DNA of 42,734 nt. It comes from a virus. Where the stretch lies: IMG/VR virus record IMGVR_UViG_3300050122_000200, positions 1 through 42,734 of that record; one strand, 5' to 3'. Numbering within the stretch: the stretch's first letter is position 1; each line of letters starts with the position of its first letter. Shown here in pieces: positions 1 through 42,734 of this stretch. The notes under the pieces were generated by a model. It made no database searches. It had not been told where the DNA came from and saw only the letters and a program-made list of their open reading frames with translations. The position numbers and the translations under genes were made by a program.

Positions 1-268
1 GACCTTCCGGGTAGGCGGTAAAGCCCAGGCCGTTTGTGGCGCGGATCTTGTTGGCGAGATTGGCGACGAGAGCAGCTTTGTCGCGGTCCGACCAGATGGG
101 GAAGTTGTTGAGGTCGGTTGTGCCTGTGACGTAAAAATCGTTGGCGATTCCAAATGTGTAGACGATTCCGTTGATCGTTACCGTATCTCCGGTGGTAGGT
201 TTGGCAGGAAACAGGATTTTGGCCTGGGCGGAAATACCGGAGGCCGCGACAGAAATGTCCTGATACAT
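1..268 (-). CDS. Fibre-like or structural protein, partial (C-terminus beyond window)
   Basis: The ORF opens with an ATG at 268 and stays open for 89 codons to the window edge. The N-terminus begins MYQDISVAASGISAQ and continues with short beta-prone segments such as TVTINGIVYTFG and a run resembling phage tail or baseplate proteins (DLNNFPIWSDRDKAALVANL). It follows the giant virion protein gene after 60 nt, so it is the last visible gene of the virion operon. The ribosome site is weak (GAGTGA upstream). The structural role is inferred mainly from position; the family is not recognised. Confidence 0.6.
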   Translation of the reverse strand, partial: MYQDISVAASGISAQAKILFPAKPTTGDTVTINGIVYTFGIANDFYVTGTTDLNNFPIWSDRDKAALVANLANKIRATNGLGFTAYPEG

Positions 269-328
269 AGGGTCACTCTAGGGTGACGAGGGCGGCGGGG
301 TCAAGGGCGGCGAGCGGCTGGCTTCTTT

Positions 329-3300
329 TCAGAACGGCTTGTCAACTTCAGGGCCTGGTTCCCGCTTTCCTCGATTAAATCGAGAATGGATCCCTTCGAG
401 GGCGTAGGCCGCGTTTTCTGAGATGGTTCCGGAGGTGTTGGCATGGCGGTATCCTGCTTGTGCTGACTTCTCTATCATATAGAACCATCGGGCAGCTTGC
501 AAGGCAGAAGGTGATAAATTTAACCCGGTCTTTTTCTGGAACAGCTCGTTGAACTTCTTGGCGAAGGATTGGAAAAGCTCGTGTTCCTCCACATTTACGG
601 GCAGCCCAGTGCCGCTCTTAAACATGTCGGGGAAGTGGGATCGGATAAAACGACCTTCCCAGATGTCCGTCGTGGTAAAACGATCGTCTCCGATACAATT
701 TAGGGTATAGGCGCCGACCTTGGGCCCGAAAATAAACATGCGAGGGATCAGCTTGTCCTGACCGGTGGCCTCTTTGGTTACGCGGCGGATATTTCCGAGG
801 TCAGATACGGAACTTTTAAAGCCGGCTTCTTTGTTGAACTTTTGCAGTTCCGCGGTATTGACCCCTTCCGACATGAAGTCCTTCACTTTTTCCCAGGACC
901 CAAGTTTGTCATACTGGTCTTGGAGGACGTGGGAAGCGAAAAGTTTGTTGGGGGCCGCGGCGCCGGCGAGAACGAAGGGACCTTTCCCGGCCTGGCGGTT
1001 TCCCTTGGCGGACTCAGTCAGCGTCATGGCCCGGATGTTGCCTTCGGTATGGACCAGGTGGAACAGGTTGGCCGCGTCACGGATACTTGCCGCCAATGGC
1101 GTCTTCGGGGACATGAGGCCGGTAAATAGTCGGAAAGCGGTGAACTGGTCGTCCGTCATTTCCGGGTACTCTTCCCGCACAATCTCTTTAGTCTTGGCCC
1201 AGTCGGTGTGATAGTAGTCGAGATACTTCGGATTGTGCTGAAGCCACTCGTTTAAGTCAGTAGTAGCGTGCTCTGCGGCACGGTTGAGATTTTGAAGGGA
1301 TGGCTTCAGGTTGAGACCCGTTTTCTTGATCAGCTTGGGCCAGAATTTTTCGTAAAAATCTTCGTCTAGGGCCTTCGATTTTTCCTGAAGTTCCGGGTCG
1401 GCAGCGGCGCGCGCGGCAGCTTCGGTGATACCGGGGCTGTAGGCTTTTCCGATCTGAACCTGGTCGTAGACCGGATGTTCTTTCCCGCGGATATCGATGG
1501 TGCCGGCAACTTCTCCCGGGTTGATTGCTCCGCGGCCCGTGGGGCGGAGCCGGGGCTCACTGGTTTTATCTGGGTAGCGAGCGAGTTCTACTCCGTCAGT
1601 GAAGTCGGCTTTCAGGGCGTAAACGTGTCCCTTGGAATTCTCCACAGACACCAGGGTCTGGGTTTTTGGCGGATCTTCGGAGGTCCATTTCCAGCCGGCG
1701 GACTGCTTAAAAAGATTGGTGCGTACGACCGGCCCCTCGCCGATTTTATTGGCTTCTTTGTCAGTCGTGAATTTAGGCTTTCCGGAGCTGACATCGATTG
1801 TCCCCGTCGAGTATTTTTTACCCGTTAGTTCATCGCCCGTTTCCGCGTCGAAATACTTACCGCCTTTTTCGTACTGGGATACGTTGAACCCCTGCATGAA
1901 TTTCGGCGTCTCTTTTTTAGTACTCTGGCGATCGGCTTCTTCTCCCGTACCGGTGAAGCGTTCCGGAACGACAGCGACGGAAGGACTGTAGGCGCCGGTA
2001 AACCGCGGTGCATTGGAAGGTCGAAGATCACCTTTTAGGTGGAGATCGATCGGGATCATGGTTCCGTTGGGAAGCTTGATCCAGTTTCCGCGGTGGGCAT
2101 CCCACATTTCAACGTCACTACCGAAATGACCCCAGCGGTGGCGCTCTTCCATCTCAAAATCACGGTCCTCGAGGTATTTCCAGAGTTCTTCAGTCGTGGG
2201 GTGGGTTCCTTCTACGAAGTTCATCTTGGTGACCACGCTGGGCCAGGTCGCGTGAGGCACGATCCCGAGGACCTGGATGTTTAATTTTCCTCCGGTCAGG
2301 AGATTCATGTCCCGGAGGTTTTTGAAGTAAGCAAGGTCCGATCCGGCGATGCCCCACTTCCCGGGTTTCACGACCTTGATGACCGACTTGTCGTCCGGGT
2401 TGATGTAGACCGAATGCTCGACCGTGGCTACCTTAGCCTTGTAAGGCTCCAGGGCCCGGATGTCCGAGGGTTTTATAATTTTACCAGTCTGGGCAGCCCA
2501 TTTTAGGAGGGCGTCCGAGTCGTTGGATCCAGGATCTTGTCCTGTGTCCTTTAGGTAACTTTGGAAGAAGTATTCCGGCGAAACGAGGCCAGTACTTGCG
2601 ATCTTGTCATACGCTTCACTCGCTCGGCGTTCAGGTCCAGTCCCTTCGATATCTCGTCCTTGAACTCCTCCAGCGTCTTCGGCGGCTTTCCCTGACGAGC
2701 CAGGGCTAAAGGCTTTGCTTCGGTAGTTGGGCTCGACGGTGCGGAGCGACTCGTCGAGATCCCGAGAAAGCCCGGCTTGAAGAGATTCTTGACGTGCGGC
2801 TTCAGGGGTAGTTGCGTCGGCAGGGTCTGGAGATTCCCCTTCGACGTTGCCAGGGCGTCCTTCAGGGTTGTCGAAAGTGGTAATGTTGAAGGGCTGGTAG
2901 AATCGCTCATCTTTGGGTATAGTATAGTTAGCTAAGTGTTTGTCAAGTTCTTTGTCTGCGCCCGCCAGTTCCCGACGGAAAGTGCTGCCTTCCGGAGGGG
3001 TGTAAAACTGATCACCGATAACCATAACCTGGCGTTCGCCGTTCGGGAATAGCGAAAACCCTCCAAGCAGTGGAAGATTTGCACTGTCTTTGATCGTAGC
3101 CAGGTCCTCCATCAGGGCTTTCAGCTTCTCCTCGCTGAAGCTGGCCGGCAGTCCGATTGTTAGGGCCCCGTTTGTGGCTTTTTCGCCGGCACCCGGTACG
3201 CGGAAGACATTCCCCTGGCTCTGGTGAGCGGCTACGGTAATCGCGCGCATGAATTCGTCGGCCACCTGCTCAGATTTCGAGTTCCGGCTGGCTAGGGTGA

Positions 3301-6300
3301 CGACGATATTGGGGGACACCTCGGTTTTATTGGTCTCCGGGTTGAACCAGCCGCCGACCGCGGGGCGAACGCTCTGTACTTTTACCTTAGTACCGAGTAA
3401 TCCCGACAATTTACCCGACAAAGCGTCCGCAAATTTATGGGTGATGGACCGGATAGGGTCCTGGTCGTCCGAACCTCGTAGACGGGCTTCGGCCTCGTGT
3501 AAGGCGTCAGGGTAGGCGCCCTTCTGGTGCGTGGCGACCTCGAAAGGAACTTTGGTCTCGTCAGAAGGGCTGAATTGAGAATTCAGATGAGGGGGTTGAT
3601 ACAGGTACTGTATCCGATTGGTTTTAGGGTCATCGTGTATAACTTGTTTTTCTAAATCTTCTCCCCATTTTTTAAGAACATTCTTCTGAGACAAAGACAA
3701 TGCGTGATCCGAGTTGCTTAAAATCTCGTCGTGATCTGTGTTAACAATTCGGGCATACCCCCTACGAAATAACTCCTCTAGGGCGTTGGGGTACTGCTTT
3801 CCCGATTCTTCAGATTCTAAAAACCTTTCTGCAGCTCGGGCGTGCAGATCATCTTTATCTTTTAAAAATATAGGATTTCCTGATCGGTCTAGCCACGCTC
3901 CCCGCTTCCCTTTCAGGGACTCCTCTTTTTTACCCTCATCGCTAGGGCTGAAGTGAGAATTCAGATGGGGCGGCTGGTACACGTATTTAACTCGATTAGC
4001 GTCGACCGCTTCGTGGATAACTTCCTTACCTGTGTCCTCGCCCCAGCTTTTAAGAACTTTATTTTGCGAGGGGGTCAAGGCGTGGTCCCCGTTCGTCAGA
4101 ATCTGGCTGTCTCCGTTGACTACGCGAACGTGCCCACGCTCGAACATAAGGTTCATGGATTCTATACCCTGGTCCCGTTTAGATTTAGCTGAATTCATCT
4201 TCTTCAGCTCGGCTGCACTGAGTCCGTTTTCAGGCCCCTGCAGGTATCGCATTGCTGCTGATTCGTGGTCTTCATTTTCGCCCATCGGAAGAGTATTTCC
4301 GCTGCGATCTAGCCATGCCCCATACCGGCCTTGGATGTAGGGTTTTTTGTAGTACTCATCGCTGGGGCTATAGGCCTTATCTATCGCCCCCTGCACCTTG
4401 GGCGGCAGCAGTGCGGCCTTTTGCTCGGCGAAGGGGCGGTCTTTCGGGTGAACGAAACCCTCCTCGCCGCGCGCAGGAATTTCTCCGTCAGCGTTGCGGA
4501 GATGTTTTCCGAAATTTACCCAGGAGTTTTGTCCCATGGTTTCGGATGTCATAGCCGGGCGCGCGGCATCGCTAAACATCGCACGGTGGTCCAGGAAGGC
4601 GTTCAACTCGCCGCGGGGTCCGAACTCGTGGCCGTTCTGGGCGTGGCCGTACAGGTCATGCACCGCGCGGAAGGCGTCGTTTGCCATAACCGCGTGACCG
4701 TCGGGTGTCTGAAGGACTTTCAGGAGCGGGTGATTCTCATCGTAGTCGCCGGATCCGAACTCGTGGAAAGGCGTTCCTTCCGGGAGCGTCGGAAAATAGT
4801 AAAGGTGCTTATTGTCGCGGACATCTGCCGTCATCTCACGAGAATTCGCGTAGGGCTGCCCGGGCTTGGTCCAGGGTTCGAAGGTGTAGCCGGCATCCAC
4901 GGCATGGGACCACTGGTTGGCCGTTTCCTGCATGAAGGCCCGGTAGGAGGCCTGTACCGCGGGGTCGCGAGGATTGGATTTCAGGGCGTCGTAGGCGTCA
5001 GCCACCCGCTTGGAAAGTTCCGGTATCAACTTGGCGTAGCCCTGGTGAGGAGTTGGCAGACCGGGGACGGTTTCCCGGTAAGAGTCGGCCATGCGACGGA
5101 CTTCATCGTCGCCTTTCTGGTGCGCGCCGTTGGCACCGGAGGGGCTGTACATCAGGCGGCGGTTCTGCTGGGCCTGTTGAAATTTCTCTTCTACTGTTTT
5201 TTTACCTAGAGTCAGTTTATGGGAATCTTCGTCGAAAGATACAGCTCGCTGGTGACTCCCGAGGGCAAAAACTACAGGCAAACGCCCCATGTGACGGGTC
5301 TCAGTTTCTTTACCCTTGGGGCTGAAATTCATCTTCGCCTTCGGATAGCTGAACGGCATTTTCTGGCCCGTTGGTTGCAAATCGTTCATGCGATCCAATC
5401 GGAAAGCCTTCACCGCGGAGTTCGACCGTTTCTGGCCGTCCTCGACGAGTTGGGCGGAATACGGGTTGGCGCCGGCATTGTCCTTGGTAGAAATACCGAA
5501 AAGCTCGTTCAAGAAGTTCTTTTCCGGGAGCGAAAAGGTGCGGGCAGGCAGTCCCGTCGGCGGGTGCGCGGGGTCGGCAGGAAGTCCCTGTCCGGTGTAG
5601 CCGGAATCCTGGTTCTGCAAATAATCGGAAAGGGCCTTGGCGACGTCTTGGGGCTGGATCGGAATTTTACCGCCGCGGCGCGTGAGAGCGTCCACCGCGT
5701 CGTGGTAATTCTTGTGAAATTGGTCCAAGTCCAGCGTGGTAACCGTGATATTGTTGTCCCGGGTGACGGTCAGCAGAAACGGAACGATGGTGCGTTCGGA
5801 AGAGCCTAAAGTGGCGTAACGTCCTTTCTTGCCGGCGGTCTGGTAAATCAGATCGAAGGCCTGACCCTGGGGGTTTTTCATGGCCTCGTTGAGTTTCCGG
5901 AAAGCTTCTATCTGCCACTTGTTAAAAGCGTTGGATCGGGCAATCGCGGCGAGCTGTTCATCAGCCAGGAATCGACCCTGCAGGGTCCGTTTCGTCTTAC
6001 CCTTGGCGTCGGTTTCCACGCGGCTGCGGATGGCCCCGTCGGGAAGCTTGGATTCATCCTGACCGACCAGGGCATCAAAGACAGCCTTGGCCTGCTTACG
6101 GGACATCGCCGCCGCGGCAGCCGCGGGGCGTTGGCCGATCAGCTTTCCGTTCTCGTCGAACACCAAATCATTAGACACGCCGAAAATCTTGGTAGCCACC
6201 TGCGGTGCGGCTTGTAACTCCCGGAAATTGTACGTGGTTCCGGTCTTCTCTCCCGCACCGACGTATTCCGGTTTCTCTCCTGCCTTCAGGGTTGGTTCCT

Positions 6301-8509
6301 TGATGCGCGAGGCCTCGAGTCCGAGGGCGATTAGACCACTCATCTTTTTGTCGCCGTAAGCCTTGGCGGCTTCCGCGGCACCGAACCGCGGGGCGATCCG
6401 TCCCTGGGCGTATTTGCGGTCCAAATATTCCCGGATACCAGGGGCGCCAAGACGTTCCGCGGTGGACCCCACCAGCTTGGACAGGGCATCGTTGCGACGG
6501 TACATGTACGAAAATGCACTTTCTCCCTTGGAATTCTGGCCCGCGAGATAGGGGGCCAGAGATTCCGCGGTGAATTCGTTTGCCAGGTACCGGATATGGG
6601 CATCTGAATCGTAGGGTACACGGCGCGCCGCAGCATCGGCAGGGCTGAAGGGAACCTCCAGGTTGTGCTTGCCTAGGGCGGCGGTGTAACGATTGATAAA
6701 AGCATTGAATTCGGCGTTCGGTTGGAACTGGCCGGCGTCGGAATACTGCCCCAGCATACCGGGCGTTTTCAGGTCCTTGTTTCCGAGCAGATGCGTGAAA
6801 AGTTTCTGGGCCACGTCTGGAAGCATCGTGATAACGTGAGTGATTTCGTGAGCAGCGATCTGGGCGCCGATGCCTTTGGGTTCCATTGGATTTAAAACCA
6901 CGACTCGCTTTCCGATAGAGGATTCATATGCTGCGGAAGAGGCGCCCGTGGTCGGATCCAGTTTTACGACGACGTCGGGCCGCGTGGCGGCAAACGAGGC
7001 TACGAGCTGTGCTGCTTGGGGATCGCGCTGGTGGAGGTCGTTGTAAAGCTTGACCTGCTCGTCCGCGGTAGAACCGACCTGCGTGGCATGTTGGATCATC
7101 CGCTGGATGAAGGTCATGCGGTCGGCCAAATTACGCGCGGCAATCGCGGCAGCACTCTGATCGGCGAAGGGGTGAATGGCGGTAGCGCCGAGGCCGGCGA
7201 AGCCGAGATTCTGGCCCAGCTCCTGTCCAAACTGGTTCATGTCGCCGTTGGCAGCGAGAAACTGGAGGGGAATAAACGGATTTACGAGTCCCCCATGGAG
7301 GGTGGCGCCGGCAAGCTTTCCCGTGCTGGTGAGGACATTGCCGATGCCGGTGTCGTCCAGGGCCTTGAAAATAGCCTGGGGGACGCCCGTGGTGGTCCGG
7401 GACATGCGCTCGAAAAAGTTGGTGGTGCCTTCCCCGCCGGCCAGAGCATTGGAGGCGGCGCGAGCGGTATTTCCGGACTGCTGAAGAGCTGAAGGGAGGG
7501 CTTCTCCGGCGAGAACCGCGGCACCGTGCTCGATGCCACCACCCAGGATACCGACGATCAGGGCTAACTTTTCCGGCTCAGATATTTTTTCAGCGATCTC
7601 CGGGGAAATTCCCAGGTTCGTCAGGGCATGTGGAATCGCTGCCCGGACGGCTTCGAGCTTGTCGCCCGAGGCGTTGAGGCCGGTGCCGGCTGCTGCGAGT
7701 ATTTTTTGCGCCAAGGTTTTGTCGATTTGCTGTGCTCCGGATTTCCAAAGGGTGGCGCCCAGCCGAGAAGCGGCTCCAGCTCCAAGCGGTGCCAGATTAG
7801 TGACATCCAGGAGGGGTGAAAGTTGTTCCTGCTGGGGGAGAGCAGAGGCCGGGGTGGCAAGGGTCGGATCGATGCGACCCTCCAGAGCACTTGCGGCGCC
7901 GGCAACGCCGCCCTGGAGCCAACGCTGGCGCTCCGCTGCCTGTTCCTGCATGGTGTCGTACCATTTACCGTACTGCGAACGCATCTCATCGTCTGATTCT
8001 GGATTACCTGTCAAGCTACGGTAAGCGCCAGTGGCCATATTCGCCGCACCGGTGCCGGCGTTCTGGATGAGGCGGGGAAGTCCGACGAGATTGGCGAGGG
8101 CGGTGTTGGCTCCTGCGGTGACCTTCTGGGTCGGTGTCAGATTCGGATTGGTCGCGAGACCGTAGGCGCCTTCAGCAACGCCGGGAACGGTCTGGGTAAC
8201 AAAGTCGCTGATTCCTTGGCCGATTCCGCCGATAGTGTCGCCGATTTTATCGGGAATGGACTCTTTGGACTGGGCCAGCTGGTCTTCGACATAGGCACCT
8301 TTCCCGCTGTCCACAGGAGAAGCGACTCCGGCAAAGGGATCGGCAACTTGAGCCGAGGCAGGTGTTGCTACGCCTGCAAAAGGATCTACCTGCGAAGAGG
8401 ATGCAGGTGTGGCCACATGGGCAAACGGATCGGCAACTGGGGCAGGAGAAGGGGCAGCAGCTGCCGGCATAGCTACGCCAGCAAAAGGATCGGTAGGGGT
8501 CGTGGCCAC
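329..8509 (-). CDS. Giant multidomain polyvalent virion protein (zincin, His-rich, kinase-like and C-terminal modules)
   Basis: A 2726-residue protein, the last large gene of the virion operon and likely ejected with DNA as known polyvalent proteins are. It starts at GTG 8509, since the overlapping ATG frame stops quickly. Four DPFA[G/H]VA repeats begin at residues 7, 27, 42 and 57. A zinc-metalloprotease motif HEITH lies at 554-558. A His/Asp-rich domain (about 1190-1370) contains AVHDLYGHAQNGHEFGPRGE with H1284, followed by an AMTSETMGQN motif. A duplicated domain occupies 1397-1525 and 1537-1651. A kinase-like domain (about 2010-2165) has K2045, the loop D2137-A-H-R-G-N2142 and D2155, resembling the Kinase-PolyVal family. 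The C-terminal domain (about 2360-2726) has FGPKVGAYTLNCIGDD and TTTDIW, loosely reminiscent of helix-hairpin-helix glycosylase signatures. The motif [F/Y]SP recurs at 621, 1062, 1121, 1380, 1520, 1646, 1934, 2174 and 2357, mostly at domain borders. Domain names are inferences from motifs. Confidence 0.9.
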   Translation of the reverse strand: MATTPTDPFAGVAMPAAAAPSPAPVADPFAHVATPASSSQVDPFAGVATPASAQVADPFAGVASPVDSGKGAYVEDQLAQSKESIPDKIGDTIGGIGQGISDFVTQTVPGVAEGAYGLATNPNLTPTQKVTAGANTALANLVGLPRLIQNAGTGAANMATGAYRSLTGNPESDDEMRSQYGKWYDTMQEQAAERQRWLQGGVAGAASALEGRIDPTLATPASALPQQEQLSPLLDVTNLAPLGAGAASRLGATLWKSGAQQIDKTLAQKILAAAGTGLNASGDKLEAVRAAIPHALTNLGISPEIAEKISEPEKLALIVGILGGGIEHGAAVLAGEALPSALQQSGNTARAASNALAGGEGTTNFFERMSRTTTGVPQAIFKALDDTGIGNVLTSTGKLAGATLHGGLVNPFIPLQFLAANGDMNQFGQELGQNLGFAGLGATAIHPFADQSAAAIAARNLADRMTFIQRMIQHATQVGSTADEQVKLYNDLHQRDPQAAQLVASFAATRPDVVVKLDPTTGASSAAYESSIGKRVVVLNPMEPKGIGAQIAAHEITHVITMLPDVAQKLFTHLLGNKDLKTPGMLGQYSDAGQFQPNAEFNAFINRYTAALGKHNLEVPFSPADAAARRVPYDSDAHIRYLANEFTAESLAPYLAGQNSKGESAFSYMYRRNDALSKLVGSTAERLGAPGIREYLDRKYAQGRIAPRFGAAEAAKAYGDKKMSGLIALGLEASRIKEPTLKAGEKPEYVGAGEKTGTTYNFRELQAAPQVATKIFGVSNDLVFDENGKLIGQRPAAAAAAMSRKQAKAVFDALVGQDESKLPDGAIRSRVETDAKGKTKRTLQGRFLADEQLAAIARSNAFNKWQIEAFRKLNEAMKNPQGQAFDLIYQTAGKKGRYATLGSSERTIVPFLLTVTRDNNITVTTLDLDQFHKNYHDAVDALTRRGGKIPIQPQDVAKALSDYLQNQDSGYTGQGLPADPAHPPTGLPARTFSLPEKNFLNELFGISTKDNAGANPYSAQLVEDGQKRSNSAVKAFRLDRMNDLQPTGQKMPFSYPKAKMNFSPKGKETETRHMGRLPVVFALGSHQRAVSFDEDSHKLTLGKKTVEEKFQQAQQNRRLMYSPSGANGAHQKGDDEVRRMADSYRETVPGLPTPHQGYAKLIPELSKRVADAYDALKSNPRDPAVQASYRAFMQETANQWSHAVDAGYTFEPWTKPGQPYANSREMTADVRDNKHLYYFPTLPEGTPFHEFGSGDYDENHPLLKVLQTPDGHAVMANDAFRAVHDLYGHAQNGHEFGPRGELNAFLDHRAMFSDAARPAMTSETMGQNSWVNFGKHLRNADGEIPARGEEGFVHPKDRPFAEQKAALLPPKVQGAIDKAYSPSDEYYKKPYIQGRYGAWLDRSGNTLPMGENEDHESAAMRYLQGPENGLSAAELKKMNSAKSKRDQGIESMNLMFERGHVRVVNGDSQILTNGDHALTPSQNKVLKSWGEDTGKEVIHEAVDANRVKYVYQPPHLNSHFSPSDEGKKEESLKGKRGAWLDRSGNPIFLKDKDDLHARAAERFLESEESGKQYPNALEELFRRGYARIVNTDHDEILSNSDHALSLSQKNVLKKWGEDLEKQVIHDDPKTNRIQYLYQPPHLNSQFSPSDETKVPFEVATHQKGAYPDALHEAEARLRGSDDQDPIRSITHKFADALSGKLSGLLGTKVKVQSVRPAVGGWFNPETNKTEVSPNIVVTLASRNSKSEQVADEFMRAITVAAHQSQGNVFRVPGAGEKATNGALTIGLPASFSEEKLKALMEDLATIKDSANLPLLGGFSLFPNGERQVMVIGDQFYTPPEGSTFRRELAGADKELDKHLANYTIPKDERFYQPFNITTFDNPEGRPGNVEGESPDPADATTPEAARQESLQAGLSRDLDESLRTVEPNYRSKAFSPGSSGKAAEDAGGVQGRDIEGTGPERRASEAYDKIASTGLVSPEYFFQSYLKDTGQDPGSNDSDALLKWAAQTGKIIKPSDIRALEPYKAKVATVEHSVYINPDDKSVIKVVKPGKWGIAGSDLAYFKNLRDMNLLTGGKLNIQVLGIVPHATWPSVVTKMNFVEGTHPTTEELWKYLEDRDFEMEERHRWGHFGSDVEMWDAHRGNWIKLPNGTMIPIDLHLKGDLRPSNAPRFTGAYSPSVAVVPERFTGTGEEADRQSTKKETPKFMQGFNVSQYEKGGKYFDAETGDELTGKKYSTGTIDVSSGKPKFTTDKEANKIGEGPVVRTNLFKQSAGWKWTSEDPPKTQTLVSVENSKGHVYALKADFTDGVELARYPDKTSEPRLRPTGRGAINPGEVAGTIDIRGKEHPVYDQVQIGKAYSPGITEAAARAAADPELQEKSKALDEDFYEKFWPKLIKKTGLNLKPSLQNLNRAAEHATTDLNEWLQHNPKYLDYYHTDWAKTKEIVREEYPEMTDDQFTAFRLFTGLMSPKTPLAASIRDAANLFHLVHTEGNIRAMTLTESAKGNRQAGKGPFVLAGAAAPNKLFASHVLQDQYDKLGSWEKVKDFMSEGVNTAELQKFNKEAGFKSSVSDLGNIRRVTKEATGQDKLIPRMFIFGPKVGAYTLNCIGDDRFTTTDIWEGRFIRSHFPDMFKSGTGLPVNVEEHELFQSFAKKFNELFQKKTGLNLSPSALQAARWFYMIEKSAQAGYRHANTSGTISENAAYALEGIHSRFNRGKREPGPEVDKPF

Positions 8510-8510
8510 A

Positions 8511-10619
8511 TTAGTTTTTTACACGTACTTGGCCGTCAGGTCCAACAAACTTTGCACCAGAGGGAAGAGCTTTGAATGCAGGGTCAGTCGGGCTGCTGAT
8601 TGTAGGTAGCTGACCCCCGGGAGAACTTTGAGACTGATCCCCGGATTCTGAAGTCAGATCCACAAGAGGTTTTCCGAGCATATAGCTCTCGATCCGCTGC
8701 GGGTCTGCTCCCTTATCGACGGCAAATTGAGCCTGAGACATGGCAATGTTGCGCTGCTGGGCATACTGATCATAGAGACCCTTGTAGGTGGCCGTCGAAG
8801 CCTGCAAGATTTTGGCCCGTTCAGAATCGGAAAGTTTACCACCCGTGGTCCAGCCTTTCAGGGTGCGCTGAACCTCCGTCCAGATGCCAGGATGACTCTG
8901 CTCGAATTCGACACTGGAAGGACGGACGACGCCGCCCGGATTAATGACGCGAGCCGCCATTGAAATGATATCGTTGTCCTCGTTGTTGGTCGTCTTCGGC
9001 AGTGTGGCTAATTTCTGCAAAGATTCAAACGGAACTGCAGTCTCGGCATAATTCTTGACCGCCGGATTCTGGTTGGTTTCGTACCGGATTTTCTCAAGCG
9101 AGGCTTGATCTAAACGATTTATCCGAGGATCCACAGGACTCGGCTGTTGACCTTCCGGCGTAGCTTCGATGGTCCCTGTTCCCGGGTTGAATCGCCACAA
9201 GCCGCCGGAATTCGGCCCCAGCATGTTCTGGTAGGCTGGCACAAGGGCGCGAGCCTCGGCGAGGGGGTCGAGGACGTTGTTGTGGATGAACTGGGAGGGG
9301 TCGACGCCGATCCGCATCGCCATCATCAGATCTTGTTCCGTGGCGGGGCGGCGCATGGTGCCGGTTTCCGACCGGACTTGGCTGTCAAATGCTGTTTGCG
9401 CGTCTGCCACGGTAGCTCCGGGCTGATGCTGGCGCCATGCCTGGACGAAGGCTTGTTGCGCCTGTGGGGGCAGTTCTTGAAAAAGAACAGGTCCTTGGAC
9501 TTGCTGCGGGTCCACTGTCATGGTTCCAGGAGTCTGGGTGGACGGGGCAACGGGCGGTGCGGGTGTTCCAATTAGCGGGGACACTGGGGCACTGGAAACC
9601 GGAGGTACCGCAGGAGCAGATTGGGCCTGAGGGGATGGAGCAGGTGTCGCGGAAGGAGCTGCGGGAGCCAAAGCCGGAGGCGTGGTAGGATTAAGGGCCG
9701 GTTCTGAAGGAGAAGTGAGCCACTTTCCGGCGTTCCAAGCTACGTGAGGCAGAAGATTCGCGCCGGCACGTAGAAAATCGCCATAACCGCCAGCTAAAAC
9801 TGCTCCATTACTCTTACCGGGAGCTGCCTGGGCATCGTTAAAATTGATCGGAAAAGGATTGGCTGCGGGGGCGGAAACAGGAGCGGAAACAGGAGCGGCT
9901 CCGCCTGGGGCCAGCGGGGGGCCTGGAGTGTACGGATTATCCATCGGGCGAGGGGCAGGAGCTGAAGGGCTCGGCGGAGGCATCGGAGCCAGGGACATTC
10001 CTTCGTCCTGAGGAGCAGAAGCTGCGCGGGGGTGCGTAGGGCTAGGGTGAGCCGTAACGGTTCCGTCACCTGCCACAGCGACAGGTCCAGGCTGGATGGA
10101 AGGATCAAGAGTACCTCCGCCGGGGGCGGGTTGAGGCGGGGTGCCTACGCCGGGCGTGATGTTTTGGGCAGTGAACCCGGGCGAAGACCCTACCAAAGTT
10201 CCGTCTCCCGCCGCTTCAGACTTCGGAGAAGTGTTGTCTGCGGGGGCGGGTGGCGGAGAAGGTTGTCCGCCCAAGGCCGGGGCTGCCGTCTGGGGGATGG
10301 ATGGGGGAGTGCCGCCCGGCTGAAAGCTCGAAGCGTCCGGCTGGTCGACGGAAGGGCGGAACTGTTTTTGGTAATTGAAAAGATCCTGGGCGCGCTGTTG
10401 CTCTCCTGTCATGCCAGCAGCCTCTGCGCCTTGCAGCTTAATATCGCTGGCGCCTTTCTGTTGCTGCAGAAGAAGCTCCGCACGGCGTTGGTCTTCCGTA
10501 CCGCCCGGCTTGTACATGTTGTACAGGCTGGAGATATCGCCAATAGTTCCCCGAATACCTTGACCCGCTTGGGCAAAAGCGTTGTAGAAACCTTGATTTC
10601 CTAGAGAGTAAAAAGCCAT
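8511..10619 (-). CDS. Probable internal virion protein, Pro/Ala-rich middle
   Basis: A 702-residue protein beginning MAFYSLGNQGFYNAFAQAGQ. A helical N-terminal segment (residues 1-90, Gln/Arg/Glu-rich) is followed by a long proline-, alanine- and glycine-rich stretch (about 90-370). A folded-looking C-terminal half has motifs such as QQAFVQAWRQHQPGATVADA and MRRPATEQDLMMAMRIGVDP. It lies between small Ala/Gln-rich virion-type genes and the giant polyvalent protein, the usual place for ejected core proteins of short-tailed phages. Its stop TAA sits directly against the next start. The family is not recognised and the role is inferred from position. Confidence 0.8.
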   Translation of the reverse strand: MAFYSLGNQGFYNAFAQAGQGIRGTIGDISSLYNMYKPGGTEDQRRAELLLQQQKGASDIKLQGAEAAGMTGEQQRAQDLFNYQKQFRPSVDQPDASSFQPGGTPPSIPQTAAPALGGQPSPPPAPADNTSPKSEAAGDGTLVGSSPGFTAQNITPGVGTPPQPAPGGGTLDPSIQPGPVAVAGDGTVTAHPSPTHPRAASAPQDEGMSLAPMPPPSPSAPAPRPMDNPYTPGPPLAPGGAAPVSAPVSAPAANPFPINFNDAQAAPGKSNGAVLAGGYGDFLRAGANLLPHVAWNAGKWLTSPSEPALNPTTPPALAPAAPSATPAPSPQAQSAPAVPPVSSAPVSPLIGTPAPPVAPSTQTPGTMTVDPQQVQGPVLFQELPPQAQQAFVQAWRQHQPGATVADAQTAFDSQVRSETGTMRRPATEQDLMMAMRIGVDPSQFIHNNVLDPLAEARALVPAYQNMLGPNSGGLWRFNPGTGTIEATPEGQQPSPVDPRINRLDQASLEKIRYETNQNPAVKNYAETAVPFESLQKLATLPKTTNNEDNDIISMAARVINPGGVVRPSSVEFEQSHPGIWTEVQRTLKGWTTGGKLSDSERAKILQASTATYKGLYDQYAQQRNIAMSQAQFAVDKGADPQRIESYMLGKPLVDLTSESGDQSQSSPGGQLPTISSPTDPAFKALPSGAKFVGPDGQVRVKN

Positions 10620-10620
10620 A

Positions 10621-11019
10621 TTACATGAAAGCAGCCATCAGTTTCAGGAGTCCGCCACCACCCCCTCCGCCACTGCCGCCACCGGTGTATTGTTTCAGAA
10701 AATCCATGCCATTGACATCCTTGCCATTGATTGGGGCCTGCTTTTGCGGCATCGCCATCGGATCAAGTTGTCCGGCATTTGCTCCGGCCTGGTCGGAAGC
10801 CGAGGGACCAACTCCGGAAGCTGCGGCGCCCGCGGAAGCTCCCTGTCCGGGCTGAGAAAGGCTTTGAATGGTGTCTGTGACGTTTGGATTGGTTCCGAGC
10901 CCCGCAGCCATAGCTGTAGGCGGAACAAGACTCTTCTGACCCGACTGTCCCATCGGATTAAAAAGGGCTGAATTCGGATCCTGCATCTGGTCCGAGAAAA
11001 AATTTCCCATGTTGTACAT
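10621..11019 (-). CDS. Small virion-associated protein with poly-Gly tail
   Basis: A 132-residue protein starting at ATG 11019. The N-terminus is MYNMGNFFSDQMQDPNSALF. The middle is low-complexity and rich in Ala, Gly, Ser and Gln. The end is a glycine run (GGGSGGGGGGG) leading into a short hydrophobic C-terminus, LLKLMAAFM. It is one base pair away from the next gene and 4 bp from the preceding one, so it belongs to the compact virion operon. The glycine linker plus hydrophobic tail could anchor a flexible peptide in the core or membrane, but this is speculative. No family recognised. Confidence 0.7.
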   Translation of the reverse strand: MYNMGNFFSDQMQDPNSALFNPMGQSGQKSLVPPTAMAAGLGTNPNVTDTIQSLSQPGQGASAGAAASGVGPSASDQAGANAGQLDPMAMPQKQAPINGKDVNGMDFLKQYTGGGSGGGGGGGLLKLMAAFM

Positions 11020-11023
11020 AGAA

Positions 11024-11695
11024 TTATCCTAAAGCACTGGCGGCTCCCAGAGCGTAGTCGAGAACACCGGGTTTTTGGATGACATCGGGAGCGGCGACTT
11101 GGCCTCCGCCAGAAAGCTGCATGGCGAGCTGGGCGCTCTTGGCGAGAGGGTCGAACCCGACGGCGTTCGCCTGGGTGAGAAGGTTGGACGGAACATTTGC
11201 CGAGTACTCGGCGTTTTGGACCGACCGGTTCTGGAAGTCCCGTTCGCGGGTATAATTCTGACCGATAATTCCGGCTTGGGTGGCGTCACTGCGGGCGCGC
11301 GCCGCGGCACCGGTGTTGGTGAGCTGTTGGTTGACTCCGGTGGATAGGGAATTTCCCGTGCGAGCGTATCGCGACGTGATATCAGCCTGCTGGTCGCCAG
11401 CCTCGCGCGCGGACTGGGCGCGCATGGTGTTGATTTGGTCGGTAAGCTGCGGAGACCCGCCGAGATATTTCCCGTTGATCTGGTCGCTAAACATGTTGAA
11501 CGACTGTCCCCAAAGAGGGCTACTGGCCTGGGTAACAAGACCCGAAGAAGCAGTAGCAGCGCGACTGTTCCACACAGGCGAAAGGGCTGCCCGCTGGGTG
11601 TATACATCGTTACGAACATCGGATCCGCCTGACCCTGGATAAAGAGGGTCGAACTGTGTCGCCTGAACGGTGGAGGTGGAAGGTCCGAAACTCAT
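11024..11695 (-). CDS. Probable internal virion protein, Ala/Gln-rich
   Basis: A 223-residue protein starting MSFGPSTSTVQATQFDPLYP. The central region (about 60-165) is a predicted helical stretch rich in Gln, Ala, Arg and Asn, with TMRAQSAREAGDQQADITSR and an ARARSDATQAGIIGQNYTRE segment. The C-terminus is small and hydrophobic (VLDYALGAASALG). The composition matches small ejection or core proteins near the tail genes of short-tailed phages. It stops 4 bp before the next start. Function is inferred from context only. Confidence 0.7.
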   Translation of the reverse strand: MSFGPSTSTVQATQFDPLYPGSGGSDVRNDVYTQRAALSPVWNSRAATASSGLVTQASSPLWGQSFNMFSDQINGKYLGGSPQLTDQINTMRAQSAREAGDQQADITSRYARTGNSLSTGVNQQLTNTGAAARARSDATQAGIIGQNYTRERDFQNRSVQNAEYSANVPSNLLTQANAVGFDPLAKSAQLAMQLSGGGQVAAPDVIQKPGVLDYALGAASALG

Positions 11696-12085
11696 TTAAA
11701 AAGGTTTGGTCGTGTACAGGCGATGATTCGGCGCCCAAAGCTGGTAGCCAAGTTTGTCCATATGGTCGGTGAGCGGAGAGTTGTCGGGAATTAAAACTGC
11801 GGCTTTACCGTAGGCCACCAGGCTCCAGTCGGTCAATACCTGCATACCCCTGACGAGGTCCCTGGGATTCATCTGAGGGTGCCAGGAAGTCACTGCTACA
11901 GGGGCACCAGGGCCCCCGGCGGGAGGGACCGATATCATGCAGGCGTACCCGACCCACTGGTTCTGCTGGTTGGCCAAGACGAGATAGGGGAATCCTGGGT
12001 CGATTTCATGTCCAAACGTCTCAGCAAAATTTGCCAACTTATCCCAGTCGTCCTGGGACCGCATCTGGATCGGTCTAACTCTCAT
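11696..12085 (-). CDS. Small protein resembling a GNAT-type acetyltransferase fold
   Basis: A 129-residue protein. The pattern of an N-terminal helix (QDDWDKLANFAETFGHE), a strand pair (PYLVLANQQNQWVGYACM), a loop with a following helix (NPRDLVRGMQVLTDWSL), then VLIPDNSPLTDHMDKLGYQ is like a minimal GNAT domain, where the last part is the usual strand-helix after the acetyl-CoA site. A clear Q/RxxGxG/A acetyl-CoA loop is not visible, so catalysis is doubtful. Comparable GNAT-like genes occur among tail or core genes of other podoviruses. Its start overlaps the preceding gene by 11 bp. Confidence 0.6.
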   Translation of the reverse strand: MRVRPIQMRSQDDWDKLANFAETFGHEIDPGFPYLVLANQQNQWVGYACMISVPPAGGPGAPVAVTSWHPQMNPRDLVRGMQVLTDWSLVAYGKAAVLIPDNSPLTDHMDKLGYQLWAPNHRLYTTKPF

Positions 12086-12521
12086 GCTGGGCAGTGTAGG
12101 CCATATCCCGGAACTTTATCGACATTTTTCTCATATGCCGGTAGCCGCCGGTGAAGAACGCCGTAAGAAAATAGAACTCGTCCCAAAAAGAGCGGTAGGC
12201 ATCGGCATAACGTCGACGCCGAAGATCCGAGGTCTGCTTCCACCTTTCGGAATCGAGGTAAGCATTAATCGAGCATATAGCGATGGCGGACAAAGCAGGA
12301 CTGTGTTCCCGCCAAAAGGGATTGTTGGAGACGTGGAGCGTCCAGTTGAGAAGTACTGATCCAGTTTTTTCAGAGTCAGCCGGTTTGTCTCGGTCGATGC
12401 AGTCGTCGAGTTCATGGACGAATTCTCCCCACGCGACAAGAAGTGCTCGCGCAGGTACGTTTCCGTTAGCGATTTCGTCATAAATTTTTTCCCAGTCAGG
12501 AGCGTTTGTTGTAGGCGTCAT
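12075..12521 (-). CDS. Hypothetical protein in tail module
   Basis: A 148-residue, mainly helical protein rich in Trp, Tyr and Phe (LLNWTLHVSNNPFWREHSPA; YADAYRSFWDEFYFLTAFF). It overlaps the upstream small gene by 26 bp and the downstream GNAT-like gene by 11 bp, so translation is probably coupled. No signal peptide is seen. Similar small helical proteins are often found between nozzle and core genes of podoviruses, but I do not recognise a family. Confidence 0.75.
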   Translation of the reverse strand: MTPTTNAPDWEKIYDEIANGNVPARALLVAWGEFVHELDDCIDRDKPADSEKTGSVLLNWTLHVSNNPFWREHSPALSAIAICSINAYLDSERWKQTSDLRRRRYADAYRSFWDEFYFLTAFFTGGYRHMRKMSIKFRDMAYTAQHES

Positions 12522-12699
12522 AGAGGTCGTAAATTGCCTTGTAGGCGTCGTGGCACCATTGGTCGTTCGCCTTCACGTAGTCCTTGAACCAGGTGGGAGT
12601 TTTATCCGGTACGTGAGTTCGCAGGGGAGCTGACCGAAGGTGAAGCCTTAAAAATTGCTTCCCATCCGACCCAGTACCCGAAACGAGCTGATTTTCCAT
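12496..12699 (-). CDS. Small hypothetical protein overlapping the nozzle gene end
   Basis: A 67-residue ORF starting at ATG 12699. The start is chosen because AGGAG lies 5 nt upstream of it, whereas a longer in-frame extension would lie wholly inside the nozzle gene. It begins MENQLVSGTGSDGKQFLRLH and ends in an aromatic/Asp-rich helix (CHDAYKAIYDLYDAYNKRS). The first 52 bp overlap the 3' end of the nozzle-like gene in another frame and its last 26 bp overlap the next gene. Function unknown. Confidence 0.65.
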   Translation of the reverse strand: MENQLVSGTGSDGKQFLRLHLRSAPLRTHVPDKTPTWFKDYVKANDQWCHDAYKAIYDLYDAYNKRS

Positions 12700-14237
12700 T
12701 GGACTCCTACTTGTTGACTCGAAAAACGCACCCGGATGAACCGGCCACTCTTCCGAAGATTTGCCTGTCGTACGATTCCTCCGTACCCGCTGACCTCGAC
12801 CATGTATGGATCGGTCCACCGGAGAGGACTATCGAGATTGTCTCGCGCACCTAGCTGAACTGCAAGTTTAAAAGGCCCCGGGGTTAACGTCTGAAGCACC
12901 TCGCACGCCAAGTACACACTCTCGATGTACTTGAAATTATAGCTGTCTCCGAAATCGAAATCCTGCGTCTCTGCTACGGACACTATCGCGGCACCGGCGC
13001 GGTCGTAGTTGAGCCCGTACACATTCAGGGTCGGGTCTCCGGTCTCGGGCTGAAACCCAATAAGCTGCAGCCGCTGGGCTTGGGCCTGGGTCGTCAAATC
13101 GTACCAAGTTCCCTGTGCAACCGACCACTCTTCTGTCTGATTCGTCCAAATCGGATAGACGCTGTAGTCCCACTGACCTGCGGCAGTGATAGCGCCGTCG
13201 GTCTGCTCGTCATAGTCGTCAAGGCTGCAGGTGTCCCAGCGATAATTGTAAACGAGTACCCTGCGCGGGCCGTTCGGCTGGCCGAGAACAGGGTAAATGA
13301 CCCAGATCTCGTTGTTCTGTTCGACATGCTGTAAGATGATTGAATCTGCATTGGCGAGATCGATCTCGGCATACATTTGCTTTGTCTGCTGAGTCGCAAC
13401 AGGGCGCATATCGAGACCTCCGGAATAGGCATAGAGTTCCCGATTTCCGAGGAAATAGATGATCTCGTTGGTCGACCGACACCAGGAATATTTTCCGAGC
13501 AATCCTTCATCAGAAACGACAATATGAGTATCGAATAGGGAGCGTCCGTAGAATGGGGTGCTGCCTCCCATCTCGAGTAACTGGATGCTGCGGGCCTTAA
13601 ATAGAACCGCGTTGTCGCCCATCGGTACGACATTCAGAATGGGCCCGTTTATACGGTCGCCAGAATTAATTAGTTCGCCGGCATCGTTGGCCGGAATCGT
13701 GACCATAACCGTGGTCGAGGGGAATACTGTGCCTGACGGAGTAAGCCCGGTCAGGTTCAGAACTGTGGCAATGAGGGTTTGTCCGCTGATGGACACGATC
13801 TGGAAAAAGTTGGTCTGCAAAAACAGATCGATCCGTATATATTGCCCAACGACCAGCATATCGCACGGTTCGTTCACCGTGATCGTGACCTGGTCTCCGG
13901 GATTTCCCTGGGTGACGTTCCCATTGAGAGTAAAATAGGCATTGGAAACCGTTTCACCAATCGGCAGCCACATAGAGTAATCGTCCGCAGCACACCACTT
14001 GAGTATGTTTCCGTACCACCCGATGATATGCCCTGACAGGACTGTCACTCCTTCGAAACGGATCGATGGATCTATGCCTGGTACTTCCTGACACTGGTTG
14101 TACCCGGGCCAGAACTGCATCCGGGCTGAATTACAAGCGAAGATGGCCTTGTCGTAGAAATTGGCAGCCATCCAGCGGTTCTGAGGAGTGGCAGAAGAGC
14201 CGGAAAAAATAGAGGTAAGTCCGAGGGAGTAGGGCAT
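12648..14237 (-). CDS. Nozzle-like (tail tubular B-like) protein, main body
   Basis: A 529-residue protein with features of the distal tail-tube or nozzle proteins of short-tailed phages: NRWMAANFYDKAIFACN near the N-terminus, a beta-propeller-like core of repeated W/Y-rich strands (LFKARSIQLLEM, NEIIYFLGNRELYAYSGG, EIWVIYPVLGQ) and a C-terminal beta domain ending SSFRVLGRMGSNF. It lacks the usual nozzle N-terminus, which instead appears in the two genes just upstream (14243-15891). It begins 5 bp after the preceding stop, in a different frame. The assignment rests on pattern resemblance and position after the adaptor. Confidence 0.75.
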   Translation of the reverse strand: MPYSLGLTSIFSGSSATPQNRWMAANFYDKAIFACNSARMQFWPGYNQCQEVPGIDPSIRFEGVTVLSGHIIGWYGNILKWCAADDYSMWLPIGETVSNAYFTLNGNVTQGNPGDQVTITVNEPCDMLVVGQYIRIDLFLQTNFFQIVSISGQTLIATVLNLTGLTPSGTVFPSTTVMVTIPANDAGELINSGDRINGPILNVVPMGDNAVLFKARSIQLLEMGGSTPFYGRSLFDTHIVVSDEGLLGKYSWCRSTNEIIYFLGNRELYAYSGGLDMRPVATQQTKQMYAEIDLANADSIILQHVEQNNEIWVIYPVLGQPNGPRRVLVYNYRWDTCSLDDYDEQTDGAITAAGQWDYSVYPIWTNQTEEWSVAQGTWYDLTTQAQAQRLQLIGFQPETGDPTLNVYGLNYDRAGAAIVSVAETQDFDFGDSYNFKYIESVYLACEVLQTLTPGPFKLAVQLGARDNLDSPLRWTDPYMVEVSGYGGIVRQANLRKSGRFIRVRFSSQQVGVQWKISSFRVLGRMGSNF

Positions 14238-14242
14238 AGTAT

Positions 14243-15496
14243 TTAGAAGTTGAGAATGGTCTCGAACTCCGCGTTTGAAATAACCAATAGTCCGGACACG
14301 TTACCACTTAATAGCATGATATTACTATTAGCGGAACTGGTTATATTCTGGCCGACGACTCCGACGGTTTGAGTATTCGGTGACGGTACTGAATTTATAC
14401 CAGAAAAATTTGCAGTGCACGACGCAGAGCATGTTCCGCCGATAGGAGGCGTGGCTGCGTAGTCGAGAAATACGGTTGAACCGGCCTGGGTCACCATGCC
14501 GAATCCAAAGAAATAAGCCTCGTACAGTATATCAGCGTCTACTAATGTGTACGATCCCGGAGGAAACGTCATCTTGTATTTTACCTGTGCGACAAACGGG
14601 TACGGTTTAGTAAAAGTTCCGATAGAGTAAGGGGCTCCGTCTACAGATATTTGGAAAATCGGAACAAGCCCTGTCGGGATAAGACCGGCTGGCTGGACGA
14701 CGACGTAATTACGGAGCACCAGAGTCAGCGTACCGGATCCGGTTCCGTACGCGTTAGTGGCATTAATAGGAATTATATAAGTTCCAAGAGTGTCGGGCAG
14801 TGTGCCTCCGAAAATACCGGTTGTCGGGTCAAAGGTTAGGTCTCCGGGAAGACTGATGAACCCTCCGTAAGAAGTGGGATTATTGGTTGCCTGTATCTGA
14901 TAACTAAAAGCATACCCTACAGAAAGGATAAGAGTCTCACTTAAGACTACGGGTATTAGAGGAGAAAAAGTCACTGTAACCTCGTCGGATGCGGATATAG
15001 TGCCGTCTGAAACTGTGAGCATGTACCCATATACTCCCGCGGTAGACGCTGTGATTCCGCTAGTTAAACTGGAGTCGTCTGAAAAAATAGTTGTTCCAGG
15101 TCCATATATTTGTGTCCACAAAACTGTCATTGTGGTGTTAGAGGGAACAGACCCGGACCCTTCCATCGTATAAGTTAACTCCTCCACAACTGCATCCGGT
15201 CCAGCATTGGCGTAGACAGTATCTGGGCCCACTGAATATAGATTTGTATCGTCTCCTAATACTAGAGCATTTTTCCCCTGTAGTTGAAGCATTTGAACCA
15301 GATTTATAGACGACAATCCTGCGGGAAGACCTTCCACAGATTGGTATCCGGGAGTGTTGTATAGCCTTCCGGCCAGCATGCGTACGTTACTTGCGACGAC
15401 AATGGCCCGTCCCATGGCTCCTGCCTGGTTAGAAGGAAAACGAGTAACGAGACCGGCATCGGGGGCCAGGACGTTCATATCGATCCGTTTACTCAT
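14243..15496 (-). CDS. Nozzle N-terminus-like protein with Ig-like domains
   Basis: A 417-residue protein. Residues 1-90 look like the start of a nozzle protein (MNVLAPDAGLVTRFPSNQAG, then VVASNVRMLAGRLYNTPGYQ). Residues about 95-175 form a PKD/REJ-like beta domain (PSNTTMTVLWTQIYGPGTTI; VYGYMLTVSDGTISASDEV). Residues about 185-260 match the He_PIG putative Ig pattern (LPGDLTFDPTTGIFGGTLPD, then GTYIIPINATNAYGTGSG). The remainder is beta-rich. Such Ig-like insertions decorate exposed virion proteins of many tailed phages. The gene overlaps the preceding one by 4 bp (ATGA). It may be one piece of a split nozzle or a separate tail decoration. Confidence 0.75.
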   Translation of the reverse strand: MSKRIDMNVLAPDAGLVTRFPSNQAGAMGRAIVVASNVRMLAGRLYNTPGYQSVEGLPAGLSSINLVQMLQLQGKNALVLGDDTNLYSVGPDTVYANAGPDAVVEELTYTMEGSGSVPSNTTMTVLWTQIYGPGTTIFSDDSSLTSGITASTAGVYGYMLTVSDGTISASDEVTVTFSPLIPVVLSETLILSVGYAFSYQIQATNNPTSYGGFISLPGDLTFDPTTGIFGGTLPDTLGTYIIPINATNAYGTGSGTLTLVLRNYVVVQPAGLIPTGLVPIFQISVDGAPYSIGTFTKPYPFVAQVKYKMTFPPGSYTLVDADILYEAYFFGFGMVTQAGSTVFLDYAATPPIGGTCSASCTANFSGINSVPSPNTQTVGVVGQNITSSANSNIMLLSGNVSGLLVISNAEFETILNF

Positions 15497-15891
15497 TGTG
15501 GTGATCCTATATAAATATCGGTCGAAGTGGCAAGAATCAGGAAAGTGCCGGGCATTGGAACCGAAGAACCGAGCTGCTGGGAGAAAAAAATTAAATTGAT
15601 GGGGGACCCCAAAGAAACTCCTCCGAAGGGCTGGTAGCCAGGGGCATTCATTGTGGCCTTGTCGCGGAATCGCATATTCGACGCCACGACGACCGCGTCT
15701 TTAGAATCCGGCCCGAACTGCACCGTCTGTGCCTGCGTGGACTGGGGGGCACCCTGGGGCGCGGCGATCATGCCTGCCGATTCACTGGGAACCAGCGTGA
15801 CAAGGCCTTTGGTGAACGAAGGGACGTCGACCTGGGCTGCTTTGTACGCGCGTTGCTGCGTAAAAGGGTACTTCGCGGGCTTCCGGGGCAC
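15493..15891 (-). CDS. Nozzle N-terminus-like short protein
   Basis: A 132-residue protein starting at GTG 15891, which overlaps the TAG stop of the upstream gene. After a basic N-terminus it carries VDVPSFTKGLVTLVPSESAG and VVVASNMRFRDKATMNAPGY, matching the corresponding region of the 417-residue neighbour and of nozzle-type proteins. It ends soon after, at LATSTDIYIGSPQ. It therefore looks like a detached or duplicated nozzle N-terminal module. The 4-bp ATGA overlap with the next gene suggests coupled translation. Confidence 0.7.
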   Translation of the reverse strand: MPRKPAKYPFTQQRAYKAAQVDVPSFTKGLVTLVPSESAGMIAAPQGAPQSTQAQTVQFGPDSKDAVVVASNMRFRDKATMNAPGYQPFGGVSLGSPINLIFFSQQLGSSVPMPGTFLILATSTDIYIGSPQ

Positions 15892-16757
15892 TACTTGTAA
15901 AAACCCGAAGCCTGGATGATCAGATTGGATCCACTGCCTGCGTTCACGTCTGCGTAGACCTGAAGGCCGGCGTTGGTCGCGCTGCCTGTTCCGCGGCTGA
16001 AGGAGTCCTCCAGTACGACGCCCGAAGTAGACTCCAGAACCCGGGCGTTGGCCGTCAGCGCCGCCACAGGGATCGTAACAAAGGGATTAGGGGTTCCATT
16101 CGTATCGGCCAGCCGGACGATCGTGGTTCCGGTCGCCCATGCGGTGGCGCCGTCCACGCGCGCGATGAACTTGTTAAGATAAAGTTTCCTTCCCAGAAGA
16201 GGGCCGGAGCTGATCGGGGCGATGAGCTGAACCGGGGTAGCTGCAGACGCCGAAAGCAGTGTAGCCTCGGCGAAGAAAGGGAAGGCGGGTATCTGAGTGA
16301 AATCGAGAGCAAGAGAAAGGGTGCCGGACCCTGGTGTGACTATGATCCCGGTTCCAGCGGTAAGTGCTGCTAAAGCGTACCCGGCGCCGGTTCCGATAGG
16401 TATTTGGCCGTTCGCAGGGGCCGAGCTGAGTCCGGTTCCTCCTGTCGCGTAGGTTTCGACGGCACCTACCGCTTTGAAGGACCCTGCAGATCCGGTGGAC
16501 ACCGAAGTGACTTGACCTTGTTCATTCACAGTCAGTGTCACGTTGGTGTATGTCCCTGCAGTCAGTCCGACGATAGCCTCGAGAGCAGCTGAGGGGATTA
16601 CGGCGCTATTCCAGGTGGCATTTTCCAGATTGAATAGGCCTCCGAAAAAAGTCTTGATGCGCTGCTTGATGTCGCGCATACGGTTGGCTCCCTGAGATAC
16701 TGCGTCAGTATCTGCGGGATTGCTGGGATCAAAATCAGAGCCAAAATATCCTGCCAT
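15891..16757 (-). CDS. Fibre-like protein (tail or head fibre)
   Basis: A 288-residue protein. The N-terminus (MAGYFGSDFDPSNPADTDAV, then RMRDIKQRIKTFFGGLF) resembles virion-attachment segments of phage fibres that contain an R-D-I-K helix. It is followed by fibre-type Gly/Thr/Ala repeats (TGGTGLSSAPANGQIPIGTG and YALAALTAGTG) and a C-terminal beta-sandwich-like domain. The gene is 5 bp downstream of the adaptor gene. No receptor-binding enzyme motif is visible. Whether it is a head or tail fibre cannot be told. Confidence 0.7.
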   Translation of the reverse strand: MAGYFGSDFDPSNPADTDAVSQGANRMRDIKQRIKTFFGGLFNLENATWNSAVIPSAALEAIVGLTAGTYTNVTLTVNEQGQVTSVSTGSAGSFKAVGAVETYATGGTGLSSAPANGQIPIGTGAGYALAALTAGTGIIVTPGSGTLSLALDFTQIPAFPFFAEATLLSASAATPVQLIAPISSGPLLGRKLYLNKFIARVDGATAWATGTTIVRLADTNGTPNPFVTIPVAALTANARVLESTSGVVLEDSFSRGTGSATNAGLQVYADVNAGSGSNLIIQASGFYK

Positions 16758-16762
16758 AATTC

Positions 16763-17452
16763 TTATCCTCGCATACGAAGGGTTACGCCGGCAAGTCTGA
16801 TGCGCTCGTCGCGAACACGGGCCAAATTGAAAAGATAGTCGACCTCCTGCAGACAGGCCATCGCCAGGGGGTCGTTGATCGAGGAAAATGCTACCGCTTT
16901 GGCCCGGGCTATGACCAGCAGGGGCTCTTTGAGGGTGAAAGGGTTCGAGTCAGTGGGATTGTTGAGGGGCGCCTGGTGGCGGTAATACGACACGGAAAAC
17001 TGCATGTTCTGGCCGACAGGACCAATCGTTCCGAGAACGCCCATTCCGTCGATGTAGTCGTACCACAGCGGAAACTCTGCGCGCGGTGTGACTCCGCCAA
17101 ATTGACCGACCCCGCTGTTGGGGTTGGAAGCCCAATAAGGACCTGCCCGTAGACCTGAATTGTAAAAAGCCGACCGGTGAACGATCCGGCAGGGCCATTG
17201 GCACGGAGGATTCTGAGTGTTGTCGAGAACGAACGCGGCGGGGATCTCCCCGAAGGCCTTGAAGTCTTCAGGCATCCGCATGATTGATTGACCTTGCGGC
17301 CAGTTCAGAGTTCCGAGGGTGTGGCTGTCGGACCAGTCCCGCATTTTTTCGATTTCGAAGATGGCCTCGTTGACGAAATCTTTGTACGACGAGGTGATGT
17401 CGTCGCGCTGTACGCCCATCTGGACGCGGTTTACTACTTCTCGAAGGTTCAT
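16763..17452 (-). CDS. Head-tail adaptor (tail tubular A-like) protein
   Basis: A 229-residue protein. MNLREVVNRVQMGVQRDD followed by YKDFVNEAIFEIEKMRDWSD is typical of podovirus adaptor or tail tubular A proteins, in which an N-terminal helix bundle packs on the portal. A beta-rich middle and a C-terminal helix (ALAMACLQEVDYLFNLARVR-like) complete the fold. It lies between capsid and nozzle genes, as expected. The ATG at 17452 has no Shine-Dalgarno sequence: the T-tract of a hairpin terminator ends against the start codon. A downstream in-frame ATG (Met12) is an alternative start. Confidence 0.8.
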   Translation of the reverse strand: MNLREVVNRVQMGVQRDDITSSYKDFVNEAIFEIEKMRDWSDSHTLGTLNWPQGQSIMRMPEDFKAFGEIPAAFVLDNTQNPPCQWPCRIVHRSAFYNSGLRAGPYWASNPNSGVGQFGGVTPRAEFPLWYDYIDGMGVLGTIGPVGQNMQFSVSYYRHQAPLNNPTDSNPFTLKEPLLVIARAKAVAFSSINDPLAMACLQEVDYLFNLARVRDERIRLAGVTLRMRG

Positions 17453-17464
17453 AAAAACGAAAAC

Positions 17465-17487
17465 GGCGCCCCTGCTAGAGGGGCGCC
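17465..17487 (-). terminator. Rho-independent terminator before adaptor gene
   Basis: A perfect hairpin with stem GGCGCCCCT/AGGGGCGCC (9 bp) and a 5-nt loop. On the minus strand it is followed by GTTTTCGTTTTT, which runs straight into the adaptor ATG. It probably reduces transcription from capsid genes into tail genes. Confidence 0.8.
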
Positions 17488-17515
17488 GCCCTGCGTCGGG
17501 TGAGGAGACTGAAAA

Positions 17516-17689
17516 TTAAACGCGGACAGCGCCAGGGGCTTTCCCGCGACCGACCGGGCTGTTAACCTTGTCGATTTCTTTGACTTCTTTCTCAGGCGGT
17601 TCCCCGCCGAGGGTCTTGACAAAGGTTTCGCGGCTGGTGCCGCTTTTCACGGTGGACTTGGCGTCCTTGGGGGTATTTGATTCGTTCAT
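17516..17689 (-). CDS. Small hydrophilic protein downstream of capsid
   Basis: A 57-residue ORF from ATG 17689 to TAA 17516. It begins MNESNTPKDAKSTVKSGTSR, continues through a charged middle (EPPEKEVKEIDKVN) and ends KAPGAVRV. GAAAGA, just upstream in the end of the preceding gene, can serve as ribosome site. It is probably disordered. It sits between the capsid and adaptor genes, with a terminator right after it, so it belongs to the head operon. Function unknown. Confidence 0.65.
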   Translation of the reverse strand: MNESNTPKDAKSTVKSGTSRETFVKTLGGEPPEKEVKEIDKVNSPVGRGKAPGAVRV

Positions 17690-17692
17690 AAT

Positions 17693-17965
17693 TTATCTTT
17701 CAGAAATGTGGTGAACTTTGGAAACTTCCCGAATCTTGGCTATCAATTCAGGCTCGGTTGCGATGAAAACCTGACCGGGCCAGTTAAACCTGGTCCCGTC
17801 AGCAAATCGAATCCGCTCGCGAGGATGGAGATTTTTCACGAAAGTGACTGGGCCTTCGGTTTTGACTTCCTGCTGGACGGGTACCGGTTCGGCCTCCGGG
17901 GGAGGTTGGGCGGTGGGGTCTTTGGGGTGGATCAATTCGTTTAAACTCAGTGCGTGTCGTGACAT
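17693..17965 (-). CDS. Small capsid-linked hypothetical protein
   Basis: A 90-residue protein. A disordered Pro/Glu-rich N-terminus (to about residue 40) is followed by a small folded part containing VTFVKNLHPRERIRFADGTR and FNWPGQVFIATEPELIAKIR. It follows the major capsid gene and precedes another short ORF at 3 bp. It could be a head-completion or decoration protein, but this is only positional. An AGGAGG lies about 16 nt upstream of the ATG. Confidence 0.7.
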   Translation of the reverse strand: MSRHALSLNELIHPKDPTAQPPPEAEPVPVQQEVKTEGPVTFVKNLHPRERIRFADGTRFNWPGQVFIATEPELIAKIREVSKVHHISER

Positions 17966-18018
17966 GGTCTCTTAGGTTTAGGCCTCCTGGTCGTTTAGGT
18001 CAAAGATTTTCTTCAGCC

Positions 18019-18043
18019 AATCCTCCGGTTACGCCGGAGGATT
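18019..18043 (-). terminator. Hairpin spanning capsid stop codon
   Basis: AATCCTCCGG pairs with CCGGAGGATT (10 bp), loop of 5 nt. The capsid stop codon lies in the loop and the last capsid codons form one arm. No U-tract follows on the minus strand, so it may be a processing or stability element rather than a strong terminator. Confidence 0.6.
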
Positions 18044-19234
18044 GATTTTGCTCAGACCGTACGCATATGCGTGGGACTCAGGGAAGCGGGTTTTCAGACC
18101 CAGCTTCGCGCGGTATTGCTCCTGGTACTGGTCAAACCCGGGGGTTTGGATGTCAGGCTGCAGGAAGAGCGGCTCGAAAGTCTTCTGGATGATATGGGCC
18201 AGATCGACCACAATCGCCCAATCGTTGTAGAACGACAGTTCCTTGAAGAGCGGGTGCATCGTCATCGAGATGAGACCGTAGGGGGTCATAATCTCGGTGA
18301 TGTTGATGCCGAAGACGTTCTCGGTCTGATAGACCTGGAACCCCTTCAGCTGCATCGCGAAGGTGCTGATCGCGCTGTAGGCGCTGGGTCCGCAGAAAGC
18401 GACCTTGTTGTCGGAACCATACGTCATAAACGACTGGAACCAGGAGGCGAGCGTCGGGTAGTCGATACCCGTGCTTCCTTGACCGTTCAGGATGTTGTTC
18501 GGGGCGAACGTGTCGACGAGGACCTTGATGCCCCCGGTGGTGTAACGCCACCCATTGGCGCCCGCGGTGCGGCTCTTGGGCCCGAGCAGAAGAGCCAGCT
18601 CGATGTCCTTGGACACGATTTCAAGCGCCTGGATTCGGCGCTCGCGGAGAGGACCTTCCAAGTCCGTACGCAGGACCTGGCCCTTGAAGGCGTTGGTCAG
18701 CGAAACAGACGATCCGAAAGTCTGGATATAGTTGGTCGACAGGCCGGGGTCGGCGTAAACCGCCCGGCGAGGACCAGAACCTTCGTCCTGAGCCTGGGTG
18801 ATCGTGGTGAAGGTGTCGCCGATGTTGACCGCAACGCCGGTGGAGCCGCCGAAGGCGCGGACGACCGTGAAGGCGTCCGTGGTCGGGTCACCATTGACGA
18901 GCATAAATTCACCAGACACGTTGTTCTGGAGGACTGTGCCGTTGGCGAAATAATTGAAGACCGACCCAGCGTTCCCGTCCTGGAGGGTGATCGTGGTCGA
19001 GGAGTTTGTCGACGTCGCGGTGGCGACGGACGTACGCAAGAGCGGCGGACGCTCCCACCAATTAAATTCCATGTTGTCCGCTGGCTCAGCCTTGAGGCGG
19101 GCCATGAGACCAAACAGGGTGGCGCCGGCATTCATGCCTTTGGCGTTACGAACAAAAACGGATTCCTGAAATTCTCCGACGAGATCATTCGAGGGAGCGG
19201 TGGAGGAACTGAGGAGACCAGCGATTACGGCCAT
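18029..19234 (-). CDS. Major capsid protein (SU10/DUF5309-like)
   Basis: A 401-residue protein. The segments VLRTDLEGPLRERRIQALEI, DIELALLLGPKS, a TTGGI motif and CGPSAYSAISTF fit the DUF5309/SU10-type HK97-fold capsid family. The N-terminal arm (MAVIAGLLSSSTAPSNDLVG) and the E-loop-like region rich in Thr and Ser come first; the P-domain-like spine follows. It lies downstream of a portal and a scaffold-like gene, the canonical head order. The ATG at 19234 has no clear Shine-Dalgarno sequence. An AT-rich leader and a terminator precede it, suggesting separate, probably high-level expression. Confidence 0.85.
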   Translation of the reverse strand: MAVIAGLLSSSTAPSNDLVGEFQESVFVRNAKGMNAGATLFGLMARLKAEPADNMEFNWWERPPLLRTSVATATSTNSSTTITLQDGNAGSVFNYFANGTVLQNNVSGEFMLVNGDPTTDAFTVVRAFGGSTGVAVNIGDTFTTITQAQDEGSGPRRAVYADPGLSTNYIQTFGSSVSLTNAFKGQVLRTDLEGPLRERRIQALEIVSKDIELALLLGPKSRTAGANGWRYTTGGIKVLVDTFAPNNILNGQGSTGIDYPTLASWFQSFMTYGSDNKVAFCGPSAYSAISTFAMQLKGFQVYQTENVFGINITEIMTPYGLISMTMHPLFKELSFYNDWAIVVDLAHIIQKTFEPLFLQPDIQTPGFDQYQEQYRAKLGLKTRFPESHAYAYGLSKINPPA

Positions 19235-19345
19235 ATAGGTAGGTATTTATTAGGGGTTGTTTGACTGACAGTTTTGACAATTATCAAATTATTGAAAAAC
19301 GTCAAAATTGTGGCCGGGAAACTGTCATACAACCTCTACAAAACA
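19235..19345 (-). promoter_or_regulatory. AT-rich leader upstream of capsid gene
   Basis: A 111-bp intergenic stretch in an otherwise overlapping operon. It contains TTGACG (19300-19305) and a GATAAT (19280-19285) only 14 bp away. Arms TTTTGAC and GTCAAAA are separated by an AT-rich loop, and an outer inverted repeat GACAGTTT (19267-19274)/AAACTGTC (19319-19326) encloses them. It probably holds a capsid promoter or operator; the exact promoter elements are uncertain. Confidence 0.45.
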
Positions 19346-19377
19346 AAACCCGCCGGGCAGTTACGCCGGGCGGGTTT
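19346..19377 (-). terminator. Rho-independent terminator after scaffold gene
   Basis: AAACCCGCC pairs with GGCGGGTTT (9 bp). On the minus strand the stem is followed by a T-rich tail (TTTGTTTTG). It separates the scaffold from the capsid transcription unit. Confidence 0.85.
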
Positions 19378-19392
19378 GTGGTGAAGGGTGTT

Positions 19393-20673
19393 TTAACCGC
19401 GCAGATCCATCGCCACTGCAGAGGCCCAGTTTTTAGGAGCCCCTCCCACAGGAGCCGCTCCCGGGGCAAGAGCTGCTGGAGGCGCCGGGGCCGCAGGCGT
19501 ACGTTGTAACAGCACAGCCGGCGGAAGGTTAGGTCCGGGGGCGGAAATGTGTCGGGGTACGCCTGGAACTGCAGCTGGGGGGACCGCTGCAGGGGCCGCG
19601 GCTACTGCGGGGGCCGGAGGAACTGCTGCTGGAGCAGGAGCTGCGGCAGACCGGGAAACAGCGTCCTTCCACGAGGCGAATCCGACCCGTTTGGCTTGGG
19701 CGTCGAGGAGCTTGGACGTTTCCCCGTGCAAGTAATCGATGAACTGGTCTGGCTGCAGTTTGGAACATTGTTCCGGGTAGGTTTGCAGGAGATAATCGGC
19801 GACCTGGTTACAGTAATCGCGCTGCGTGGACATGTCTGGGTATTTTCCGAAAAACTGGGTTTCAATGTTGAACCGCTGGATGTTGATGTGCTCTTGGAGA
19901 AGCACTCCCACGCCGCGGCTGATTTCCGAAATGACGGGGTTTATTTCGTGATAAATACTGGTCCGAGCTTCGAGGACGGCGCGCGCCATGTCCGTCTGAC
20001 GGACCTTGTTTAAGGTTGAAACAGCTTCGGGTCCGCCGGCCAGAATGTTGTCCATCTGGGCCTCTGTAAGGTCGGCGACCAGGTGCGGGGCGTATTCACT
20101 AACCCAAGCCGTTTGGCGGTCGCGGAGCTGTTCCGGGGTTTCGGCAGCGGGTTCCGGTGCGGGAGCCGGCGGTGGCGCCTTCTGGCGTTTCATCTCCTCG
20201 ACTTGATCCTGGAGTTCTTTGATCTTCGCATCCAGAGGATGCGGGGGTTCTTCTGCCGGCGGAGGTGTGGCTGCAGCAGGCGCGGGAACTACTTCCGCGG
20301 GAGGGATAACCGGTTCAGGAACAGGAGCTGCTGCCGGTGTTGGGACGACAGGGGCTACTGCGGGCTTAACCGCAGGGGTCGGAGAAAAAGGTTCTGCGTC
20401 CAACTTCAACTTGGCCCGGGAGCCTTTAACCAGCTCGGCGATCGTGCTGCGGGGAGATTCCGGAAGTCCGAGCGCACGCTTCGGGTCGACCGTGGGGCGT
20501 ACCGGCTGTTTCGGAAGTCCAATATCCAGCTTCGCAGGAGGAGAAGAAGGAGCCGCCTTCGGGGTAGCAGGTGTTGAAACCGGCTTAGGGGCGGCTGCTG
20601 GGGCCGACGGCGCCGGGGAAGGCGTGGGTAACGTGGTGGCGACGGGCGGACGATCAGTGGTTCCTAGGCTCAT
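19393..20673 (-). CDS. Scaffold-like protein
   Basis: A 426-residue protein upstream of the capsid gene. The N-terminal 140 residues are Pro/Ala-rich and probably disordered. A short coiled coil (HPLDAKIKELQDQVEEMKRQ) follows, then a helical core (about 185-340) including AWVSEYAPHLVADLTEAQMD and a TSIYHEINPVISEISRGVGV segment. A second Pro/Ala-rich tail leads to a C-terminal NWASAVAMDLRG. Disordered arms, a coiled-coil core and position immediately before the capsid gene are typical of scaffolds. No protease motif is seen. It overlaps the upstream gene by 4 bp. Confidence 0.7.
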   Translation of the reverse strand: MSLGTTDRPPVATTLPTPSPAPSAPAAAPKPVSTPATPKAAPSSPPAKLDIGLPKQPVRPTVDPKRALGLPESPRSTIAELVKGSRAKLKLDAEPFSPTPAVKPAVAPVVPTPAAAPVPEPVIPPAEVVPAPAAATPPPAEEPPHPLDAKIKELQDQVEEMKRQKAPPPAPAPEPAAETPEQLRDRQTAWVSEYAPHLVADLTEAQMDNILAGGPEAVSTLNKVRQTDMARAVLEARTSIYHEINPVISEISRGVGVLLQEHINIQRFNIETQFFGKYPDMSTQRDYCNQVADYLLQTYPEQCSKLQPDQFIDYLHGETSKLLDAQAKRVGFASWKDAVSRSAAAPAPAAVPPAPAVAAAPAAVPPAAVPGVPRHISAPGPNLPPAVLLQRTPAAPAPPAALAPGAAPVGGAPKNWASAVAMDLRG

Positions 20674-20909
20674 AATTCAGATGGTTTTCGTTTTAGAAGG
20701 GTGATTGCAAGATGTAGACCGTTTACCTCTCCCTGTCGACTGGAAATATTCTCAGGAGTGCATCCGTTCAAAGTATTTTTTTTATCGAGTTCGGTTTGTA
20801 ATTCAACCAGGATAAGGTGACGTACCCGGACCATGTTATGAAAACTGGCCCAAAGTTCTTTCCGTTCTTCCGGAGTAAACGGGGCTATATAGTCGTCAGG
20901 GGAACTCAT
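20670..20909 (-). CDS. Small helical protein between portal and scaffold
   Basis: A 79-residue protein beginning MSSPDDYIAPFTPEERKELW. It is predicted mostly helical, with a heptad-like segment (HLILVELQTELDKKNTL) and a basic C-terminus (LLKRKPSEL). It overlaps the portal stop and the scaffold start by 4 bp each, so translation is coupled with both. Likely a head-assembly accessory by position; family unknown. Confidence 0.75.
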   Translation of the reverse strand: MSSPDDYIAPFTPEERKELWASFHNMVRVRHLILVELQTELDKKNTLNGCTPENISSRQGEVNGLHLAITLLKRKPSEL

Positions 20910-23041
20910 GCAGTTTGTGGTCTCACTTCAGGCGGTTCCGTACTAGGAAAACCGACTTGCGGCATTGTAAGACCTCCGCCCACGTCTTGGGAAGGAAGAT
21001 TTTCACTGCTTGAGGGAGCCGGTGCTGCGGGAGGTTCTCCCGGGGGTGGGGGCATAGGGGGTCCTCCTGTCGTTGGAGGCGGCGCTCCCACTGGGACGAT
21101 GAAATTTTCCACTTTCAAGCCAGCCTTTTTGGCGATGTTGTAGAGAAGCTTTCGGAGATCCAAGTCGCCAGGTTTTCCACCGAAAATATTCGGGAAAGTT
21201 CCACCAGCTTCGATTAATCGAATACCTGCGGCAACCGCGCGCGGGTCGAGGTCCGGAAGAGTTCCGTCGTGGGCGATAAAATCAAATTTTCCTTGGATAG
21301 TGTCTCGAGTAATCTGGACACCTTTGGAGCCCTGCAGCTCCTTCGGTAAAGACGCGACGTCGCCGCGAATACGGACCCACATGCTCTCCGGCTGAAATTG
21401 TTGGAAATTTGTAGTGAACCGACGAGTTTCTGGGGTCAGCGCCTGGGTGGATAAAAGTTTGGCGATGCAGCCGAGACGGGTTTTAGCCGCAGCGGTGGCG
21501 CTCTGTTCTCCGGTAGCACTGACGTCCTGCCCGGGCTTTCCTTGGAGCTGGTCTGTGGCTCCGGAAGTCATCGTGGAAAAATCAATAAACTCTTTCATCT
21601 CCGACCCGAAGTCCTTGGTCATGTCGTTGATCGGGACTTGCTTGATGATGTCGTTGATGTCCTCCCCGTCGGCCTGGGGAAGAATAGAAATTATTTTTCC
21701 TTCCGTTGTCGGGTCCAAAAAGTCCTTCAAATCCACCTTGCTGGTCTTGGCGATAAATACATTTCCGACCGTGTTGGCGAGGGCCTCTTGGTGCCGATTT
21801 TTCAGATAATCGATATGCTGTTGCATTGGCAGGAGCTGGAGCGCCCAGCTGGGTGTAAACTGGTAATGCGGCGAGGGCCGGGGTTCTCCTACAGCGTACG
21901 GGAATTCGTCGTGGGCAAAAGTGTCCATCGCGAACGACAGGAGGTGTTCTTTATTTCCAATCCGAAAAGAATATACCGTTGGCTGGTCTGCTGGCGATTG
22001 ATCGACCTCTTCGTCCGTCGGCTGTTCTATATCGTAATCCTTCGGGATAAGTCGAATCCGTAGCTCGTAAACTTCGGTGATCCCTCCGTCATGGACGTCG
22101 GCCTTTACGCCGAGAGGGGCTGTGTAGTTTTTGGTTCGCTCGTACGCAGTTCGGGACTGCTCGGCAACAGTGGTGGAAGGAGTCGTGACTGATGTTCCTA
22201 TACCTTGATTTCCGGTGGATTTGAGTCGCTCGACCGCCCCCTCGTCGACGTAGTTGGGGTCATCAACAGACAGCTGAGAATTCGCTTTTAGTTCGATCCA
22301 TGGGACCATTTTCTTGTGTCCGCAGAATCGCATTTCCTGGAGTCTATATAGAGGAAATACAGGATCGCATATGAAATCGTACGGGCTGACGATATAGACT
22401 TTGTTATATCCCCCTGTGCGTACTTTCCGTTTTACCCATCGTTTAAATTTTTTAGGAACCATCTGGACCGCTGGCTCTCCGGTCTCCGGGTCGGTGACTG
22501 CCTGACCTGTAGCCGGATCTGTCACCTGAACGGCTTCCAAATCCTCCGGGTCGTCCAGTTCGACGCTGTCAAAAACAGTCTCCCATATATACTCATAGGA
22601 TTCATAAAAAACTCCGCGGTTATATAGAAGAGCGTTGATCGTCCACATGAAGCCCATCAAAAACCAGGGCTGCTGTTCGTCATTCCACCGCAAAAGTTGA
22701 TTCATCAAATCACTGGCATTTTCATCTTCCGGAGACCGGCCCTCTGTCTTGTGCGTTTGAAAATCGGCAAAGAGTGCGGACGCGATCGCCGTAGCCATTG
22801 TCGTTATCTGGGTCGACAGAACGGGGAGGACGAAATTACGTGGATGGCCCCGGTCGAGGGCCTCGAGATCTTTGCTACTGAGACGGGAATATCCCTGGAA
22901 GGCGTCGTGGGCGGCATCGAAGGATGCTGAATAAAAATTGAGGTTATCCTCGCCCAGCTTGATGTAGTCCTTGCACAGCTTGGTCAGCTTCATCCGGAAA
23001 TCATCGTCCCGGGCGAGTCGGCGTGCGTATAGACGATCCAT
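20906..23041 (-). CDS. Portal protein
   Basis: A 711-residue protein that forms the dodecameric DNA entry ring at one head vertex. Portal-like features include an N-terminal helical region (LCKDYIKLGEDNLNFYSASF), long wing and stem segments, ALQLLPMQQHIDYLKNRHQE followed by ANTVGNVFIAKTSKVDLKDF, and the QGKPGQDVSATGEQSATAAA region preceding the crown helices. The C-terminal 60 residues are Pro/Gly-rich. It lies between the large terminase and scaffold genes. The start ATG 23041 has a poor ribosome site and follows a small stem-loop. The length suits podovirus portals. Confidence 0.85.
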   Translation of the reverse strand: MDRLYARRLARDDDFRMKLTKLCKDYIKLGEDNLNFYSASFDAAHDAFQGYSRLSSKDLEALDRGHPRNFVLPVLSTQITTMATAIASALFADFQTHKTEGRSPEDENASDLMNQLLRWNDEQQPWFLMGFMWTINALLYNRGVFYESYEYIWETVFDSVELDDPEDLEAVQVTDPATGQAVTDPETGEPAVQMVPKKFKRWVKRKVRTGGYNKVYIVSPYDFICDPVFPLYRLQEMRFCGHKKMVPWIELKANSQLSVDDPNYVDEGAVERLKSTGNQGIGTSVTTPSTTVAEQSRTAYERTKNYTAPLGVKADVHDGGITEVYELRIRLIPKDYDIEQPTDEEVDQSPADQPTVYSFRIGNKEHLLSFAMDTFAHDEFPYAVGEPRPSPHYQFTPSWALQLLPMQQHIDYLKNRHQEALANTVGNVFIAKTSKVDLKDFLDPTTEGKIISILPQADGEDINDIIKQVPINDMTKDFGSEMKEFIDFSTMTSGATDQLQGKPGQDVSATGEQSATAAAKTRLGCIAKLLSTQALTPETRRFTTNFQQFQPESMWVRIRGDVASLPKELQGSKGVQITRDTIQGKFDFIAHDGTLPDLDPRAVAAGIRLIEAGGTFPNIFGGKPGDLDLRKLLYNIAKKAGLKVENFIVPVGAPPPTTGGPPMPPPPGEPPAAPAPSSSENLPSQDVGGGLTMPQVGFPSTEPPEVRPQTA

Positions 23042-23063
23042 AGGGCTGTTTTAATAACACCAA

Positions 23064-23084
23064 AAGCTGTTAAGATAACAGCTT
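23064..23084 (-). terminator. Weak stem-loop upstream of portal gene
   Basis: AAGCTGTTA pairs with TAACAGCTT (9 bp, 3-nt loop). It overlaps the stop codon of the preceding gene and is followed on the minus strand by only two T residues. Attenuator or processing site is possible. Confidence 0.45.
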
Positions 23085-23580
23085 ATTGTGCGTTTTGTAA
23101 TTGCTGCTCATGCAGCTCGTTCTCCTGACGCTTGATTCGGATGACCTTCACCACGGGTCCGGGACGTCCGTCAGGACCCTTAGCCCGGATAACCGCGGTT
23201 CCGTTGCCTTGGTCAACGATATCCCAGGGCTGGTGCTGGGGGGCGCCTTGGGACGGCGAAGACCCGGGGAGACCGCCTGTAGGCACTCCTGGAGGATTTC
23301 CGGCGTTCCCACCGGGCCCCATTAGGGGAGGACCCCCAGCGCGAATCGGAGGCAAATCTGTGGTCGGCATGTTGGGTCCTGGGACCGTTGGGGCGACACC
23401 GCCGGGCTGGACCGGAACTCCCGGAGGCGGCTGGCCGGCAGGCATTCCTGGAGGCACACCACCCATAGGAGGAAGAGGATCCCCGCCGAGACCCGGCATC
23501 ATGGGCGGAGCCGAAGCGCCTCCCTTGGCTGCCATTGCCTGTAGCACCATAGCCTGCATAGGACTCAGTTGCGGGATCAT
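23083..23580 (-). CDS. Gly/Pro-rich collagen-like small protein
   Basis: A 165-residue protein. Residues 1-20 are methionine/alanine-rich (MIPQLSPMQAMVLQAMAAKG). Residues about 20-115 are a Pro-Gly-Met low-complexity region. A short folded-looking part (PWDIVDQGNGTAVIRAKGPD, then PVVKVIRIKRQENELHEQQL) closes the protein. It lies between staple-like genes and the portal gene, 3 bp after the preceding stop. It is possibly a portal-associated or decoration protein; function unknown. Confidence 0.7.
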   Translation of the reverse strand: MIPQLSPMQAMVLQAMAAKGGASAPPMMPGLGGDPLPPMGGVPPGMPAGQPPPGVPVQPGGVAPTVPGPNMPTTDLPPIRAGGPPLMGPGGNAGNPPGVPTGGLPGSSPSQGAPQHQPWDIVDQGNGTAVIRAKGPDGRPGPVVKVIRIKRQENELHEQQLQNAQ

Positions 23581-23583
23581 GGA

Positions 23584-24081
23584 TTATTCTCCGAAAACGT
23601 CTTTGGCCGAAACAGTCTTTTTCTTCGGGGACTTCGGCTTGAACCCGATAGAGGCGTAAGGGTCTCCCTGGGGGACGGTTTTTCCACCAGGGGGAACCAG
23701 GTCCGGCTTGTCGTCGTCCGGTTCCGCCGTGGATTCTTGGTCGTCACCTGGGCCACCGATCGTCGCCGATAAGTCGCCGGGTGCCTGAGTGGAGTCGTTG
23801 CTGAGGTTGGTCAGATCGATGGACGGATCGTCCGGGCGCATCTCGCCGACAGCGGTGATCTGAGCCTCAGGAGCGTCCGGGGTCCCGGCGATCTTTACCC
23901 GAATTGTGGCGAGGCCAACAGACCCGGGCGGAAGATTATCTGCCCCGATTTTAGAGAGGGTGTCAGAAGGGATGGTGATCGGACCATCCGGATTGCCGTC
24001 CGGCGGTACGGAAGGAGCAGGGGGAGGGGTGGTGAGACCAGCAAGAGGGATCGGCGGGGGAGCAGCGGGGGGCGTAGCCAT
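23584..24081 (-). CDS. Staple-like head protein, paralogue 1
   Basis: A 165-residue protein starting at ATG 24081; a TTG nine bases upstream is less likely. A Pro-rich N-terminus is followed by ITIPSDTLSKIGADNLPPGS and LATIRVKIAG, which parallels the core of the next gene, LYLEPKYLTKMGLDEFEPGD. An acidic linker and a Lys-rich tail ending KKKTVSAKDVFGE follow, similar to the tail of the neighbour. The core resembles small capsid-staple-type proteins encoded between terminase and portal in some phages. Homology between the two genes is inferred by eye. Confidence 0.65.
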   Translation of the reverse strand: MATPPAAPPPIPLAGLTTPPPAPSVPPDGNPDGPITIPSDTLSKIGADNLPPGSVGLATIRVKIAGTPDAPEAQITAVGEMRPDDPSIDLTNLSNDSTQAPGDLSATIGGPGDDQESTAEPDDDKPDLVPPGGKTVPQGDPYASIGFKPKSPKKKTVSAKDVFGE

Positions 24082-24120
24082 TGCTGACAACTACCACAGC
24101 CGCCGCGCGGGCGCAAGAGA

Positions 24121-24489
24121 TCAGTCGCCTAAAGCTTCCTTCGGGGAAATCTTGCGGGGCTTTTTCTTGTACCGTTCGTAGCCGAGGCTGGTGTCCTTTT
24201 CGTCTTCCTCGTCAGACTCTTCCGGCTCGCCGGTGCCGGCTTTTTCAGGAGTTCCACTGGCTACGAGGTCGAGACACTGGGAAATTGTTTCCTTGCCTTT
24301 TTCGTTCTTTCGCTCGGTCCGTTCCCGGACGACAACCTCGATTTCCAGCTTGATACGGTCGCCTGGCTCGAATTCGTCCAGGCCCATCTTGGTCAGATAT
24401 TTTGGCTCGAGATAGAGTGAAGGGTAACAGATCGGTACTGCATTGTCGCCGTCATAAAGGTCCTTGCGCTTGATTCCGAGAGATTTCAT
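24121..24489 (-). CDS. Staple-like head protein, paralogue 2
   Basis: A 122-residue protein from ATG 24489. CYPSLYLEPKYLTKMGLDEF then EPGDRIKLEIEVVVRERTER is the pattern of phage proteins called capsid staple proteins (hydrophobic strand, L-x-K-x-G-L, PG turn, beta strand). An acidic run (EESDEEDEKDT) and a basic tail ending ISPKEALGD follow. It starts 31 bp after the large terminase stop. A longer TTG-initiated version is possible but adds only six residues. Confidence 0.65.
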   Translation of the reverse strand: MKSLGIKRKDLYDGDNAVPICYPSLYLEPKYLTKMGLDEFEPGDRIKLEIEVVVRERTERKNEKGKETISQCLDLVASGTPEKAGTGEPEESDEEDEKDTSLGYERYKKKPRKISPKEALGD

Positions 24490-24520
24490 ACCTGACCCAT
24501 AGCACAAGGTCCGACACAGA

Positions 24521-26116
24521 TCAATAATATCTCCGGGGAGGATTCACGTTGGGGCGGTGGGCTAGCTGACCTGCCGCCGCCTGAGTCTCCTCTACTGGCA
24601 TCTTGGCCAGGCGGAGACAATTGATTACACTATACCTTAAACTGTCGGCGATGTGGTCGTAGATTCCGTCCTTTAGCGGAACGCCGGTACCATAGTTGGG
24701 CTCGTGCTCCTTAGGATATCGGTAGCCGCCGGACAGGGCAACTTTCAAGAGGGGGCATCCGATCGGGTCGACCTGGAAAACGTACTGACCGTGTTTGTTT
24801 TTCACTGTCATCAGACGGTTCACCGTGGCTACCGTTTTAGGCAGTCCTCGATCTTTAAACGTATAGAGGGGGTGGATGCCGTACGTGCGAACCACCTCGA
24901 TTGAACTTCCCTTGTCTGTCTTGGCGGCTCCAGCGGGGTCGCAGTAGTCGAGAATACCGGCGCACTGGGTCCGGTCGTTCCAGAAAGGGAATTCTCGCGC
25001 GGTGGTTTCCAAAACGGTGGAGCACTGTTTTTCTATCTCAGAATCCGTGGCAGTTTCCTCGTGAAGAGCCCACCAATATTCGATAATTTCCTCCGTTTTT
25101 TTTTCGTCGTCCAGAACCTGAGTCTCCGACCAGTAGGCTGACCAGGTTACCGCCCAGCTTGTTCCAAAATCCCAACCACGGACCAGATAAGCCCCCAGCG
25201 GAAAAGGTAACCGTTCGCGCGCCGAAGCGTGGATCGGAAGCTTGAATGAGGAGTAGACTGGCTGGCCATCAAACGCATCCGCGTATTTCCCGTGAAGCAT
25301 TCGGTCCAACATGGCTGGGTTATCCCGGTAAGGAAGGATGACATTCCTTTCAATATACCGCGGCGGTAAATTCTTTTCGTTTTCATAGGTCGATATATGC
25401 CAAAATCTATATGAAGAATCTGTACGTCCTTCCTCTGCTTTTTCTAGGAGGGCGATCCAGTGTTTAGTGCCGGGAGGGTTAGTATCTACAATAATTCCCC
25501 CGTCGCCTTCCTTCACAAAATTACCGAAGGCGTCCTTCCACCGTAGGCAAGGGAGGAGCATCTGGAAATCTCCCAGCTCCATCAAATCCGCCTCGATCAA
25601 AATCGCCATTGAACATTCGTATCCGCGGAGCTTGTTTCCCCGCTTGGCTTCGTCGGGAATGCCCCGGAACTCGAGATGAGAGCACCATTTTTCCCCCTCC
25701 GTCGCTAGCCAATTTTCCAGCTCAACCTTGCTCGGCTGAGTCATCATAAAAATGTTGTATAGGCGAACAGCCTCCTGGGACGGTAGGCGAACATTTCTTC
25801 CGCCGTTGGTGGACCGGAAAAGGCTTCCAATGGCGTTCCGATACAGCTCGCCGAGCCCGTCGTACACCATCTGGAAGGTGTCAATCGTGGTGGAATCCTG
25901 GGAAAGTTCTGTTTTCCGTAGCAGCAGAATCTTGGCGCCAGGAATATGAAAGGCGTGTCGAGCCACCGCCTCCATTGCCACAGAGGTAGTCTTTCCACTG
26001 CCGCGGCCTCCAACGAGCACGCGAATGAATGCGGTGGACTCGTGGAACTCAGTTAGGCTTTTCCCAGGCTTATACCAGGAATCGGTGGGCTTGATTACTA
26101 TCTCGTCGGCGGGCAT
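24521..26116 (-). CDS. terL: Terminase large subunit (ATPase-nuclease)
   Basis: A 531-residue packaging motor. The Walker A loop GGRGSGKT lies at residues 36-43. A Walker B-like MAILIEADLME and the coupling segment DTNPPGTKHW follow. The C-terminal RNase H-like nuclease shows acidic clusters at RGWDFGTSW, ILDYCDPAG and IYDHIADSLRY. The length is normal for the family. The start ATG overlaps the end of the dNMP kinase gene by 19 bp. The small subunit is not adjacent: the likely candidate is 7.4 kb upstream at 33560-34225. Confidence 0.95.
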   Translation of the reverse strand: MPADEIVIKPTDSWYKPGKSLTEFHESTAFIRVLVGGRGSGKTTSVAMEAVARHAFHIPGAKILLLRKTELSQDSTTIDTFQMVYDGLGELYRNAIGSLFRSTNGGRNVRLPSQEAVRLYNIFMMTQPSKVELENWLATEGEKWCSHLEFRGIPDEAKRGNKLRGYECSMAILIEADLMELGDFQMLLPCLRWKDAFGNFVKEGDGGIIVDTNPPGTKHWIALLEKAEEGRTDSSYRFWHISTYENEKNLPPRYIERNVILPYRDNPAMLDRMLHGKYADAFDGQPVYSSFKLPIHASARERLPFPLGAYLVRGWDFGTSWAVTWSAYWSETQVLDDEKKTEEIIEYWWALHEETATDSEIEKQCSTVLETTAREFPFWNDRTQCAGILDYCDPAGAAKTDKGSSIEVVRTYGIHPLYTFKDRGLPKTVATVNRLMTVKNKHGQYVFQVDPIGCPLLKVALSGGYRYPKEHEPNYGTGVPLKDGIYDHIADSLRYSVINCLRLAKMPVEETQAAAGQLAHRPNVNPPRRYY

Positions 26117-26661
26117 TGCCCGACCAAATTAGCAGCCGTCTTCGCCAAGTGCAACGACCGTTTACGGGCGTCGGGCTCGTCATACATCGCTACCGGTATT
26201 ACTTTTCGAAAATGCTGTATCCCCGATTCTGAGGTGTGTTCATCGGTACCAGGAGAAACTCCCTCACGGTACAAAGCGAAAACTGTGCCTTCGAAGGATT
26301 GCACCAGCTGGACTTCATTCTCGAATCTCACGTCGTCGATTACCACGTCCTGGCCGGCCTTCTGGGCGGCGAGGATCTTCCGGGACATAATTCGTAGCCA
26401 CACGTCCTGGCAGATCGTATTACGGCCCCATTCTGTGCCGAGGGTCTGGAGGATATAGCGAAGGGATACTCCGAGCCACTCGATTGTGGTCTCCTTCTCC
26501 TCGGTAGTCATCGTCCGTCCGTCTATGCCGAACCCCGCCAAGACCATGTCGTACAACGGGTCCGCGAAGGAAAATTTTATGAACTTGTGGAGGTGGACCA
26601 GGGTCCGGGCCACGGTACTTTTTCCTGTACCTTTGTAGGCGCCGAGTGCGATTAATTTCAT
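26098..26661 (-). CDS. Deoxynucleoside monophosphate kinase
   Basis: A 187-residue protein that should phosphorylate dNMPs with ATP to supply phage DNA synthesis. The P-loop GAYKGTGKST is at residues 7-16. FSFADPLYDMVLAGFG matches the substrate-binding segment of T4 gp1-like dNMP kinases. LQTLGTEWGRNTICQDVWLR and DVVIDDVRFENE (Walker B-like) are further family signatures. It overlaps the next gene by 19 bp and the previous by 4 bp. Its place in the packaging operon is slightly unusual. Confidence 0.88.
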   Translation of the reverse strand: MKLIALGAYKGTGKSTVARTLVHLHKFIKFSFADPLYDMVLAGFGIDGRTMTTEEKETTIEWLGVSLRYILQTLGTEWGRNTICQDVWLRIMSRKILAAQKAGQDVVIDDVRFENEVQLVQSFEGTVFALYREGVSPGTDEHTSESGIQHFRKVIPVAMYDEPDARKRSLHLAKTAANLVGQCPPTR

Positions 26662-27098
26662 ACTGTCGTTTCCTCCAGGGGTACTTCGTCTTGGTTGATG
26701 TGTTTAAAAAAGGCGTGCTCGTATCGGCTAAACTCTGCCGAGCTGAGTTGGCCGGCGTTCACCAGGGCAGGCAAAAGCGGGCGCAATTCTTCATAGACAT
26801 CCATCGTACCGAGGTCAAGAAGTTCACGTAGCGTGGCGTAATCTCCTTCTTCCAACTTGCCGGCCAGTGGTATTTCCTCCAGCCACAGCATCAGATAATC
26901 CAGCACCCATTTCCCGTCCCGGGCCTTATAAATAATTAGTCCGTTGGTGAGGGGACCTGGGGAGCCGTTGTACTTCCACCCTGGAATCGGGGGTTTGTCT
27001 TTCGCTAGAACATACCAGTAGGCGCCGATAATGTCCGGAGTTTGAGGAAGCTCTAGTGACTCGTGAAAATTGCCAGGGGAAGGACAGCGTGTCAGCAT
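26658..27098 (-). CDS. Hypothetical protein, first gene of packaging operon
   Basis: A 146-residue protein starting at ATG 27098, exactly 6 nt after the -10 hexamer of the promoter at 27105-27132, so its mRNA may be leaderless. There is no Shine-Dalgarno sequence. It contains IGAYWYVLAKDKPPIPGWKY and GLIIYKARDGKWVLDYLMLW, then acidic helices. It overlaps the dNMP kinase by 4 bp (ATGA). No family recognised. Confidence 0.8.
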   Translation of the reverse strand: MLTRCPSPGNFHESLELPQTPDIIGAYWYVLAKDKPPIPGWKYNGSPGPLTNGLIIYKARDGKWVLDYLMLWLEEIPLAGKLEEGDYATLRELLDLGTMDVYEELRPLLPALVNAGQLSSAEFSRYEHAFFKHINQDEVPLEETTV

Positions 27099-27104
27099 TT
27101 GGCT

Positions 27105-27132
27105 ACCTTAGTATAGATAGCCTAGTAGTCAA
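27105..27132 (-). promoter_or_regulatory. Promoter of packaging operon (leaderless type)
   Basis: On the minus strand, TTGACT (27127-27132), a 16-bp spacer and TAAGGT (27105-27110), then 6 nt to ATG 27098. It is a divergent member of the promoter family described at 30655, 31467, 32965, 36142 and 42430. Confidence 0.6.
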
Positions 27133-27138
27133 GGAAAT

Positions 27139-27285
27139 TTAGCGACGAAATCGTTGAATGTTCTGGCGGGATGTTTGCGGATATTCCGGGGTCGGAAGTT
27201 TACGCGAGGCAGACTTCTCCGGCACGGGATTGGTGGGGCGAAGATTAAGGGCGCCGCGGTCAGACTGGGGGTTTTTGGTTTCCAT
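27139..27285 (-). CDS. Small basic Pro-rich protein
   Basis: A 48-residue ORF, ATG 27285 to TAA 27139, starting METKNPQSDRGALNLRPTNP and ending NIQRFRR. It lies between a strong terminator (27299-27331) and the packaging promoter. No Shine-Dalgarno sequence is visible, and transcription would need readthrough of the terminator. Codon-like composition favours coding, but evidence is thin. Function unknown. Confidence 0.45.
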   Translation of the reverse strand: METKNPQSDRGALNLRPTNPVPEKSASRKLPTPEYPQTSRQNIQRFRR

Positions 27286-27298
27286 ATCGATACCGTAA

Positions 27299-27331
27299 CA
27301 AAAAAGCCGTCCCGGTTAAAGGACGGCTTTT
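27299..27331. terminator. Bidirectional Rho-independent terminator
   Basis: AAAAGCCGTCC pairs with GGACGGCTTTT (11 bp) around an 8-nt loop, with T-tracts on both strands. On the minus strand it ends the segment carrying the 3D-domain gene. Confidence 0.9.
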
Positions 27332-27378
27332 ATTGGGACCAGGGGTGGGCCGGCTACGCTCAGACTTCAGCCAGATTT

Positions 27379-27816
27379 TTACGCGGTCGGATTAACGATC
27401 GGGGGAACTGCGGCAGCTTGGACAGCCACAGGCGTGACTGCCGGCGTGCTGACGGGAATCGGAGCCGGGACGGACGTCGGAACCACCGGCACGGGACCGT
27501 TGTTCGGCGTAGATGTCACGGGCGCAGGAGCCGGCGTGACTGGGGTCGCTACCGGCGCGGGGGCCGGCGTAACCGGGGTCACAGGAGCCGCGGCCTTCAG
27601 TGAAGCCACAGTGGACGCCTTGTGTTCGACGAGGCCCTTCAGGAAAGCTTCCGCTTTCGCGATCAGGGAATCGAAATCGTTTTCGACCCGCTGAATAAAC
27701 GTCTCATGGGGTGTAGCAGACGGTGCAGGAGAGGTCTGTGCGGGGGTGAGAGTCGGCTGCGCGCTTGCTGTTGAAGCAAGGCCGGCTGACACAGTAGGAG
27801 AAGGAGTTGTGCTCAT
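27379..27816 (-). CDS. Pro/Ala/Thr-rich low-complexity protein
   Basis: A 145-residue protein. A Thr/Ser/Pro-rich start is followed by one amphipathic helix (ETFIQRVENDFDSLIAKAEA, FLKGLVEHKASTVAS) and then a long Pro/Ala/Val/Thr repeat (PVTPAPAPVATPVTPAPAPV). Its first 113 bp overlap the end of the 3D-domain gene in another frame. A strong terminator follows. It could be a linker or spacer-type virion or lysis accessory; no function is claimed. Confidence 0.65.
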   Translation of the reverse strand: MSTTPSPTVSAGLASTASAQPTLTPAQTSPAPSATPHETFIQRVENDFDSLIAKAEAFLKGLVEHKASTVASLKAAAPVTPVTPAPAPVATPVTPAPAPVTSTPNNGPVPVVPTSVPAPIPVSTPAVTPVAVQAAAVPPIVNPTA

Positions 27817-28180
27817 AAGCTTTTGACCCTACAGCCAGGGGTGCGTGCTGGTCAAGAACTTCTACATCACAAAAAACGGTTCCAAAACGACGTACAGAGG
27901 CTAAATTAGGGCGAAAAACGTCGATATGGCGGCTTCCTTTCACCGCGGATCCGCGGTCGGTTGCGACCAAAATAGTGCCGTCTGGAAGCATAAAACGGGT
28001 TCCCAGAGGGTAAATTCGAGTGTCGACAGCGCATTGTCCTCGTTTTAGACGAGTTCCCTGACAATTAAAGTCGTTTCCGTCCTCCTGGGCGGCATAGGAG
28101 GTCAGCCGCATGTGGACTGTCTTGGCAGAAACAGGGGGAAAGAGGCCGGCGAGAAGTAGAACGAGGATAAGAATTCTCAT
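27704..28180 (-). CDS. Secreted 3D-domain protein (probable cell-wall lytic enzyme)
   Basis: A 158-residue protein. A signal peptide (MRILILVLLLAGLFPPVSA) leads to a 3D domain with the expected aspartates: CAVDTRIYPLGTRFMLPDG, then VATDRGSAVKGSRHIDVF. 3D domains occur in MltA-type lytic transglycosylases and related wall-active proteins with a double-psi barrel. The C-terminal 45 residues are Cys-rich (FSYCVSRPCF; SCTVCYTP) and may be disulfide-bonded after export. It is the best candidate for the phage wall hydrolase. It overlaps the next gene by 113 bp. Confidence 0.8.
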   Translation of the reverse strand: MRILILVLLLAGLFPPVSAKTVHMRLTSYAAQEDGNDFNCQGTRLKRGQCAVDTRIYPLGTRFMLPDGTILVATDRGSAVKGSRHIDVFRPNLASVRRFGTVFCDVEVLDQHAPLAVGSKAYEHNSFSYCVSRPCFNSKRAADSHPRTDLSCTVCYTP

Positions 28181-28206
28181 CCGGGCAGTTTAGGGCAGCA
28201 GGGAGA

Positions 28207-28752
28207 TCAGATGTCAATCACCGAACTGTCCGACAGGTAGAGCCGGGTCGACTTGGACTTCGGAAGAGGAGGCGGGAGCGCCTTGACTGGCTGAACCAGA
28301 GCCTTCCGGGGAGATGTGGGTAGGGCGACCTTCCCAGGGCCTGTCCATTCCCACCGCAGAAAGTAACACACGGTCGGAACCGGTCGCCCGGGCTCCGTAT
28401 CGTCCATGTACTCCCGGACCGGTAAGCTGTCGGGCTGGAAAATTCTCAGCGACCCTTGGGAACTGGCAATGGCTCCTGATGACACCAGGATGGCTGCCAG
28501 GGATCGCTGGACATGGTGGCGGCACGTTGCGTAGGCATCAGGGCGAAGCTTGGACCATAGGGCCGGATCTGAGCCGATGGAGCATCGTTCCGAAAAAGGA
28601 GTGTACTGGTCGGCGCCGCGATCGGCTTCTGACTTTATGACGCGGAAAGCCGGAACAATGATATCCATCCACGACTGAACCTTCTGGACGAGATCCCGAG
28701 AGACAGGTTCGTAGACATTTTGACCGGGTAGACGCTCTAGCCAGGTGCTCAT
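28207..28752 (-). CDS. Hypothetical protein next to lysis-like genes
   Basis: A 181-residue protein. MSTWLERLPGQNVYEPVSRD and a helix DLVQKVQSWMDIIVPAFRVI are followed by ADAYATCRHHVQRSLAAILV-like segments, then a Pro/Lys-rich tail. It overlaps the upstream gene by 4 bp (ATGA). I recognise no domain. Position between a DUF7352-like gene and the 3D-domain gene suggests an accessory late function. Confidence 0.7.
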   Translation of the reverse strand: MSTWLERLPGQNVYEPVSRDLVQKVQSWMDIIVPAFRVIKSEADRGADQYTPFSERCSIGSDPALWSKLRPDAYATCRHHVQRSLAAILVSSGAIASSQGSLRIFQPDSLPVREYMDDTEPGRPVPTVCYFLRWEWTGPGKVALPTSPRKALVQPVKALPPPLPKSKSTRLYLSDSSVIDI

Positions 28753-29006
28753 GGATAAACCTCGAATACGTGCCAGACAAAACCGTCTTGCTGAACCGTG
28801 GCAACATAATCGAACTTCTTTTCCTCTATTTCCATGCCGGTACCGAAAACACTAAAGAACCGGTTTACATGGAGTTTGGTATCATCGAACAGATACCAAA
28901 TGCAAATATTTCCGGCTTGTATCTGGGCTGTTAGCACTTTGGCTGAAACCGGGATAAATACTGCCTGTCGATCTGTACGAATAATTGATTTGTGGATAAT
29001 TATCAT
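28749..29006 (-). CDS. DUF7352-like small phage protein
   Basis: An 85-residue protein. The pattern VFIPVSAKVLTAQIQAGNIC, IWYLFDD, FFSVFGTGMEI, YVATVQQDGFVWHVFEV matches the small single-domain DUF7352 family of phage and plasmid proteins (Q-x-x-LW... GTG... vWHvFe). The function of the family is unknown. It is coupled to the next gene by an ATGA overlap. Confidence 0.75.
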   Translation of the reverse strand: MIIIHKSIIRTDRQAVFIPVSAKVLTAQIQAGNICIWYLFDDTKLHVNRFFSVFGTGMEIEEKKFDYVATVQQDGFVWHVFEVYP

Positions 29007-29040
29007 AATTTATGGTAAGTATTCCTTGACGACACGTAGT

Positions 29041-29346
29041 TCAGTTAAAAATGATTCGCGCAAATATGATGAGAAAAAGGACTGTAAACAGTCCGCCCAT
29101 TATCCACCTATCCCGTTTCCAATCGCCGTACCACTTCATCGGCCCATTCATGGCGATGACAGCCGACCAACTCCCTACGATGATAGCTAGGCCGATCAAT
29201 GGGTAGGCTGGTGCACATTGATTGCTGTCTTCGTGAAACCAGTAATCGGAACTATCACTCGTCATCTGATGACCCCAAATACCCCACCACACGAATGCTG
29301 CAATAATGAGTATACCATAGACTTTTATCGGAGTTATATTTTTCAT
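29041..29346 (-). CDS. Three-TM membrane protein, holin candidate
   Basis: A 101-residue protein with three hydrophobic segments: VYGILIIAAFVWWGIWG, PLIGLAIIVGSWSAVIAM and IMGGLFTVLFLIIFARIIF. Class I holins are of this size and topology, and the secreted 3D-domain enzyme is about 1 kb away in the same direction. This is inference; other membrane roles such as superinfection exclusion are equally possible. The loop contains DSSDYWFHEDSNQCAPAYP. Confidence 0.7.
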   Translation of the reverse strand: MKNITPIKVYGILIIAAFVWWGIWGHQMTSDSSDYWFHEDSNQCAPAYPLIGLAIIVGSWSAVIAMNGPMKWYGDWKRDRWIMGGLFTVLFLIIFARIIFN

Positions 29347-29374
29347 ACGTGTTTAGCGGGGATACTTACCTAAT

Positions 29375-29593
29375 TTATTCCTGTGGGAAAAGTTTCTGAA
29401 CTGTCGTCTTCCGAGGACGTTCCGCGTTGGCTTTCCCTGTGGTGAATCCCTCCTCGTACGCAGCATTCAGAAGGCCGGCAACAAAGTCGCAGCCATTCAT
29501 GGACCCCTCGTACAGAGAGGCTCCATCCTTGGCCGCGGAGACTTTGAATTTATCCTTCGGGAGGTCCGTCGGGACAACGTAGCAGTACGTCAT
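29375..29593 (-). CDS. Small hypothetical protein
   Basis: A 72-residue protein starting at ATG 29593, chosen because GGAGGGAAGG lies just upstream and the start overlaps the stop of the preceding small gene (ATGA). It begins MTYCYVVPTDLPKDKFKVSA and has a helix DFVAGLLNAAYEEGFTTGKA. A longer upstream reading would cross the neighbouring gene in another frame. Function unknown. Confidence 0.65.
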   Translation of the reverse strand: MTYCYVVPTDLPKDKFKVSAAKDGASLYEGSMNGCDFVAGLLNAAYEEGFTTGKANAERPRKTTVQKLFPQE

Positions 29594-29745
29594 ACGAGCC
29601 TTCCCTCCTGTTTGGCGTCCAGGAGTGCCTGGCGGCAGGCCCAGCGGGCCGGCAGCAGGAGCCGGGGAAAGTTCCGGGAACGAATGGACAACGCGCACTG
29701 GGGCTGCACGGAGGAGCGAAATTTAGGGATGCCGGTGAATTTCAA
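29590..29745 (-). CDS. Very small protein, coupled on both sides
   Basis: A 51-residue ORF starting at TTG 29745 with GGAGG 4 nt upstream. The start overlaps the upstream stop and its own stop overlaps the next ATG. It begins MKFTGIPKFRSSVQPQCALS and ends WACRQALLDAKQEGRLV. The tight coupling and ribosome site are the main evidence. Function unknown. Confidence 0.55.
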   Translation of the reverse strand: MKFTGIPKFRSSVQPQCALSIRSRNFPRLLLPARWACRQALLDAKQEGRLV

Positions 29746-29963
29746 GATACCTCCAAAAATACGTCCAGAGGGCTGGAGTTGTGGTGCCAGGTTCCGAAGT
29801 CGGAGACTTGGATGAGTCCTCCGTCCGAAACGACGACGTTGCGGTTGGTGAAGCCTGCCACGTCAGGAATACGTCCCACCCAGTAGGCGGGCTTCCCTGC
29901 CCGGGTCACCAGGGGATGACCCTCGGCGGCCTTGATGCGGTCAAAAGGCGCTTTCTTTTTCAT
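29742..29963 (-). CDS. Small hypothetical protein
   Basis: A 73-residue protein from ATG 29963 with GGAG 6 nt upstream. It begins MKKKAPFDRIKAAEGHPLVT and contains PAYWVGRIPDVAGFTNRNVV and GGLIQVSDFGTWHHNSSPLD, a small beta-rich fold. A longer reading through the upstream gene is rejected. Overlaps both neighbours by 4 bp. Function unknown. Confidence 0.7.
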   Translation of the reverse strand: MKKKAPFDRIKAAEGHPLVTRAGKPAYWVGRIPDVAGFTNRNVVVSDGGLIQVSDFGTWHHNSSPLDVFLEVS

Positions 29964-30175
29964 ACTTGTCTCCAGGTTCGGGTTGTTTCGTCGAAAATCT
30001 GTCGCTGCCGGCGCACCTTGTGCTCGCGCAGGAGAAACTGCCACAGCTGGTGGCGGAGTCCGAAATGCTTGCGCGCTGCGGCCTTCGCCTGGGCCTCTTC
30101 CCGCTCTATCCACGGGGAGGCCTGTCCGTCCTTCACGAAGGAGAACCTTTCTCGTGGCTGGGAGGAAGTAGGCAC
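29960..30175 (-). CDS. Small basic helical protein
   Basis: A 71-residue protein starting at GTG 30175, with GAGGAGG about 10 nt upstream in the preceding gene's end. It is rich in Arg, Gln and Lys (EREEAQAKAAARKHFGLRHQ; REHKVRRQRQIF), so nucleic-acid binding is conceivable. It overlaps the next gene by 4 bp. No family recognised. Confidence 0.65.
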   Translation of the reverse strand: MPTSSQPRERFSFVKDGQASPWIEREEAQAKAAARKHFGLRHQLWQFLLREHKVRRQRQIFDETTRTWRQV

Positions 30176-30177
30176 GA

Positions 30178-30648
30178 TTATTTTTCCTCCTCGGCACGCG
30201 CCCGGATAAAGGCCAACACAGCGTTGTTGGGTGCATAGCCGTCAAATCTCGGCAACGGGGTCCCAGGACGAGAAGCCAGGAGGATCTGTCGGGCCGCGGA
30301 AGCGGTTCCGAGAGACAACTCGAGATCTTTACCTCCGGGAGCCAAGGTACAAGTCCATCCTGCTATACAGTGGGCAGTGTCACAGGTATGCCAATTCGAC
30401 ATCTCCAATTTGCAACCGGTCCGCGTAATTGCCTCGAGGAGATGGGTATAGGGCTTTTCCCATACACCGATCTTTTTAATTTTATTGATAGCGGCAAGGT
30501 TTTCCGCGCTCAGCCAACCGATTTGGTCTTGGCTCAGCCAACCGATTTGGTAACGGCTCAGCCCACCGATTTGGTCCTTAGTCAGGTAAGTGGGGTCAGT
30601 TCCTTCAATAATTAGCAGTTGCTCGGGAGTAAATGTTTTTGTAGACAT
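30178..30648 (-). CDS. Hypothetical protein with 8-residue repeats and WHTC-H-C motif
   Basis: A 156-residue protein. Residues 20-47 contain an 8-residue repeat (LTKDQIGG, LSRYQIGW, LSQDQIGW, then LSAENLAA) encoded by near-identical 24-bp units. Then comes SNWHTCDTAHCIAGWTCTLA, a Cys/His motif common in phage proteins that often follow pentapeptide or leucine-type repeats. Its ATG is exactly 6 nt after the -10 of the promoter at 30655-30683, with no Shine-Dalgarno sequence, so a leaderless mRNA is predicted. Function unknown. Confidence 0.8.
   Translation of the reverse strand: MSTKTFTPEQLLIIEGTDPTYLTKDQIGGLSRYQIGWLSQDQIGWLSAENLAAINKIKKIGVWEKPYTHLLEAITRTGCKLEMSNWHTCDTAHCIAGWTCTLAPGGKDLELSLGTASAARQILLASRPGTPLPRFDGYAPNNAVLAFIRARAEEEK
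30508..30600 (-). repeat. Tandem 24-bp coding repeats
   Basis: Units starting at 30508, 30532 and 30556 share GCTCAGCC[A/C]ACCGATTTGG, with a more diverged fourth unit. They encode the QIGWLS repeats of the enclosing gene and could expand or contract by slippage. Confidence 0.8.
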
Positions 30649-30654
30649 GCAAGG

Positions 30655-30683
30655 AGACTACTACACTAACTATGCTAAGTCAA
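30655..30683 (-). promoter_or_regulatory. Strong sigma-70-like promoter, leaderless type
   Basis: On the minus strand, TTGACT (30678-30683), a 17-bp spacer with the TAGCATAGTTAGTGTAG pattern, TAGTCT (30655-30660), then 6 nt to ATG 30648. With standard geometry the transcript begins at the A of the ATG. Confidence 0.75.
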
Positions 30684-30745
30684 GAATTATTTTCAGAGGA
30701 GAAACGAAAATAATCAGGTAAAAGTCCGTGGAGACTTCTGTTTAA

Positions 30746-30770
30746 AGAGCAGGCAAGAACCCCCTGCTCT
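30746..30770 (-). terminator. Probable terminator of the tRNA transcript
   Basis: AGAGCAGG pairs with CCTGCTCT (8 bp, 9-nt loop) and is followed on the minus strand by TT and an A-rich stretch. It lies downstream of the tRNA-like cluster and upstream of the next promoter. Confidence 0.55.
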
Positions 30771-30836
30771 CCCTGGTCGGGCCGGGCTACTAACCCCAGT
30801 TTAAGCGGCACTAGCCGTATGCGCCCCAAACTCGGC

Positions 30837-30911
30837 GGGCGAGGACAGGGCTTGAACCTGCATCTCCGAGGTCTTGGTTACCCGGCGACTTAATTTTTCG
30901 TCCACACGCCC
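30837..30911 (-). tRNA. tRNA-like element A, aberrant anticodon arm (possible pseudo-tRNA)
   Basis: On the minus strand, acceptor GGGCGTG/CTCGCCC (one mismatch) and a T arm GCAGG-TTCAAGC-CCTGT are clear. The D arm is short (GAC/GTC around an A-rich loop). The anticodon stem CCGGG/CTCGG would enclose a 10-nt loop instead of 7, with no obvious U33-anticodon frame. It immediately follows the tRNA-Met, 7 bp apart. Either a degenerate tRNA or a tRNA-like RNA. Confidence 0.45.
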
Positions 30912-30918
30912 AAACTGA

Positions 30919-30989
30919 TGCGGGGGCCGGACTCGAACCGACGACCTTTTGCTTATGAGGCAAACGAGCTACCACTGCTCCACCCCGCA
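30919..30989 (-). tRNA. tRNA-Met (anticodon CAT)
   Basis: A complete cloverleaf on the minus strand: acceptor TGCGGGG/CCCCGCA, D arm with GAGC-GCTC, anticodon stem TTTGC/GCAAA around CTCATAA, and T arm with GGTTCGAGTCC. 71 nt long. The 3' CCA is not encoded. It could read ATG, or ATA if the wobble C is modified to lysidine. Confidence 0.9.
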
Positions 30990-31035
30990 ATAAAATTTAG
31001 GCCGAATGCTACCGTTACACTAGGCCCTCCTTTCG

Positions 31036-31104
31036 GAAAACCCCGGGAATCGAACCCAGACCTCGGCTTTGTGCGGTTGCTCTACCGTTGAGCTAGCGGA
31101 TTTC
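31036..31104 (-). tRNA. tRNA-like element C, shortened anticodon arm
   Basis: On the minus strand it has a normal D arm (TAGCTCAACGGTAGAGCA) and T arm (CTGGG-TTCGATT-CCCGG). The acceptor ends GAAATCC/GGTTTTC pair with one mismatch. Only 19 nt separate the D and T stems, about 3-4 too few, and that stretch contains no U33 candidate. It should not decode. A tRNA pseudogene or tRNA-like RNA. Confidence 0.45.
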
Positions 31105-31460
31105 AGGTCCGCCCGGAATCGAACCGGATATCACCACTTCCTTCAGCGCTTACGCGCTCATAAAATCCTACCCGGGTCCGGAGACAGTCCCTATAGGGGA
31201 CATTCGCGAATAAGATTTTAAGAGCGCGCCGCCTAGCGATGTCCCCAACCACAACTTATCGAGGGCGGCGGTCGGCACCGGGCGGCGCACAGATTGAATT
31301 TAGTTCTTCATAGTATCCTTTGTCAATGGTCGCTTATCATTTCGGTGGCAGCCGGATGTAAATTTTAAGGTTGCTCTCTGGCCCGTTTCTGACAGGCACC
31401 CCACAGCGTTACCGGAACCCGGGTCTCATACGCTGTCGCGGCGAGCAGTAGTCCGAACCT
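31105..31460 (-). ncRNA. Highly structured noncoding RNA region
   Basis: No convincing ORF. Self-complementary blocks include a 19-nt pair at 31152-31170/31211-31229 (16 of 19 matched), GTCCC/GGGAC at 31187-31201, GGGGACAT (31196-31203)/ATGTCCCC (31239-31246), GCGCCGCC (31226-31233)/GGCGGCGC (31281-31288), and ACAGCGT (31403-31409)/ACGCTGT (31430-31436). Some pairings exclude each other, so alternative folds are possible. A T-arm-like CCGG-TTCGATT-CCGG occurs at the 31105 end. It is transcribed leftwards from the promoter at 31467. Confidence 0.5.
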
Positions 31461-31466
31461 GAGAGG

Positions 31467-31495
31467 AGCCTATACTAACTAAGCTAGAGTGTCAA
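31467..31495 (-). promoter_or_regulatory. Promoter of the tRNA/noncoding RNA unit
   Basis: On the minus strand, TTGACA (31490-31495), 17-bp spacer containing TAGCTTAGTTAG, and TAGGCT (31467-31472). No gene starts at +1; the transcript enters the structured region and tRNA-like cluster. The -35 overlaps the TGA stop of the gene at 31492-31623. Confidence 0.75.
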
Positions 31496-31623
31496 ATCTT
31501 TTGTTTGGCTTCCAGTCGAAAATTTTCCCACCACTCTGTGCCGGCGTACTCCTGAAAATACGACGCCTCATCCAGCATAACTGAGGCGCCTACTGGAAGA
31601 CGGTATAAAACTCCGGAGATCAT
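31492..31623 (-). CDS. Small hypothetical protein (43 aa)
   Basis: ATG 31623 to TGA 31492. It starts MISGVLYRLPVGASVMLDEA and continues SYFQEYAGTEWWENFRLEAK, a protein-like mix of aromatic and charged residues. It lies 21 bp after the stop of the 150-residue gene, in the same direction. The ribosome site is weak. Function unknown. Confidence 0.55.
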   Translation of the reverse strand: MISGVLYRLPVGASVMLDEASYFQEYAGTEWWENFRLEAKQKI

Positions 31624-31644
31624 ATTTTTCGGCAGGATGTCAGG

Positions 31645-32097
31645 CTAGGCCTGGGCAAGGTTCCAGCGACATTCCAGGCGCATCTTGAACGTCGGCTGAG
31701 TTTCAAATCCGCCATTGTAATGATCGAGACCGCGGTAGGCAAACCGATCGAAGCGAAGATACTCAATTATCAATTTGTGGCCGGGCGGTAACTCGTACCC
31801 GGTGGGTCCATCCACGATCCTAGGAAGCCTGGCCTGGATATATGGGCTGCCGTTCATACCTTGGTCCACATGTCGTTTCTCAGGCCCGTGGACCATCTGC
31901 TGGGCCAGACTGGACACGAGTCGGGGGAACACTAAAGGCGTGCACAATTCAACGGCCTCGTCTTCGGACAGGTAGCCGTATTTTCGGACCGTCGGGTGCA
32001 TGGTTTCAACGAAGATCTGGCAATACTGGTAATCGGTGTCCGGACGATAAACCGCGCGGGTGAGGGCTTCACAAACTTGTTTCTCGTATTTTGTCAT
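31645..32097 (-). CDS. Hypothetical protein with LEC[R/Q]WxL C-terminus
   Basis: A 150-residue protein beginning MTKYEKQVCEALTRAVYRPD. Its C-terminus (LPPGHKLIIEYLRFDRFAYR, then QPTFKMRLECRWNLAQA) matches the end of the plus-strand gene at 36556-37074 (PADYRIVIGVRHYRKG, then LPTYNVELECQWSLEP), so they appear to be paralogues in opposite arms. It follows the tRNA-Arg-like element by 16 bp. No ribosome site is visible. Function unknown. Confidence 0.75.
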   Translation of the reverse strand: MTKYEKQVCEALTRAVYRPDTDYQYCQIFVETMHPTVRKYGYLSEDEAVELCTPLVFPRLVSSLAQQMVHGPEKRHVDQGMNGSPYIQARLPRIVDGPTGYELPPGHKLIIEYLRFDRFAYRGLDHYNGGFETQPTFKMRLECRWNLAQA

Positions 32098-32113
32098 ATA
32101 TTTGAAAAGTTAA

Positions 32114-32202
32114 GATGCCGAGTGGGACTCGAACCCACAATCTCCGGGATAACGCCGCGTTGTACCTTCCCCGGCGCTTTATCCAGTTAAGCGACCGGCA
32201 TC
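32114..32202 (-). tRNA. tRNA-like element E (tRNA-Arg-like body, 21-nt anticodon loop)
   Basis: On the minus strand a perfect 7-bp acceptor GATGCCG/CGGCATC, D arm (CGCTTAACTGGATAAAGCG), anticodon stem CCGGG/CCCGG and T arm GTGGG-TTCGAGT-CCCAC. The body closely resembles bacterial tRNA-Arg. The anticodon loop is 21 nt instead of 7 (32149-32169) and contains its own small hairpin AACG-CGG-CGTT. No intron type known from phages fits this. Possibly a non-decoding tRNA mimic. Confidence 0.6.
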
Positions 32203-32220
32203 AGAGTTGTCCCTCGTCGT

Positions 32221-32452
32221 TCTGCCGTGGCTGGCCATGTCACAGCCCTTTGGACTCGGCAGACACACAGATTCGGTCGGTTTGACTTCCTGCACTGTGT
32301 AGGGACGCGCTCCTTTCAGAAGACAGGCTGGTAGTGGATTTTCGACCTACGTGGTCTCAGGTGCACCATCACCGCAAGCTGCCGCCAGTTCCTGTCTGCT
32401 GAAAGGAACGCACTGCTAGCTTCAGGGTTAGAGTCCCTGGCTCGGCAGTGCG
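32221..32452. ncRNA. Structured noncoding region with long inverted repeat and minihelix
   Basis: A stretch without a convincing gene. TCTGCCG (32221-32227) pairs with CGGCAGA (32257-32263) around an inner GGCTG/CAGCC stem. A long imperfect inverted repeat joins 32311-32331 to 32385-32407 (9+7+4 bp). CGCACTGC/GCAGTGCG (32409-32416/32445-32452) encloses CAGGG-TTAGAGT-CCCTG, like an acceptor plus T arm without the rest of a tRNA. The T-loop reads on the plus strand, but the nearest promoter (32965) reads minus, so strand is unclear. Confidence 0.45.
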
Positions 32453-32595
32453 CCCTCGCGTGTTTTTGATGTAGGCTTCTGGTCTCCCCGCCGGTCACCG
32501 CGTTTAGCGCACCTACTTTGCAGACCCATATTCCCGACTTTCAAGGTCCAAAATCCTATACCCGCTAGGGGCAGAGGCCGGGGATTTAAAAGTGG

Positions 32596-32820
32596 TTATT
32601 TTTTGAGGAACTCCTTTTTGTCGATCTTGAGGGGTTTCGTTGCGTCGGTATCAGGTTCATTCTCGACGCGGACGATCGACAGAACTTCGTTGACCGGAAA
32701 CATAGCGACCAGTCCGCTGCCGCGATGGAGACGTATGAAATTCCCGGCCTGGGAAATGCCTTCAACATTTTCAAAAGTCTGGGACATAAGGTTCCGACAT
32801 CTTACAGTGAATTTCGTCAT
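32596..32820 (-). CDS. Small hypothetical protein
   Basis: A 74-residue protein: MTKFTVRCRNLMSQTFENVE followed by GNFIRLHRGSGLVAMFPVNE and VLSIVRVENE, a small beta-barrel-like pattern, then a Lys-rich end. The ATG follows a C-rich stretch and lacks a Shine-Dalgarno sequence; Met12 is an alternative start. Transcribed from the promoter at 32965 after a 137-nt leader that includes an 11-codon open frame. Function unknown. Confidence 0.6.
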   Translation of the reverse strand: MTKFTVRCRNLMSQTFENVEGISQAGNFIRLHRGSGLVAMFPVNEVLSIVRVENEPDTDATKPLKIDKKEFLKK

Positions 32821-32964
32821 AATTTTTGGGGTGGGGTGGGGGTTACTTTTTTGGATTGAGATAAAATATCCGGTCCATAGCAGAGCCGGTTTTTAAAAAT
32901 TTCGTGCAGCCAGTTGCAACAGGAGTGCAGATATTAAATGTCCGGGATGCCTTTCGTTAAGAGG

Positions 32965-32993
32965 AGACTATACTAGCTATGCTATAGAGTCAA
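32965..32993 (-). promoter_or_regulatory. Promoter of the 32.8-kb gene and following RNA
   Basis: On the minus strand, TTGACT (32988-32993), 17-bp spacer CTATAGCATAGCTAGTA and TAGTCT (32965-32970). A member of the same family as 30655 and 42430, here with a long leader. Confidence 0.75.
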
Positions 32994-32996
32994 GAT

Positions 32997-33326
32997 TTAT
33001 TTTCTCGGAGTTTGAAAATTTTTTGGGAGGGTGGGTACTACCCCACAGGAGCCGCGGTTATACACCATACGGGCCACCAGCTTTTTATCTATACCTTCAG
33101 CTTTGGCCCTAGCTTCATCGCTCCATTTGGATGCCGGAACAACAGACAAAGTTTGTGTACCCTGCTGCTCGGGAGCGTGCCCGTGCAACAGTTCCCAATA
33201 GCGACGACCCCATCGGAGGCGCTTGTCGACGTCGTGGAGAAGAACCTCGTGGTGATCTGCACCGTAGCAGAAAAATTCCCTGAAACGATTTCGGCGGCGG
33301 GATCTAAAATTCACTGGGTAGAGCAT
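32997..33326 (-). CDS. Hypothetical basic protein
   Basis: A 109-residue protein from ATG 33326, 10 nt after the -10 of the promoter at 33337. It contains RRRNRFREFFCYGADHHEVL, LHDVDKRLRWGRRYWELLHG and KWSDEARAKAEGIDKKLVAR. An opposite-strand frame of similar length exists; the promoter and strand context favour the minus strand. Function unknown. Confidence 0.5.
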   Translation of the reverse strand: MLYPVNFRSRRRNRFREFFCYGADHHEVLLHDVDKRLRWGRRYWELLHGHAPEQQGTQTLSVVPASKWSDEARAKAEGIDKKLVARMVYNRGSCGVVPTLPKNFQTPRK

Positions 33327-33336
33327 CTGACCGAAT

Positions 33337-33365
33337 AGCCTACACTAGCTACGCTATATTGCCAG
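33337..33365 (-). promoter_or_regulatory. Promoter-family member with degenerate -35
   Basis: On the minus strand, CTGGCA (33360-33365), 17-bp spacer ATATAGCGTAGCTAGTG and TAGGCT (33337-33342). The spacer core is conserved while the -35 is poor, suggesting the TAG-rich core itself is under selection. Confidence 0.6.
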
Positions 33366-33559
33366 AAAATACGCAGAATGTTTTTGTCCATCCCCGCGCG
33401 AACCCCGTACCAAAAGGCCGGGGTCAAAAGGAAAGATCGGTTTCCAGGTCGTCGCATTATGCTGCATGAGGAACTCCGGGCTTGTACACCGGTTCTATAA
33501 CCCACTACGCTGCATAGGGTTACAGTGATCATTTCGCACAATATTGGATATATGAAGCC
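33366..33559 (-). other. Intergenic stretch with stem-loop
   Basis: No convincing gene. TAACCC (33498-33503) pairs with GGGTTA (33517-33522), a possible weak terminator after the small terminase gene. A 48-codon frame (33311-33457, minus) is open but overlaps the promoter at 33337 and has no ribosome site. Confidence 0.35.
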
Positions 33560-34225
33560 CTACTCTGAAGGGCCTACAACTGGCGTCACATCAACTACTT
33601 GGCGGGGCTTGGATACAATATCCGGCATGTTGACGATGACCTGGGTGAGGGACTTGTGGGCGTCCGGTTTGGCGCCTGGGTTGACGTTGGGTACGTCTCC
33701 CACTGCACGGTAGCGCAGCTCTTGTACTTGTGCGAGGCCTTGGGCTAGCTCTTTGTAACGCTTTGGGTCTGAAAGAGTGCTGCGGAGAGTGTTTCGGGCA
33801 TTCAGAGCATCCTCGTGTTTTCGGCGAGCTGCCCGCTCGTTGTCCTTAGCGATATCGCTGGGGTTGTCGACGGTAATCTGCTCGGCTGTTTCCAGAGCAG
33901 CGGCGCGTTTATCCACTTCTTCTGCCCAGTAGACTAGTTCTATTCGAAGTTCAAGATTTGTCCTGACGATGTAATCGAGCTGATCCTCGAGGGGCTCGGT
34001 CTCCTTCAAGCTCTTCTCTCGGTTGCGCTGGACGACAGCGATGGACTGCTCGATTGGAAGCTTCGGGCCGGCGAGTTTCAGTTGATGACAGAGGCGTTTC
34101 CAGCCGTGCTGCGCTGCTTCTCCCTCGAGAGTTTTCAGAGGTATATTTAGCTGGATCGAGATATCTTCAAGTGACGATCCCTGGCTGAACAGTAGGAATG
34201 CGGCAGCATAATTGTAGGCGCTCAC
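33560..34225 (-). CDS. terS: Probable terminase small subunit
   Basis: A 221-residue protein. The N-terminus YAAAFLLFSQGSSLEDISIQ and LNIPLKTLEGEAAQHGWKRL is the helix-turn-helix pattern of many small terminases that bind the packaging site. A long coiled-coil region (about 70-165) suits ring oligomerisation, and the C-terminal tail is Pro/Val-rich. It starts at GTG 34225, 6 nt after a CATAAC -10-like hexamer. It is separated from the large subunit by 7.4 kb, which is unusual. A different DNA-binding role is possible. Confidence 0.65.
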   Translation of the reverse strand: MSAYNYAAAFLLFSQGSSLEDISIQLNIPLKTLEGEAAQHGWKRLCHQLKLAGPKLPIEQSIAVVQRNREKSLKETEPLEDQLDYIVRTNLELRIELVYWAEEVDKRAAALETAEQITVDNPSDIAKDNERAARRKHEDALNARNTLRSTLSDPKRYKELAQGLAQVQELRYRAVGDVPNVNPGAKPDAHKSLTQVIVNMPDIVSKPRQVVDVTPVVGPSE

Positions 34226-34231
34226 AACTTT

Positions 34232-34273
34232 GTTATGGCATTTAAAGTCTATTGACGCAATATAGTATTTCCT
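34232..34273. promoter_or_regulatory. Divergent promoter region between terS-like and HTH genes
   Basis: Minus strand: TTGCGT (34255-34260), 17 bp, CATAAC (34232-34237), 6 nt, GTG. Plus strand: TATAGT (34261-34266), 7 nt, ATG 34274, with a weak -35. Only 48 bp separate the two start codons, so the two promoters overlap and probably compete or are controlled by one regulator. Confidence 0.5.
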
Positions 34274-34552
34274 ATGGATTCTGGTTTAGCCTTCATTTTA
34301 TCAAAGGTGAGTGATCTTATAGACATTGTAGGGTCTAGGGCAAAACTGGCTAAAGTCTTGAAAGTCCAGAGGTCTACTATAGATCGCTGGTTCTTAGACC
34401 GACGAATTCCTGATCGAAGATTCCGGGAGCGTATTGATCACTTGCTTTTGGAGCTGGGGGGAATGTCGAGGGATGTACGACGAGGCCGGCGCGCGTGGCG
34501 ACGATTCAAGCCGAACCGGGTCGACGGCTTCATTGATGGCGACGGCATCTAG
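34274..34552 (+). CDS. Cro/XRE-like helix-turn-helix regulator
   Basis: A 92-residue protein. Residues 20-60 (GSRAKLAKVLKVQRSTIDRW, then FLDRRIPDRRFRERIDHLLL) form a Cro/YdaS-type HTH in which the recognition helix is around RSTIDRWF. The C-terminus is Arg-rich and ends acidic. It is the first gene of the rightward arm, divergent from the terS-like gene, the usual place for a small repressor. It might recognise the TAG-rich promoter core; this is only a hypothesis. Confidence 0.75.
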   Translation: MDSGLAFILSKVSDLIDIVGSRAKLAKVLKVQRSTIDRWFLDRRIPDRRFRERIDHLLLELGGMSRDVRRGRRAWRRFKPNRVDGFIDGDGI

Positions 34553-34553
34553 C

Positions 34554-34603
34554 CCGCGTCCCTATACTTTTCTGGGGTCCGCGTCCCTATACTTTTCTGG
34601 GGT
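34554..34603. repeat. Tandem 25-bp direct repeat (two copies)
   Basis: Two identical units beginning CCGCGTCCCTATACTTTTCT (34554-34578 and 34579-34603), followed by the first four bases of a third. It starts 2 bp after the HTH stop codon. It could be an iteron-like or operator repeat. Confidence 0.85.
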
Positions 34604-34662
34604 CCGCATTCTAGTACGTTTAAGCTACTTTATTACCCGTTATGAAAGTACCCTACTCTCCA

Positions 34663-34776
34663 CTTGCGGTAAATTGCGGCCCCCTTAACATGAAGTAATA
34701 CGTACACTTTGATTATATAATAATAAGTAAAGAGTAGATAGTGCGTCATCCTAAGGGGGCCAGAATCTACCGCAAG
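34663..34776. repeat. Long interrupted inverted repeat, possible origin or regulatory RNA
   Basis: CTTGCGGTA (34663-34671) pairs with TACCGCAAG (34768-34776), and GGCCCCCTTA (34678-34687) with TAAGGGGGCC (34752-34761), leaving a symmetrical 6x6 internal loop. The 64-nt apical loop is AT-rich (GATTATATAATAATAAG). There is no gene from 34553 to 34851. Confidence 0.8.
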
Positions 34777-34816
34777 CCGTATTTTAAGTCCCTGTAAGGC
34801 TTTTCGATATATCAGA

Positions 34817-34845
34817 TTGACAATTCTTGTATCCGACAATAGATT
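34817..34845 (+). promoter_or_regulatory. Early rightward promoter, leaderless type
   Basis: TTGACA (34817-34822), 17-bp spacer, TAGATT (34840-34845), 6 nt, ATG 34852. The geometry places the transcription start at the A of the ATG. Confidence 0.7.
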
Positions 34846-34851
34846 ATCGAC

Positions 34852-35373
34852 ATGCTAACCTCTTCCATCAGTCGCTTCAATGCCGACCCCTCTATTGTCT
34901 TGCTCCGCTATAACAGTAGAGCCGCGCGTGGTTTCTCTGTTACTCCTCCTGATTGTGGCGTTACTCCTGAAGACGCCCTCGGCTTGGTTCTACCAAACCT
35001 CCAAACAACAGCCCAGATTTTGGGCGCAACCCAGAAGTCCCTGACCACCGCTTTCGCCTACGCCCGGAAGCACGAGTGGTGCGTCGCCGTGTACGGAGGT
35101 TATAGCTTCGCCTTCGTGGAGGACCTCAAACAGTACCCAGAGTTTGTTCCCATCTTCGACGATAACGACCGCCGGGTAAAAACAGGCGCCCGAACTTCAT
35201 ACAAAGACTGGCGCGAGTTGGTACGCCTGCCAGGCGCCCGAGTGTGGCGAATTCGTTACTACAAAACGGCCAAGCCGGATGAATATGTGGAGCGCCAAGA
35301 TGACGGCTCCTTTAAGATCTACGTCGGCCAAACGCCCGCCCAGGCCCGCGCTCCCCAAGAGGTGCAGTCGTGA
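34852..35373 (+). CDS. Hypothetical protein, paralogue of next gene
   Basis: A 173-residue protein. The central part, LGATQKSLTTAFAYARKHEW then AVYGGYSFAFVEDLKQYPEF, parallels LAIPYTTLSQTLANYRHRGF then GVYRGLAYAYVDQIEKFPGK of the following gene and may be a small DNA-binding-like module (helix, then GG turn and strand). No Shine-Dalgarno sequence; a leaderless start is predicted. ATGA overlap with the next gene. Function unknown. Confidence 0.75.
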   Translation: MLTSSISRFNADPSIVLLRYNSRAARGFSVTPPDCGVTPEDALGLVLPNLQTTAQILGATQKSLTTAFAYARKHEWCVAVYGGYSFAFVEDLKQYPEFVPIFDDNDRRVKTGARTSYKDWRELVRLPGARVWRIRYYKTAKPDEYVERQDDGSFKIYVGQTPAQARAPQEVQS

Positions 35374-35888
35374 ACCTCTTTCGCGTGATCCTGGAGCCTG
35401 TAGAGGACCCGGCAGACGGTCGCATCGTGTCCACGCTCCTCGGAGTCGTGCAGGGCGACAGGACGCACCTGGAGACGATTCTTCGCCACACTGTGAAGTC
35501 TTTCGGGACCGCCTCCGTTCCCGGACGACAGCGCCGCCGTGTGAGGACCCTCTGGTACGAGCCGAAGGTGGCGAATGTTCCCTTGGATGAGGTTCCGGAT
35601 CTGGGTGTGGACTACGACAGCATGGGCGCCCTCTCTGCGGTTCTGGCTATCCCTTACACGACGTTATCCCAGACACTGGCAAACTATCGCCACCGTGGCT
35701 TTGTCGGGGGCGTCTACCGCGGCCTGGCGTATGCCTACGTGGACCAGATCGAGAAGTTCCCAGGTAAGGTGCCAGCGATTCGTAGAGCAGCCGGCGACGA
35801 TAGTGTGGAGGTGATATTCGCAGAGAATGTGGTTGTCCGATCCGCTGTTCAGTCGCCGAGCGACGCAGATAACGTGAGTACAGATTAA
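35370..35888 (+). CDS. Hypothetical protein, paralogue of previous gene
   Basis: A 172-residue protein. An N-terminal domain (MNLFRVILEPVEDPADGRIV, then GDRTHLETILRHTVKSFGTA) precedes the shared module (about 90-140). The order of unique and shared parts differs from the upstream paralogue, suggesting domain shuffling. Coupled by a 4-bp overlap. Function unknown. Confidence 0.75.
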   Translation: MNLFRVILEPVEDPADGRIVSTLLGVVQGDRTHLETILRHTVKSFGTASVPGRQRRRVRTLWYEPKVANVPLDEVPDLGVDYDSMGALSAVLAIPYTTLSQTLANYRHRGFVGGVYRGLAYAYVDQIEKFPGKVPAIRRAAGDDSVEVIFAENVVVRSAVQSPSDADNVSTD

Positions 35889-35913
35889 TTGAACCAAACA
35901 GGAATACACCGCC

Positions 35914-36132
35914 ATGAGTCTAACTATTGAAACTCTTATTCACTGCAACGGCTGCGGTAAATGCTGGGCAGATTCGGATTGCCGTAACGAGACAGGAACT
36001 AAACAAAGGAAGGAGGCAAAGGAAGCAGGGTGGACTTGTAAGGCGCGACAAGATTTTTGTGACACCTGTTCCAAGCTGCCTCCTAATACCCGGAAAAAAA
36101 CCTTTATTGGCCGCTCCAGTATTTATCGTTGA
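35914..36132 (+). CDS. Small zinc-ribbon-like protein
   Basis: A 72-residue protein with CNGCGKCWADSDC near the start and WTCKARQDFCDTC later, a Cys spacing that could bind one or two zinc ions. The C-terminus is basic (NTRKKTFIGRSSIYR). CAGGAA lies upstream of the ATG. A nucleic-acid-binding or regulatory role is plausible but unproven. Confidence 0.7.
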   Translation: MSLTIETLIHCNGCGKCWADSDCRNETGTKQRKEAKEAGWTCKARQDFCDTCSKLPPNTRKKTFIGRSSIYR

Positions 36133-36141
36133 AAATAAATC

Positions 36142-36170
36142 TTGACGTAGCTTAGTTAGCATAGTAGTCT
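36142..36170 (+). promoter_or_regulatory. Rightward promoter of the same family, with leader
   Basis: TTGACG (36142-36147), 17-bp spacer TAGCTTAGTTAGCATAG, TAGTCT (36165-36170). The start codon at 36206 is 35 nt further on and has a ribosome site, so this member makes a led mRNA. Confidence 0.78.
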
Positions 36171-36205
36171 GTGAACTTCACCACTAACCAAAGGAATTGT
36201 ACCCT

Positions 36206-36523
36206 ATGAATACCCTCTTAATTACCAACGAAAATAAGTCTCAATACATAAACACCAAAGTTGTATTTGATGGAAATATCCGAATTTCAGCTTCCCTCGG
36301 GTGGCTGATCTTTGTATCCCTTTCTGCGACAGGTTATATCTTGGCTGAGGCAGGCACTGGCATCAAGGTAGGCCTGTCTATAGCGGCCAAATGGATATCT
36401 TCGCCCCTGCGTATCTTCGCCGGTCTCGTCTTACACCGGTTACCGACTCCTGGTGAACTGGAGATCCGGGCTGAAGTTCGTTCTGGAGTTGTTGCTCACG
36501 GAACCGTCGTTAAAAAATCTTAG
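36206..36523 (+). CDS. Small membrane-associated protein
   Basis: A 105-residue protein starting at ATG 36206, with AAAGGAA about 10 nt upstream. Residues 28-60 are hydrophobic (ISASLGWLIFVSLSATGYIL, then VGLSIAAKW), compatible with one or two membrane helices, followed by a short beta-like C-terminus. Its leader is nearly identical to that of the next gene. Function unknown. Confidence 0.7.
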   Translation: MNTLLITNENKSQYINTKVVFDGNIRISASLGWLIFVSLSATGYILAEAGTGIKVGLSIAAKWISSPLRIFAGLVLHRLPTPGELEIRAEVRSGVVAHGTVVKKS

Positions 36524-36555
36524 TTTTAAACACCAACTGAAAGGAATTGTCCCCT

Positions 36556-37074
36556 ATGAACGCATTATTTATCCCCCGCATAGTTTACACCCCCATCACG
36601 CGACGGCTTGTGTTGGAAGCACTGGCCCGCGCTGTCCCGGTCGCCGAGCACACCCCCGAATCGGCCTGTCAGCGTTTTAATTACTCCGGCCCCACCCTTC
36701 TCGAATACTCCACTGGTATCCGGGTCACGTTTCGTCCCAGCGAGATCCTACGGGATGGGCTCAACTACATCGCCGATCGGCTGGTATCGTGTCTGGTGAA
36801 CGGTCGCAAGGAAGAATTTCCGGCCTATCACCTGTGCCTGGATGGTCAGGTCCGTATAGACCCGGACGACGTGCTATATACCCAGGAGCGGTTGCCCTTG
36901 CTGGACCACCGCGGACGCATCCCCGCTGATTACCGGATCGTCATTGGAGTCCGTCATTATCGCAAGGGAATTGGCTTCGATAAAGCCTCCCAGCTGCCGA
37001 CCTACAACGTCGAGCTGGAATGCCAGTGGAGCCTCGAACCTGATCCCCGCAATACGGAGGTGGCCCGTGGCTAA
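36556..37074 (+). CDS. Hypothetical protein, paralogue of 31645-32097
   Basis: A 172-residue protein from ATG 36556 with AAAGGAATTG upstream. The N-terminus is MNALFIPRIVYTPITRRLVL. The C-terminal half shares IPADYRIVIGVRHYRKG and LPTYNVELECQWSLEP with the minus-strand gene at 31645. It overlaps the next gene by 8 bp. Function unknown. Confidence 0.75.
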   Translation: MNALFIPRIVYTPITRRLVLEALARAVPVAEHTPESACQRFNYSGPTLLEYSTGIRVTFRPSEILRDGLNYIADRLVSCLVNGRKEEFPAYHLCLDGQVRIDPDDVLYTQERLPLLDHRGRIPADYRIVIGVRHYRKGIGFDKASQLPTYNVELECQWSLEPDPRNTEVARG

Positions 37075-37291
37075 TCAAGAGCATGCAATCACATTTCAGC
37101 CTTCCCCGGGAGTGTTTTCTTTGGACGTTGCCGGCGAACAGCTGAAGAGATACGAGAACGACGGCAAGACGCCCGGCTATTACAAAGCCGTAGAGTTCCC
37201 TAATGAGAATTCTGCGCGCTTCTGGGAGACCAAACTGAATGAGGCCTTCGAGGCCGGCGCCGCCGCTGTGCGGGAAGGGAGGATTTCGTGA
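37067..37291 (+). CDS. Small hypothetical protein
   Basis: A 74-residue protein starting at GTG 37067, chosen for CGGAGG 6 nt upstream. It begins MANQEHAITFQPSPGVFSLD and has a helix FWETKLNEAFEAGAAAVREG. Its stop overlaps the next start (GTGA). Function unknown. Confidence 0.7.
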   Translation: MANQEHAITFQPSPGVFSLDVAGEQLKRYENDGKTPGYYKAVEFPNENSARFWETKLNEAFEAGAAAVREGRIS

Positions 37292-37569
37292 TCTATGTCA
37301 TAGAATACCTAGTCGTCGTTGTAGCTATGCTCCTGTTTCTATTCATTGGCTATCGTTACAAGTATACGGAAGCCGTAAAGACGGCTTCCCACTACTGGAG
37401 CAAATGGCAGCACTGCCTCTCTCAGCTGGAGTCGGAAAAATATTCTCGAGGAAGCTGGGAGAAGTCCTGTCATGCCGCCGATGAACGCGCAAACAATGCA
37501 GAAGCGCGCGCCGAGAAATATTTGGCAAGGCTGCGTAAATTTGGTTTGGATCTGCCGGAGGACGAATGA
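37288..37569 (+). CDS. Membrane-anchored coiled-coil protein (spanin-like?)
   Basis: A 93-residue protein starting at GTG 37288 with GGAGG 5 nt upstream. One N-terminal membrane helix (VIEYLVVVVAMLLFLFIGY) is followed by a charged helical region (WSKWQHCLSQLESEKYSRGS, then ERANNAEARAEKYLARLRKF). This topology is that of an inner-membrane spanin, but no outer-membrane partner or lysis enzyme is nearby, so the assignment is tentative. Confidence 0.65.
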   Translation: MIYVIEYLVVVVAMLLFLFIGYRYKYTEAVKTASHYWSKWQHCLSQLESEKYSRGSWEKSCHAADERANNAEARAEKYLARLRKFGLDLPEDE

Positions 37570-37790
37570 CCGAGTCGCAAAACCAAGCCGCCCTAACGCT
37601 GTACCGCGCCCTGCGCGCCTGCCGCCGGGCCAAGCTGCGCAGGCTGGTACTGGACGGAGTTTTCTACGTCTGGCCATCGGACGCGAATCCCCAGGCCGAT
37701 ATAGAGATTATGGGGACGCCCGCGGCGCTGGAGAAGCATGGTCAGGCGGTGAAGGGCCACGACATGGAACTGGAAGGAGCAACTTTATGA
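37566..37790 (+). CDS. Small hypothetical protein
   Basis: A 74-residue protein with GGAGG 5 nt before ATG 37566, overlapping the previous stop. It begins MTESQNQAALTLYRALRACR, contains a basic helix (RRAKLRRLVLDGVFYVWPSD) and ends acidic. It overlaps the next gene by 4 bp. Function unknown. Confidence 0.65.
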   Translation: MTESQNQAALTLYRALRACRRAKLRRLVLDGVFYVWPSDANPQADIEIMGTPAALEKHGQAVKGHDMELEGATL

Positions 37791-38140
37791 GCAACGAACT
37801 TGAGTGGCATTTTGAACGAGGGCTATTAGTTAGCCACTCCGCATCGGGATGTGGACTGTTTTCTTACCGCGCCCAGTGGGAGGACACCCCAGAAGGGAAC
37901 CGACTCGCGCACGCATATATAACTAGTCCGCAGGACGCAACTTTTGGCTCATATCCTACGCTAGACGACGCCATGAGAGCCTGCCAATCCCACCACGACG
38001 CCATCTGCGCGGCGATTGAGGAGGCTGCGCCAAAGTGGGTAGATTCAGAGATCTTATCGTGGGAGGGATACGTGTTTAAAATCGTGGCATCTCCTAAAAT
38101 TAACCTTGTTACTGAACCCCCAAAGGAACAATCAAAATGA
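37787..38140 (+). CDS. Hypothetical protein
   Basis: A 117-residue protein from ATG 37787 with GGAAGGAG 7 nt upstream. It contains LEWHFERGLLVSHSASGCGL, YRAQWEDTPEGNRLAHAYIT and a helix LDDAMRACQSHHDAICAAIE. A longer upstream reading overlaps the previous gene and is rejected. Function unknown. Confidence 0.7.
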   Translation: MSNELEWHFERGLLVSHSASGCGLFSYRAQWEDTPEGNRLAHAYITSPQDATFGSYPTLDDAMRACQSHHDAICAAIEEAAPKWVDSEILSWEGYVFKIVASPKINLVTEPPKEQSK

Positions 38141-38259
38141 GCCCCAAAGGCCCCACAATTCCAAAATACGTCATTACAAGAGCCAGTGAAATTAGGAGAA
38201 AACATGGCACTTTATCGACTTATTTTGCGATAAGAGAAAAGAAACGGAAATCAAAATGA
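38137..38259 (+). CDS. Very small basic protein (40 aa)
   Basis: ATG 38137 overlaps the previous stop and TGA 38257-38259 overlaps the next ATG. It begins MSPKGPTIPKYVITRASEIR and ends FAIREKKRKSK. AAAGGAAC lies upstream. The coupling on both sides and the ribosome site support it. Strongly basic, so possibly nucleic-acid binding. Confidence 0.6.
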   Translation: MSPKGPTIPKYVITRASEIRRKHGTLSTYFAIREKKRKSK

Positions 38260-39752
38260 GCAACGAAACACGAGAGAAATGTTCGGAATGCGCAGGCACT
38301 GGAAAAGTTATGTACGGGATCGCGCCTGTATTTCAGTGCACGAATTGTATGGGCACGGGCTTCATGCCTGAACAACCTCTGGAAGCGCAAGCGCCAAGAG
38401 ACAGCCGAAGTGAGCTTGACTATTATCGGCAAGAGGATTGGATTTGGCAGGCAGCCGAATCTATCGTCACGCATGCTGACATTTCGGGAAATACATGGGC
38501 ACAAGCTGTTTGTAGCGTCCGCCGAATTATCGAAGGACTGGCGCCTAAAGACGTTGAAAAAGACGCGCAGCTTTCCGCTTCCCTCGCCCTTGGAACAAAG
38601 CAGGCTGAAACCGAATGCAGAATGGGAGCGAGAATTGTTGAATTACTAAATCTCCGAACTCAATTAGCCGAAGCTTTGAGAGAGGTTGTTGCGGAATTAT
38701 CCACCGCTACTCAGCTTTCTCCCGGTTGCCAGAATCAGGTTGATTCCGCGCTCCTTGCTGATCGGAATCTTGATCTTGATCAATCCAAACATGAGCAACG
38801 GACGAAGCCTTGTACAAATCCTGAGTGCCGAGGCAATTGGTGGGTTAATATCGAGATCAATTACCAAGGGAAGGAACTCGCGTATCTTTACCCAACCAGA
38901 GACTCGGCAGATAAAAACGCTTCAGATAGACGAGTTGCGTGCGTTCATTTTCATTGGGAAAAAGGAGAGGGGATGGCCGCGCCTGATCCCGGTTGCGCCT
39001 TCCTCACGCCTAAAGATCAAGCTAATGCTGAGGCGTTAGACAAGTTGGCCGACATCGCCAAGGAATATCCCGAATTTATTGACCAAGTGGCTAGACCTAA
39101 AACCGTTGCCGAACATGCACGAGGCGAGAGTTTGACGACCCTCGTGCCCACCCCCGGAATTGAGATGCACTTTAAATGCCAAAAGCACGGATTGAAAGCT
39201 ATGCGATGCTGTGAATCGGCAACGCCTATCAATGACGCGCCCACCTCTCCCAAGACGTTATGTGATATATACGCAGAAGCGATTCCCAAACACCCTCACA
39301 AAGTTACTATCGTCTGGGAAGACGGGCTTCAAGCCGTCGCAGACCATGCGGTGAGGGAGGCTTTATGTAGAGAGGGAGGCATCCCTTTAGACGAATTTGC
39401 AGAGGCTGGATGGAGTCATGCCAGATGCCTTGAAGCGTCACTCGCCGCCGCCCAAGCTCGCGCTGAGTCCGCAGAATCCTACATCGAAGGATTATGTGAA
39501 TCGGCGGGTGTTAATTCGTCACAATTCCCCGCATGGGTAATGAGAAAGGTAATTCCTTTTACGGGCGATCCAGAGGCGCTCTCACTTCGTGCTGAGTCTG
39601 CTGAGAGGGACGCGGATAGGTTGGCTGAGGCATTGAAGGACGCCAAAGACTGCATAAGATCTGTGATGGCTAGCGCAGGGGATAAATGGATGACCTGTTG
39701 CGATATTGACAAGGCCATCGCCCTCCACGCCTCGTCGAAAGGAAGCAAGTGA
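38256..39752 (+). CDS. Mosaic protein with DnaJ-type zinc finger
   Basis: A 498-residue protein. Residues 9-36 contain CSECAGTGKV and CTNCMGTGFM, the CxxCxGxG motif of DnaJ-type zinc fingers. A helical middle (about 100-150), a Cys-bearing segment with CTNPECRGNWWVNIEINYQG (about 187) and HFKCQKHGLKAMRCCES, and a C-terminal coiled coil of LAEALKDAKD-type helices follow. It looks assembled from several unrelated pieces, as in other phage accessory proteins. RNA or protein binding is plausible; no enzyme motif seen. Confidence 0.7.
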   Translation: MSNETREKCSECAGTGKVMYGIAPVFQCTNCMGTGFMPEQPLEAQAPRDSRSELDYYRQEDWIWQAAESIVTHADISGNTWAQAVCSVRRIIEGLAPKDVEKDAQLSASLALGTKQAETECRMGARIVELLNLRTQLAEALREVVAELSTATQLSPGCQNQVDSALLADRNLDLDQSKHEQRTKPCTNPECRGNWWVNIEINYQGKELAYLYPTRDSADKNASDRRVACVHFHWEKGEGMAAPDPGCAFLTPKDQANAEALDKLADIAKEYPEFIDQVARPKTVAEHARGESLTTLVPTPGIEMHFKCQKHGLKAMRCCESATPINDAPTSPKTLCDIYAEAIPKHPHKVTIVWEDGLQAVADHAVREALCREGGIPLDEFAEAGWSHARCLEASLAAAQARAESAESYIEGLCESAGVNSSQFPAWVMRKVIPFTGDPEALSLRAESAERDADRLAEALKDAKDCIRSVMASAGDKWMTCCDIDKAIALHASSKGSK

Positions 39753-39949
39753 ACAAATCTACAACCACCAACTCAGACATAGGATTCCCTGGGCTACTAA
39801 CCTGCATCTTTATCACCTTAAAACTATGCCACGTCATCGACTGGTCCTGGTGGTGGGTTTGGAGTCCGATTCTTATCCTCGTGGCTCTTTATCTGGTAAT
39901 CGCTACAGTGTGTCTACTCTTCGGCATCTTGGCAGCTTTACTTAAATAA
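39749..39949 (+). CDS. Small two-TM membrane protein
   Basis: A 66-residue protein starting at GTG 39749 with AAAGGAAGC upstream. It contains IGFPGLLTCIFITLKLCHVI then WSWWWVWSPILILVALYLVI, the pattern of small phage proteins usually annotated as transmembrane Fragile-X-F proteins. Two membrane helices. The cellular role of the family is unknown. Confidence 0.8.
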   Translation: MNKSTTTNSDIGFPGLLTCIFITLKLCHVIDWSWWWVWSPILILVALYLVIATVCLLFGILAALLK

Positions 39950-39953
39950 CTAT

Positions 39954-40394
39954 ATGGGACAATCTGCATCTGGATCACTTGTGTTCGGTATAGATTTAGG
40001 TGACGCCGAAAATCTTCCCGAGGAATTTCTGGCCCGGTTCAATGAGGACGACGGCGTGGATATTAATGTACTTATCGGACTGGAGGCCAATATGTGCCCT
40101 CGTCCCGATCTTCCGTACGATTCACCAGAAGACAAAGCTTGGCGACTCCGTCGCGACGAGAAAAAGAAAACTTACCCTCTCGATTTGGTTATCTATGTCT
40201 CATATGATTACCCTGCGTACGTGCTGGCCGTGAAGGGCACAGAACAGGGCTTTGAGTGGGACTGTGCGGAGCCGATCAAGTTTCCATTACCAGCTGTAAC
40301 TATAGGAGAAAAAACAGCCTTGCAGGATTTCTGCGATAGATATGGTATCAAATACAAGGAACCGGCTTGGTTACTAGTCGCGAGGTATACATGA
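39954..40394 (+). CDS. Hypothetical protein
   Basis: A 146-residue acidic protein beginning MGQSASGSLVFGIDLGDAEN. It contains LPLDLVIYVSYDYPAYVLAV-like strands and ends KYKEPAWLLVARYT. It starts 4 bp after the preceding stop and overlaps the next gene by 4 bp. I do not recognise a family. Confidence 0.75.
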   Translation: MGQSASGSLVFGIDLGDAENLPEEFLARFNEDDGVDINVLIGLEANMCPRPDLPYDSPEDKAWRLRRDEKKKTYPLDLVIYVSYDYPAYVLAVKGTEQGFEWDCAEPIKFPLPAVTIGEKTALQDFCDRYGIKYKEPAWLLVARYT

Positions 40395-40744
40395 ATGAGC
40401 ATTCTACGCCGATACAACCCGGACGCGCTGAACCGCCCGAACCACCGAGAAGCCTCCTCTTTAGGCGTGACCCTGAGAGACATGAGCAGTCAGCCACACC
40501 CGCAGTCCCTTCGAATAATAGTTTGGATTCGACAGTATGCCCAGAACGGGTGGACGTCGTGGGACGACCCTCGGCGCGTACTCCCGGGCAGCGCGCCTTC
40601 GACCACGTTCATCGCCCCTTAGACGGCGTGCTTCGTCAGCCCTACACCGTGGCCCAGGCCCGGATGAAGGTGCGGGAAAATCGCTCCCCGCAGGATAAGG
40701 CCTTGTGGGAGGCTATGGCCCAGGCGGTTCTAAAAACCGATTGA
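40391..40744 (+). CDS. Hypothetical protein, disordered N-terminus
   Basis: A 117-residue protein from ATG 40391 with GAGG 5 nt upstream, overlapping the previous stop. The N-terminal 60 residues are Pro/Arg/Glu-rich and probably disordered. The end (YTVAQARMKVRENRSPQDKA, then LWEAMAQAVLKTD) is helical. Its TGA stop lies inside the -35 TTGACT of the next promoter. Function unknown. Confidence 0.65.
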   Translation: MNEHSTPIQPGRAEPPEPPRSLLFRRDPERHEQSATPAVPSNNSLDSTVCPERVDVVGRPSARTPGQRAFDHVHRPLDGVLRQPYTVAQARMKVRENRSPQDKALWEAMAQAVLKTD

Positions 40745-40769
40745 CTTAGCTTAGCATCCGTAGCATCCT
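40741..40769 (+). promoter_or_regulatory. Rightward promoter, near-leaderless
   Basis: TTGACT (40741-40746), 17-bp spacer beginning TAGCTTAGCATCC, CATCCT (40764-40769), 7 nt, ATG 40777. The -35 overlaps a stop codon. Confidence 0.65.
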
Positions 40770-40776
40770 CGCCGGC

Positions 40777-41154
40777 ATGAGCACTCTCTATCCCCTTAAG
40801 ACCCGCGTCCTTATTCCCGCCATCGTCATCCAGTCGGATCCGGGAAACTCTAAAGCCGCCCCCGACCTCACCGTCCGATTGGAGACCAAGGACCACATGG
40901 GCAGGGACACCGAGTTGTTGCTCCACTCCAGCCAAGTCATCGCCCGCGTGTATCCCCCGGATATGATGGTGCCAGCAAACGAAAAAACCACCTTCACCGT
41001 TTCGGATCCCCTGATTGAGCTTTACGATCCTGCCAAGGATTATCGCCACCAAGCCAACCTCGCCGTCCATTCTCTCGAGCTTCACGAGGCCGAGCTGGAC
41101 CTCCTGCAGATGGAGGCCCAGACTTTGGAACCCAGCCGCCCCGGCGCCTTATAA
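40777..41154 (+). CDS. Hypothetical protein
   Basis: A 125-residue protein beginning MSTLYPLKTRVLIPAIVIQS. A beta-rich first half (DLTVRLETKD; HSSQVIARVYPPDMMVPANE) and a helical end (HSLELHEAELDLLQMEAQTL) are seen. No Shine-Dalgarno sequence; it follows the promoter at 40741 at 7 nt. Function unknown. Confidence 0.75.
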   Translation: MSTLYPLKTRVLIPAIVIQSDPGNSKAAPDLTVRLETKDHMGRDTELLLHSSQVIARVYPPDMMVPANEKTTFTVSDPLIELYDPAKDYRHQANLAVHSLELHEAELDLLQMEAQTLEPSRPGAL

Positions 41155-41162
41155 AAACTCCC

Positions 41163-41660
41163 GTGCTGAACCGTAACCCAGTCAAGATTGGCGACAAAGT
41201 TCTTATCGCCGGCACGGTAGTAGGAGAAGTAAGGGGCGTCCACATTATTGATTTTCCGGGAGTTGGAGACGCAGAAGTTCGCCTTGATTGGATGGCCCAC
41301 GCTGAGAACTGGAAAGCGGCTGAACCTATTCAGCCGACATGGGGCGAAGCAGTAGCCGCAGATATCCAGGACCTGGAAGTCGACCCAACGCCCACGCCTG
41401 CCCCTTTTATTCTCGACGGCACACCCTTCCAAGATGCAGAGCAGGCCGTAAGCGTCACGCTTGGCAGTCACGCCAGCCATCTCCGGTTTATGGGCCTGGA
41501 AGAGGCTACTCTGCTCGCGCACGCCGCTGATCTGGACTTACAAATCAAGTCCGACGCGATCCTGCGACCCCACGCCCGGGAATTCAGCCAGCTCTTACTC
41601 GACCGGGTATCCATGCAGCTGGTCCTCGGAGAAGATCGGAGACTATATGGCCTGGCGTGA
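41163..41660 (+). CDS. Hypothetical protein
   Basis: A 165-residue protein starting at GTG 41163. It begins MLNRNPVKIGDKVLIAGTVV, an SH3-like small barrel pattern (GDKVLIAGTVVGEVRGVHII). A Pro-rich linker and a helical C-terminal half follow (LEEATLLAHAADLDLQIKSD). It overlaps the next gene by 14 bp. Function unknown. Confidence 0.7.
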   Translation: MLNRNPVKIGDKVLIAGTVVGEVRGVHIIDFPGVGDAEVRLDWMAHAENWKAAEPIQPTWGEAVAADIQDLEVDPTPTPAPFILDGTPFQDAEQAVSVTLGSHASHLRFMGLEEATLLAHAADLDLQIKSDAILRPHAREFSQLLLDRVSMQLVLGEDRRLYGLA

Positions 41661-41991
41661 CCTCGACCTCCTCAAGTTCCGTGTGGACAAGATTCGCCTC
41701 AGCGCGATCGCGCCGGAGATGCGAAAATATTCTGGCGTTCCGATCCGCCGAGACGAGATCATAAAACTTCTCGGCGAGCTGGGCTGCAACGTCCCCGACG
41801 GCGAGGACCCGGATATCTTTTTCGTGGTGCGCGCGGACGACTACGAGGAGATAAAGGCCCCGGCGCCGGAAGGTGAAGAACCCATTGCCACCGCCCTTTT
41901 GGGCCGGTCGCCCAGTGTGGCCCTGACAGAGGAAATGGTTCGGCACCGTTTCGAAGTCCAGGTGAAGAACCACAACGAGAAACTGGCATGA
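41647..41991 (+). CDS. Hypothetical protein
   Basis: A 114-residue protein from ATG 41647 with GGAGA 4 nt upstream. MAWRDLDLLKFRVDKIRLSA is followed by RRDEIIKLLGELGCNVPDGE and an acidic loop (IKAPAPEGEEPI). Helical first half, then a C-terminal helix EEMVRHRFEVQVKNHNEKLA. Overlaps the next ORF by 4 bp. Function unknown. Confidence 0.7.
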   Translation: MAWRDLDLLKFRVDKIRLSAIAPEMRKYSGVPIRRDEIIKLLGELGCNVPDGEDPDIFFVVRADDYEEIKAPAPEGEEPIATALLGRSPSVALTEEMVRHRFEVQVKNHNEKLA

Positions 41992-42119
41992 GCGTAGAAC
42001 TTTTAGCAGACTATTGTTTTGTCATCCCATTCGCTTTAGGGCTTGGATGCGCTTGCGGGTTTATAGCTTTCATTTTTCTCTGCGCTTGCGTAGGAATTAC
42101 TTTCAATAAAGACGAATGA
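41988..42119 (+). CDS. Membrane microprotein (43 aa)
   Basis: ATG 41988 overlaps the previous stop and its TGA overlaps the next start. Sequence features: MSVELLADYCFVIPFALGLG and CACGFIAFIFLCACVGITF, one or two closely spaced membrane helices with several Cys residues. Coupling on both sides supports it. Function unknown. Confidence 0.6.
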   Translation: MSVELLADYCFVIPFALGLGCACGFIAFIFLCACVGITFNKDE

Positions 42120-42337
42120 AACCAGAGCCGAAAAAGTTTTACGCTCTCCACTACATGCCGACAGGCGGATATCTCGGCGAGCTAGGCGAGAAGTATCCGG
42201 TCGGGAAAAATTACCACCTCTACGAGCAGTCTATAGCGGAGACACGTCGCAGTAATTGCAACCATCCGGAAGAGTGGGAAGTCATCGTCAGCCCACGGCA
42301 AACGGATTGGCTTAAAGAACAATTTTACCAGCATTGA
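42116..42337 (+). CDS. Small hypothetical protein
   Basis: A 73-residue protein beginning MKPEPKKFYALHYMPTGGYL, with several aromatic residues and a C-terminal RQTDWLKEQFYQH. Starts in an ATGA overlap with the membrane microprotein. Function unknown. Confidence 0.7.
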   Translation: MKPEPKKFYALHYMPTGGYLGELGEKYPVGKNYHLYEQSIAETRRSNCNHPEEWEVIVSPRQTDWLKEQFYQH

Positions 42338-42339
42338 TT

Positions 42340-42420
42340 ATGGATATTATCACCACTGTACTCATCCTTTCTCTAGTCGTCGCGGCGTTCGTTTATGTCG
42401 CTATCGACAAGGGTGAGTGA
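42340..42420 (+). CDS. Membrane microprotein (26 aa)
   Basis: ATG 42340 to TGA 42420, 2 bp after the preceding stop. MDIITTVLILSLVVAAFVYV then AIDKGE, a single membrane helix. Too short for certainty, but the hydrophobic helix and spacing are protein-like. Confidence 0.45.
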   Translation: MDIITTVLILSLVVAAFVYVAIDKGE

Positions 42421-42429
42421 AGATTTTTC

Positions 42430-42458
42430 TTGACCTAGCATAGCTAGCATAGTAGTCT
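42430..42458 (+). promoter_or_regulatory. Rightward promoter, leaderless type
   Basis: TTGACC (42430-42435), 17-bp spacer TAGCATAGCTAGCATAG (a direct repeat of TAGCATAG with 9-bp period), TAGTCT (42453-42458), 6 nt, ATG 42465. Confidence 0.78.
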
Positions 42459-42464
42459 CGACAC

Positions 42465-42734
42465 ATGCCTATTACTTCTCGCCCTCAGGCCGCAGGTAAA
42501 TCCCATAAAACTGTGATCGAGGCTTTGTACTATGCCAAGTCTCGAAGCGTAAATGTTTATTACATCGTTAAGCTGGGACACAGTGCTGGCTATTATCTGG
42601 CGATTGCCTGTCAGGTTCTCTGGGCTAATCAGGAACCGTACGAGGTCGACTATAACCTCCGGTCCGTCCGGCTCAGTAACAAACGGGTTCTGGCCTTCAA
42701 GGAAGCCAACCCTCGGGTTCTGAAAAGTGTAAAA
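42465..42734 (+). CDS. Hypothetical protein, partial at right edge
   Basis: ATG 42465 opens a frame of 90 codons with no stop before the window end. It begins MPITSRPQAAGKSHKTVIEA and contains YYIVKLGHSAGYYLAIACQV and VRLSNKRVLAFKEANPRV. There is no Shine-Dalgarno sequence, and the promoter at 42430 predicts a leaderless mRNA. Function unknown. Confidence 0.7.
   Translation, partial: MPITSRPQAAGKSHKTVIEALYYAKSRSVNVYYIVKLGHSAGYYLAIACQVLWANQEPYEVDYNLRSVRLSNKRVLAFKEANPRVLKSVK

Follow-up and report, generated by a model that had tools for sequence, protein, structure and literature searches.

The window analysed here, that is, the whole stretch of 42,734 nt, belongs to a bacterial virus with no close relative known. 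Its promoters and promoter-like sites are listed in Table 1 together with the gene starts near them; several of these promoters carry a 17-bp element, TAGCWTAGYTAGYRTAG, between their two hexamers. The gene starting at ATG 27098 is the first before a dNMP kinase and a terminase. Downstream of the promoter at 32965-32993 lie an ORF (32820-32596) and a tRNA-like sequence (32201-32114). The only clear regulator found is encoded by ORF 34274-34552.

Table 1. Promoters, promoter-like sites and associated features of the window. Minus-strand promoter sites are named by their low-end coordinates; distances run from the -10 hexamer to the ATG.
Feature	Position	Strand	Context
TTGACC-18-TAGAGT promoter, without element	275-304	-	6 nt to ATG 268
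TTGCCA-18-TAGGAT, overlaps AGGA, ambiguous	15504-15533	-	7 nt to ATG 15496, 417-aa gene, structural block
TTGACT-16-TAAGGT promoter, degenerate inverted element at 27109-27125 (+ strand)	27105-27132	-	6 nt to ATG 27098
TTGACC-18-TAGGGT	27826-27855	-	9 nt to ATG 27816; leader very short or none
TTGACA-19-TAAACT, long spacer, less certain	28187-28217	-	6 nt to ATG 28180, L-alanyl-D-glutamate peptidase-like gene
TTGACT-17-TAGTCT promoter with element	30655-30683	-	6 nt to ATG 30648, leaderless geometry
tRNA-Met (CAT)	30917-30989	-	downstream of promoter 31467-31495
TTGACA-17-TAGGCT promoter, element shifted 3 bp	31467-31495	-	heads tRNA/tRNA-like stretch; no ORF at +6
TTGACT-17-TAGTCT promoter, element shifted 3 bp	32965-32993	-	no start codon nearby
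CTGGCA-17-TAGGCT, family member with weak -35, element with one mismatch	33337-33365	-	10 nt to ATG 33326
-10-like TATAGT, poor -35	34261-34266	+	7 nt to ATG 34274, Cro/YdaS-like regulator gene
Helix-turn-helix protein, 92 aa	34274-34552	+	YdaS, P22 Cro and phage repressor families, weak scores
TTGACA-17-TAGATT promoter, without element	34817-34845	+	6 nt to ATG 34852
TTGACG-17-TAGTCT promoter, element at 36148-36164	36142-36170	+	leadered
21-nt leader AAAGGAATTGT[A/C]CCCTATGAA	36190-36210	+	copy at 36540-36560
TTGACT-17-CATCCT, degenerate family member, partial element	40741-40769	+	7 nt to ATG 40777
TTGACC-17-TAGTCT promoter, element at 42436-42452	42430-42458	+	6 nt to ATG 42465, leaderless geometry

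Promoter family and spacer element

Significance of the counts in the window was judged against 200 dinucleotide shuffles. Sigma70-type promoters with hexamers 16-18 bp apart exceed chance: indeed, TTGAC-16..18-TANNNT is matched 12 times (shuffled mean 2.16, maximum 8) and TTGAC-17-TAGNNT six times (shuffled mean 0.18, maximum 2). The phage promoters are real, being far more frequent than expected by chance. A first-pass annotation had described at least eight near-identical sites with TTGAC, a 17-bp spacer and a TAG[T/G]CT-like -10. This description fits the sites at 30655, 31467, 32965, 36142 and 42430, but not those at 27105, where both the spacer and the -10 differ, at 33337, where the -35 is not TTGAC, and at 40741, where the -10 departs from the consensus (Table 1). 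The related site at 34817 reads as had been given.

The element TAGCWTAGYTAGYRTAG is present as an exact 17-mer between the hexamers of five promoters (no occurrence in 200 shuffles), its loose form is found seven times in the window (0.005 in shuffled sequence), and three further copies are degenerate, one of them inverted (27109). It is partly symmetric, and every copy found overlaps a promoter; as in dispersed operators, a short conserved site recurs more often than chance allows, at several promoters spread over the phage genome. Two classes of promoters differ in where the element begins, 6 nt or 9 nt past the first T of TTGAC, the hexamer spacing being constant at 17 bp. Because it slides by 3 bp against hexamers at fixed spacing, it looks like an operator and not like a part of the core promoter. 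In pattern scans of 2.9 million viral contigs and a genome collection, only chance-like single matches to the element were obtained, none of them in a repeating promoter setting. One match of the element scan (L004) is located inside a portal-like gene. None of the relatives checked carries the element, which leaves the operator reading without comparative support.

Distance from the -10 hexamer to the start codon

An ATG is located exactly 6 nt past the -10 in five of the 12 strict matches (shuffled mean 0.025, maximum 1), at 8 nt in one and at 9 nt in one. When no -35 was required and each ORF of at least 80 aa was taken from its 5'-most ATG, TANNNT lay 6 nt from this ATG in eight cases, against 0-4 cases at other distances; this corresponds to an enrichment of TANNNT with its first T some 12 bp ahead of the start codon, as for the TA-like signal of leaderless genes. 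In the TAGNNT hexamers placed at 6 nt, TAG is an in-frame stop located 12 nt upstream of the ATG, so that an earlier in-frame start is impossible for ATG 268, 30648, 34852 and 42465.

The exact 6-nt spacing previously claimed at 27105, 30655, 34817 and 42430 is borne out on the sequence. Further cases were identified: (i) two at exactly 6 nt, before ATG 268 and ATG 28180, and (ii) two at 7 nt, before ATG 15496 and ATG 34274. For the GTG said to show the same geometry at 34232, the 6 nt are correct but the promoter is weak (TTGCGT-17-CATAAC). About six to ten phage genes are candidates, judging from sequence, for a promoter whose mRNA would start on the start codon or a few bases away from it. 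From this geometry we infer the transcription start positions and leaderless translation. Transcription start sites can fall 5-9 nt from a -10.

The near-identical promoter family had been equated with the leaderless set, and the two overlap only partially. Three or four element promoters have leaderless geometry; of the others, two head stretches that contain tRNAs, 36142 is leadered (35 nt), and at 33337 the distance is 10 nt. Furthermore, leaderless geometry is found without the element at the starts 268 and 34852, and perhaps at 28180, 15496 and 34274, across gene classes. That several members of the promoter family are not leaderless counts against the reading favoured below.

Shine-Dalgarno sequences are present at 10 of 36 phage starts, against 27% at random, i.e. 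without enrichment. The earlier statement that none of these genes has a Shine-Dalgarno sequence is correct but carries little weight: since the trait is phage-wide, this absence can hardly serve as a mark of leaderless genes. ATG 36206, located 35 nt beyond the -10 of the 36142 promoter and preceded by AAAGGA, is leadered and not leaderless, and the copied 21-nt leader (36190, 36540) suggests that leadered genes are also present in the same phage.

Distant relatives share 45-49% terminase identity with this phage, and the nearest named phages, which point to no host, only 22-26%; no relative was found in a terminase search of genome contigs or in a TerS-like protein search. Among the relatives' strict TTGAC/TANNNT matches, 9 of 27 are followed by an ATG at a distance of 6-9 nt (shuffled mean 0.77, maximum 2; local control P ~5e-5), 9 nt being as frequent as 6-7 nt. 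The promoters would be positioned for leaderless mRNAs, as first proposed, with a geometry strongly supported by the statistics and echoed in distant relatives. In one relative (G006), a separate pair of near-identical promoters (TTGACAAMGTAACCKAASCGGMTTAGGAT) lies 6 and 9 nt from an ATG, with a different spacer. Other dispersed elements are present in the relatives' intergenic DNA, to which the repeat search was confined, its genome-wide version being swamped by GC-rich coding repeats. A seemingly conserved promoter and gene start common to the window (2946) and G002 (18630) were dropped, position 2946 being inside a 2726-aa ORF and the G002 gene unrelated.

Promoters probably set for leaderless mRNAs and a putative operator

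The reading that we regard as probable is that of phage-wide sigma70 promoters set for leaderless transcripts, with TAGCWTAGYTAGYRTAG superposed as an operator on a subset of the phage promoters, among them some that head tRNA-containing stretches and that of one leadered gene. A host sigma70-class RNA polymerase would read the TTGAC/TANNNT promoters and, at about six to ten genes, a -10 set 6 (6-7) nt before the AUG would make the transcript start on the A of this codon. This set-up would be a phage-wide habit common to distant relatives and not an early programme. The element in the spacers would most likely be an operator at which a DNA-binding protein made by the phage switches dispersed promoters together. 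Both the binding of a protein and its sign are likewise inferred: the regulator would probably be a repressor, because the polymerase would find its site occupied, and the product of ORF 34274-34552 could be the first candidate reader of the element, no copy of which was found at the promoter of this candidate regulator. Only tentatively would we extend this to a lineage that is broadly leaderless in a host sparing of Shine-Dalgarno sequences, each phage having its own spacer operator and one regulator gating leaderless mRNAs and tRNA units.

It seems rather unlikely that, the promoters being real, the transcripts do not start at the AUG, start choice or upstream promoters yielding short-leadered or longer mRNAs and the 6 nt reflecting compact packing. 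Distances of 7, 9 and 10 nt are also present (40777, 27816, 33326), as is the 9-nt distance in the relatives, and many operon-internal genes are apparently translated without Shine-Dalgarno sequences anyway; compact packing alone, however, is not expected to give such a sharp peak at 6 nt (five cases, against one each at 8 and 9 nt).

The conserved spacer could also be a mere remnant of promoter cassettes that were copied to several places in the phage genome, with no protein reader. An A-rich upstream stretch, GAAAATAAATC, is indeed common to 36142 and 32993, and nearly so to 30683, and short copied segments such as the 21-nt leader occur nearby. What makes such copying improbable is that the near flanks are dissimilar while the 17-mer is kept, and that the element has slid, and was once inverted, relative to the hexamers. 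Conservation ends about 12 bp ahead of TTGAC and 2 bp beyond the -10, and this lack of conservation in the outer flanks argues against a simple recent duplication.

We consider it very unlikely that the promoters with the element are those of a phage-specific RNA polymerase or an alternative sigma factor instead of host sigma70. An unbroken run of conserved sequence, beginning some 12 bp ahead of TTGAC and reaching the -10, is reminiscent of the promoters of dedicated polymerases, but sites that lack the element can also have TTGAC/TAGNNT at 17-18 bp (34817, 275-304, 27826), and no polymerase or sigma gene was detected among the ORFs scanned, which are a part of those of a possibly incomplete record. 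The early-gene programme of leaderless translation envisaged by the first-pass annotation is not supported and seems very unlikely: the starts 34852 and 42465 are located in a rightward block without recognised structural genes, but other leaderless sites precede kinase/terminase-block (27098), peptidase-like (28180), structural-block (15496), far-left-end (268) and regulator (34274) genes.

Comparison with known leaderless genes and phage operators

The reading of leaderless-set promoters with a superposed operator can be compared with several known systems. In leaderless bacterial genes, a TANNNT box with variable middle bases has its first T some 12 bp ahead of the start codon (Zheng 2011, PMC3160421; Deinococcus-Thermus, PMC12340547). 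The 6 nt from box to ATG in the phage correspond to exactly 12 from the first T; the strongest cases differ in having TTGAC as a -35 as well, and all belong to viral genes. A style of start already known in bacteria would here extend over an entire virus. With some ten candidate leaderless genes, such a virus would offer a small natural system in which to test leaderless initiation. The little use of Shine-Dalgarno sequences and the TAGNNT -10 boxes offer a sequence-only clue to the host.

Phage P1 has 22 C1 operators, which are asymmetric 17-bp sites, some of them adjoining the promoters they control (PMC8546580). In both phages one 17-bp site is dispersed over the genome, but its sequence is different here, every copy found lies inside a -35/-10 spacer and the repressor is only a candidate. 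Operators and stoperators of the mycobacteriophage L5 type are intergenic 13-mers, many of them away from promoters, with an orientation mostly following transcription (PMC9283540). The element is likewise a short repeated site in intergenic gaps, oriented mostly with transcription; unlike stoperators, all its copies overlap promoters, and the 27109 copy is inverted. It would define a concrete regulon and a putative operator open to testing.

The cI gene of phage lambda is leaderless. In lambda, leaderless initiation was described for a phage gene whose mRNA begins at the AUG (PMC3160421), and the Cro/YdaS-like gene at 34274 is similar in having a -10-like box 7 nt away; lambda provides a single classic case, whereas about six to ten candidate genes are found here.

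Promoters and start codons

The window is an entire IMG/VR virus record (42,734 bases, 54.8% G+C) with open reading frames that extend past both ends. It encodes a tailed phage (see table); in the rightward block, which starts near 34274 and continues to the right end, no structural genes were recognised. Its terminase shares 45-49% identity with the closest IMG/VR terminases and 22-26% with those of named phages. A 2726-aa ORF (329-8509, minus), weakly matching Kinase-PolyVal only, is a giant phage protein of the polyvalent type.

The promoters proposed in the first-pass annotation were compared with 200 dinucleotide-preserving shuffles of the window, the spacer being counted between the hexamers. 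Indeed, strict hits (TTGAC, 16-18 bp spacer, TANNNT) number 12 on both strands (shuffled mean 2.16, maximum 8), TTGAC-17-TAGNNT occurs six times (shuffled mean 0.18), and an ATG lies exactly 6 nt past the -10 in five of the 12 strict hits (shuffled mean 0.025, never more than one). The promoters thus stand far above shuffles, but several sites had been described inexactly: 27105, given as TTGAC-17-TAG[T/G]CT, is TTGACT-16-TAAGGT; the -35 at 33337 is CTGGCA and not TTGAC; the -10 at 40741 is CATCCT instead of TAG[T/G]CT and lies 7 nt from ATG; and the promoter at 34232, credited with the same geometry for a GTG, is weak. Without requiring a -35, TANNNT was found 6 nt ahead of the 5'-most ATG eight times, and 0-4 times at each other distance (0-19), in ORFs of at least 80 aa, some of which may not be genes. 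With standard promoter geometry, transcription would start at the A of ATG when the interval is 6 nt. Four of the sites with this geometry have TAGNNT as -10, and there TAG doubles as a stop in frame with the ATG, four codons upstream, which means that these ATGs cannot be internal codons of a longer frame.

Coordinates of features in the window
Feature	Position	Strand	Detail
Terminase large subunit	24521-26116	minus	
dNMP kinase	26098-26661	minus	
Portal-like	20906-23041	minus	
Major head protein-like	18029-19234	minus	
Virion protein	12648-14237	minus	
Strict hits	34817, 42430	plus	6 nt to ATG
Strict hits	30683, 27132, 304 (first base of TTGAC)	minus	6 nt to ATG
Site missed in first pass	275-304	minus	6 nt to ATG 268
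Site missed in first pass	28187-28217	minus	19-bp spacer, 6 nt to ATG 28180
Site missed in first pass	27826-27855	minus	9 nt
Site missed in first pass	15504-15533	minus	7 nt
Site missed in first pass	TATAGT ahead of ATG 34274	plus	7 nt
tRNA-Met	30917-30989		downstream of element promoter 31467-31495
Weaker tRNA-like match	31043-31095		

A Shine-Dalgarno sequence, said to be missing from these genes, is indeed absent at the candidate leaderless ones, but a lenient match (at least 4 nt of TAAGGAGGTGA between -20 and -5) occurs at 10 of 36 starts from a simple home-made gene caller, which can misplace individual starts, versus 26.5% of random positions. Starts being at background phage-wide, this absence is expected whatever the mRNA 5' end. 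Related viruses are mostly at background too, G009 and G011 being somewhat higher.

A 17-bp element in the promoter spacer

The exact sequence TAGCWTAGYTAGYRTAG lies between the hexamers of five promoters (42436 and 36148, plus; 32984, 31486 and 30677, minus) and in none of the shuffles. Near copies occur at 33356 (minus, one mismatch) and 40747 (degenerate), and a degenerate copy at 27109 lies on the strand opposite to the promoter there. Flanking sequence is conserved for no more than about 12 bp ahead of the promoters and 2 bp past them. With one preceding C, the element has the partial symmetry CTA-N3-TAGCTA-N3-TAG; it can also be read as a direct repeat of TAGCATAG with 9-bp spacing. It starts 6 nt past the first T of TTGAC in promoters 42430, 36142, 30683 and 40741 and 9 nt past it in 32993, 31495 and 33365, the hexamers staying 17 bp apart in both classes. 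Since hexamers and element are both conserved yet shift relative to each other, their arrangement suggests that each has its own reader: the hexamers RNA polymerase, the element a DNA-binding protein.

The family of near-identical promoters had been described as positioned for leaderless mRNAs. Family and leaderless set do not coincide, as there are element promoters without a nearby start and 6-nt sites without the element (34817, 275-304, 28187-28217); the element is thus distinct from leaderless geometry. No start codon lies close to element promoters 31467-31495 and 32965-32993, which point toward stretches that contain tRNA-Met 30917-30989, the tRNA-like gene 32114-32201 and the weaker tRNA-like match 31043-31095, and at 36142 the ATG (36206) is 35 nt away with AAAGGA ahead of it, the 21 nt around this start recurring at the next gene (36540-36560).

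A tRNA-like gene (32114-32201, minus; Rfam tRNA, 44.9 bits), not called by ARAGORN, has an anticodon loop region of about 21 nt, not 7, possibly reflecting an intron-like insert or a decayed tRNA. At 31030-31190 (minus), incomplete tRNA-like sequences with good T-arms cluster beside the intact tRNA-Met, with a weak Y RNA-like (YrlA) match under the curated score.

Related viruses

The element was not found in 17 related records at up to three mismatches to its TTGAC-containing form. The geometry nevertheless recurs: of 27 strict hits in nine relatives, nine have an ATG 6-9 nt downstream, where the frequency at positions 10-39 of these hits would predict 1.6 (Poisson P ~5e-5) and shuffles average 0.77 with a maximum of 2. 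As 9 nt is as favoured there as 6-7, some leaders may be of two or three bases. G006 has a near-identical promoter pair (TTGACAACGTAACCGAACCGGCTTAGGAT, TTGACAAAGTAACCTAAGCGGATTAGGAT) that shares its own conserved spacer, with ATG at 9 and 6 nt, respectively. G011 has TTGACA-17-TAGATT-ATCGCC-ATG, resembling TAGATT-ATCGAC-ATG at window site 34817; the gene that follows shows no evident similarity at its start.

Repeats were also observed. G006 (loci L072-L075, e.g. 19234 plus, 47244 minus) carries dispersed GTTTCACAGTGTCAGACAAGA in several near copies on both strands, and shorter TCAGACA/TCTGACA pieces directly upstream of both leaderless-type promoters. G003 (locus L011, 5539-5721) has an intergenic array of five TGAGACNNNGTCTCA-like palindromes within 190 bp. 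G007 (loci L076-L078; 42422 and 49426 minus, 57024 plus), with dispersed, partly tandemly paired GGAAAGTATTTGAC, is thus a further relative that has an intergenic repeat family particular to it.

Candidate regulator and known systems

From sequence geometry, we infer that host sigma70-class polymerase would begin transcription of several genes at the A of AUG, producing leaderless mRNAs on which ribosomes could initiate directly, and that a phage regulator bound to the spacer element would gate a dispersed promoter subset, most simply by blocking polymerase. The only clear candidate for this regulator is the helix-turn-helix ORF 34274-34552 (YdaS, E 4.5e-5; P22 Cro, 1.1e-3, these Pfam matches falling under curated cut-offs; PHROG transcriptional regulator, ~5e-5). 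Between it and gene 34852 lies a perfect tandem repeat of the 25-nt unit CCGCGTCCCTATACTTTTCTGGGGT (34554-34603), and a long imperfect inverted repeat (34663-34776; 54-nt arms, 76% complementary) also precedes gene 34852. Genes 34852 and 35370 have a weakly similar common segment (24% over 58 aa), for which no family match was found.

No phage combining leaderless geometry and a spacer element was found described in the literature, coverage being incomplete. In bacteria, leaderless genes have a published signature, a TANNNT some 12 bp from the start codon, which is found most often in Actinobacteria and Deinococcus-Thermus and also in Acidobacteria and others (PMC3160421; PMC12340547); the window shares it, here at many candidate leaderless genes in a phage. 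Dispersed sites are likewise known from phage P1 C1, with 22 asymmetric 17-bp operators (PMC8546580), and from the operators and stoperators of L5-type phages (PMC9283540), whereas here a new sequence lies inside the promoter spacer. Since leaderless signature and dispersed phage operators are already published, both features fall within known kinds, here with a new element sequence in the spacer and many leaderless candidates.
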